NCBI GenBank assembly: GCA_017551765.1
Contig: JAFZKV010000061.1
Location: forward strand, 1-37,423
Length of the DNA stretch: 37,423 bases
From: Bacteroidales bacterium
Lineage (GTDB): Bacteria > Bacteroidota > Bacteroidia > Bacteroidales > P3
Direction: 5' to 3'
The notes under the pieces were generated by a model, which was not told the origin of the DNA, did not search any database, and worked only from the letters and a program-made list of their open reading frames with translations. A program made the position numbers and the translations under genes. Position 1 is the stretch's first letter. Each line of letters starts with the position of its first letter. Of the stretch, positions 1 to 37,423 are shown piece after piece.

Positions 1-1839
1 GCCGTTGATGGTGACGACGGGTGTGGGGTTGATGGTGAGCACCAGATGGGCGGAGTCTTCGCAGCCATCAGCGTTGAGGCCCAAGCGGACATACTTGTCA
101 ACGGAGTGGGTGTAGGTGGTGGTGTCGACATCCCAATAGTAGCTGTCGCAAGCCTGTACGTTGGTGGTATGGATGGTACTGTGGTTGACGACGACATGGA
201 GTATAATCAACGAGTCGTAGCATTTCTCATAGGTGCGTTCGGAGGGGTCTGTGCTCAGCGTGGTATCGCAGTTGTGATAGATTTTCGGAGTGTATTCGCC
301 GTTGAGAAGGACCTGGACGCTGTTGCAGCCGGTGACGGTGATGGCGGTGTCGGCGCGGTAGGACAAGACAGGAGCCTTGATTTTTAATTTGAGGGTTCTT
401 GCGGTGAGGCAGCCCTTGTTGCTACGGGAATAGAGAGTGTCGCCGTTGGGGCTGGTGGTGTAGTCACCGGTGGTGTTGAACCAGGCGGTATCCCACACCC
501 AAGCGTGGGAAGTCTGGTTGTAGCGGCGGAAGCGATACATGAAGTTGGTGTCGCAGACAGACTGTTTGTCGTTGCTTTGGTTGGAATAGAATTTGAGTTT
601 CAGCACGTAGTGGTTGGTGCAGTGGGCCACAGTGTCCTGAAGGACGACGACGGCGGTGGTGTCCACATAACTCTGGCCGGTGGTGTTGTAGATGTCCTGA
701 CGAGTGAAGGAAGTCATGTAGTGGGATTGACGCTTCCACTGGTAGAGCGTGTCGCACGAGGAGGCGAAGAGCGTGTCATATTCGTGGCCGGTGTAGCTCA
801 GCACACGGATGGCAGCCAAACTGTCGCAGTTGGCGGCCAGGGTGTGGAACAGCTGGTAGTGCGTCTTGTTGGTGTCGGTGACGGTGACATCGCCCCAAAT
901 GTAGCGGCAGCCGGTCTGGGGGACATCGACGATGGCCACCTGGGCGGTATCGGTGAGGGTGTTGTCAATGGTGAGGTGGAGGGTGCGGTGGATGATGCAC
1001 TGCTTGTGGCCATTGGCATCGGCATGATAATTGCCGGTGGTATCTGTGTCTGTGTCCTGGTCATAGTTGCCACTCACAAAGATGGTGTCGCGCCAGGTGG
1101 GTTTATAGAAGTCGCAGGCGGCGACGACGGTGGTGTCATAGCGATGGCCACTGAAGGTGTTGACGGTCAGTGTGACAATGCTGTCGCAGTTGCCAACGGT
1201 CGTGAGGGTGTCGCAATGTGACAAGAGGTCGACGATGGTGTCGGTCTTGGTACCGTGGTGCCAGATATAGGCGCAACCACCGTCAGCAATCTGAACCTGC
1301 TGGTTGAGGTATTGAGGGTTGACGGTCAGCGTGAGGCTGAAGTTGTAGTTGCAAGTCGGGTCGGTCGCGCTGGTAATGTTGGTGTCAAGGATGGTGACGG
1401 ACTCGGTGTAGGTGGTGCCCCAGGGTGCGGTGAAACTGCCGCAGGAGGTGCGGGTGAGCACACTATCGGTCTTGGCCAGGATAACCTTCACTTTGATAAT
1501 ACTGTCGCAGCCCACCAACGGATGAATGGTGTCGCGGTAGGTATTGGTGCGAGTATAGGTTTTGCCGTTGAAGGTAGCGGAGCACTCGCCAAAGACCTCC
1601 TCGGTCACGCTGTTGTAAAGGTTGAGGAGACCGCCGAAGTGGTAGTACAGCACGAATGTGGTGTCGCCATTGGTGTAGGTGGCAGTGGTGTCGTTGCTGT
1701 AGGTGACACCGTTAACCCATTGGAAAGGGGTGCACGTTGAGGTGTCGAGAGTGACAAACACGTGGTCGGCATTGGCCTGAGCAAAGACGGTAGGCAGGCA
1801 CACAAAGGCCATGATCAGACTCAATAATGCTTTTTTCAT
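1..1839 (-). CDS. Secreted Cys-Asp-Ser repeat surface protein (3' end outside window)
   Basis: An open frame of 613 codons runs from ATG at 1839 to the window edge with no stop, so the C-terminus is missing. Residues 1-20 form a signal peptide (MKK, hydrophobic core, cleavage likely after VFA). The rest is rich in Thr, Asp, Asn, Cys and Tyr. It repeats modules with a C-x-x-(Y/F)-x-W-like strand and a closing motif of the type (G/N)C(D/N)S(L/I/V)xxLxV, for example GCDSIIKVKV, NCDSIVTLTV and NCDSLAAIRV. The NGCDS motif also occurs in the two type IX cargo proteins at 15068-17260 and 18311-21043. By analogy a type IX sorting domain may lie in the missing part, but this is inference. The function is unknown; a cell-surface or adhesin-like role is a guess. 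Promoter-like TATCTTTG lies about 105 bases upstream. Confidence 0.75.
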   Translation of the reverse strand, partial: MKKALLSLIMAFVCLPTVFAQANADHVFVTLDTSTCTPFQWVNGVTYSNDTTATYTNGDTTFVLYYHFGGLLNLYNSVTEEVFGECSATFNGKTYTRTNTYRDTIHPLVGCDSIIKVKVILAKTDSVLTRTSCGSFTAPWGTTYTESVTILDTNITSATDPTCNYNFSLTLTVNPQYLNQQVQIADGGCAYIWHHGTKTDTIVDLLSHCDTLTTVGNCDSIVTLTVNTFSGHRYDTTVVAACDFYKPTWRDTIFVSGNYDQDTDTDTTGNYHADANGHKQCIIHRTLHLTIDNTLTDTAQVAIVDVPQTGCRYIWGDVTVTDTNKTHYQLFHTLAANCDSLAAIRVLSYTGHEYDTLFASSCDTLYQWKRQSHYMTSFTRQDIYNTTGQSYVDTTAVVVLQDTVAHCTNHYVLKLKFYSNQSNDKQSVCDTNFMYRFRRYNQTSHAWVWDTAWFNTTGDYTTSPNGDTLYSRSNKGCLTARTLKLKIKAPVLSYRADTAITVTGCNSVQVLLNGEYTPKIYHNCDTTLSTDPSERTYEKCYDSLIILHVVVNHSTIHTTNVQACDSYYWDVDTTTYTHSVDKYVRLGLNADGCEDSAHLVLTINPTPVVTING

Positions 1840-1914
1840 CTTGTTTAGTATCTGTTATTATTATTATTATCTTTATTCTATAAAACTAATTATTAGTTTC
1901 TTGCGCTCCCTTTT

Positions 1915-1928
1915 CCACCTTTCGGTGG
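1915..1928 (-). other. GNRA-capped hairpin in the leader of the repeat-protein gene
   Basis: On the minus strand CCACC-GAAA-GGTGG forms a 5-bp stem with a GAAA tetraloop. It lies downstream of the promoter-like box at 1945-1952 and upstream of the ATG at 1839, so it would be in the 5' leader. It is also beyond the rlmD stop, but no T-run follows, so it is not a standard terminator. Confidence 0.35.
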
Positions 1929-1944
1929 CAAGTAGAACAACGTG

Positions 1945-1952
1945 CAAAGATA
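1945..1952 (-). promoter_or_regulatory. Bacteroidota -7 box (TATCTTTG) for the repeat-protein gene
   Basis: The minus strand reads TATCTTTG followed by C, matching the Bacteroidota -7 consensus TAnnTTTG. No clear TTG -33 element is seen at the usual spacing. The expected transcript start near 1937 gives a leader of about 100 bases. Confidence 0.5.
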
Positions 1953-2026
1953 ACACTTTTTTTTTAAATGTCATCTAAAATGTTAAAAAAACGGTTAATT
2001 TTTTGTTTTTTTAACCTCAAAAGGAC

Positions 2027-3451
2027 TTATTGGGCAAGGATGAGTTCGACGATGTTTTCCACGTGCTGGGTGTGGGGGAACATGTCGACAGGCTGGATGC
2101 GGCCTATGCGGTAGCGTTCACTGAGGAGTTGCAGGTCGCGCGCCTGGGTGGCGGGGTTGCAACTGACATAGACAATCTTGCGGGGTGCTGTCTGCAGCAG
2201 TTGGCGCACCACGCTTTCATGCATGCCGGCCCGGGGAGGGTCGGTGACCACCACGTCGGGCCGACCGTTGGCAGCAATAAACTCTTGGGTGAGCACCTTG
2301 GCCATGTCGCCGGCATAGAACACGGTGTTGTTGAAGCCGTTGCGCTTGGCATTGAGGCGTGCGTCGGCGATGGCTTCTTCCACGTATTCGATGCCCACCA
2401 CTTTTCTGACCTGCGAAGCCAGGAAGAGAGCAATGGTGCCGGTGCCGGTATAGAGGTCGTAGAGAATGTCTTTGGGCTGCAATTCGGCCAGCTCGGCCAC
2501 GAAGCTGTAGAGGCGTTGTGCCTGGGCAGAGTTGGTCTGGTAGAAGGATTTGGGATTGATGATGAACCGTAGGTTTGCCTGCTCCCCGGGTCGGTAGGGG
2601 ACCATCTCCTCCTCGATGTGGTCGTTGCCGAAGTAGGTGTGCACCTCAAGGTCGGAGTAGGAGTCGTTCATCTTGTTGTTGATAATATACTGAAGAGAGG
2701 TGATTTGCGGGAAGTGTTGGTGCAGCATGTCGAGCAAGGGAAAGAGGCTCTCATTATCCTCTTCGGCCACCACCACGATGACCATCCATTGACCTGTGGA
2801 TGTGTTGCGTATCACAAGGTTGCGCAGAAAACCCGTATGGTTGCGTATGTCATAGAAGGGGAGGTTGTTGAAGTAGGCATAGTCTCTCACTGCCAGGCGA
2901 ATAGTGTTGCTTGGTTCGGCTTGCAGGGCGCAGTGCTCAATGTTGAGTACTTTGTCGAACAGCTGTGGGATATGAAATCCAAGGGCTCCCTGTTCGGGTT
3001 GGATGTCGTCGGGTGTGGTGCGCCATGCTCGAGTGGAAAAGGTGAATTCCAGCTTGTTGCGATAGTAATAGATGCTATCTGAGCCACAGATGGGTCGCAT
3101 GCCAGAGCAGTCAATGCCGCCAAGGCGTTCAAGGTTGTCGCGCACCTGCCGCTGCTTGGCTCCCAATTGAGCGGAGTATTTCATTGTCTGCCATTTGCAG
3201 CCGCCGCACACGCCGAAATGCGGGCAGGCCGGCTCCACGCGCAAAGGAGATTGCTTGTGGAAGCGGATGGCACGCCCTTCGGCATAGTTTTTCTTCTTCC
3301 TGTATAGTTGAATATCAACCACGTCGCCTGGCACCACGAAAGGCACGAAGACCACCAGCCCGTCGACACGTGCCACGGCCATGCCTTCGGCACCAGCATC
3401 CATAATCTCTACACGTTCAAGCAGAGGTAATTCCTTATTTCGTCTACTCAT
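2027..3451 (-). CDS. rlmD: 23S rRNA (uracil-5-)-methyltransferase, RlmD/RumA family
   Basis: This 474-aa protein is predicted to methylate C5 of a uridine in 23S rRNA (U1939 in E. coli numbering) using S-adenosylmethionine. Residues about 10-65 form a TRAM RNA-binding domain. Cys76, Cys82, Cys85 (CPHFGVCGGC) and Cys174 are placed to bind the family's [4Fe-4S] cluster. The C-terminal Rossmann domain carries the SAM motif DLYTGTGTIALFLA, the DPPRAG motif, the catalytic cysteine in SCNP (Cys431) and a downstream HVE glutamate. It appears complete. Exact site specificity (U1939 versus U747) cannot be told from sequence alone. Its gene follows rpmH on the same strand. The gap holds the rpmH terminator and palindromic array A, and I see no clear separate promoter. 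Confidence 0.9.
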   Translation of the reverse strand: MSRRNKELPLLERVEIMDAGAEGMAVARVDGLVVFVPFVVPGDVVDIQLYRKKKNYAEGRAIRFHKQSPLRVEPACPHFGVCGGCKWQTMKYSAQLGAKQRQVRDNLERLGGIDCSGMRPICGSDSIYYYRNKLEFTFSTRAWRTTPDDIQPEQGALGFHIPQLFDKVLNIEHCALQAEPSNTIRLAVRDYAYFNNLPFYDIRNHTGFLRNLVIRNTSTGQWMVIVVVAEEDNESLFPLLDMLHQHFPQITSLQYIINNKMNDSYSDLEVHTYFGNDHIEEEMVPYRPGEQANLRFIINPKSFYQTNSAQAQRLYSFVAELAELQPKDILYDLYTGTGTIALFLASQVRKVVGIEYVEEAIADARLNAKRNGFNNTVFYAGDMAKVLTQEFIAANGRPDVVVTDPPRAGMHESVVRQLLQTAPRKIVYVSCNPATQARDLQLLSERYRIGRIQPVDMFPHTQHVENIVELILAQ

Positions 3452-3475
3452 ACTCTTACCGTTTTATGACTTTTC

Positions 3476-3535
3476 TTTGGCCGTTCTTTGGTCGTTCTTT
3501 GGAAAAAAGCAAAGAACGACCAAAGAACGGCCAAA
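3476..3535. repeat. Palindromic 11-bp array A (perfect 26-bp inverted repeat)
   Basis: Bases 3476-3501 are an exact reverse complement of 3510-3535, with an 8-base loop. Each arm is itself periodic at 11 bp: TTCTTTGGCCG then TTCTTTGGTCG then a partial unit, mirrored as CAAAGAACGAC and CAAAGAACGGC. It lies between the rpmH terminator and the rlmD start, so it is not the ordinary terminator of rpmH. As RNA or single-stranded DNA it would form a long hairpin. Confidence 0.9.
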
Positions 3536-3564
3536 AAACAATTGAAGAAAAGAGGTAACTATAC

Positions 3565-3591
3565 AAAAAAAGAAGTATCTTTCGGTACTTC
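3565..3591 (-). terminator. Rho-independent terminator of rpmH
   Basis: The minus strand has the 6-bp stem GAAGTA/TACTTC with an 8-base loop, followed directly by a run of seven T (3565-3571). It starts about 25 bases after the rpmH stop. Confidence 0.8.
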
Positions 3592-3616
3592 TTTCGATTA
3601 GCGATGCCGTTGCCTC

Positions 3617-3763
3617 TTAGCGCTCGTCGGAGACGGTCAGTCTCTTGCGGCCTTTGCGGCGGCGGGCAGCCAGCACTTTTCTACCGTTGGCGGTAGACAT
3701 TCTCTTGCGGAAACCGTGCTTGTTGACTCTTTTCCTCGTCGAGGGTTGGAATGTTCTCTTCAT
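3617..3763 (-). CDS. rpmH: 50S ribosomal protein L34
   Basis: A 48-codon gene encodes a very basic protein starting [18 protein letters not shown] and ending LTVSDER. This is the canonical L34 pattern (KRTFQPS, HGFR, RM.T.NGR.VL..RR.KGR). L34 is a structural protein of the large ribosomal subunit bound to 23S rRNA. The length is normal for the family. The gene has its own promoter-like element (TTG-19 bp-TACTTTTG, 3837-3866) and its own terminator (3565-3591), so it is probably monocistronic. Confidence 0.96.
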
Positions 3764-3836
3764 GGTATATTTCCTTGTTTATTTTGTTGCTGTTTAGGGT
3801 GCCTTCCGGCCACAATTATCCTCAAATTTGGAAGTG

Positions 3837-3866
3837 CAAAAGTACACAAAAAAATCAATACGGCAA
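3837..3866 (-). promoter_or_regulatory. rpmH promoter (TTG, 19 bp, TACTTTTG)
   Basis: On the minus strand TTG (3864-3866) is followed after exactly 19 bases by TACTTTTG (3837-3844). This fits the Bacteroidota -33/-7 arrangement and is the best-spaced promoter in the window. It lies 74 bases upstream of the rpmH ATG. Confidence 0.65.
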
Positions 3867-3970
3867 TAAAAAAATCTTTTCCAGGAGGAATATTTGTGTT
3901 TAAAAGTCTGTTTATAAGTAACTAAGAAAATGAAAATAAATTCTTTTTTTTTCAATTCAAAAAAAAATAG

Positions 3971-3978
3971 TACCTTTG
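3971..3978 (+). promoter_or_regulatory. -7 box (TACCTTTG) upstream of the secG operon
   Basis: TACCTTTG followed by CA matches TAnnTTTG. Transcription would start near 3985, leaving a short leader to the ATG at 4011. This argues against the longer frame starting at 3930. The upstream region is T- and A-rich with no clear TTG box. Confidence 0.55.
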
Positions 3979-4010
3979 CACGTCCGATTTCAATGCTAAA
4001 AGTTGTTAAA

Positions 4011-4598
4011 ATGGATAAGAAAGAATTTGTTAATAAGTTGTCGCGTCCTGACCGCTTCACGTCGCAAGACAGGGGGTGGCTGCGGGCCATGATGGCCAAG
4101 TATCCGCACTCGTCGGTAGTTCGTGTGATGGCCGTGTTGGCTGACAGCGCATATAAGTTCGATACTCCCGAAGAGCGACGCGCTGCGGCGCTGTCAATGT
4201 GCAATCCACAAGACTTGGGTCCGATGTTGTCAAGTGCAATGCCGGTGGTTCAGGAACGTCAGAACGTGGATATTCTCAACGAAATCAATACTTTCCAAGA
4301 AGTTTCCTTCAAGACGGCCCCCAAGAGTGTTATCCTGTCGAATTTCCTGCAAATTGCCACTTCCGAAGGTCAGGAAGTGTCGTCAGAAGTTCCCACACCC
4401 GCCGAGACTTCGGACAAAAAAAGCCTCAAGGCCAACCCGTCGTTAGGCACTGAGACCCTTGCTGTTATACTCGAAAAGCAGGGCAAATTCGACAAAGCTT
4501 TGGCGATTTATGAGAATTTATTGGCTCATAATCCCGAAAAAAGTAGTATTTTTGCACCCCGAATTGAGCATTTAAAAGAATTAATAAATACAAAATAA
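4011..4598 (+). CDS. TPR-like conserved hypothetical protein upstream of secG
   Basis: A 195-aa protein from ATG 4011 ([16 protein letters not shown]). The in-frame ATGs at 3930 and 3993 lie before or too close to the predicted transcript start, so 4011 is preferred. There is no signal peptide. The N-terminal half is helical and charged. The C-terminal about 40 residues ([21 protein letters not shown]) look like one tetratricopeptide repeat (helix-turn-helix with G..DKA..IYE). Proteins with such a C-terminus often precede secG in Bacteroidales; the role is unknown. The gap to secG is 14 bases, so the two are probably co-transcribed. Confidence 0.75.
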
Positions 4599-4612
4599 TA
4601 ACAAAAACAAAC

Positions 4613-4945
4613 ATGTACACTTTTATCGTAATCCTGATTCTGATTGTCTGCGTGCTGCTTGCATTGGTTGTTCTTGTCCAGAACTCGAAAGGTGGCGGAT
4701 TGGCTGCCAATTTTGCCGCCCCCACTCAGGTGATGGGTGTCCGTCAAACGGCCGATTTCCTTGAAAAGGCTACCTGGTGGCTCGCTGTTATTCTGGTGGT
4801 GCTTTGCCTTGTTGCCACGATATCCATCCCTCGCCACAGCGCCGACAATGCCATCAATACCGAAGTGACGACGACCAACACGGCCAGCCCTGTGGAGGCT
4901 GCCAGCCCCATCGCCGCTCCGGTTCCCACCGCTGACCAGCAGTAA
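4613..4945 (+). CDS. secG: Preprotein translocase subunit SecG
   Basis: A 110-aa inner-membrane protein of the SecYEG channel, which assists SecA-driven export. It has two hydrophobic helices (about residues 3-21 and 53-73) separated by the conserved loop QNSKGGGLAANFAAPTQVMGVRQTADFLEK, typical of Bacteroidota SecG. The tail is rich in Ala, Thr and Pro and is probably disordered. The stop is 2 bases before the next gene's GTG. Confidence 0.93.
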   Translation: MYTFIVILILIVCVLLALVVLVQNSKGGGLAANFAAPTQVMGVRQTADFLEKATWWLAVILVVLCLVATISIPRHSADNAINTEVTTTNTASPVEAASPIAAPVPTADQQ

Positions 4946-4947
4946 GT

Positions 4948-6378
4948 GTGGCTTCCCCGAGTGTAGAACAGTCGGTAGCCCAGCTTATCCTATCACACTT
5001 TCCGCATACCCCCACCGACGGGCAACGGGAGGTGTGTGCTTTTATGTCCCAATTCCTCTATGACAGCGATCCGCGCTCGGCTTTTCTGCTGCGCGGTTAC
5101 GCCGGCACCGGCAAGACATCGCTGGTCTCGGCGCTCATACAAACCCTGCCGCAGTTACGTGTCAACTGTGTGCTGCTGGCGCCTACGGGCCGTGCCGCCA
5201 AAGTGCTTAGCGGCTATGCGCACAGGCCTGCTTTCACCATCCACAAGAAAATCTACATGACGGCCACCGATGCCTCGGGAGCCCTGCGCACGGTGCGCGC
5301 CATCAACCGCCACACCTACACACTCTTCATCGTCGACGAGGCCTCTATGATTGGCATTGAGCCTACCTCGTCGCACCATAGTTTGCTTGAGGATTTGGTT
5401 GATTATGTGTATGATGGAAGCCATTGTCGCCTGATGCTTATCGGCGACACTGCCCAGCTGCCCCCTGTGGGGCAGAGCGAAAGTCCCGCGCTCGACGAGC
5501 GTTATCTGGCGGTATCATTCGGCTTGAATGTTTCTTCGGGCGAACTTACCGAGGTAGTCCGTCAGCAGCATTTGTCGGGCATTTTGAACAATGCCACGTC
5601 GTTGAGAGGCCAGATAGCCTCTCTTGTGGGCGGAGACGAGGCTGAGTTGCCTTTGTTTCTGACTGCTCCCGATGTGGTGCGCCTGATGGGAGAGGACCTA
5701 ATGGAGACGCTCTTTCGTGAATATGAAGGCGCGGCGCTTGAAGATGTGGTCGTGGTCACCCGTAGCAACAAGCGCGCCAACCTGTTCAACCAAGGCATCC
5801 GCAACAGTGTCCTTTTTCGCGAAGAAGAGGTCAATGCCGGAGACTACCTGATGGTTGTGAAGAACAATTATTATTGGCTTGACAATGACAGTACAATAGG
5901 GTTTATTGCCAACGGCGACATTGTTGAGGTACTAAGTGTTCGCAACGTGCAGGAACTCTACGGGTTCCGCTTTTCCGATGCCACCCTCCGCTTTGTTGAC
6001 TACCCTGACGAGCAGCCCCATGACTGCAAGTTGATGCTGTCGACACTCAACAGCGAATCGCCCTCGCTCACCTCCGATGAGCAAGCGAGTCTATATACCA
6101 CAGTAATGGAGGATTATGCCGACTTGCCACACAAGGCTGACCGGCTGCGCGAGTTGCGCCAAAACCCCTATTACAATGCCCTGCAGGTCAAATTTGCATA
6201 CGCTCTTACCTGCCACAAGACACAGGGCGGACAGTGGCGCACGGTTATTGTGGATCAAGGGTTTCTGCCGCCAGATATGCAGTTGGACCGAGAATATTTA
6301 CGGTGGCTTTATACCGCGTTCACACGAGCCACCGAGCGCGTCTATTTGCTCAATTTTGACTCCCGCTTTTTTGAGTAG
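4948..6378 (+). CDS. RecD-like AAA/SF1 DNA helicase (UvrD C-terminal type)
   Basis: A 476-aa ATP-dependent helicase. Walker A is GYAGTGKT (residues 50-57), motif Ia is LLAPTGRAAK, Walker B is IVDEAS (DEAS at 130-133) and motif III is GDTAQLPPVGQS. The C-terminal UvrD/RecD module has THCKTQG-like LTCHKTQGGQW and the motif VI segment WLYTAFTRATERVYLL. It lacks the long N-terminal helix-hairpin-helix region of RecD2 and is not part of a recBCD locus, so its exact repair role is open. The GTG start is only 2 bases after secG; an ATG at 5044 would cut into the domain. Its stop lies 2 bases from the stop of the convergent acyltransferase gene. Confidence 0.85.
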   Translation: MASPSVEQSVAQLILSHFPHTPTDGQREVCAFMSQFLYDSDPRSAFLLRGYAGTGKTSLVSALIQTLPQLRVNCVLLAPTGRAAKVLSGYAHRPAFTIHKKIYMTATDASGALRTVRAINRHTYTLFIVDEASMIGIEPTSSHHSLLEDLVDYVYDGSHCRLMLIGDTAQLPPVGQSESPALDERYLAVSFGLNVSSGELTEVVRQQHLSGILNNATSLRGQIASLVGGDEAELPLFLTAPDVVRLMGEDLMETLFREYEGAALEDVVVVTRSNKRANLFNQGIRNSVLFREEEVNAGDYLMVVKNNYYWLDNDSTIGFIANGDIVEVLSVRNVQELYGFRFSDATLRFVDYPDEQPHDCKLMLSTLNSESPSLTSDEQASLYTTVMEDYADLPHKADRLRELRQNPYYNALQVKFAYALTCHKTQGGQWRTVIVDQGFLPPDMQLDREYLRWLYTAFTRATERVYLLNFDSRFFE

Positions 6379-6380
6379 CC

Positions 6381-7472
6381 TTACCGCCGGTTGGCGAGCA
6401 CGGGAGCGGCGTAGGTTTCAATCATGATTTGTCGCATGTCCGGATTGGGCAGCATGTCGAGACGTTGCAGAAAATGGGACCGTGTGCGCTCGTTGTAATG
6501 ACCATATTGTTCGCGTCCCGTCAACAAGTTATAGGCTACGTAGTTGGTGGGCATCAATTTATAGCCCGACTGAATGTGCCGGTCGAGCACCGAGGCTACG
6601 TGTTCTGCAAGGTCTTTGCCCTCGGGGGGCTGCAGGTCGCGGTGGCCGAGAGGGCGGCCGATGGCGAGGTGTACACGGCCTTTGTTGCCGATGATGCCTG
6701 TTACCACGCTCTTTGTGTCTTCATGTCGGGCTTTTTGGTAGCCTCCGTTGCGGCTGAGGTAGAGTTCGTTGGCCTTCATTAAGTCGCAGGGGTCCCACTC
6801 GTAGCTGATGCTGACGGGAACGATATGCAGGTCGACAAGTGCCTGTAAAGGGTTCTCTTTTCCGCTGAGGGTGAGCATCTTGATAACAGCGGGGGCGGTT
6901 GTGTCCACCCCATCTTTGGCGCGTCCGTTTTTCTGGGCTATCCATACGGACTGACGCTCCTCGGCAATCAGGTGGCGGATGTAGTTGGAGAGGTGCTGCA
7001 GGCTCTCGTAGAAAGCTCTGGGGGTGCCGCCGCGAGCCATAGGAATCAGTTTGTTGCAGCGGAATACGTCCTCAATGATAGGGTGCTCCAGCAGGTTGTT
7101 GCCGAAGACGATGTAGGCGGTGTCTCCGCGGTGTTCGAGCAGCAGGTGCTGCAGCAGGAAGGCATCGAGCGTGATGTCGCGATGGTTGGAGACGAAGAGG
7201 TAGGCTACCCCGCGGCGCAGGTGTTGTAGGCCCGAGTGGGTAAAGCCGTCCGTGGTGGTCTGTATGATGCGGCAGATGGCATCGTTCATAAGCGACGCCT
7301 GCAGGTCGTGGATGCTTTTGATGGAGGCTATTTTACCTTTAATCAGTTCGATGTCGGCGGTCGGATAGATAAATCGCAGCGCCTGAGGGAAGTCGGCGTC
7401 GTGAATCAGGCGTTGCAGCGCTGCGGGTACCTCGGTGTCGAGGTAAGGGCGGATGTCGTCGAAATTCTCCAT
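6381..7472 (-). CDS. Putative (1-acyl-)glycerol-3-phosphate acyltransferase
   Basis: A 363-aa protein with the acyltransferase motif SNHRDITLD (His97, Asp103). This is a variant of the family's HX4D block seen in some Bacteroidota glycerol acyltransferases. A second block VFGNNLLEHPIIEDVFRCNK and the segment LIPMARGG may be the substrate-binding motif. A later VPVSISYEWDPCD strand also fits. It would acylate glycerol-3-phosphate or its 1-acyl form in phospholipid synthesis. The start overlaps the gpsA stop by one base (TAATG), so it is probably translated with gpsA, which makes glycerol-3-phosphate; this supports the call. Which acylation step it performs cannot be decided. No strong signal peptide is seen. 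Confidence 0.75.
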   Translation of the reverse strand: MENFDDIRPYLDTEVPAALQRLIHDADFPQALRFIYPTADIELIKGKIASIKSIHDLQASLMNDAICRIIQTTTDGFTHSGLQHLRRGVAYLFVSNHRDITLDAFLLQHLLLEHRGDTAYIVFGNNLLEHPIIEDVFRCNKLIPMARGGTPRAFYESLQHLSNYIRHLIAEERQSVWIAQKNGRAKDGVDTTAPAVIKMLTLSGKENPLQALVDLHIVPVSISYEWDPCDLMKANELYLSRNGGYQKARHEDTKSVVTGIIGNKGRVHLAIGRPLGHRDLQPPEGKDLAEHVASVLDRHIQSGYKLMPTNYVAYNLLTGREQYGHYNERTRSHFLQRLDMLPNPDMRQIMIETYAAPVLANRR

Positions 7473-8434
7473 TAGAAAACGTTGTCAATCAGATGCTCCA
7501 ATTCTAATTTAGGGTTGGTGCTTTCATGTAGGATGCGGTAGACGGCATCGGCAATGGGGGTTGGCGCCGGTAGCGACAGCCGGTGCATGACGTCGGCTGA
7601 ATGAAACCCTTCGGCCACCATACGGGTATGCTTGAAATGTTCGTCGGCAGAGGTGCCGCGGGCCAGAGCCTCTCCGAGGGCACGGTTGCGACTGTGGCGT
7701 GAGAAACATGTAACCATTAGATCGCCAAGGAATTGAGTGGTGGGGACGGTGACAGGAATGAGTCCTTGCAGTTCGCGTGCAGCAGCGGTTGTGAGCACGG
7801 CCAAGAGATTGTCGCCGTATCCGCAGCCTATGGCGATGCCGGCGGCAATGGCGTAGACATTCTTGGCAAGTCCGCAGAGTTCCAGGCATGTAACTTCGTC
7901 GAATGTAGAGGTATGGATGTAGGGGCAGCGTAGCATTTGGGCTACATCGTCGGCCAGCTGTCGGTTACGGGAGGCTATGGTGAGGAAGGTGGGTTGCTTC
8001 TCGACCACCTCTTCGGCGTGGCTCGGACCGCTGACGACGCAGATGTCGGAGGATGGAATAAGAAATTTGTGCTCAAGGTATTGTGACACGCTCATTGCCT
8101 CTTGAGGCACGAACCCCTTCACGGCTGAGATGAAGCGGTGTCCACGGTAGGTGTCGGCAGGCAGTCGTCCAAGGGTATCGGCGACATAGGCTGCCGGTAG
8201 GGCCAGCAGTAACAGGTCGCTGGCGGCAACCACAGTAGCCAGGTTGGTGCTGATATTGGTGCGCGATGTGTCGATGGAAGCGGTCGCAAGGTGGCGCGGA
8301 TTGTGTCCTTCGGTGACGAGCGATTGTCGTGTGGCGTCGTCGCGCACCCACCAATTGAGGGTCTGAGACTTCTTTTCGAGCAATATTTTGACTAATGCGG
8401 TGGCCCAACTGCCACTGCCAATAACTCCTATCAT
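7472..8434 (-). CDS. gpsA: Glycerol-3-phosphate dehydrogenase [NAD(P)+]
   Basis: A 320-aa cytosolic enzyme reducing dihydroxyacetone phosphate to sn-glycerol-3-phosphate for phospholipid synthesis. The N-terminal nucleotide-binding fold shows IGSGSWATALVKIL. The conserved VVSGPSHAEEV block, the ELCGLAKNVYAIAAGIAIGCGYGDN block with the catalytic Lys, and the GDLMVTCFSRHSRNR segment are all present. Length is close to the family norm. It is translationally coupled to the downstream acyltransferase. A -7-like box TACTTTTG (8494-8501) provides a likely promoter, downstream of palindromic array B. Confidence 0.93.
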   Translation of the reverse strand: MIGVIGSGSWATALVKILLEKKSQTLNWWVRDDATRQSLVTEGHNPRHLATASIDTSRTNISTNLATVVAASDLLLLALPAAYVADTLGRLPADTYRGHRFISAVKGFVPQEAMSVSQYLEHKFLIPSSDICVVSGPSHAEEVVEKQPTFLTIASRNRQLADDVAQMLRCPYIHTSTFDEVTCLELCGLAKNVYAIAAGIAIGCGYGDNLLAVLTTAAARELQGLIPVTVPTTQFLGDLMVTCFSRHSRNRALGEALARGTSADEHFKHTRMVAEGFHSADVMHRLSLPAPTPIADAVYRILHESTNPKLELEHLIDNVF

Positions 8435-8493
8435 TCTGTCGTTTATTGTTTTATAACGCTACAGGCCCCGAACAGGAGCCTGAAAAGGAAATG

Positions 8494-8501
8494 CAAAAGT
8501 A
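8494..8501 (-). promoter_or_regulatory. -7 box (TACTTTTG) for gpsA
   Basis: The minus strand reads TACTTTTGC, matching TAnnTTTG, about 60 bases upstream of the gpsA ATG. No clear -33 TTG is seen at the expected distance. Confidence 0.5.
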
Positions 8502-8575
8502 AGAAATATTTTCACATTTGATAACATTATACTATTAAAATATGTTAATATCAAGCCCGCACAGCACCCCATCTT

Positions 8576-8670
8576 CTCCGACTTTTGTCCGACTCATGTC
8601 CGACTATAGTCCGACTGAAGTCCGACTTTGGTCGGAGAAAAGTCGGAGTTCAGTCGGACATCAGTCGGAC
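8576..8670. repeat. Palindromic 11-bp array B (GTCCGACT family)
   Basis: Five TCCGACT cores start at 8577, 8588, 8599, 8610 and 8621, exactly 11 bp apart. Four reverse-complement cores (AGTCGGA, first one GGTCGGA) start at 8630, 8641, 8652 and 8663. The dyad axis is at 8628.5 with a 2-base centre. The 3-4 base spacers between cores vary and mostly do not pair. The array lies between the HU terminator (8693-8722) and the gpsA promoter (8494-8501). Confidence 0.95.
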
Positions 8671-8692
8671 CTGTAACGCTGTTTGTGGGGAT

Positions 8693-8722
8693 AAAAAAAA
8701 GACGGAACCCGACGGGTCCGTC
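8693..8722 (-). terminator. Rho-independent terminator of the HU gene
   Basis: The minus strand stem GACGGACCC / GGGTTCCGTC (one bulged T, 3-base loop) at 8701-8722 is followed by eight T (8693-8700). It begins 26 bases after the HU stop. Confidence 0.85.
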
Positions 8723-8748
8723 CTTTTGTTCACGCGGTTAAGAAAACC

Positions 8749-9036
8749 TTATTTCTTCTTGGCGGTTTTCTTCTTGGCGAGCAGGTTGCTACCGGCTTTG
8801 AACTTGGCGACTTTCTTGGCGGGAACCTTTACGGGTTTGCCAGTCTGCGGGTTCTTGGCGGTGCGGGCTTTGCGCTCCACGACGCTGAAGGTGCCGAAGC
8901 CGATCAGGGTCACTTTCTCGCCTTTGTTCAGTTTCTCCTGGATGCTGCCGAAGCAAGCATTCATGGCGGCCTTAGCGGCTACTTTCGTCATACCGGTTTT
9001 TGCGGCAATGGCGTTAACAAGTTCAGTTTTGTTCAT
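8749..9036 (-). CDS. hup: HU family DNA-binding protein
   Basis: A 95-aa nucleoid protein that bends DNA as a dimer. The sequence MNKTELVNAIAAKTGMTK gives the two N-terminal helices. GEKVTLIGFGTFSVVERKAR is the conserved beta strand and signature, and RTAKNPQTGKPVKVPAKKVAKF is the DNA-binding arm with the Pro that inserts in the minor groove. The C-terminal tail (LLAKKKTAKKK) is an extra Lys-rich extension. It has its own promoter-like element (9087-9119) and a strong terminator, so it is a single-gene unit. Confidence 0.95.
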   Translation of the reverse strand: MNKTELVNAIAAKTGMTKVAAKAAMNACFGSIQEKLNKGEKVTLIGFGTFSVVERKARTAKNPQTGKPVKVPAKKVAKFKAGSNLLAKKKTAKKK

Positions 9037-9086
9037 GTTTGATGATGTTTAAAGGGTTATTAATTATGTACTTAAATTTTTCGATG

Positions 9087-9119
9087 CAAATGTAAGAATT
9101 TTTTTTGATGTGAACCAAA
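9087..9119 (-). promoter_or_regulatory. HU gene promoter (TTTG, about 20 bp, TACATTTG)
   Basis: On the minus strand TTTG (9116-9119) is followed after about 21 bases by TACATTTG (9087-9094) and GC, close to the Bacteroidota -33/-7 layout. Confidence 0.6.
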
Positions 9120-9162
9120 TTTTTTTTCAAAAATTTTCAAATTTTTTTCAAACATTTTCGTA

Positions 9163-10098
9163 CTATATTAATTCCCAATCACTTATATTATTGCCTCTAA
9201 GAAAATCCTCTACGTTATTTTTCTTTTTTCCAGCCATTTGAAGTTCTAAAATCTCAACAAATCCGTCAGTTGCAGCGATTTTTATCACTTTTTTGCCGTC
9301 ACAAACAAGGGTTTTTGGTGTGGTTTCGAGTGTTTTTAAGGGGCGCACGCGATAAATTTTGAAGGGCACCGTGTCTCCCTTGGGAGAACGTAGCCGTAGG
9401 GTGGCCGCAGGGTAGGGGGAGAGCCCTCTCACAAAATCGGCAACTTGTTGGCAACTGCGGTTGAAATCAATGAGGCAGTCCTCTTTGAATATCTTGGGTG
9501 CGGGGCATGGCTCACCTTCTTGGGGCTTGGGGATGAGGGTGCCGTCGGCCAGGCCGTCGAGGGTGTGCACAACGAGGTCGCGGCCCATTGTGGCCAAACG
9601 GTCGTGCAGGGTGCCGGCATCGTCGTTGTCGTCGATGGGGGTGGATTGTTGCAGCAGGATGGCACCCTCGTCGATATGGTGATTGAGGAGGAAGGTGGTA
9701 ATTCCGGTCTCGTGCTCGCCGTTGATGATGGCGTGGTTGATGGGGGCAGCGCCACGGTAACGTGGCAGCAATGAAGCGTGCAGGTTGAAGGTGCCGTGGG
9801 GCGGCATGTTCCACACCGCCTCGGGCAGCATGCGGAAGGCCACCACGACAAAGATGTCGGCGTGGTAAGCACGCAGGGTTTCAAGAAACGCCTCGTCGCG
9901 CAGTCGCTCGGGCTGTAGCAGTGGCAGGTTGTGCTCGAGGGCATACTGCTTTACGGGACTGTAAATCAGTTTCTGGCCACGACCCGCCTGCCGGTCGGGC
10001 ACAGTGACGACAGCCGCCACCTCGTGCCGAGGCGATTGCATGATGGCATCGAGGCTTTCGACGGCGAAGTCGGGGGTGCCGAAATAAACTACTCGCAT
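9163..10098 (-). CDS. fmt: Methionyl-tRNA formyltransferase
   Basis: A 311-aa enzyme that formylates Met-tRNAfMet with 10-formyl-tetrahydrofolate for translation initiation. The N-terminal formyltransferase domain starts MRVVYFGTPDFAV. It contains the catalytic Asn105 and His107 in FNLHASLLPRYRGAAPIN and Asp143 in NHHIDEGAILL. The C-terminal about 100 residues form the tRNA-binding OB-type domain. Length is normal. Its first 10 bases overlap the end of ribH, so the two are probably co-translated. After the stop there is only an AT-rich stretch and the HU promoter. Confidence 0.95.
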   Translation of the reverse strand: MRVVYFGTPDFAVESLDAIMQSPRHEVAAVVTVPDRQAGRGQKLIYSPVKQYALEHNLPLLQPERLRDEAFLETLRAYHADIFVVVAFRMLPEAVWNMPPHGTFNLHASLLPRYRGAAPINHAIINGEHETGITTFLLNHHIDEGAILLQQSTPIDDNDDAGTLHDRLATMGRDLVVHTLDGLADGTLIPKPQEGEPCPAPKIFKEDCLIDFNRSCQQVADFVRGLSPYPAATLRLRSPKGDTVPFKIYRVRPLKTLETTPKTLVCDGKKVIKIAATDGFVEILELQMAGKKKNNVEDFLRGNNISDWELI

Positions 10099-10577
10099 AA
10101 ACTCCGTTGATAAGCAATCATTTTGAGTGCTGTGATGGCGCCTTCAACGCCCTTGTTTCCGTGGCGTCCACCGGCACGGTCGAGGGCCTGCTGCATGGTG
10201 TCGCAGGTAAGGACGCTGAAGATTACGGGCCGTTCACGCTTGAGAGCCACGTTGGTGATGCCTTGCGACACGGCTTGGCAGATGAACTCGAAGTGGCGTG
10301 TCTCGCCCTGGATGACGCAGCCGATGCAGATAACGGCGTCAATGTTGGGGGTGCCAAGCATCATGTCGGCTGCCGACGTGAGTTCAAAGGTGCCGGGCAC
10401 GCGGCGCACCAGAAGGTTCTCTGCCTTTACGCCGTGTTCGCTCAGGGTGTCAACGGCCCCTTGCAGCAGGGCATCGGTCACCTCGGGGTTCCATTCGGCG
10501 GCAATAACGCCGATGCGGTATGGCGAGCCGTCGGGCACGGCTGTCGGGTCGTAGTCGGAGAGGTTGGTCTTTTTCAT
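10089..10577 (-). CDS. ribH: 6,7-dimethyl-8-ribityllumazine synthase
   Basis: A 162-aa enzyme of riboflavin biosynthesis. It condenses 5-amino-6-ribitylaminouracil with 3,4-dihydroxy-2-butanone 4-phosphate. Seen: IGVIAAEWNPEVTDALLQGA (substrate loop), VPGTFELTSAA, CVIQGETRHFEFI with the catalytic His95, and FSVLTCDTMQQALDRAGG near the C-terminus. No other rib genes are nearby. It lies 16 bases after the rpoN-M23 frame and overlaps fmt, so it appears to be in the same transcript. Confidence 0.95.
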   Translation of the reverse strand: MKKTNLSDYDPTAVPDGSPYRIGVIAAEWNPEVTDALLQGAVDTLSEHGVKAENLLVRRVPGTFELTSAADMMLGTPNIDAVICIGCVIQGETRHFEFICQAVSQGITNVALKRERPVIFSVLTCDTMQQALDRAGGRHGNKGVEGAITALKMIAYQRSLCE

Positions 10578-10593
10578 TTAATATACTATGGAG

Positions 10594-11472
10594 TTAAAAG
10601 TCTTTTGGGTTGATGTCGGTGGGTTGGTTCTTGGGGCGTTTCTTGCCTTCGCGTATGATGCTGCGGTCGGCCTTGTAGTCGAGCACCTCGCCACGACGCG
10701 GCTGGCGGATGCCGAAGTAGGTCTTGTCGAGGTGCAGGCGGCGTGTGCGGAGGGTGTGGTGGTCGAAATCGAGTATCCATTCGGGGTCGAAGGTCTGGTA
10801 GAGGAAACGGCACTCGAAGTGCAGGTGCGGGCCGGTGGAGTTGCCGGTATTGCCGCCGTGACCTATCACCTCGCCCACGCTGACTTGCTGGTTGGGCTTG
10901 ACGTTGATGCGCGACAGGTGGCCGTAGAGGGTCTCCAAGCCGTTGGGGTGGCGCAGGACGATACAGTTGCCGTAGCCGCCCATGCGTCCTGCGATGCGGA
11001 CAGTGCCGCTAAAGGCGGCATGGATGGGGTCGCCTGTGCGGAGGGCGATGTCAACCCCGTGGTGCCCTCGGTTCCACCGCCAGCCATAGGGGCTGGTCTT
11101 GCGTCCCTGTATGGGGAAGCAGAACTCGGAGGTGTCGCGTATCAGGAGTATGTTGATTTCGTCGGGCAGCATGTCCACTTTGGTGCGCCCCATAGGATTG
11201 ACACGGTGCTGAGGAAAGGCATCATACCAGATAGGCACAATATATGCCTCTTTGGGTACGGCTGCCACCGGCGCGGCAGGTTCTTTGGCGTGCTTGACTT
11301 CTTTGGTTTTGGTCTCTTTGCGCGGCTCCTCTTTCTTCTCCACTTTGGGTGCTGCCTTTTCGGCGGTTTTAATGCGTGCGGCTATGATGGAGTCGTAGTA
11401 GGAGGTTTGTGAATGGCCGCATAAAGGAAGCAACAGCAGCAGGGCCAGGATGACGCGGCGCAGCCGTGCCAC
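10594..11472 (-). other. M23 peptidase module with embedded signal peptide and possible internal GTG start
   Basis: From GTG at 11472 the same frame would give a 292-aa protein beginning (M)ARLRRVILALLLLLPLCGHSQ. This is a typical signal peptide with an Arg-rich n-region and a short hydrophobic core. The codons for VARLRR would then serve both as the C-terminus of sigma-54 and as the n-region of the signal peptide. The domain would cut peptidoglycan cross-bridges in the periplasm; both zinc-ligand motifs are intact. No strong ribosome-binding site is seen before the GTG, which is common in Bacteroidota. Confidence 0.6.
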
Positions 11473-12831
11473 GGGGATACCCAACAGTTCGCGGTATTTT
11501 GCCACTGTGCGGCGTGCCAGCGGGATACCCTGTTCGTTGAACAGGCGCGCTATGGCGTCGTCGGAGAGAGGAGATTGCTTGTTTTCACCGGCAATGATGT
11601 CGGCCAGCCGTTGTTTGATGGTCTCAACTGACACCTCTTCTCCATCGTCGGTGGCCATGCCTTTGGAAAAGCACTCCTTGAGGGCGATGGTGCCGAAATC
11701 GGTTTGGAGGTATTTACTGTTGGCCATACGCGACACGGTGCTGATGTCCAATCCTGTGGCCTCGGCCACCTCGCGCTGCCGCAGAGGCACCAGCTGGTCG
11801 GGGTCGCCGGTGAGCAGGAAACGGCGTTGGTGCTTGATGATGTAGCGCATCACACGCACGATGGTGTCGTGCCTTTGTTGCAGCAAGTCGATGAAACTCT
11901 GGGCATCGGTCTGCTTGGTGCGCAGGAACTGCACGGTGGCCTTGTCGCCTTTCTGCTGCTCCATCTGGTGCAGCATGTCGGTGTAGTAGCTGTTCAAACT
12001 CAGGCGCGGCAGGTGGGTGTCGTTGAGGTAGAACTGCAACTGCCCGTCGTGCTGGGTAAGAATGATGTCGGGGATGATGGGGGTGGCGCCGCTGTTGTCG
12101 GCATCCGACGAGCCTGCGGGCTTTGGATTCAGTCGCTTGATGGTGGCAGCGGCCTCATCCAACTCTTCCTCGCTTATGCCCAGGGCGTCGCAGATGCGCT
12201 CATAACGGTGGTTGGCAAAGTCGTCGAAGTGGTCGCGCACGATGGCCAGCGGCAAAGATACATCCTCCTCTTTGCGCTCAAGTTGCAGCAGCAGACACTC
12301 TTGAAGGCTGCGGGCACCGATACCGGCGGGGTCGAGGCTCTGCACGATATGCAGCACTTCCTCCACCTCCTCGGGCGAGGCTTCTATCCCTTGACGGAAG
12401 GCCAGGTCGTTAGTGATGAGTGCCAAGTCGCGACTAAGGTATCCGGCATCGTCCAAGGTGCCGATGAGTTCGGTGGCTATCAGTTGCTGCCGTTCGGTGA
12501 GGGGACGCATGGCGAGTTGCTGCATCAGGCGCTCGGTCGACGACAGGCTGTCGCTCACCACAAACTCGCGCCTCACCGCGTTGGGGTCGCTCTCCAGCTG
12601 CTCGCGGTAGTCGTAGCCCTCTTCCTCGTCGGTGTCCCAATCCGAGCGGTCATTGTCCACTGTCGGCAGGGGCTGCATGTCTTGTTCTTCGGCTTCAAGC
12701 AGGGGGTTCTTCTCCACCTCCTCCTTGATGGCCTGCTCCAAGTCGGTGACAGGCAACTGCAACAGGCGCATCAGCTGTATCTGCTGAGGCGAGAACTTCT
12801 GCTGCAGTTGCTGTCGTTGGACTTGTTTCAC
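10594..12831 (-). CDS. rpoN: RNA polymerase sigma-54 factor fused in frame to an M23 peptidase
   Basis: One 745-codon frame carries two normally separate proteins. Residues 1-459 are a full sigma-54: the Gln-rich region I (LQQKFSPQQIQLMRLLQLP), a core-binding part, the DNA-binding domain and a perfect RpoN box ARRTVAKYRE at 439-448. Then, where sigma-54 should end, the frame continues through RLRR and a hydrophobic run (about 460-472) that looks like a signal peptide. A Lys/Glu-rich linker follows, then an M23 (LytM) zinc peptidase domain with HxxxD (His590, Asp594) and HxH (His669, His671). No stop separates the parts. Either this is a real membrane-tethered fusion, or the peptidase starts inside at GTG 11472, or a stop was lost or misread. 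The GTG start at 12831 directly follows the S46 peptidase stop. Confidence 0.85.
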   Translation of the reverse strand: MKQVQRQQLQQKFSPQQIQLMRLLQLPVTDLEQAIKEEVEKNPLLEAEEQDMQPLPTVDNDRSDWDTDEEEGYDYREQLESDPNAVRREFVVSDSLSSTERLMQQLAMRPLTERQQLIATELIGTLDDAGYLSRDLALITNDLAFRQGIEASPEEVEEVLHIVQSLDPAGIGARSLQECLLLQLERKEEDVSLPLAIVRDHFDDFANHRYERICDALGISEEELDEAAATIKRLNPKPAGSSDADNSGATPIIPDIILTQHDGQLQFYLNDTHLPRLSLNSYYTDMLHQMEQQKGDKATVQFLRTKQTDAQSFIDLLQQRHDTIVRVMRYIIKHQRRFLLTGDPDQLVPLRQREVAEATGLDISTVSRMANSKYLQTDFGTIALKECFSKGMATDDGEEVSVETIKQRLADIIAGENKQSPLSDDAIARLFNEQGIPLARRTVAKYRELLGIPVARLRRVILALLLLLPLCGHSQTSYYDSIIAARIKTAEKAAPKVEKKEEPRKETKTKEVKHAKEPAAPVAAVPKEAYIVPIWYDAFPQHRVNPMGRTKVDMLPDEINILLIRDTSEFCFPIQGRKTSPYGWRWNRGHHGVDIALRTGDPIHAAFSGTVRIAGRMGGYGNCIVLRHPNGLETLYGHLSRINVKPNQQVSVGEVIGHGGNTGNSTGPHLHFECRFLYQTFDPEWILDFDHHTLRTRRLHLDKTYFGIRQPRRGEVLDYKADRSIIREGKKRPKNQPTDINPKDF

Positions 12832-14982
12832 TTATCGTACGATATCAATCTCTTCTATCAGGTTCTTGGCACCAGCGTAAACGTCGATGACCCACAGCAT
12901 ATAGCGGCTGTCGAGGCAGATGCAGCGCTGCAGGTTCTCCTCGAAGTCGATGTCGCCGCTCATGGCATCGCTGTTGCCGTCGAAGGCCAGGCCGATGAGG
13001 ACACCGTTGGCGTTGATGACGGGCGAGCCGCTGTTGCCGCCGGTGATGTCGTTGTTGGTGATGAAGCAGGTGGGCATCTCACCGCGCCGGTTGGCATAAG
13101 CGCCGAAGTCCTTCTTGGCATAGAGTTCCTTGAGGCGGGCGGGCACGATGAACTCGCTGTTCTCGGGGTCTTCCTTCTCCAGGACGCCCTTCATGGTGGT
13201 GTAGTACTTGTAGCTTACACCGTCCTTGGGGTCGTAGCTCATCACGTTGCCGTAGGTGAGGCGGATGGTCGAGTTGGCGTCGGGAGCCACCAGGCGGCGA
13301 CCTTCGTTGACCTGCAGGATGCCGTCCGTGAAGTCGCGTATGCCGCGCTTGAGGTTATCTTTCGACTGCTGGGAAACGGCTTCGCGCAATTGCTTGGCGA
13401 TGTCCTGAACTTCCTTGGCGGCCAACAGCATCGGGTCCTTCTCCAGCTGCTTGGCGTTGGGCTTGAGCATATATTTGCCCAGGTTCTCCTGGTTGGCGAA
13501 GATGCTGGCCTTGTACAGTTCGTCCACATACTTCGTCCAATCGCCTTTGTATTTCTTGTTGGCCTTCTTCAGGAAGTCGGGGCACAGGTCGGGGTCCATG
13601 TGGGCATAGACATACTCGAACATGGCGGCAGCCACGCGCTTCTCCACCTTCTCGTCATAGTCCTTGAAGAAGCTGTTGAACATCTTGTCCTGTGTGCTGA
13701 GGTCCATTTCGGGATTGCTCTCCATCATCTTGTTAATGCGGATGGCAAGGCTGAGGACCTCGGAGCCGCCAATCAGGCCTTCGTTAATGTACAGCTGTGC
13801 TTCGCGCACGCTGCGGCGGGCGGCATAGCCGTCCTTGATGAGGCCGAGGGCGTTGCTGTACTTGGGGCTGCGCTGGAAGCGGGCCCAATCGCTGTATTCC
13901 TTCTCCACGTCGCGCTTCACCTGCATGGTGTTCAGGGCCTGGAGCGCCTTGTTCTGCTCGTTGGCCATCTTCCAATAGTTGGAGCAGGAGGCATATTTCG
14001 AGTCGTACTTGATGCGCACGGCCTGGTCGGCGCCCATCTCCTCGCGCAGGATGTTGATGCGCACGGTGCGCAGCTCGTAAACCAGCTTGTTGTTGATGTC
14101 CATCGTCTCCTCGAGGCCGTAGGTGGTGATGAAGCGGTCGGTGGTACCGGGGAAACCCATCACCATAGCGAAGTCGCCGTCGTTGATTTCGCCTGCGCTG
14201 ACGGGCAGGTGGTGCTTAGGCACGAGGGGCACGTTGTCCTTGCTGTAGTCGGCGGGGCTGCCGTCGGGGGCGGTGTAGATGCGGAACATCGAGAAGTCGC
14301 ATGTGTGGCGCGGCCACGACCAATTGTCGGTGTCGCCGCCAAACTTGCCCATCGAGCTCGGCGGAGCGCCCACCAGACGCACGTCGCGGTAGATGATGTG
14401 CACAAAGAGGAAGAATTGGTTACCGCTGAACATAGGCTTCACCTGGGCGGCATATTGGGTGCCCTCCACAGCCTCTTTCTCAATGGCGGCGCACACCTTC
14501 TTGATGGCAGCCTCACGGTCGCCCTCGCTCATGTCGTCGCTGAGGTTCTCCATGACGCGGGCGGTCACATCCTCCATGCGCACCAGGATCGACGCCGTCA
14601 GGCCCGGGTTGGGCAGCTCCTGCTCCTTGGTGTAGGCCCAGAAGCCGTCGCGCAGATAGTCGTGCTCCACCGTCGAGTGCTCCTGCAGCTTGCCGAAGCC
14701 GCAGTGGTGGTTGGTGCTCACCAGGCCTTGGTTAGAGATGATTTCGCCCGTGCAGAAGTGCCAGAAGGGGCGGCCGGCGTTGCCGAGGCCCACGATGGCG
14801 TCCTTCAGGCAGCTCTGGTTCACGCTGTAGATGTCCTCCGGTGTCAGCTGGAAGCCGGCACGCTGCATGTCGTCGTAGTTCTTCCCGATCAGCGACAGCA
14901 GCCACATGCCCTCGTCGGCGCGGGCAACGCCCGGCAGCATCGTCATCAGGGCCAATGCAATAACTAAAGTACGAATTTTCAT
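12832..14982 (-). CDS. S46 family dipeptidyl-peptidase (DPP7-like)
   Basis: A 716-aa secreted serine exopeptidase releasing N-terminal dipeptides in the periplasm, part of peptide and amino-acid use in asaccharolytic or proteolytic Bacteroidales. A signal peptide (1-22, cleavage near ARA) is followed by DEGMWLL, typical of mature S46 enzymes. The catalytic His is in TNHHCGFG (about His93) and the nucleophile is Ser651 in GGNSGSP. The residue 18 positions after the Ser is Gly669. In the family an Arg here marks acidic-specific DPP11 and Gly marks DPP7, so preference for hydrophobic P1 residues is inferred. The promoter-like TATATTTG is at 15031-15038. It is the first gene of the run S46-rpoN/M23-ribH-fmt. 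Confidence 0.9.
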   Translation of the reverse strand: MKIRTLVIALALMTMLPGVARADEGMWLLSLIGKNYDDMQRAGFQLTPEDIYSVNQSCLKDAIVGLGNAGRPFWHFCTGEIISNQGLVSTNHHCGFGKLQEHSTVEHDYLRDGFWAYTKEQELPNPGLTASILVRMEDVTARVMENLSDDMSEGDREAAIKKVCAAIEKEAVEGTQYAAQVKPMFSGNQFFLFVHIIYRDVRLVGAPPSSMGKFGGDTDNWSWPRHTCDFSMFRIYTAPDGSPADYSKDNVPLVPKHHLPVSAGEINDGDFAMVMGFPGTTDRFITTYGLEETMDINNKLVYELRTVRINILREEMGADQAVRIKYDSKYASCSNYWKMANEQNKALQALNTMQVKRDVEKEYSDWARFQRSPKYSNALGLIKDGYAARRSVREAQLYINEGLIGGSEVLSLAIRINKMMESNPEMDLSTQDKMFNSFFKDYDEKVEKRVAAAMFEYVYAHMDPDLCPDFLKKANKKYKGDWTKYVDELYKASIFANQENLGKYMLKPNAKQLEKDPMLLAAKEVQDIAKQLREAVSQQSKDNLKRGIRDFTDGILQVNEGRRLVAPDANSTIRLTYGNVMSYDPKDGVSYKYYTTMKGVLEKEDPENSEFIVPARLKELYAKKDFGAYANRRGEMPTCFITNNDITGGNSGSPVINANGVLIGLAFDGNSDAMSGDIDFEENLQRCICLDSRYMLWVIDVYAGAKNLIEEIDIVR

Positions 14983-15030
14983 TGTGTTATTTGAGTTTAT
15001 TATTAATATTAATACAATTAATTAGCGGTG

Positions 15031-15038
15031 CAAATATA
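15031..15038 (-). promoter_or_regulatory. -7 box (TATATTTG) for the S46 peptidase operon
   Basis: The minus strand reads TATATTTGC, a full TAnnTTTG match, 48 bases before the ATG at 14982. It lies in the short gap after the upstream type IX cargo gene, so the S46 run probably starts a new transcript. No clear -33 box. Confidence 0.5.
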
Positions 15039-15067
15039 CGAAATATTTTTGAAATGGAGAGATTTTT

Positions 15068-17260
15068 TTAGCGAAGGAGGGTGACGGTGCCGGCGCCGTT
15101 GCGGCGGTAGTCGTGGGCGTCGCGCATAAACCAATGGTAGACATAGGTCCCTTGAGGCAAGGGGGTGCCGCCCGAGGTGCCGTCCCACGAGGCTGAGGGG
15201 TCGGTGGTGCCGAAGAGCACTTGGCCGCGACGGTCATAGACGGTGAGCTCGAATTCGACGGGCTCCACCGTGGTGACGGCCCTGAAGCGGTTGTTCTCGC
15301 CGGCATCGGGGGTGAAGACGTTGGGGAACCACACGTCGAGCACCCGCGTGCCGACGGTGAAGGTGGTGTCGGCGCAGCAGCCGCGACGGTTGCAGGTGCG
15401 CAGCGTCACCTCGATGCTGTCGGGCAGGGGCTGGTGGAACTGCCGCCGCAGGGGCGAGCCGGTATACACGCTGCCGTTGCCAAACAGCCATCGGCTGCTT
15501 ACGCTGCCCTCGGTGCAGTCGGTGCAGATGACCACAGGATGGTCGAAGTCGATGTAGGGGCGGCTGAGGTCGACGCACGGCGGCGCCATGCAGGAGGCCA
15601 GACGCAGCGTCACTGTGGAGTCGCACCCGTTGGCGGCCGTCAGGTGGAAGGTATAGGTGCCCGGGATGGTAATGGCGGTGTCGGCAATGTGGAGCGTGTC
15701 GTCGGGCGCCAGCGTGTCGTACAGCACGGTCTCAAACGAGGGCAACACGGTGAGCGCCAGGTGGTAGACGTGCACCGTGTCGGGGTCGAACAGCTTGCCT
15801 TCCAGGTTGTAGGTGCCGCTTGCGGCCAGCTCGCCGTCGGCGTAGTGGAAGGGCCCCCAATGGTAAGGGGCGAGGACACAGACGGTGTCGGCGCGCGTCA
15901 GTGTGTCGCGCGGATAGGGGTCGAGGGCCATGCCCACGGCGTTGGCATAGCTGTCGGCGGTGCCGTTGCGCAAGCCATAGAGGATGGCCACAAAGGTGCC
16001 GCTGTCGATCTCCAGGTGGTGAGGGCCGAGGCCGACGGCGGTATGGTAGGCTTGTATCTCGGGGTCCCAATTGGGAGGGAAGGTGCTGCTGAGCGAAAGC
16101 AGCTGTCCGTCGAGGCGCAGACCGCCTGCACACAGCGTGTCGCAGAAGATGGTGAGGTAGTTGTCCTGGTAGTCGACAAACTGCTCTGCTGTGAACCAGG
16201 CCTCGCGCACACCGTGCTCCATCGAGGGCACCGTCACCGAGGCGGGGCCGCCGCAGAAGCCACTCGCGCCGTAGCTGCTCATCAGCAGCGACACTCCGGT
16301 GCGGCCCGAGAAGTAGTAGGGCTGCGAGGCGACGTTGCTGGAAAGGGGTGTTTGCTGATTGGAGATTATTTCGCCGCGCGACATGGTATGAGCGTATGTG
16401 CCATTGAAGTACAACATATTGCTGTCGTCGCCCGAGGTGACGTGGACATAATAGCTTTGTTGCTCGCCGACACCGCCTAATAGAGAGGTGTGCCCCCATT
16501 GGCTGAGGGGAATGGCCTGCTCGTAGAGGTGTGTGCCGCGATAGTTGTCGGTGATGGGCACATGGGCCGCGCTGTTGCCTTGGAACATGGCAAAGGGGCG
16601 CCCGTTGGAGGTGACGGTTTTGCCTCCGAAGTAGCCCCAGGTATAGAGCGCGTTGCTCAGCGGCTGTTGGGTGCCGAGGATGTAGGTCTCGCCGCGTTGC
16701 AGGGGAATGTGCAGCAGGCCGTCGTCGGGCACTTCGATGTCGCTTGGCACCTGTCGGTTGCCGAGCCAATTGTGGAAGTCGACGGTGATGACGGTGCTGT
16801 CCTCGGTGGCCAGGAAGCCCAGCATCTCGGTGTCGCCCTGGGCAGCGGTGGCCGATTGGGCGATGTACTCCGTGCCGAGGCAGCGGGTGGGAACGATCAT
16901 CGCCACCTCGTGGCTGACGAAGATGGCGTTGCGGGCAAAGAGGGCGATGTCGGCCGAGGCGGTGACGTGGTAGGCACGGCCACGCACCTCCTCGTTTGTG
17001 CCGCATACGTGCACCGCCCTGCCGCCGCCGTTGAGGTGGAAGGTGGCGCTATTGTCCTGGCTTTCAACAGTGACAGTGGCATTGCTCGGCCCTACGGCAA
17101 TCAGTGAGCAGGTGTCGTCGGGCATCTGGTGCGTGCCGCCCGTGTTGGGCAGGAACATCACCCAGAAGTCGCGCCCCATGTTGGTGGAGGGGGCCGACTG
17201 CGCGCAGGCAGCCCCTTCCACCAGAAGCAGCAACAGGATGATATGGCACAGCTTTTTCAC
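15068..17260 (-). CDS. IgGFc-binding-like surface protein with type IX (type B) sorting domain
   Basis: A 730-aa secreted protein starting at GTG 17260. A signal peptide (to about ACA-Q, residue 20) is followed by STNMGRDFWVMFLPN, the start of the IgGFc-binding N-terminal domain found in many Bacteroidota surface proteins. A middle repeat ends in TAANGCDSTVTLRL. A PKD-like segment (YIDFDHPVVICTDCTEG) and the gliding-motility C-terminal domain follow: VWFPNVFTPD, YDRRGQ, WDGTSGG, PLPQGTYVYHW, ending GAGTVTLLR. This last domain directs export by the type IX system. The ligand is unknown; binding of IgG is only implied by the domain name. It is a paralog of 18311-21043, with the same order of domains and 33 identical bases at the 3' end. 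Confidence 0.85.
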   Translation of the reverse strand: MKKLCHIILLLLLVEGAACAQSAPSTNMGRDFWVMFLPNTGGTHQMPDDTCSLIAVGPSNATVTVESQDNSATFHLNGGGRAVHVCGTNEEVRGRAYHVTASADIALFARNAIFVSHEVAMIVPTRCLGTEYIAQSATAAQGDTEMLGFLATEDSTVITVDFHNWLGNRQVPSDIEVPDDGLLHIPLQRGETYILGTQQPLSNALYTWGYFGGKTVTSNGRPFAMFQGNSAAHVPITDNYRGTHLYEQAIPLSQWGHTSLLGGVGEQQSYYVHVTSGDDSNMLYFNGTYAHTMSRGEIISNQQTPLSSNVASQPYYFSGRTGVSLLMSSYGASGFCGGPASVTVPSMEHGVREAWFTAEQFVDYQDNYLTIFCDTLCAGGLRLDGQLLSLSSTFPPNWDPEIQAYHTAVGLGPHHLEIDSGTFVAILYGLRNGTADSYANAVGMALDPYPRDTLTRADTVCVLAPYHWGPFHYADGELAASGTYNLEGKLFDPDTVHVYHLALTVLPSFETVLYDTLAPDDTLHIADTAITIPGTYTFHLTAANGCDSTVTLRLASCMAPPCVDLSRPYIDFDHPVVICTDCTEGSVSSRWLFGNGSVYTGSPLRRQFHQPLPDSIEVTLRTCNRRGCCADTTFTVGTRVLDVWFPNVFTPDAGENNRFRAVTTVEPVEFELTVYDRRGQVLFGTTDPSASWDGTSGGTPLPQGTYVYHWFMRDAHDYRRNGAGTVTLLR
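15075..15107. repeat. 33-base exact repeat, copy 1 (3' end of type IX cargo gene)
   Basis: This stretch is identical to 18318-18350 and encodes the final residues NGAGTVTLL before the stop in both paralogs. Identity stops just outside it, including at the stop codon itself (TAA here, TGA there). Confidence 0.85.
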
Positions 17261-17284
17261 TCTCCGGAGGGTTGTTCAACGGAA

Positions 17285-17314
17285 TAACGTCCAACTTGCC
17301 TTATTATTGTGCAC
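17285..17314. repeat. Shared leader element, copy 1
   Basis: Upstream of the GTG at 17260 the plus strand has AACG, then 10 bases, then CCTTATTATTGTGCA. The paralog at 18311-21043 has AACG, 9 bases, then CCTTTTTATTGTGCA at the same distance from its ATG. It may be a conserved leader or promoter element carried along in a duplication. Confidence 0.5.
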
Positions 17315-17321
17315 CAGCACT

Positions 17322-18032
17322 CTACCGTGTGAGGCCGCCGTAGGATTTGGCCGCCTTCTGCAGGGCCTCCTCGGTGGTGAACTGCTGGTAGTAGGTGCTT
17401 TGGGTGACAATCTTTTGCGGCGAGCAGCGCTTGTCGGAAACGTGCACCAGGGCCCACCCCTTCATCTCGTCGCCAAATTCGTCGCCCACCAGCGCCAGCT
17501 TGCCCTCCACCTCGATTAGCTCGGCCGCCTCCACGTTGCGCACCCCGAAGCACACCATCGGCGTGTCGGTGTGGATTTGCTGTGTGGCGGTGAAGAGGCG
17601 CAGCTCGTCGCCGTTGTGCAGCCGGTCGGCCGTGAGGTCGGTGAGCAGCGCAGGAACGCCGTCCACCTCGCCGAGTTGCTGTCCCACCGGCGGCAGGGTG
17701 CCGTCGCTCACAGGTATCCCCGGCATCAGCAACGAGCCGTAGGCCATGTTTTTGGGCATGTACACCGCCGGCATCCGCAAGGACATCGACAGGAAGCCGC
17801 TATAGGCAATCGCATGCTCGGTGAACATGGGTTTGCACCACTTGAGCGACTGCCACAGCGAAACGGTGTTGCGCATGCGCTGCCGCTGGATGAATTGTTC
17901 GCGCGTGTTGCTGCGCCGCTCCATCGAGTGCGCCGAGCGTGCCACCATCCGCCCTTTCTTGAGGTAGAAGGTCACTCCTGATGAACGCATGCTGCCGTTG
18001 AGCAGCAGCCCCATTGGTTTCTCTTTTTTCAT
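17322..18032 (-). CDS. Hypothetical protein, possibly DUF6266-like
   Basis: A 236-aa protein. ATG 18032 (MKKEKPMGLLLNGSM) is chosen because AAGGAG lies 10-15 bases before it; an ATG at 18176 falls inside array C. It is basic at the N-terminus (KKGRMVARSAHSMERRSNTREQF). Then come a Met-rich middle and a conserved-looking C-terminus (GWALVHVSDKRCSPQ, TTEEALQKAAKSYGGLTR). There is no signal peptide or membrane helix. The general shape recalls the short Bacteroidota proteins grouped as DUF6266, but I am not sure. It lies between two paralogous type IX cargo genes. Its transcript would carry palindromic array C in a leader of about 190 bases. No function can be assigned. Confidence 0.7.
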   Translation of the reverse strand: MKKEKPMGLLLNGSMRSSGVTFYLKKGRMVARSAHSMERRSNTREQFIQRQRMRNTVSLWQSLKWCKPMFTEHAIAYSGFLSMSLRMPAVYMPKNMAYGSLLMPGIPVSDGTLPPVGQQLGEVDGVPALLTDLTADRLHNGDELRLFTATQQIHTDTPMVCFGVRNVEAAELIEVEGKLALVGDEFGDEMKGWALVHVSDKRCSPQKIVTQSTYYQQFTTEEALQKAAKSYGGLTR

Positions 18033-18086
18033 GGTTATTGTCTCCTTATCTGTTAGGTTATTATTAACATCGCTATAACGCTCACT

Positions 18087-18177
18087 GTTGTCCATTCGTT
18101 GTACACTTGTTATACGCTTGTTGTTCGCTCTTTGAACGGACAACAAGCGGACAACAAACGGACAACAAACGCACAAC
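18087..18177. repeat. Palindromic 11-bp array C (GTTGTCCG family)
   Basis: Four 11-bp units run from 18087 to 18130 (GTTGTCCATTC, GTTGTACACTT, GTTATACGCTT, GTTGTTCGCTC). After a TTT centre, four reverse-complement-type units run from 18134 to 18177 (GAACGGACAAC, AAGCGGACAAC, AAACGGACAAC, AAACGCACAAC). The arms are exactly symmetric about 18132 and pair at 34 of 44 positions. The left arm is more diverged. It lies downstream of the -7 box at 18230, so in the leader of the gene starting at 18032. Confidence 0.92.
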
Positions 18178-18229
18178 AGTGGTAGTTATCAGGTACTTAT
18201 ACCAGACCTTGCCTGAGGTTATCCAAAGG

Positions 18230-18237
18230 CAAAGATA
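18230..18237 (-). promoter_or_regulatory. -7 box (TATCTTTG) upstream of array C
   Basis: The minus strand reads TATCTTTGCC, a TAnnTTTG match. Initiation near 18223 would place array C inside the transcribed leader of the hypothetical gene. No clear -33 box. Confidence 0.45.
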
Positions 18238-18270
18238 AGCATTTTTTTGAAATAGAGAGAATTATTTTTT

Positions 18271-18300
18271 GAGTGAGAAGGAATTACTCCCCTTTCACTC
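18271..18300. other. Hairpin just after the second type IX cargo gene
   Basis: GAGTGA-GAAGG...CCTTTCACTC pairs as a stem of about 10 bp with one bulge, 11 bases beyond the stop at 18311. On the gene's strand the hairpin is followed by A-rich, not T-rich, sequence, so a classical terminator is not supported. Confidence 0.35.
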
Positions 18301-18310
18301 CCCCTTCTTC

Positions 18311-21043
18311 TCACCGTAGGAGGGTGACGGTGCCGGCGCCGTTGCGGCGGAAATCATAGGCGTCCTTCGCGAACCAATAGTAGACGTAGGCCCCCTGGGG
18401 CATGGGGGCACCGTCGCGTGTGCCGTCCCATAGGGCGGTGGGGTCGTCGGTGTGGTAAACCAGCAGCCCTTGCCGGTTGTAGATATAGAGCTCAAACTCG
18501 ACAATCTCGAACGATGCCGTGCAGCCGAAGCGGTTGTTGGTTTCCAGGCCTGGGGTGAAAACGTTTGGGAACCACACGGACCGTATGCACACCGGCACGG
18601 TGAAGGTGGTGTCCACGCAACACTGATACCTGTTGCACGAGGTGAGTGTCACCACCACGCTGTCGGGCAGCGGATAGTGAAATTGTCGGCGGGGTTTGTC
18701 ACCTGTGAGGGTGACGCCGTCGGAAAAAGTCCAGGTGGAGGTGGCGTGCCCCTCGGAGCAGTCGGTGAAATAGACAACCGGATGGTCGAAGTCGACAAAA
18801 GGCCGTTCGACCTCGAAACACATCACGGGCGGATTATCGATGCCCACCATTAGCTCGGCGACGGTGTGCCCCTCGGCGTCAATCAGCCGGTAGATTGTAG
18901 TGGTTCGCGGGCTGACGTTGATTGAGGCCTGTCCTTGTTGCGCCTCAAGGTCGGGGTCGGGTGGGTCGGCAGCCCAAAGGAAATAATAGGTTCCCGTGGC
19001 TGTGAGGGTCAGCGTGTCTCCAGGACAGATGCCGTCGGCGCTGGCCGAAATGCCTGCCACGGCGTAGGACAGATGCAGCGTCACCGTAGAGTCGCATCCG
19101 TTGGCCGCCGTGAAGGTGAACGTGTAATCGCCTGCCTCCATCAGCGTCGTGTCGGCGAAGAACAGCGTGTCGCCCTGAATGATGACGGCCTCTGTATCGA
19201 TGGCGGTGTGGGGCAGGATGGTCAGCAGCAGGTGGTAATAGTGGAGCGTATCGCCGACGAGTTCGTTGCGCCACAGTTCCAGGGTCCCGGCGTTGGCCGT
19301 TGTCGCCGCGTCGACCGAGAAGCCATAATCCTCATACGGCAGCCCTTGGCATACAGTGTCGCGGTACACCGTAGTGTCGGTGGTGATAGGTCGGGGAGTA
19401 CATTCTATATGTAGCCTTAGTATAGAATCACAGCCATTTGCGGCTGTTAGATAGAAATTATAGGTGCCCGCAGTCGTGAAGGCGGTGTCGGCATAAAACA
19501 GAGTGTCGCCCTCATAGATGTGTGCTGTTGTGTCGCCATAGGAAATAGGCAGCACGGTGAGCGTGAGGTGAATGTGGTGCGTGGAGTCCCCGTTGTAATC
19601 CAGCCGCCATAATCCCAGATTGCCCGCTGATGAGGTCTGTTGTGGACTGAGGTTGAATCCGTTTGCCGAATACTCTTGTCCCATGCACACAGTGTCGTAA
19701 ATCTGAACGGTGTCAATTATGAAGGGAATTATTGCGGTGGAATCGACAGACATACCGGTGTTGTATGCGTAGCTCTCCACTTGTCCTATACCATAGGCGG
19801 TCGCTATAAAAGGACCGGCAGAGTTGCTTAAAAAATGTACGTTGTTGCTCACTGAGACCCGAGCATAACTATAGGCGGTATCTAATGTGGAAAATTGGTA
19901 TGCTATGTTGTTGCCGTCAAGGGTCATGGAAGAGACATATTGGGTACGTAGTACGATGTTGACATAATGAGTATGAATACGAGAGGATTCGTAAGTGGTG
20001 AGCCCAACACGTTGTAAACCTCTGTCCAAGGGAGTGATCATCAGTTCATTGGCATCCCCAGGTTCTCCATAATAATCCGATGCTTGTTGATACATTCCGA
20101 CACAAACAGGCTTTGTTGTCCTAATACGTTGAGCGCTATTGGCCGACATGACATATTGGTAAGTCTGTCCAGAATTGAGAAGAATGGGTGAAGAGAAACC
20201 GGAAATGTAGACGTTGCAGTTGTCTTCAGACGAGGTGATTCTGACATAGTCGCCAACAGTGCGCTGTGCTGTTGTAATGACGGCAAAATCGGTACCCCAA
20301 TTTTTGACGGGTATGCTTTGTTCAAAGATATGGTCGCCACTTGGGGAGCCTGCGGGTATGCTTGTAAATTTGTTCCCTTGAAACAATGCGAATGGTCTAT
20401 TTCCTCGGACTTTGCAACCAGAAAATGTGTTTGGTGTAGGTGTTTCGAGTAGGTATGATTGTCCTTGTTGTAGTGTAAGTGTTAGTGTGCTGCCTGGAGA
20501 TAAACTGCTGCCTACCAAGGAAGAATTCACCACCATTTGAATGACGGTATTGTCTTCGGTGGCCACCATCATTATTTCAGCGGCTGATGTCGACGGGCGG
20601 TTATTGTCTCCAGGAAAATCTTGCGCCATATAAAGAGTGTCGAGTGCACGTGTGGGCAGTACTTGGGTGATGCCGCAGCTGGCCAATTGGTGGGAGACAG
20701 CGAAGAGAAAAATGCTGGCGGTTGACGTTATATGGAAGCCGTTGTTGGCGGGAGAGTTGAATGAGGTTGGAATAGCAGAGCTGTTGGGAAGGATGATTTC
20801 TACACGGCTACCGGCATTTAGGTGAGCCGAAAGGTGTACATTGGCCCCGATGTTGTCTACAAAGATGTCACAAGCGGTGTCTCCAATGGCGATGACTTTC
20901 CTGTATTCAGGTGTTTGATCGCCTCCGTTGATGAGAAACCCAACCCAGAAGTCGCGACCCATTGAGGTGGAAGTTCCTGATTGTGCATGGATAACCCCTC
21001 CTGCCAGGAGTAATAATAGGGTTATAAAACACAATTGTTTCAT
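18311..21043 (-). CDS. IgGFc-binding-like surface protein with type IX (type B) sorting domain, paralog 2
   Basis: A 910-aa secreted protein with ATG at 21043. The signal peptide ends near IHA-Q. STSMGRDFWVGFLIN opens the IgGFc-binding-like domain (about residues 20-430). Then come two 110-130 residue repeats, each closing with AANGCDS(I/T)(L/V)xLHxE/S, a short Ig-like segment (ADGICPGDTLTLTATG), a PKD-like part and a type IX sorting domain (VWFPNVFTPG, YNRQG, WDGTRDGAPMPQGAYVYYW, ending GAGTVTLLR). It is about 180 residues longer than its paralog at 15068-17260, due to an extra NGCDS repeat and the Ig-like segment. The N-terminal two fifths of the gene (about 19700-21043) are visibly more AT-rich than the rest, which suggests a mosaic origin. 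The ligand is unknown. Confidence 0.85.
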   Translation of the reverse strand: MKQLCFITLLLLLAGGVIHAQSGTSTSMGRDFWVGFLINGGDQTPEYRKVIAIGDTACDIFVDNIGANVHLSAHLNAGSRVEIILPNSSAIPTSFNSPANNGFHITSTASIFLFAVSHQLASCGITQVLPTRALDTLYMAQDFPGDNNRPSTSAAEIMMVATEDNTVIQMVVNSSLVGSSLSPGSTLTLTLQQGQSYLLETPTPNTFSGCKVRGNRPFALFQGNKFTSIPAGSPSGDHIFEQSIPVKNWGTDFAVITTAQRTVGDYVRITSSEDNCNVYISGFSSPILLNSGQTYQYVMSANSAQRIRTTKPVCVGMYQQASDYYGEPGDANELMITPLDRGLQRVGLTTYESSRIHTHYVNIVLRTQYVSSMTLDGNNIAYQFSTLDTAYSYARVSVSNNVHFLSNSAGPFIATAYGIGQVESYAYNTGMSVDSTAIIPFIIDTVQIYDTVCMGQEYSANGFNLSPQQTSSAGNLGLWRLDYNGDSTHHIHLTLTVLPISYGDTTAHIYEGDTLFYADTAFTTAGTYNFYLTAANGCDSILRLHIECTPRPITTDTTVYRDTVCQGLPYEDYGFSVDAATTANAGTLELWRNELVGDTLHYYHLLLTILPHTAIDTEAVIIQGDTLFFADTTLMEAGDYTFTFTAANGCDSTVTLHLSYAVAGISASADGICPGDTLTLTATGTYYFLWAADPPDPDLEAQQGQASINVSPRTTTIYRLIDAEGHTVAELMVGIDNPPVMCFEVERPFVDFDHPVVYFTDCSEGHATSTWTFSDGVTLTGDKPRRQFHYPLPDSVVVTLTSCNRYQCCVDTTFTVPVCIRSVWFPNVFTPGLETNNRFGCTASFEIVEFELYIYNRQGLLVYHTDDPTALWDGTRDGAPMPQGAYVYYWFAKDAYDFRRNGAGTVTLLR
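18318..18350. repeat. 33-base exact repeat, copy 2 (3' end of type IX cargo gene)
   Basis: Identical to 15075-15107. Together with the shared leader element this marks the two cargo genes as a duplicated or gene-converted pair. Confidence 0.85.
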
Positions 21044-21061
21044 GGGTGAAAAGGTAATATT

Positions 21062-21093
21062 CTCTATAACGGGCTAATACCCTTTTTATTGTG
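21062..21093. repeat. Shared leader element, copy 2
   Basis: This is the counterpart of 17285-17314: AACG followed after 9 bases by CCTTTTTATTGTGCA, just upstream of the ATG at 21043. Minus-strand transcription would enter the gene from here. No TAnnTTTG box is seen at this end. Confidence 0.5.
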
Positions 21094-21218
21094 CATGATT
21101 GTAAAAATGCCCGCAAGCTTTTTTTTGTTGCACAAAACTTGGTGTCGACTGGTGGTGTGGATGGGTGTAGATGAATGGTGTTTGGAACCCTGAGGAATGG
21201 TAAAAAGTTTTCAACCGA

Positions 21219-21267
21219 GGTTGGTGGTCGGTGGTTGGTGGTTGGTGGCTGCTGGTTGGTGGCTGGA
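21219..21267. repeat. G-rich 7-bp tandem array F upstream of mraZ
   Basis: Seven tandem heptamers in exact register: GGTTGGT, GGTCGGT, GGTTGGT, GGTTGGT, GGCTGCT, GGTTGGT, GGCTGGA. No reverse-complement arm is present. All GG pairs are on the plus strand, so a two-tier G-quadruplex is possible. It lies in the 402-base divergent gap (21044-21445) between the cargo gene and mraZ. The rest of that gap is AT-rich, with the GTAATTTTAC element at 21413-21422 and no gene. Confidence 0.88.
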
Positions 21268-21412
21268 GATGGGTTGTGTTTCTGTTTGTTACAAAAAAAG
21301 TTTGTATTGGATGAAACTTTTTTTCAAATGTTGCGTTAAGGGTTATGAACAACAAAAAATGTTAAAAAAAGGAAATAAAAGGAATTTTTAGGCAGAAATT
21401 GGAATTTTCTTC

Positions 21413-21422
21413 GTAATTTTAC
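21413..21422 (+). promoter_or_regulatory. Possible mraZ promoter element (GTAATTTTAC)
   Basis: GTAATTTTAC lies 23 bases before the mraZ ATG and contains TAATTTTA, a near match to TAnnTTTG. The same ten bases occur upstream of ftsZ (34835-34844). No -33 TTG at the right spacing. Confidence 0.35.
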
Positions 21423-21445
21423 AACCTGAAAAATAGTAGGTAAAA

Positions 21446-21907
21446 ATGGCGTTAATACTTGGAAAAGAGTACTGTAAGGTCGATTCTAACGGCCGTTTCA
21501 AGTTCCCGATTGCCCTCAAGAGGCAGTTGGAAACCGAGGACGGGCGTTTTGTGATTCGACAGAGTATCTATGCCGAGTGTTTGGAGCTGTGGACTTATGC
21601 GAGTTTCAGGGAGGAGGCGGAGAAACTTCAGGAGAAGCTTAATCCTTACCGCCGCGAGGACCGCGACCTGCTGCGCAAGCTGACAGAGGGCAACATCATC
21701 GAGCTTGACTCGAATGACCGTCTGCTGGTGCCTGCCGAGCAGAAGGCCCTGGTGGCGGGTGCCAAAGAGGTTGTGCTGCAATCGACCGGCAAGTTCATCG
21801 AGCTCTGGGACCGCAAGACCTACGACAAGATGAACACTTCCGGCGGCGACTTTGCCCTAAGGGCGGAGCAGCTGCTGGGTCAGTCGAAGGCAGAGGATGA
21901 CCAATGA
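21446..21907 (+). CDS. mraZ: Transcriptional regulator MraZ
   Basis: A 153-aa protein with two SpoVT/AbrB-like halves. The two DxxxR DNA-binding motifs are VDSNGRFKFP and LDSNDRLLVP. MraZ forms a ring-shaped oligomer, binds G-rich direct repeats in front of its own operon and usually represses the dcw cluster. It is the first gene of the cluster. Its end overlaps the rsmH start by 11 bases. The G-rich heptamer array F upstream is where a MraZ operator would be expected, although the TGGGN box known in other bacteria is not clearly repeated there. Confidence 0.95.
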   Translation: MALILGKEYCKVDSNGRFKFPIALKRQLETEDGRFVIRQSIYAECLELWTYASFREEAEKLQEKLNPYRREDRDLLRKLTEGNIIELDSNDRLLVPAEQKALVAGAKEVVLQSTGKFIELWDRKTYDKMNTSGGDFALRAEQLLGQSKAEDDQ

Positions 21908-22841
21908 ATACCATAAGTCGGTAATGCTTGCCGAGGCCGTTGAGGGCCTTGCCATTCGCCCCGAGGGCACGTATGTGGACGTGACCTTCGGCGGCGGCGG
22001 TCATTCGCGTGCCATCCTGTCTGCGTTGGGCCCCGAGGGACGCCTCTATGCTTTCGACCAGGACGAGGACGCCCGCGCCAATGCCATTGACGACCCGCGC
22101 TTTACGCTTATCGGCGAAAATTTCAGTCACTTGAAGGCTTTCTTGCGCCTGCACGGTGTGCGTCGTGTGGACGGGGTGTTGGCCGACTTGGGGGTGAGCA
22201 GCCATCAGTTCGATGTGGCCGAACGTGGCTTTTCGACCCGCTTCGACGGGGCGTTGGATTTGCGCATGGATCGCCGCAGCCCTGTGACGGGCGCCGACCT
22301 GGTGAACAACAGCTCGGAGGAGGATTTGGCGCGGTTGCTGCGCCTCTACGGCGAGTTGCCCAATGCGCGCCAGATGGCACGGGCGATTGTGAAGTATCGT
22401 GAGTGCAAGGGAGTGCAGGGGAGTGCAGGGGAGAGCGGTATTAAGACCACCTCGGACCTCAAGGAGGCGGTGGCGAAGCATCTGCCGCGCGGCATGGAGA
22501 ACAAGTATCTGGCCATGCTGTTCCAGGCGCTGCGCATCGAGGTGAACGGCGAGCTGGAGGCCTTGAAGGCTATGTTGCAGCAGGCCAGCGAACTGCTTGT
22601 GGAGGGTGGGCACCTGGTGGTGATCAGCTATCATTCGCTGGAGGACCGCCTGGTGAAGAACTATATGCGCAGCGGCAACTTTGAGGGGGTGGTGGAGAAG
22701 GATTTCTATGGCAACCCGCTGTCACCGATGCGCATGGTGTGCAAGTGCACCGCCACCGACGAGGAAGTGGCCGAAAACAACCGCGCCCGCAGTGCCATGC
22801 TGCGAGTGGCGGAGAAAGTGGAAATGAAAAACGAGAAATGA
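21897..22841 (+). CDS. rsmH: 16S rRNA (cytosine(1402)-N(4))-methyltransferase RsmH
   Basis: A 314-aa SAM-dependent enzyme modifying C1402 of 16S rRNA in the ribosomal P site. Seen: YHKSVMLAEAVEGL, the SAM loop VDVTFGGGGHSRAIL, ADLGVSSHQFD, GFSTRFDGALDLRMD, ALRIEVNGELEAL and VISYHSLEDRLVKNY. A short insertion (about residues 168-180, ECKGVQGSAGESG) lies between conserved blocks and is encoded by a 10-bp tandem repeat. Length is otherwise normal. The start overlaps mraZ, and the stop is 3 bases before the ftsL-like gene. Confidence 0.95.
   Translation: MTNEYHKSVMLAEAVEGLAIRPEGTYVDVTFGGGGHSRAILSALGPEGRLYAFDQDEDARANAIDDPRFTLIGENFSHLKAFLRLHGVRRVDGVLADLGVSSHQFDVAERGFSTRFDGALDLRMDRRSPVTGADLVNNSSEEDLARLLRLYGELPNARQMARAIVKYRECKGVQGSAGESGIKTTSDLKEAVAKHLPRGMENKYLAMLFQALRIEVNGELEALKAMLQQASELLVEGGHLVVISYHSLEDRLVKNYMRSGNFEGVVEKDFYGNPLSPMRMVCKCTATDEEVAENNRARSAMLRVAEKVEMKNEK
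22401..22436. repeat. 10-bp tandem repeat inside rsmH
   Basis: GAGTGCAAGG, GAGTGCAGGG, GAGTGCAGGG and a partial GAGAGC follow each other exactly. Gain or loss of one unit would shift the rsmH frame. As it stands the frame is open. Confidence 0.9.
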
Positions 22842-22844
22842 AAG

Positions 22845-23273
22845 ATGGGAAATAGGTTCAGAGAAAAGGTAGTGGAAGAGGGACTCGAGGAGCCTCAGGT
22901 GGTGGAGCCCGTAGAGGCCGAAGCTGCAGTCGTGCAGGAAACGCCCAAGGAGAACCATCGTGGCGACAAGGCGGCGCGCGGCATCGGACGGGTGCTGGGT
23001 GGCGATGTGCTGGCCGACAAGCTGGTGCTGAAGCAGATACCGCTGGTGCTGCTGTGCCTGTTCTATCTGCTGCTCATCGTGGGCAACCGCTACCGTGTGG
23101 AGAACTACAGCCGCGAGAAGGCCGCCACCGAGGAACGCATCAACTATCTGCGTGAACACCGCATACAGATGCAGAAGCAATATCAGCAGAGTGTGAAGAT
23201 GTCGCAGATAGCCGAGGACCTGAAAGAGACAGGGGTGGGCATCACCAGCGGCCCGCCGTATGAAATAGAGTAA
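22845..23273 (+). CDS. ftsL: FtsL-like cell division protein
   Basis: A 142-aa bitopic membrane protein. A charged, Glu/Val/Ala-rich cytoplasmic part (1-62) precedes one membrane helix (about residues 65-82, IPLVLLCLFYLLLIVG). A periplasmic coiled-coil (NYSREKAATEERINYLREHRIQMQKQY) follows. This is the layout and position of FtsL in Bacteroidales dcw clusters, where it links FtsQ and FtsI/FtsW in the divisome. Sequence similarity within FtsL is always low, so the call rests largely on context. It sits between rsmH (3 bases) and ftsI (21 bases). Confidence 0.8.
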   Translation: MGNRFREKVVEEGLEEPQVVEPVEAEAAVVQETPKENHRGDKAARGIGRVLGGDVLADKLVLKQIPLVLLCLFYLLLIVGNRYRVENYSREKAATEERINYLREHRIQMQKQYQQSVKMSQIAEDLKETGVGITSGPPYEIE

Positions 23274-23294
23274 GGGTTATAGGTAAGAGAAGAG

Positions 23295-25550
23295 ATGAAA
23301 GAAGAAAAGAAAGATAAAAGGATGACGCGCGGCATGACGGCGCTCTACCTGCTCCTGACGCTGGGGGTGGGGGTGGCCATCGTGGCCGGCATTATCAATA
23401 TACAATGGGTGCACGGCGACGAGTGGCGCGAGCGTGCCAAAAAGCGCGAGGCCGACCTGCGCACCGACCCCGCCCGCCGAGGCATCATCTACTCCAGCGA
23501 CGGCAAGATATTGGCCACTACGGTGACGGAGTGCGACCTCTATCTGGACCTCTTCAATGAGGTGGAGTATGACGAGTTCGGGCATGTAAAATATGATAGG
23601 AAAGGGGTTCCTGTGGAGAGTGGCCCGATTACTGACACCTGTTTTGCGCTTTATCTCGACAGCGTCTGCCGGATGCTGCATGATGCGCTGCCGTACCGTT
23701 CTGTCGAATACTATCGCGACCGTATTGCCTCTGAGCGCGCCAAGGACAAGCCGCGTCGTTGCTTCTTGGTGGAGCGCCATGTGCCCTACTCGGTGTGGAT
23801 GCAGATTGCCGCTATGCCGGGTTGGCGCCGCGGTGTGGTGAGACAGGTCGACGGGCAGAGTGTCATCCATCAGGAGCGTGCCCACATCTATGGCAATATG
23901 GCCAAGAACACCATAGGCTTCCAGAATCAGCGCGAAAGTATGACCTACACGGGTTTGGAGGGTGCCTATGACAGCATACTGCGAGGTCAGGATGGCCTCT
24001 TCAACTGTCGCCGCTTGACCAAGGGCATTTGGCTTCCAGACGAGCCGCACGGCACCAAGGAGGTGCCGCAACGGACGGACGAGGACCGTATTGACACCGT
24101 GGTGCTGCGCAACAAGATTGATGGCCGCAGCATCGTGAGCACCATCGATACCCGCTACCAGGATATTGCCGAGAGCTCGCTTCGCAAGGCATTGCGGCAA
24201 TATGGCGGTTCGGCTGGGTGCGCCATATTGATGGAGATGCAGACGGGTTATGTGCTGGCTTGTGTCAACCTGGCGGTGGATACGGCGGCGCACGACTATC
24301 TGGAAGTGCGCGACCGCAATGTGGCCGTCAGCGACGTCTACGAGCCTGGTTCCACCTTCAAGACGGTTATCCTCACCGCTATGCTTAACGACCCCGACGT
24401 GAAGATTGACACCGCCATGCAGCTCAAGTCGGGTTATAAGAACTTTGGTGGCAAATATGGAGAAATCAAGGATGACCACACATTGGCCGGTCGCGATTCG
24501 CTGAATGTGCGCGAGGTGATAGAGCAATCGTCCAATGTGGGCATGAGCGACTTGGGTTGGCGGCTTTACAGCGAGCGGCGCGATACGCTGCGTCATTTGG
24601 TGGAGCGCATGTTCCCCTATGAGAATTTGCATCCCGACGTGAAAGCGCGCGAATATAAATCTCGTATCAACAACCTTCATGCCTCCAACCGCGACTTCCT
24701 TAACTTCTGTTATGGCTACTCCACCCGTGTGTCGGCCCTGCAGCTGGTTACCTTCTACAATGCGCTGGGTGCCGAGGGGCGTATGGTGAAGCCGCAGTTC
24801 TGCAAAGGTGTCATGGATGGCGAGCGGTTGATAGAGAACAAACCGATTGTCCTCAACCCTCAGATGTGCAGCCGTGAGAGTGCCCGCATGATGAAGACGA
24901 TGCTCGAAGGAGTGGTCGAACACGGTACAGGTAATAATATAAAGAATACAACTTATGGTATAGCAGGCAAGACGGGTACTGCCGTGCACAGTTATGCCAA
25001 TGTGAAGCGCTACAATGCCTCTTTCTGCGGCTTCTTCCCCTCGGAAAATCCACGCTACACATGCCTTGTGGTGCTGCAGGACATCCCTTACTATGGTCGT
25101 CAGGCGGCATTGGTATTCAAGGCCATCAGCGACTGTGTGGTGGCGGTGGACAAGAAGCTGAGCAACGGAGCCGTGAAATCGGTGTGGCCTCGTTTGGAAG
25201 AGGACAGCGCGATGGCGCAGCAGCGTCCTGTGGTGGCGCGGGGTGACCAGAGCGAGATGCGTCGGCTGTACAAGTTGTTGAAGCAGTCCTTCCTGTCGGC
25301 CGACTCGGCGGCACGATGGGTGGTGTTTCAAGAAGCTACAGACAGTACGACAGCACAATATTACCCCTATGAGCCTGCCCACGGCCGCATACCCAACTGC
25401 TACGGTATGACCGCCAAGGATGCTGTGGAGTTGTTGCACACGATGGGTTATAGCGCCACGGTGAGCGGCTATGGCAAAGTGCTCTCGCAACTGCCCAAGG
25501 CTGGCACCAACGCCAAGCAGGGCACACGGGTGGAACTGACGCTTAGATAA
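23295..25550 (+). CDS. ftsI: Division-specific penicillin-binding protein (FtsI/PBP3 class) with PASTA domain
   Basis: A 751-aa class B transpeptidase that cross-links septal peptidoglycan. One N-terminal membrane helix (about 15-34), then the dimerisation domain starting at RRGIIYSSDGKILATT. The transpeptidase motifs are STFK (Ser353), SSN (412-414) and KTG (559-561). The C-terminal about 60 residues (IPNCYGMTAKDAVELLHTMGY) form a single PASTA domain, as is usual for Bacteroidota FtsI. It is the target of beta-lactams. It lies between ftsL and murE (9 bases) and looks complete. Confidence 0.95.
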   Translation: MKEEKKDKRMTRGMTALYLLLTLGVGVAIVAGIINIQWVHGDEWRERAKKREADLRTDPARRGIIYSSDGKILATTVTECDLYLDLFNEVEYDEFGHVKYDRKGVPVESGPITDTCFALYLDSVCRMLHDALPYRSVEYYRDRIASERAKDKPRRCFLVERHVPYSVWMQIAAMPGWRRGVVRQVDGQSVIHQERAHIYGNMAKNTIGFQNQRESMTYTGLEGAYDSILRGQDGLFNCRRLTKGIWLPDEPHGTKEVPQRTDEDRIDTVVLRNKIDGRSIVSTIDTRYQDIAESSLRKALRQYGGSAGCAILMEMQTGYVLACVNLAVDTAAHDYLEVRDRNVAVSDVYEPGSTFKTVILTAMLNDPDVKIDTAMQLKSGYKNFGGKYGEIKDDHTLAGRDSLNVREVIEQSSNVGMSDLGWRLYSERRDTLRHLVERMFPYENLHPDVKAREYKSRINNLHASNRDFLNFCYGYSTRVSALQLVTFYNALGAEGRMVKPQFCKGVMDGERLIENKPIVLNPQMCSRESARMMKTMLEGVVEHGTGNNIKNTTYGIAGKTGTAVHSYANVKRYNASFCGFFPSENPRYTCLVVLQDIPYYGRQAALVFKAISDCVVAVDKKLSNGAVKSVWPRLEEDSAMAQQRPVVARGDQSEMRRLYKLLKQSFLSADSAARWVVFQEATDSTTAQYYPYEPAHGRIPNCYGMTAKDAVELLHTMGYSATVSGYGKVLSQLPKAGTNAKQGTRVELTLR

Positions 25551-25559
25551 AAAGACAAC

Positions 25560-27011
25560 ATGAAACTGAAAGATATATTAAAAGGAATAGAGGTTCAGGT
25601 GACAGGGCCGGCGGAGCTGGAGGTCAAGGACATGCAGTTCGACTCTCGGCAGGTCACCGAAGGTACCCTCTTTGTGGCTCAACGTGGCACCAAGGTGGAT
25701 GGTCACCAATTCATTTCCGGTGCCATAGAAAAAGGTGCGGTGGCCATAGTGTGTGAGGAATTGCCGGAGAAGCTTGCCGAAGGAGTTTCCTACGTCAAGG
25801 TGCCCGACAGTAGTGAGGCTCTTGGGTTGATGGCGGCCAATTACTATGGCCACCCCTCCGAGCAGTTGAAGCTTATCGGTATTACCGGCACCAATGGAAA
25901 AACCACCACCGTTACCCTGTTGCACCGCATGTTCCGCATGCTGGGTCACCATGTGGGCCTTGTGTCGACCATTGTCAACAAGATAGACGAGGAGGAGTTG
26001 CCCACGGGCCATACCACACCCGACGCACTCGAGCTCAACCAACTGTTGCGTCGCATGGTGGATGCCGGATGTGAGTATTGCTTCATGGAGGTGAGCAGCC
26101 ACGCCGTGGTGCAGCACCGCATTGCCGGTGTGCGCTTTGCGGGGGCCATCTTCAGCAATATCACGCATGACCATCTGGATTTCCACAAGACGATGGCCAA
26201 CTATATCGCTGCCAAGAAGGGCTTCTTCGACGGCTTGCCTGAAGGTGCATGGGCGTTGGTGAACATTGACGACAAGAACGGCCGCGTCATGGTGCAGAAC
26301 ACCCGTGCCGAGGTACACACCTATGCTTTGCAGCATGCAGCCGACTTCCATTGCCGCTTAGTGGAGGACACTTTTGAAGGGATGCACCTCGACATCAACG
26401 GGCAGGCGCTCTGGTGCCGGCTGGTGGGGCGCTTCAATGCCTACAATCTCACTGCCATCTATGCTGCTGCAGTGCTTTGCGGTGCTGATCAGCAGGAGGT
26501 GCTGCGCTTGTTGAGCCTGCTGGAGGCGGCACCTGGCAGGTTCCAATATGTCAGTGGCCGTGGTATCACTGCCATTGTCGACTATGCCCACACTCCCGAT
26601 GCGTTGCAGAATGTGATTGCCACCATCGACGATATTCGTCGTCCCACACAGCTGCTTATCACGGTGGTGGGTTGTGGTGGCGACCGCGACCGCACCAAGC
26701 GCCCCGAGATGGCCAAGATAGCTGCCGAGGGCAGCGACAAGGTGGTGCTCACCAGCGACAATCCGCGCACCGAGAATCCCGACACCATCCTCGACGAGAT
26801 GGAGGCAGGACTCACAGCACAGCAACTGAGCCATGTGGTGCGCATCACCGACCGCCGCCAGGCCATCCGCACCGCCTGCATGATGGCCAAGGAGGGCGAC
26901 ATTGTGCTGGTGGCTGGCAAAGGCCACGAGAAGTACCAGGAGGTAAACGGTGTGCGCAACCACTTCGACGATGTGGAAGAACTTGAAAAAGAATTGAACG
27001 TTAAGAATTAA
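25560..27011 (+). CDS. murE: UDP-MurNAc-L-Ala-D-Glu--2,6-diaminopimelate ligase
   Basis: A 483-aa cytoplasmic Mur ligase adding the third stem-peptide residue. The N-terminal UDP-binding domain has DSRQVTEGTLFVA. The ATP P-loop is GTNGKTT (110-116). The central domain has MEVSSHAV and NITHDHLDFH, and the C-terminal domain has VDYAHTPDAL. DNPR (400-403) is the signature for meso-diaminopimelate, so Gram-negative-type peptidoglycan is expected. All catalytic motifs are present, unlike in the murD remnant further on. 5 bases separate it from mraY. Confidence 0.96.
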   Translation: MKLKDILKGIEVQVTGPAELEVKDMQFDSRQVTEGTLFVAQRGTKVDGHQFISGAIEKGAVAIVCEELPEKLAEGVSYVKVPDSSEALGLMAANYYGHPSEQLKLIGITGTNGKTTTVTLLHRMFRMLGHHVGLVSTIVNKIDEEELPTGHTTPDALELNQLLRRMVDAGCEYCFMEVSSHAVVQHRIAGVRFAGAIFSNITHDHLDFHKTMANYIAAKKGFFDGLPEGAWALVNIDDKNGRVMVQNTRAEVHTYALQHAADFHCRLVEDTFEGMHLDINGQALWCRLVGRFNAYNLTAIYAAAVLCGADQQEVLRLLSLLEAAPGRFQYVSGRGITAIVDYAHTPDALQNVIATIDDIRRPTQLLITVVGCGGDRDRTKRPEMAKIAAEGSDKVVLTSDNPRTENPDTILDEMEAGLTAQQLSHVVRITDRRQAIRTACMMAKEGDIVLVAGKGHEKYQEVNGVRNHFDDVEELEKELNVKN

Positions 27012-27016
27012 GAGAT

Positions 27017-28195
27017 ATGCTATATTATTTATTCGATTGGTTGGACAAGGCGATGGATTTCCCCGGAGCGGGTGTGTTTCAATACATCTCCTTCCGTTCG
27101 GCGGCCAGCATGGTAACTTCGTTGCTTATCATGTTGCTGCTGGGCAAGCCCTTCATCCGCTGGATGCAGAACAAGCTGGGTATGATGGACGAGGTGCGCA
27201 CCGAGTTGGGACTTGAGGGTGCCGAGCGCAAGGCCAAGACCCCTACAATGGGAGGCGTGCTGATACTCGCCGCCATCATCATTCCCACGTTGCTCTTTGC
27301 CAAGCTGGACAATATCTATGTGCAGATTATGCTGGGCACTACGTTGTGGATGGGCTTGGTGGGCTTCCTTGACGACTATTTGAAAAAGACACGCGGCAAG
27401 GCAGGTTTGCCCGGCAAGTATAAGGTGTTTGGCCAGGTGCTGCTGGGACTTGCTGTGGGCTTGCTCATCACATTCCACCCCGACATCACCGAGCCGATGA
27501 AGACCACCATCCCCTTTGTGAAAAACAATGAGTTCAACTATACATGGCTCGTCTCGTGGATGGGTCCGTGGGCCACCAAGTATGCGTGGGTGCTTTTCGT
27601 GCTGGTGGTGATATTCGTAGTGACGGCTGTCAGCAACGCCTCCAACCTCACCGATGGTATCGACGGCATCGCTACCGGAGTGGCGGCTGTCAACGGTGGT
27701 GCGCTGGCACTGCTGGCATGGGTGAGCGGCAACGTGATTATGGCTGGTTACCTGAACATTATGTATCTGCCCAATATCGGCGAGTTGGCCATCTTCAGTA
27801 CCGCCTTCGTGGGGGCTACGCTGGGCTTCCTGTGGTTCAACACGCACCCCGCCGAGATATTCATGGGCGACACCGGTTCGCTGGCCATCGGCGGCATCAT
27901 CGCCGTCTTTGCCATCCTCATCCGCAAGGAACTGCTGCTGCCGTTGCTGTGCGGCATCTATCTGATTGAGGATGTGTCGGTCATCATCCAGACAACGGGA
28001 TGCAAGCGCTACCGTCGTAAACATAAATTGCCTACGGGTGTGCCGGTGCCTATCGAGAAACGACCCTTCTTAATGTCGCCGCTGCATCATCACTATCAGA
28101 AGAAAGGCGTGGCCGAGGAGAAGGTGGTCATGCGCTTTGTCATCATTGCCATCTTGCTGGCAATATTCACCCTCTCGACATTGAAACTGAGATAA
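27017..28195 (+). CDS. mraY: Phospho-N-acetylmuramoyl-pentapeptide-transferase
   Basis: A 392-aa polytopic inner-membrane enzyme (about ten helices) transferring phospho-MurNAc-pentapeptide to undecaprenyl phosphate to make lipid I. Seen: KAKTPTMGGVLIL, the DD motif in FLDDYLKKTRGKAGLPGKYK, NASNLTDGIDGIATG, the catalytic-site MGDTGSLAIGG, and the cytoplasmic His cluster PLHHHYQKKG. It appears complete. A 37-base gap without any gene remnant follows before the MurD-derived frame. Confidence 0.96.
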   Translation: MLYYLFDWLDKAMDFPGAGVFQYISFRSAASMVTSLLIMLLLGKPFIRWMQNKLGMMDEVRTELGLEGAERKAKTPTMGGVLILAAIIIPTLLFAKLDNIYVQIMLGTTLWMGLVGFLDDYLKKTRGKAGLPGKYKVFGQVLLGLAVGLLITFHPDITEPMKTTIPFVKNNEFNYTWLVSWMGPWATKYAWVLFVLVVIFVVTAVSNASNLTDGIDGIATGVAAVNGGALALLAWVSGNVIMAGYLNIMYLPNIGELAIFSTAFVGATLGFLWFNTHPAEIFMGDTGSLAIGGIIAVFAILIRKELLLPLLCGIYLIEDVSVIIQTTGCKRYRRKHKLPTGVPVPIEKRPFLMSPLHHHYQKKGVAEEKVVMRFVIIAILLAIFTLSTLKLR

Positions 28196-28232
28196 CAACA
28201 ATACAAACTATAAACAGACACAGAATAACAAT

Positions 28233-28775
28233 ATGACTATTGAAACTTTGGCTTTGCAGGGTCGTGACAGGGTTCACACCGGATTGGCAGGACTTGACAC
28301 ACAACGGCTGAAAAGCATGCGCAATGTGGCTTTGCGCTCTTGCTTCAACCGTCTTGAAGATACGCGCTACCGTCTTGAGTTTGTGGCTCGTGTACGTGGA
28401 CGTGAGTATGTCAACGATGCTGCTTCGCGCACTATCAATGCTACGTGGTACACCCTTGAGAAGTTGCAGGGAGGTCTCATCTGGATAGCCGACGCCAACG
28501 ACCAAACGGCCGACTACAGTCGTCTGGTGCCGCCGGCGCTGCGCAAGGTGCGCATGTTGTTGGTGGTTGGCGATGCCGAGGACAGGATGCACCACACCTT
28601 CAAAGGCATTATCCCCACCATCGTGCGATGCTCCACGATGGCCGAGGCCTTGCAGCGCGCCTACCGCTACGAGTCGGAGGATGAGGTGAAGGTGCTCTAC
28701 TCGCCGGCTTGTTATAACGGCCACTCCACGATAACGCAGGGCGAGGTGTTTCGCCATGAGGTAAACGAATTATGA
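28233..28775 (+). CDS. MurD-derived C-terminal domain protein, catalytic domains missing
   Basis: A 180-aa frame occupies the murD position but matches only the C-terminal ligase domain of MurD, which is normally about 445 aa. The match runs from the domain linker (MTIETLALQGR) through YRLEFVARVRGREYVND to YSPACYNG. The UDP-binding and ATP-binding domains, including the P-loop, are absent. Key C-terminal residues are also changed: the usual NDSKATN is replaced by NDAASRTIN, losing the conserved Lys, and the block after SPAC is not the usual SFD..NF. The frame is nevertheless open, with codon use like its neighbours and an ATGA overlap with ftsW. It cannot act as a ligase. It is either a decaying pseudogene or a repurposed domain, and a functional murD should be elsewhere in the genome. 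Confidence 0.75.
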   Translation: MTIETLALQGRDRVHTGLAGLDTQRLKSMRNVALRSCFNRLEDTRYRLEFVARVRGREYVNDAASRTINATWYTLEKLQGGLIWIADANDQTADYSRLVPPALRKVRMLLVVGDAEDRMHHTFKGIIPTIVRCSTMAEALQRAYRYESEDEVKVLYSPACYNGHSTITQGEVFRHEVNEL

Positions 28776-29971
28776 AAACAGGCAAGATATTCAGGGGAGA
28801 CAAGGTAATCTGGGTGGTGTTCCTGCTGCTCAGCATCATCTCGCTTGTGGAGGTCTACAGTTCCATCGGCCTCTATGCCTATTCGCTCCCGGGTACCCAT
28901 CCCACCGGCCTCTTCCTCAAGCATTTTGCCATTGTGGTGGCCACCTATGTCGCCATCATCTTCATCTCGCGTGTCAACTACCGCTTCTTCTCGCGCTTCG
29001 CCATGTTAGGCTATTGGATTGCGTTGGTGTTGCTTGTGGTGGCTTTGGCATTCGGCCGATGGATCAGAATTCCCGTCATAGGACAGTTCCAGCCTTCGGA
29101 GATTGCCAAGATAGTGTTGATTGTCTTCGTGGCCCGCATGTTGGCATTGAAGAAGGAGCATGTTGGCGAAATCGGTACCTTCTTGCAACTGATGATTTAC
29201 ACGGTGCTTGTGGTTGTGTTGGTGTTTCCGGCCAACTTCTCCACGGCGGCGTTGATATTCCTGGCGTGTTATATCATGATGCTTCTTGGTGGTGTCAACC
29301 GAAAATATTGGTGGCGCCTGTTGCTGATAGGCTTGGTGGCGGTGATTGCCTTCCTGGCCGTCAGCTATTACCGCTATGAGCGTTCATTGTCCACAGGTCA
29401 GGTTCAAGAGCAGGTGTTTGAGCGTCAAGACACTTGGGGACACCGAGTTTATTCTTGGATTAACCCGCAACCCGACGAACTGACACAGGAGAATATGGCG
29501 CGTATGGCCATCGCCCGTGGAGGCGTGCTGGGTGTCGGCATCGGCAACACGGTGCATGCACGATTGATGACACAGGCTCACAACGACTTCATCTATGCAG
29601 TCATCATAGAGGAAATGGGTATCGTCGGCGGCATCGTGGTCTTTTTGCTCTATAGCATCCTTTATTTCCGTTGCATACGCCTGGCGTGGCGCTGCAAGGG
29701 GCGCTTCGGAGCCCTCACGGTGGCAGGTATGGGAACGGTCATCTACCTGCAGGCATTGGTGAATATGTGTGTGGCTGTAGGAGTGCTGCCCGTGACGGGA
29801 CAGACGTTGCCGTTCATCAGCTATGGCGGTACGGCCTACCTCTTTATGGGGTGTGGTTTGGGTATCATTCAGTCGGTGGCTGCCGACGTCTATGGAAAAG
29901 AATCCGAGGAGGTTACTATTGATAAAGAAAAGGTGAATAAAGATAATAATGTGTCCGACTCAACACCGTGA
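28772..29971 (+). CDS. ftsW: Septal peptidoglycan glycosyltransferase FtsW
   Basis: A 399-aa SEDS-family polymerase with about ten membrane helices that polymerises lipid II at the septum together with FtsI. Seen: RWIRIPVIGQFQPSEIAKIV, the catalytic Asp272 in QAHNDFIYAVIIEEMG, and TGQTLPFISYGGTAYL. The start overlaps the MurD-derived frame (ATGA). The last residues (VSDSTP) and the stop lie inside array D, so the repeat array supplies the C-terminus. Otherwise normal length. Confidence 0.95.
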   Translation: MKTGKIFRGDKVIWVVFLLLSIISLVEVYSSIGLYAYSLPGTHPTGLFLKHFAIVVATYVAIIFISRVNYRFFSRFAMLGYWIALVLLVVALAFGRWIRIPVIGQFQPSEIAKIVLIVFVARMLALKKEHVGEIGTFLQLMIYTVLVVVLVFPANFSTAALIFLACYIMMLLGGVNRKYWWRLLLIGLVAVIAFLAVSYYRYERSLSTGQVQEQVFERQDTWGHRVYSWINPQPDELTQENMARMAIARGGVLGVGIGNTVHARLMTQAHNDFIYAVIIEEMGIVGGIVVFLLYSILYFRCIRLAWRCKGRFGALTVAGMGTVIYLQALVNMCVAVGVLPVTGQTLPFISYGGTAYLFMGCGLGIIQSVAADVYGKESEEVTIDKEKVNKDNNVSDSTP

Positions 29972-30047
29972 TTTGTCCGACTCATCACCGTCTTTAGTCG
30001 GACATCAGTCGGACAAAAGTCGGAGATGGGTCGGAGGTGAGTCGGAG
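29953..30047. repeat. Palindromic 11-bp array D (GTCCGACT family) overlapping the ftsW stop
   Basis: Forward cores start at 29954 and 29976 (TCCGACT), with degenerate cores (ACCGTGA, ACCGTCT) in register at 29965 and 29987. Reverse cores (AGTCGGA/GGTCGGA) start at 29996, 30007, 30018, 30029 and 30040, all 11 bp apart. The axis is at 29994.5 with a 2-base centre, the same geometry as array B. The ftsW stop (TGA, 29969-29971) is within the degenerate unit at 29965. murG begins at 30086. Confidence 0.93.
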
Positions 30048-30085
30048 ATGAATGGGTTAAATGACAGAAAAAATAAGATAAGAAT

Positions 30086-31192
30086 ATGAAAGCAATTGTT
30101 AGTGGAGGAGGATCAGGTGGTCACATATTTCCGGCGGTGGCAATAGCCAATGCTATCAAGAAGCGATGGAGCGATGCCGAGATACTCTTCGTAGGTGCCG
30201 AGGGACGCATGGAGATGGAGAAGGTGCCGGCGGCAGGGTATGAAATCAAAGGGCTGCCCATCGCGGGTTTGCAGCGCAAACTGACGCCTGCCAATATTGT
30301 GAAGAACCTGCAACTGCCGTTCCGTATGCTGAAAAGCCGTAGGATGGTGAAGCAAATATTGCTTGATTTCCAACCTGATGTGGTGGTTGGTGTCGGTGGT
30401 TTTGCCAGCGAGCCCACCCTCAAGGCTGCCGCCAAGATGGGATACAAGACGCTGCTGCAGGAACAGAACTCCTATGCCGGTTTGACCAACAAGCTGTTGG
30501 CCCGTGACGCACAGGTGATTTGTGTGGCTTACGACGGCATGGAGCGCTTCTTCCCGAAGGAGAAGATTGTCTTCACCGGCAACCCTGTGCGTGCTGACAT
30601 TGAGAATATTGCGGTTACATCGGCTGAAGGTCGCGCCCATTTCGGTCTCAACGCTGAAGGGCCTGTGCTGCTCTCGGTGGGTGGCAGCCTCGGTGCGAGG
30701 ACTATCAACCAGATGATAATCAATCATCTTCATTTCTTTAAGGAAAAGAAGATACAACTGTTGTGGCAGACGGGCCGTTGGATGTATGACGAGGCGGTGC
30801 GTGCCGTCAATGCCGCCGGCGTGGGCGAGTGGGTGAAGGTGCATCAGTTCATCAGCCGCATGGATATGGCCTATGCTGCCGCCGATGTGGTTATCTCGCG
30901 TGCCGGCGCCATAGCTATCAGTGAGTTGTGCCTCGTGGGCAAGCCCGTGGTGCTCATTCCGTCGCCCAATGTGGCCGAGGACCATCAAACCAAGAACGCG
31001 TTGGCTTTGGTTGACCGTGGCGCTGCATTGATGGTGCGCGACGTGGATTGCGACAACCAATGCCTGCCGCGCGTGCTCGAACTGTTCGAGAGTGCCGACA
31101 AGCGCGAGGCGATGAGTGCCGCCATCAAGGGTATGGCAGCCCGCGGTGCTGCCGACAAGATTGTTGACCAGATAGAGAAAATATTGAAATGA
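30086..31192 (+). CDS. murG: UDP-GlcNAc--lipid I N-acetylglucosaminyltransferase
   Basis: A 368-aa peripheral membrane GT-B enzyme that converts lipid I to lipid II. Seen: the N-terminal G-loop SGGGSGGHIFPAVAIA, GVGGFASEPTLKAA, QEQNSYAGLTNKLLA, FTGNPVRADI, the second G-loop SVGGSLGARTINQM, the UDP-GlcNAc site SRAGAIAISELCLVGKPVVLIPSP and AEDHQTKNA. It has 114 bases upstream, unusually long for this cluster, holding array D. The stop overlaps murC (ATGA). Confidence 0.96.
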   Translation: MKAIVSGGGSGGHIFPAVAIANAIKKRWSDAEILFVGAEGRMEMEKVPAAGYEIKGLPIAGLQRKLTPANIVKNLQLPFRMLKSRRMVKQILLDFQPDVVVGVGGFASEPTLKAAAKMGYKTLLQEQNSYAGLTNKLLARDAQVICVAYDGMERFFPKEKIVFTGNPVRADIENIAVTSAEGRAHFGLNAEGPVLLSVGGSLGARTINQMIINHLHFFKEKKIQLLWQTGRWMYDEAVRAVNAAGVGEWVKVHQFISRMDMAYAAADVVISRAGAIAISELCLVGKPVVLIPSPNVAEDHQTKNALALVDRGAALMVRDVDCDNQCLPRVLELFESADKREAMSAAIKGMAARGAADKIVDQIEKILK

Positions 31193-32610
31193 ACTACTAC
31201 TTCTTAGGCATAGGAGGCATCGGCATGAGCGCTTTGGCGCGCTTCTTCCATCGGCGTGGCGACACGGTGAGCGGCTATGACCGTACCCGCAGTCCGCTGA
31301 CCGAAGAGCTTGAGAACGAGGGCATCAGTGTGCACTATGACGATGCCCCCGACCGTTTGCCCCAAGACATCGACCTGGTGGTATATACGCCTGCTGTGCC
31401 GAAGGATTTGCTTGAATACCAAGCGTTGGAGCAACGTGGTGTGCGCATAGAGAAACGTTCGCAGGTGCTGGGTGAGCTGACCCGTGGCAAGAAGTGCATC
31501 GCGGTGGCCGGCACGCATGGCAAGACCACCACATCGACCTTGATTGCCCATCTGCTGAACGAGGCCGACTGTGGCTGCAGCGCCTTCCTCGGCGGCATCA
31601 GCAAAAACCTTGGCGGCAACCTGTTGGTGAACAATAAAAGCGAGTATGTGGTGGTAGAGGCCGACGAGTACGACCGTTCGTTCCTGCAGTTGCACCCCCA
31701 CATGGCCGTCATCACCGCCACCGACCCCGACCATCTCGACATCTACGGAGACCACGAGCACATGCTCGAGGCCTACGCGCAGTTTGCCAACCAGACCGAC
31801 CCCGACGGACACCTCTTCCTCAAGGAGGGCATCTTCATGCGCGAAGACGGCGAGCCTTATATCGAATATGGCCACGCTCACCACGACCACGAAGAGCATG
31901 ACGAACATACTCATCACGTATCACTTAACACACCTCTCTCTACTTATACAGCCCGCGGCATCGATGCCGACTATTACGCCATCAATGTGCGCACCTACAA
32001 TGGCAACCTCTTCTTCGATATGCGCACCCCCGACGGCGTCTTCTATGATCTTGAGCTCTGCGGTACAGCCCTCTTCAATGTTGAGAACGCAGTGGCGGCA
32101 TCGGCTGTGGCGCTCAGCTGTGGGCTTGACCAATACCAATTGCGCAATGGCCTTAAGACCTTCGCTGGTGTGAGGCGTCGCTTCGACTACCGCATCCGTG
32201 AGAAGGAGTTGGTTTATATTGACGACTATGCGCACCATCCACAGGAGATACGCTCCACGCTGGAGTCCATCCGCTACCTCTATCCGGGCAAGCGTGTGGT
32301 GGGCATCTTCCAGCCGCACCTCTACACCCGCACGCGCGACCTAGCCGACGAGTTCGCCAAGGTGCTCGGCACCCTCGATGAGCTCATCATGATGCCCATC
32401 TATCCGGCTCGCGAAAAGCCCATCCTCGGGGTTACTTCGAGCATGGTGCTGCGCAAGGTGGACAGCATGTCGAAATACCTCTGCACGCCTGACCAGGTGC
32501 TCGAGCTGGTGCCTGCCCTGTGTCCCGACGTGGTGGTGACGCTTGGTGCCGGCGACATCGACCGTCTGGTGCCGCGTCTGGAGGCAACACTTAGAGAACA
32601 GATGCTATGA
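31189..32610 (+). CDS. murC: UDP-N-acetylmuramate--L-alanine ligase with His-rich insert
   Basis: A 473-aa cytoplasmic Mur ligase adding L-Ala to UDP-MurNAc, the first stem-peptide step. Seen: FLGIGGIGMSALARFF, the P-loop GTHGKTT (108-114), VVEADEYDRSFL, TATDPDHLDIYGDHEHM, the C-terminal GVRRRFD and IDDYAHHP, and FQPHLYTRT. In the central domain, residues 228-243 (GHAHHDHEEHDEHTHH) carry eight His, two Asp and three Glu. This surface-loop insert is not part of the MurC core. Metal binding is an inference. All catalytic motifs appear intact. It overlaps murG and ftsQ by ATGA junctions. Confidence 0.95.
   Translation: MNYYFLGIGGIGMSALARFFHRRGDTVSGYDRTRSPLTEELENEGISVHYDDAPDRLPQDIDLVVYTPAVPKDLLEYQALEQRGVRIEKRSQVLGELTRGKKCIAVAGTHGKTTTSTLIAHLLNEADCGCSAFLGGISKNLGGNLLVNNKSEYVVVEADEYDRSFLQLHPHMAVITATDPDHLDIYGDHEHMLEAYAQFANQTDPDGHLFLKEGIFMREDGEPYIEYGHAHHDHEEHDEHTHHVSLNTPLSTYTARGIDADYYAINVRTYNGNLFFDMRTPDGVFYDLELCGTALFNVENAVAASAVALSCGLDQYQLRNGLKTFAGVRRRFDYRIREKELVYIDDYAHHPQEIRSTLESIRYLYPGKRVVGIFQPHLYTRTRDLADEFAKVLGTLDELIMMPIYPAREKPILGVTSSMVLRKVDSMSKYLCTPDQVLELVPALCPDVVVTLGAGDIDRLVPRLEATLREQML
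31870..31917 (+). other. His/Asp/Glu-rich insert within MurC
   Basis: Codons 228-243 of murC. His at 229, 231, 232, 234, 237, 240, 242 and 243. The bases just after it (to about 31945) are more AT-rich than the surrounding gene, consistent with an added loop. Confidence 0.8.
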
Positions 32611-33365
32611 AAAGACCGTACAAAATAATGCTCATCCTGCTGGGAGCCGTGGCACTAATGGTGCTTGTGGTGGTGGCCAACGTCAGCCGCTCGCGTTCTA
32701 CGGTGCGTGGCATCGAGGTGAATATCCGCTATGGCCGCCAGCCGCAGCTGGTGAACAGCCAGGTGGTGAAGGACAGCATCCTGGCCGTGGTGCCGGCGCT
32801 GTTGCAGCAGCAGGTGGGTCAGGTGGACCGCCAGACGGTGGCCGAAGCGGCCAGCCACGTGCCTTTCTTGTCCGATGTCAGTGCTTCGACCAGCGTCAGC
32901 GGCAAGGTGGTGGTACGTGCCACCCAACGCCGTCCCATCGCACGCCTGTACTATGGTCCCAAAGAATACTATTTTGACAGCGAGGGTGCCTTGATGCCTT
33001 CAAGCCCGCTGGGCAGTTGCAATGTGCTGGTGGTGGGTGGCGACTTCACCGAACCCTTGCGCGCCGACAGCCTCAATAGCCAGATGCTCGCCCTGCTGGA
33101 CATTGCACGTTTCCTCGACCGCGAGAGCAAATACGGCGACCTGATAGACCAGGTATATATCGAGCGCGACGGCGACATCATGATGGTGCCCAAGCTGGGC
33201 AACCATGTGGTGGAGCTGGGCACGCCCGAGGATCTCGACGCCAAGTTCAGCAACCTGCTGACTTTCTACCGCAAGGGCATGCCGCGTGCCGGATGGGACA
33301 CCTATTCACGCCTTAGCCTCAAGTTCAAGGGTCAGGTGGTTTGCACAAAGAGAGAAACAAAATAA
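32607..33365 (+). CDS. ftsQ: Cell division protein FtsQ
   Basis: A 252-aa bitopic divisome protein. A short basic cytoplasmic start (MKRPYK), one membrane helix (about 7-25), then a periplasmic POTRA-like part (VRGIEVNIRYG...) and the FtsQ domain with VVVRATQRRPIARLYY and YYFDSEGALMP. FtsQ bridges FtsL and FtsI/FtsW to the Z ring. It overlaps murC (ATGA) and is followed by ftsA after 19 bases. Its similarity to distant FtsQ is weak, but topology and position support the call. Confidence 0.88.
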   Translation: MKRPYKIMLILLGAVALMVLVVVANVSRSRSTVRGIEVNIRYGRQPQLVNSQVVKDSILAVVPALLQQQVGQVDRQTVAEAASHVPFLSDVSASTSVSGKVVVRATQRRPIARLYYGPKEYYFDSEGALMPSSPLGSCNVLVVGGDFTEPLRADSLNSQMLALLDIARFLDRESKYGDLIDQVYIERDGDIMMVPKLGNHVVELGTPEDLDAKFSNLLTFYRKGMPRAGWDTYSRLSLKFKGQVVCTKRETK

Positions 33366-33384
33366 CAAAATAAAACATACAACT

Positions 33385-34776
33385 ATGGGAACAGAAATTA
33401 TTGTAGGCCTCGACATCGGTACCACGAAGATTGCGTGCTTCATCGGTGTGCGCGGCGAGAATGAACGGGTGAAAATCCTCGGCTTCGGCAAGACCGAGTC
33501 GCTCGGAGTGGAACACGGCATGGTGAAGGGCATTACCCAGGCGGCAGAGTCGGTCAAGCGTGCCGTCGAGGAGGCTTCGGAACAAGCCGGTGTAGATGTC
33601 GAAGAGGTGTGGGTCGGCATTGCCGGTCAGCACATCAAATCGCGCCCCAGCCAAGGGGTTGTGATGATTCCGTCCGACCATGAGCTCATCGAGCAGGAGG
33701 ATGTGGATCGTCTCACCAACGAACAGTACAACACCATGCTTGAGCCCGGCGAGGAGATTATCCACATCTTCCCGCAGCAGTACTATGTCGACAACGAGGC
33801 GCTGAGCCGCGATATTCCTCCCGTGGGTGTGGCTGGCAAGGTGCTCAAGGCCGACTTCCACATGGTGACCGGCAATGTGCAGAACCTGCAGGCCATCAAG
33901 ATGGCGGTGCAGCGCGCCGGCCTCAAAATCAAAGGCGTGGTGCTCGAGCCTGTGGCATCGGCCAAGGCTGTCCTCGACGACAGCGACCGCGACGCCGGTG
34001 TGGCTATGGTCGACATCGGTGGCGGCACTACCGACATTGCCATCTTCCACGACGGCATCATTCGCCACACCTCCGTGTTGCCGTTGGCTGGCAACGCCAT
34101 CACCAACGACATCCGCGAAGGCTGCAACATCCTGAAGAAACAGGCCGAAAGCCTCAAGGTGAAGTTCGGCTCCTGCCTCGTGCAGGCCGTCAGCGAGAAC
34201 GACGTTATCTCCATCCCCGGCATCCGCAGCCAGGCTCCGCGCGAAATCTACGTCAAAACCCTTGCCGGCATCATCAATGCCCGCACCAAGATGATTATGG
34301 AGCAGGTGGATTACGAAATCAAGCTCTCCGGCTTCGCCAAGAAGCTCATCGCCGGTGTCGTCCTCACCGGTGGCGGTGCGCAGTTGAAGAACATCAAGGA
34401 CCTTTGCGAACTCATCACCACCACCGACACCCGCATCGGCATCCCCAACGAGCACCTCGAGCCCGACAGCGTCAGCTACAAGGAGCTCATGCACCCCATG
34501 TATGCCACCGGTATCGGCTTGGTGCTCTTCGGCCTTGAACAAGCCGAGCGCAACGCCGACGACGAAGAGGTCGCCGGCATCAAGACAAAGCGCAAATCGG
34601 AACACGTCGACATCTTCGCCGACCTCACCGATGTGCCCGAAAACAAGCCCGAAACCAAGGTCGAGAAGCCGGAACCCAAAGACGAGAAAAAGCCCAAACA
34701 CCCCAAGGACGAGACCTTTGGCAATGCCGTGTCGCGCTTCTTCAACAAGGTCTTCAATGAAGGGATTGATGAGTAA
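33385..34776 (+). CDS. ftsA: Cell division protein FtsA
   Basis: A 463-aa actin-like ATPase that anchors FtsZ to the membrane. ATG 33385 is chosen since the protein then starts MGTEIIVGLDIGTTKIACFIG, the phosphate-1 motif; the upstream extension in this frame overlaps ftsQ. Other motifs: VDIGGGTTDIAIF (phosphate-2) and LTGGGAQLKNI (adenosine). A Lys/Glu/Pro-rich linker (about 400-440) is followed by an end (RFFNKVFNEGID) that could be the membrane-binding amphipathic helix. It lies directly before ftsZ. Confidence 0.95.
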   Translation: MGTEIIVGLDIGTTKIACFIGVRGENERVKILGFGKTESLGVEHGMVKGITQAAESVKRAVEEASEQAGVDVEEVWVGIAGQHIKSRPSQGVVMIPSDHELIEQEDVDRLTNEQYNTMLEPGEEIIHIFPQQYYVDNEALSRDIPPVGVAGKVLKADFHMVTGNVQNLQAIKMAVQRAGLKIKGVVLEPVASAKAVLDDSDRDAGVAMVDIGGGTTDIAIFHDGIIRHTSVLPLAGNAITNDIREGCNILKKQAESLKVKFGSCLVQAVSENDVISIPGIRSQAPREIYVKTLAGIINARTKMIMEQVDYEIKLSGFAKKLIAGVVLTGGGAQLKNIKDLCELITTTDTRIGIPNEHLEPDSVSYKELMHPMYATGIGLVLFGLEQAERNADDEEVAGIKTKRKSEHVDIFADLTDVPENKPETKVEKPEPKDEKKPKHPKDETFGNAVSRFFNKVFNEGIDE

Positions 34777-34834
34777 TAAACACATATTGTTGAAAACTAA
34801 TTGGTAACGAGGACTCGTATACGCGATTTTATTA

Positions 34835-34844
34835 GTAATTTTAC
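34835..34844 (+). promoter_or_regulatory. Possible ftsZ promoter element (GTAATTTTAC)
   Basis: The 137-base ftsA-ftsZ gap, the longest inside the cluster, is AT-rich. It contains GTAATTTTAC, the same ten bases found 23 bases before mraZ. It may allow separate ftsZ transcription. No -33 box is clear. Confidence 0.35.
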
Positions 34845-34913
34845 GCTACCGAATACAATAGGCATAATAGTTTAACGACATCTTTATCAGTAAGATAGAA
34901 ATATACAAGCACA

Positions 34914-36533
34914 ATGGAAGAAACCGCAAATTCGACTTTTTTCACCTTTGATTCGCCCAAAGGACAGTCTTCGTACATCAAAGTCATCGGTGTCGGTGGT
35001 GGTGGCGGCAACGCTGTGAACCACATGTACGACAAAGGCATCGAGGGAGTAGACTTCATCGTCTGCAACACCGATATGAAGGCCCTCAACGCCTCGCCCG
35101 TGCCCAACAAGATACCGCTGGGCGACCTCGGCCTGGGTGCCGGCAACAAGCCCGAGCGCGCCCGCGAAGCAGCCGAGAAGAAAGCCGACGACATCCGCGA
35201 GGCTATCTCCCACAACACACAGATGCTCTTCATCACCGCCGGTATGGGTGGTGGCACCGGCACCGGCGCCGCCCCTGTCATCGCCGAGATAGCCAAGAGC
35301 ATTGACCTTGAGAACGACGAGAACAAGAAAATCCTCGTCGTGGCCATCGTCACCCGCCCCTTCAGCTTCGAGGGCCAGCGCCGCCGCGCCCAGGCCGAAG
35401 CAGGCATCGAGGAGCTCCGCAAGCATGTCGACTCCATCATCGTCATCAACAACGACAAACTGCGCTCCTTCGGCAACATGCGCATCAGCGAAGCCTTCGG
35501 CATGGCCGACGACGTGCTGCTCACCGCCGCCAAAGGTATCGCCGAAATCATCACCAAGAACGCCTACGTCAACCGCGACTTCCAAGACGTCAACACCGTC
35601 ATGGAACACAGCGGCACCGCCCTGATGGGCACCGGCAGCGGCAGCGGCGAGAACCGAGCCCTCGAGGCCATCACCGCCGCCACCACCTCGGTGCTGCTCG
35701 ACGACAGCGACATCAACGGCGCCAAGAACGTGCTGCTCTACTTCTCCTACTCGCGCGAGCATGAGATGACCATCGACGAGCAGACCGAAATCACCGACTT
35801 TGTCATCGAGCGTACCGGCGGCAGTGCCGACGTCATCTGGGGTGCCGGTGCCGACGACTCGCTCGGCGACGAACTGAAGGTTATCCTCATCGCCACCGGC
35901 TTCGAGAAGTCGCGCGTCGAACCCGAAGAACCCAAGGTGTTCAAGCTTGCCCCCGAGCTGCCCGTCGAGGAGGCCAAGCCCGTGGTGGAGCAGAAGGCCG
36001 ACGAGGAAGGCATGGAGCTCATCCACCGCGACGAGCCCGCCCCCTTTGTGATTGAAGACGTTGTGGCCGCCCCCAAGCCCGCCGCCGAGAAGCACGTCTT
36101 TGTGCTCGACGAAGAGCCCACGCTCGAAGTGGCACGTGAGACGGCCGAGGCCCAGGTGGAGGTGAAAATGCCCGAGGTGGACCTCCTGGTCGAGGACATC
36201 CACATTGTGGACCGCGACGAGGCCGCCCAGCCCGTGGCCGAGGTGGTAGCCGCCCCGCAGGTCGAGGTGAAGCCCGCCGAACCCGTCTACAAGAGCGCCT
36301 TCCGCAACGACAACGACCTCGCCACCGTGGCCGACCGCATCAAGCACATCCATGAACTGCTGCGCAACAGCGCCAACGGCGCCGACATCGTGCAAGGCAT
36401 GCCCACCAGCCAGATTACAGAAGAGGCACTCTTCGAGGGTCGCAGCTCCTCCATGCGCGAGTCCTCCACCGCCACCCTGCGTCCCGACGGACGCATGGTG
36501 CAGAACCCCTACTTCCGCGACCAGGCCGACTGA
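34914..36533 (+). CDS. ftsZ: Cell division GTPase FtsZ
   Basis: A 539-aa tubulin-like GTPase forming the Z ring. Seen: KVIGVGGGGGNAVNHMY, the tubulin signature GGGTGTGAAP, VVAIVTRPFSFEG and the T7 loop NRDFQDVNTVM keeping the catalytic Asp pair of NxDFxD. After the GTPase core (to about residue 335) comes a long acidic linker rich in Pro, Val, Glu and Ala (about 335-455). A C-terminal tail ending NPYFRDQAD is typical of Bacteroidota FtsZ and is likely the FtsA-binding peptide. Last gene of the dcw cluster, followed by array E. Confidence 0.96.
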   Translation: MEETANSTFFTFDSPKGQSSYIKVIGVGGGGGNAVNHMYDKGIEGVDFIVCNTDMKALNASPVPNKIPLGDLGLGAGNKPERAREAAEKKADDIREAISHNTQMLFITAGMGGGTGTGAAPVIAEIAKSIDLENDENKKILVVAIVTRPFSFEGQRRRAQAEAGIEELRKHVDSIIVINNDKLRSFGNMRISEAFGMADDVLLTAAKGIAEIITKNAYVNRDFQDVNTVMEHSGTALMGTGSGSGENRALEAITAATTSVLLDDSDINGAKNVLLYFSYSREHEMTIDEQTEITDFVIERTGGSADVIWGAGADDSLGDELKVILIATGFEKSRVEPEEPKVFKLAPELPVEEAKPVVEQKADEEGMELIHRDEPAPFVIEDVVAAPKPAAEKHVFVLDEEPTLEVARETAEAQVEVKMPEVDLLVEDIHIVDRDEAAQPVAEVVAAPQVEVKPAEPVYKSAFRNDNDLATVADRIKHIHELLRNSANGADIVQGMPTSQITEEALFEGRSSSMRESSTATLRPDGRMVQNPYFRDQAD

Positions 36534-36545
36534 TTGTGTTCAGTC

Positions 36546-36618
36546 TTAAGTGTTAAGCTTTAAGTTTTAAGTGATTGAAAATTAACTCAAACCTTAAAAC
36601 TCACAACTCAAAACTTGT
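36546..36618. repeat. Inverted 7-bp array E between ftsZ and the EamA gene
   Basis: Four heptamers TTAAGTG, TTAAGCT, TTAAGTT, TTAAGTG (36546-36573) are followed after a 10-base centre by five reverse-type heptamers AACTCAA, ACCTTAA, AACTCAC, AACTCAA, AACTTGT (36584-36618), all in register. Pairing is imperfect, with several G-T positions. The right arm appears to encode the first residues of the EamA protein. Confidence 0.8.
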
Positions 36619-37423
36619 AGTTGGCATCCTTTGTGCCATCGGTGCCGCCGTCTGCTACGGCACCAATCCGCTGGGAGCCCTTAACCTATACGCCGAGGGG
36701 ATGAATACCCCCTCGGTGCTTTTCTATCGCTTTGGTTTGGCATGGATGATCATCGCCGCCGTGATGCTTTTCAGGTGCCTTCTTCGGCGCGAGAACCTGC
36801 GCGTCTCCTGGCCCGAGTTCCGCACCGTCACCGCCCTGGGCCTCCTCTTCATCGGCTCCTCGCTGACGCTCTACCTCAGCTTCCACCACATGCCCGCCGG
36901 CGTGGCCTCCACCATCCTCTTCACCTATCCCGTCATGACGGCCGTCATCATGCTTGTCTTCTTCCGCGAGCGCCTGCGGTGGTCCGTCGTGTCCGCCATC
37001 CTTCTCTCCCTGGCCGGCGTGCTGTTGCTCTATTGGGGCGACACCGGCGGCACCCCCAGCATCGTGGGCATCGTCCTTGTGCTCGTTTCGGCGCTCACCT
37101 ACGCGCTCTATATCATTGTGGTCGACAAGTCGCCCGTCCGCATGTCGTCATTCAAAATCAACTTCTATGTGCTGTTCTACTGCGCCGCCGGCATGGCCCT
37201 CTTCGCCCTGCTGAGCGGCCAGCCGCTCATGCTGCCGCCCTCGCCGCGTGCCTGGCTATGGGTGGGGTGGCTCGCCCTCGTCCCCGCCATCATGGCGCTG
37301 GTGATGATGGTCTACGCCGCCAAATATCTCGGCAGCACACCCACCGCCATCCTCGGCGCCCTCGAGCCCACCACCGCCGTGCTGATAGGGGTCCTTGTCT
37401 TCGGCGAACCCTTCGGTCCGCGC
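36575..37423 (+). CDS. EamA/DMT-family transporter (3' end outside window)
   Basis: An open frame of 283 codons to the window edge encodes a very hydrophobic protein with repeated membrane helices. It starts VVGILCAIGAAVCYGTNPLG and has GVASTILFTYPVMTAVIMLVFF in the first EamA repeat and a second repeat ending LGALEPTTAVLIGVLVFGE. This two-repeat structure is that of drug/metabolite transporters (EamA); the substrate is unknown. The frame opens at TTG 36575 after a stop at 36572-36574. The next ATG (36701) would remove the first helix, so TTG is the best start, but it is uncertain. The first 14 residues are encoded by array E. Confidence 0.8.
   Translation, partial: MKINSNLKTHNSKLVVGILCAIGAAVCYGTNPLGALNLYAEGMNTPSVLFYRFGLAWMIIAAVMLFRCLLRRENLRVSWPEFRTVTALGLLFIGSSLTLYLSFHHMPAGVASTILFTYPVMTAVIMLVFFRERLRWSVVSAILLSLAGVLLLYWGDTGGTPSIVGIVLVLVSALTYALYIIVVDKSPVRMSSFKINFYVLFYCAAGMALFALLSGQPLMLPPSPRAWLWVGWLALVPAIMALVMMVYAAKYLGSTPTAILGALEPTTAVLIGVLVFGEPFGPR

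Follow-up and report, generated by a model that had tools for sequence, protein, structure and literature searches.

Intergenic palindromic arrays of 11-bp units in uncultured Bacteroidales, possibly genome-specific families of dispersed DNA elements

In one group of uncultured rumen bacteria, intergenic regions hold many mirror-image repeats whose letters differ by genome while their 11-base spacing stays constant. We see about an even chance that these arrays are non-autonomous palindromic DNA elements that are composed of 11-bp units and dispersed in genome-specific families, resembling REPINs or MITEs and lacking a RAYT link. The starting point was a stretch of 37,423 nt (the window), contig C59 of a genome labelled G000, a 1.92-Mb draft that is 89.7% complete. 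The nearest named relatives of this genome are uncultured Bacteroidales, mostly from rumen or other ruminant gut samples, and the MurG proteins of the species compared are about 66 to 88% alike to that of the window. The four arrays of the window, and the genes beside two of them, are the following.

Array A, 3473..3538, no strand assigned: arms 3473-3501/3510-3538, 97% complementary.
gpsA-like gene, 7472..8434, minus strand: adjoins array B; presumed gpsA-like from its N-terminal sequence.
Array B, 8576..8670, no strand assigned: arms 8577-8622/8624-8669, 78% complementary.
HU-like DNA-binding protein gene, 8749..9036, minus strand: on the other side of array B; we take it to be HU-like on the basis of its translation.
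Array C, 18075..18189, no strand assigned: arms 18075-18130/18134-18189, 77% complementary.
ftsW-like gene, 28772..29971, plus strand: upstream of array D; named from gene order.
Array D, 29953..30047, no strand assigned: arms 29954-29993/29996-30035, 75% complementary.
murG-like gene, 30086..31192, plus strand: downstream of array D; putative name; the basis of the tree and of the ortholog survey.

On re-examination, each of the four arrays of the preliminary description was found at its gap, although array C is longer than the 18087-18177 first given for it. Array A is a hairpin of GTTCTTTGGTC units with the loop GGAAAAAAGC and is one copy of a dispersed family. Array B, flanked by the HU-like and gpsA-like genes, has five TCCGACT units and four GTCGGA units spaced 11 bp apart, array C has ACGGACAACAA units in arms of 56 nt, and array D has AGTCGGA-type units at the ftsW-murG junction, where it overlaps the ftsW stop codon at 29971. 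The strict 11-bp period also held, being the only lag with islands at all four gaps in a lag scan of periods 6-40, in which the left arm of array D has a period of 22; a joint-test scan over lags 6-30 gave four islands at lag 11 alone. Searching jointly for imperfect hairpins and lag-11 identity yielded 4 period-11 hairpins and 4 period-11 tracts in the window, compared with 0 and 0 in 200 order-1 Markov shuffles of it. Each DNA strand is predicted to fold far better than its own shuffles (z-scores of -10.3, -7.9, -5.5 and -5.8 for A-D). Other periods are present as well. Period-7 tandem tracts, some mirrored like the 11-bp arrays, lie at window 21211-21260, L121:1728-1805, L128:1675-1759 and L137:126-212. 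Period 7 is frequent in the genus genomes and commoner than period 11 in G000, G012 and G002, and inverted arrays of periods 7 and 8 occur in the window's genome.

The suggestion that the arrays form a genome-wide class was borne out by hundreds of unit pairs in the genome, instead of the few further arrays that would have counted against it. The array B unit pair, AGTCGGANNNNAGTCGGA, has 294 matches in the 1.92-Mb draft at up to one mismatch, and the array A pair has 118 at up to three; the reversed control gave 0 in both cases. Among the matches listed are at least 34 inverted A pairs, every one at a 26-nt offset, independent of the loop. The exact B pair has 141 matches in G000, 3-12 matches in each of 4 of its 12 congeners, and a single match in each of 5 of 294 other genomes sampled evenly across the order; the A pair, at up to two mismatches, is absent from all 12 congeners. 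In the case of G012, a family of TAGTATTACGG units (family-1) occupies 44 places (27 exact, 17 with one change) and was found at 0 places in the 12 other genus genomes searched. From tens of near-identical cores per genome, together with absence or rarity in congeners, we infer mobility. Several other unit families exist in G000 besides A and B, and unlike families coexist within one genome. Units had been described as varying by locus; they do differ, but by family and genome, with one unit recurring at tens of sites per genome.

Array density can be compared across genomes. In G000, 30 period-11 tracts were found in 392 kb (20 stretches plus the window), a density that is not that of a random draw, some stretches having been picked from contigs with known B matches. 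Per 100 kb, the values are 9.6 in G012, 7.7 in G000, 6.5 in G002, 6.0 in G009, 4.0 in G004, 0.6 in G011 and 0.0 in G005, which places five of the seven sampled genus genomes at 4-10 and two at 0-0.6. The outgroup had 0 period-11 tracts in 37 loci (672 kb), and a stricter scan found tracts in 16 of 44 clade loci (27 in all) and in 0 of the 37 outgroup loci. A unit consensus common to the families was considered and set aside: its 4.47 bits exceed the 3.54±0.14 of shuffled units, but the random-strand control gave 4.98±0.34, so the signal is mostly base skew and is given no weight.

In the two families where it was measured, A and family-1, the element is about 110-125 bp long with arms of about five units. 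Arms of this length are not general, since the median paired arm is 33 nt and reaches at least 40 nt in 28 of 75 arrays; an inverted arm of 18 nt is missing in 21 of 67. The arrays are dispersed, noncoding and within 50-1000 bp, as MITEs are. The 29 family-1 copies that were read are near-perfect palindromes, none within a called gene (15 in divergent, 12 in co-directional and 2 in convergent gaps); near-perfect chromosomal palindromes of about 100 bp can be seen in G012 at L195, L196 and L211. Three copies have lost whole units in one arm (L192, L201, L205) and were left out of the arm-pairing counts; in the other 26, pairing is 0.974 in register versus 0.76 when shifted by one unit. Arms thus match within a locus, as was first proposed and as templated copying would give. 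Ten pairs are variable, with 225 of their 260 cells complementary (permuted mean 203.8, maximum 220). Both sides change in three of the ten and one side in seven, and the both-side changes may reflect a few inherited subfamilies.

Conservation declines outward. Family-1 has, counting 11-bp bins outward from the centre, information values of 1.98, 2.0, 1.92, 1.87 and 1.61, dropping to 0.72 and 0.43 in the two bins that follow. The 22 A copies have about 1.9 and 1.5 in their inner bins, 0.5-1.0 over three further bins and 0.2 farther out, although these copies were found by a pattern requiring core and loop, so that inner conservation and loop sameness are partly selection. Element ends fade rather than stop sharply, with pooled mirror complementarity going from 0.85 to 0.29 by the seventh 11-bp bin, and no target-site duplication was seen by eye in the 29 family-1 copies, whose ends fade. 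B cores are asymmetric: of the 25 that were read, 24 have one or two units on the left, and the window's copy has five. On the short-arm side, 17 of the 25 B copies have the palindrome TCGTGCACGA and 8 lack it, which places one core in different surroundings. This palindrome often sits inside a longer one (L102-L109, L113-L115, L118-L120, L126, L130, L133). By eye, L152:5600-5724 of G012 combines units from three families in a single chimeric array, which suggests recombination or template switching.

Genes were called with our own hexamer script; longest-ORF calling had labelled many arrays as coding. From 118 period-11 tracts, 105 could be classed by gap, 3 coding tracts and 10 at edges being left out. 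They fall into 50 co-directional, 41 divergent and 14 convergent gaps, where spacer length alone predicts 55.4, 37.4 and 12.2 (p=0.56). The co-directional flanking genes remarked on for A-D are therefore real for these four but do not characterize the class. Within co-directional gaps, 39 of 50 arrays are closer to the 3' end of the gene upstream, and in G000 arrays occupy 26 of the 54 gaps that measure 120 bp or more. Such placement looks like tolerance and not like a role in transcription. A recurrent mobile neighbour was also considered and rejected: of 205 neighbour proteins, the largest cluster holds 10, window 18311-20962 included, and is non-transposase by eye.

The same arm order seen at the four window arrays reflects a true polarity. 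A usable hairpin was available for 75 of the 118 tracts, which come from six sets, and the 5' arm is pyrimidine-rich in 73 of them (mean 0.647), while 84 other hairpins in the same sequences have the opposite polarity (mean 0.413, with 60 under and 17 over one half). Counted by genome-specific family, polarity is common to 30 of 31, which lends something to an alternative that we hold possible but unlikely: selected binding-site arrays for sequence-specific proteins (of the kind acting in the nucleoid, in partition or as response regulators), in which each helical turn would carry one site and specificity would drift between species. Unit structure points the same way, B units having 7 conserved and 4 variable bases and outer A units having phased conserved positions among others that vary. 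Direct repeats at 11 bp are known from the Pho boxes of OmpR/PhoB regulators and the ParR iterons of plasmid parC; these use one unit sequence in regulons or a centromere, in contrast to the dispersed, mirrored families seen here. However, each of the unlike families that coexist in a genome would need its own protein, and placement follows spacer length.

Comparison of orthologous gaps can reveal how sites and units behave over time. At the ftsW-murG junction, lag-11 tracts are present in 7 of 44 species (the window, L021, L023, L062, L034, L035 and L050) at a threshold of at least 19 of 28 positions, which was set after the sequences had been seen (the next values being 18 and 17). Presence tracks the MurG tree with 3 changes, and the window, L062, L021 and L023 form a starred clade (98/89). 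Unit likeness, measured as the best 22-nt match against a phase-permuted null (n=40), is high within sister pairs (window-L062 19/22, L021-L023 17/22; 0 of 40 nulls reach each), and the window units resembling L062 are the outer right ones of array D. The four comparisons across the two pairs gave 13-15 of 22, within the null; window-L035 and L062-L050 gave 16 (1 and 2 of 40 nulls), and the remaining pairs are weaker. Because presence tracks the tree and units are related within, not between, sister pairs, sites would be inherited while units drift or are replaced. Judged from these matches, the junction array seems to be inherited in the clade, with units that appear unrelated between the two sister pairs. 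At its outer right end (window 30030-30055), array D has GTCGGAGATGAATGGGT in common with the L050 junction, the tracts otherwise differing. Other species have other periods at this junction, namely a period-8 tandem tract at L045:9906-10009 and period 9 upstream of murG in L056.

Two further gaps were compared, the array C comparison having failed because the adjoining gene is a member of a paralogue family. The gap upstream of gpsA holds tracts in 7 of 18 genomes with a gpsA match, and in 4 of 10 where the HU-like neighbour is recognised. Here the close relatives L028 and L033 share 20/22 (0/40 nulls) and most other pairs are unlike; by eye, the units in L034 and L031 resemble other arrays of their own genomes. 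The divergent gap upstream of mraZ holds tracts in 15 of 43 clade loci, and some units look alike (L027, L030 and L050; L052 and L063). With about half of long gaps filled, coincident mraZ-gap arrays are expected, and given the 26 of 54 filled in G000, the mraZ and gpsA arrays may represent independent insertion at favoured gaps. In many of the species compared, the mraZ-like upstream gap (window 20962-21446; same gap in L021-L063) has, to the right of its array site, AAAAGTT(T/A)TCAACA, presumably DnaA-box-like. A distinctly improbable account of inherited sites is that a copying process measuring one helical turn rewrites arrays genome-wide, so that a genome-specific source would alter the letters in concert, whereas the 11-bp period, the palindrome and the pyrimidine-rich 5' arm would stay. 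If this were true, it would define a repeat class by geometry instead of sequence.

The obvious candidate for a mover is the RAYT/TnpA-Y1 transposase, which would make the arrays REPIN-like elements comparable to the atypical Bacteroidetes structures of subclass 2.6. Hairpins, intergenic location, tens of copies and genome specificity all agree with this, and Y1_Tnp genes are present in 16 of 21 genomes searched. However, none was found in G000, G006, G008 or G009, of which G000 and G009 are array-rich (draft genomes may miss the gene). Arrays occur in 14 of 24 genomes with Y1 versus 9 of 19 without (p=0.55), and the tree shows no association either. The 22 Y1 loci read represent 19 distinct ones, three having been seen twice; a period-11 tract lies within 1 kb of the gene at 1 of the 19 and at about 1.0-1.4 kb at 4 more, which we judged to be near the general density. 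With no association in genome counts, loci or tree, RAYT was rejected as the driver; it is not the likely mover, and we hold mobilization by such an enzyme to be decidedly unlikely. Loss of SbcCD was considered as a permissive condition. In 10 of the 13 genus genomes (G000-G012), G000 included, no SbcD match exceeds the family cut-off, and arrays are found in 17 of 24 genomes lacking SbcD versus 6 of 19 that have it (Fisher p=0.015). This candidate was also rejected, as the tree-based test was not significant and long paired arms exist alongside SbcD: both L052 (56-nt arms, 98% paired) and L063 (62-nt arms, 90% paired) have the gene.

Under the preferred reading of genome-specific mobile palindromes, copies would spread between intergenic sites through a trans-acting activity on extruded or single-stranded hairpins and persist where tolerated. 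At inherited sites, units may drift in concert or be replaced. Arm-to-arm templated repair, known as quasi-palindrome correction, fits the arm matching and would restore complementarity. The constant 11 bp, about one helical turn, could present repeated contacts on one duplex face to a putative multimeric protein. Counted against this reading are that no enzyme was found, that no target-site duplication was seen, that the ends fade and that B copies are asymmetric, as well as the arrays without an inverted arm of 18 nt, the possible independent insertions at mraZ and gpsA and the small share (3 of 10) of variable family-1 pairs in which both sides change.

No title or abstract listed in searches of the open-licence PMC literature describes 11-bp palindromic arrays in Bacteroidales. 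REPINs are REP doublets that form hairpins and are tied to RAYT genes (PMC3116915). Like the arrays, they are extragenic, high in copy number, genome-specific and non-autonomous, with inverted doublets as hairpins; an 11-bp internal unit is not mentioned for them in the part of that source available (PMC3116915), and the arrays lack the RAYT link. High-copy extragenic inverted doublets were indeed found here, while a RAYT (Y1) gene was not found in the drafts of G000 and G009 and, where Y1 genes exist, the repeat seldom flanks them. A GT[AG]G tetranucleotide at the hairpin foot is a feature of REPs, and in Bacteroidetes the TnpA-Y1 genes of subclass 2.6 have atypical flanking secondary structures with copies elsewhere in the genome (PMC6006769, available in part). 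Compared by description, these share with the arrays their phylum and non-canonical structures with further genome copies, but are defined by a flanking transposase gene (PMC6006769), which the arrays rarely have. BrickBuilt, a MITE of Porphyromonas gingivalis, is likewise dispersed, belongs to Bacteroidales and combines a tandem repeat with terminal inverted repeats; these resemble those of IS elements (PMC4596501, available in part), whereas here the repeat unit itself builds the palindrome. As far as the available parts of these sources go, REPINs, subclass 2.6 structures and BrickBuilt are the nearest known relatives, and a palindrome of 11-bp units is not described there.

It is very doubtful that the arrays are purely mutational, arising in spacers by local slippage and quasi-palindrome correction with neither mobility nor function. 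Whole-unit loss in one arm, the existence of period-7 and period-8 arrays and placement as space predicts are all compatible with this, and single arrays could have such an origin. For A, B and family-1 it is contradicted: local slippage does not put one core at 44 unrelated places, nor does it agree with at least 34 A pairs at one offset among the matches listed. Known classes were also compared. CRISPR repeats are about 23-50 bp long with unique spacers, and the contiguous, mirrored, 11-bp units support the early statement that the arrays are not CRISPRs. Selection for RNA pairing would favour G-U, and arm mismatches on the transcribed strand of co-directional arrays comprise 38 G-U, 49 A-C and 131 others (22 G-U and 37 A-C in an earlier, smaller count). 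With no G-U excess and no gene-orientation preference (p=0.56), the arrays are not terminators, as had been stated, nor mRNA hairpins, and the RNA hairpin once put forward is not supported. Structured RNA in the wider sense (bidirectional terminators, attenuators or mRNA-stabilising hairpins) could draw on the strong hairpins predicted with DNA parameters and on 11 bp being about one A-form RNA turn, but is highly improbable given the mismatch counts, the 41 of 105 arrays in divergent gaps, the several gpsA-gap arrays that by eye follow a terminator-like hairpin and precede a promoter-like TTTGCA, and a window with no Rfam match at the gathering threshold.

Near-perfect palindromes of about 100 bp are usually unstable in laboratory E. 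coli. In G012, dozens of sites hold near-perfect palindromes of this size. Sequence is what usually identifies a bacterial extragenic palindrome; in these arrays, period, symmetry and strand polarity persist while the letters change between species. The arrays thus offer a natural experiment on the spread of palindromes, the upkeep of matching between their arms and the cause of a unit length close to one helical turn.
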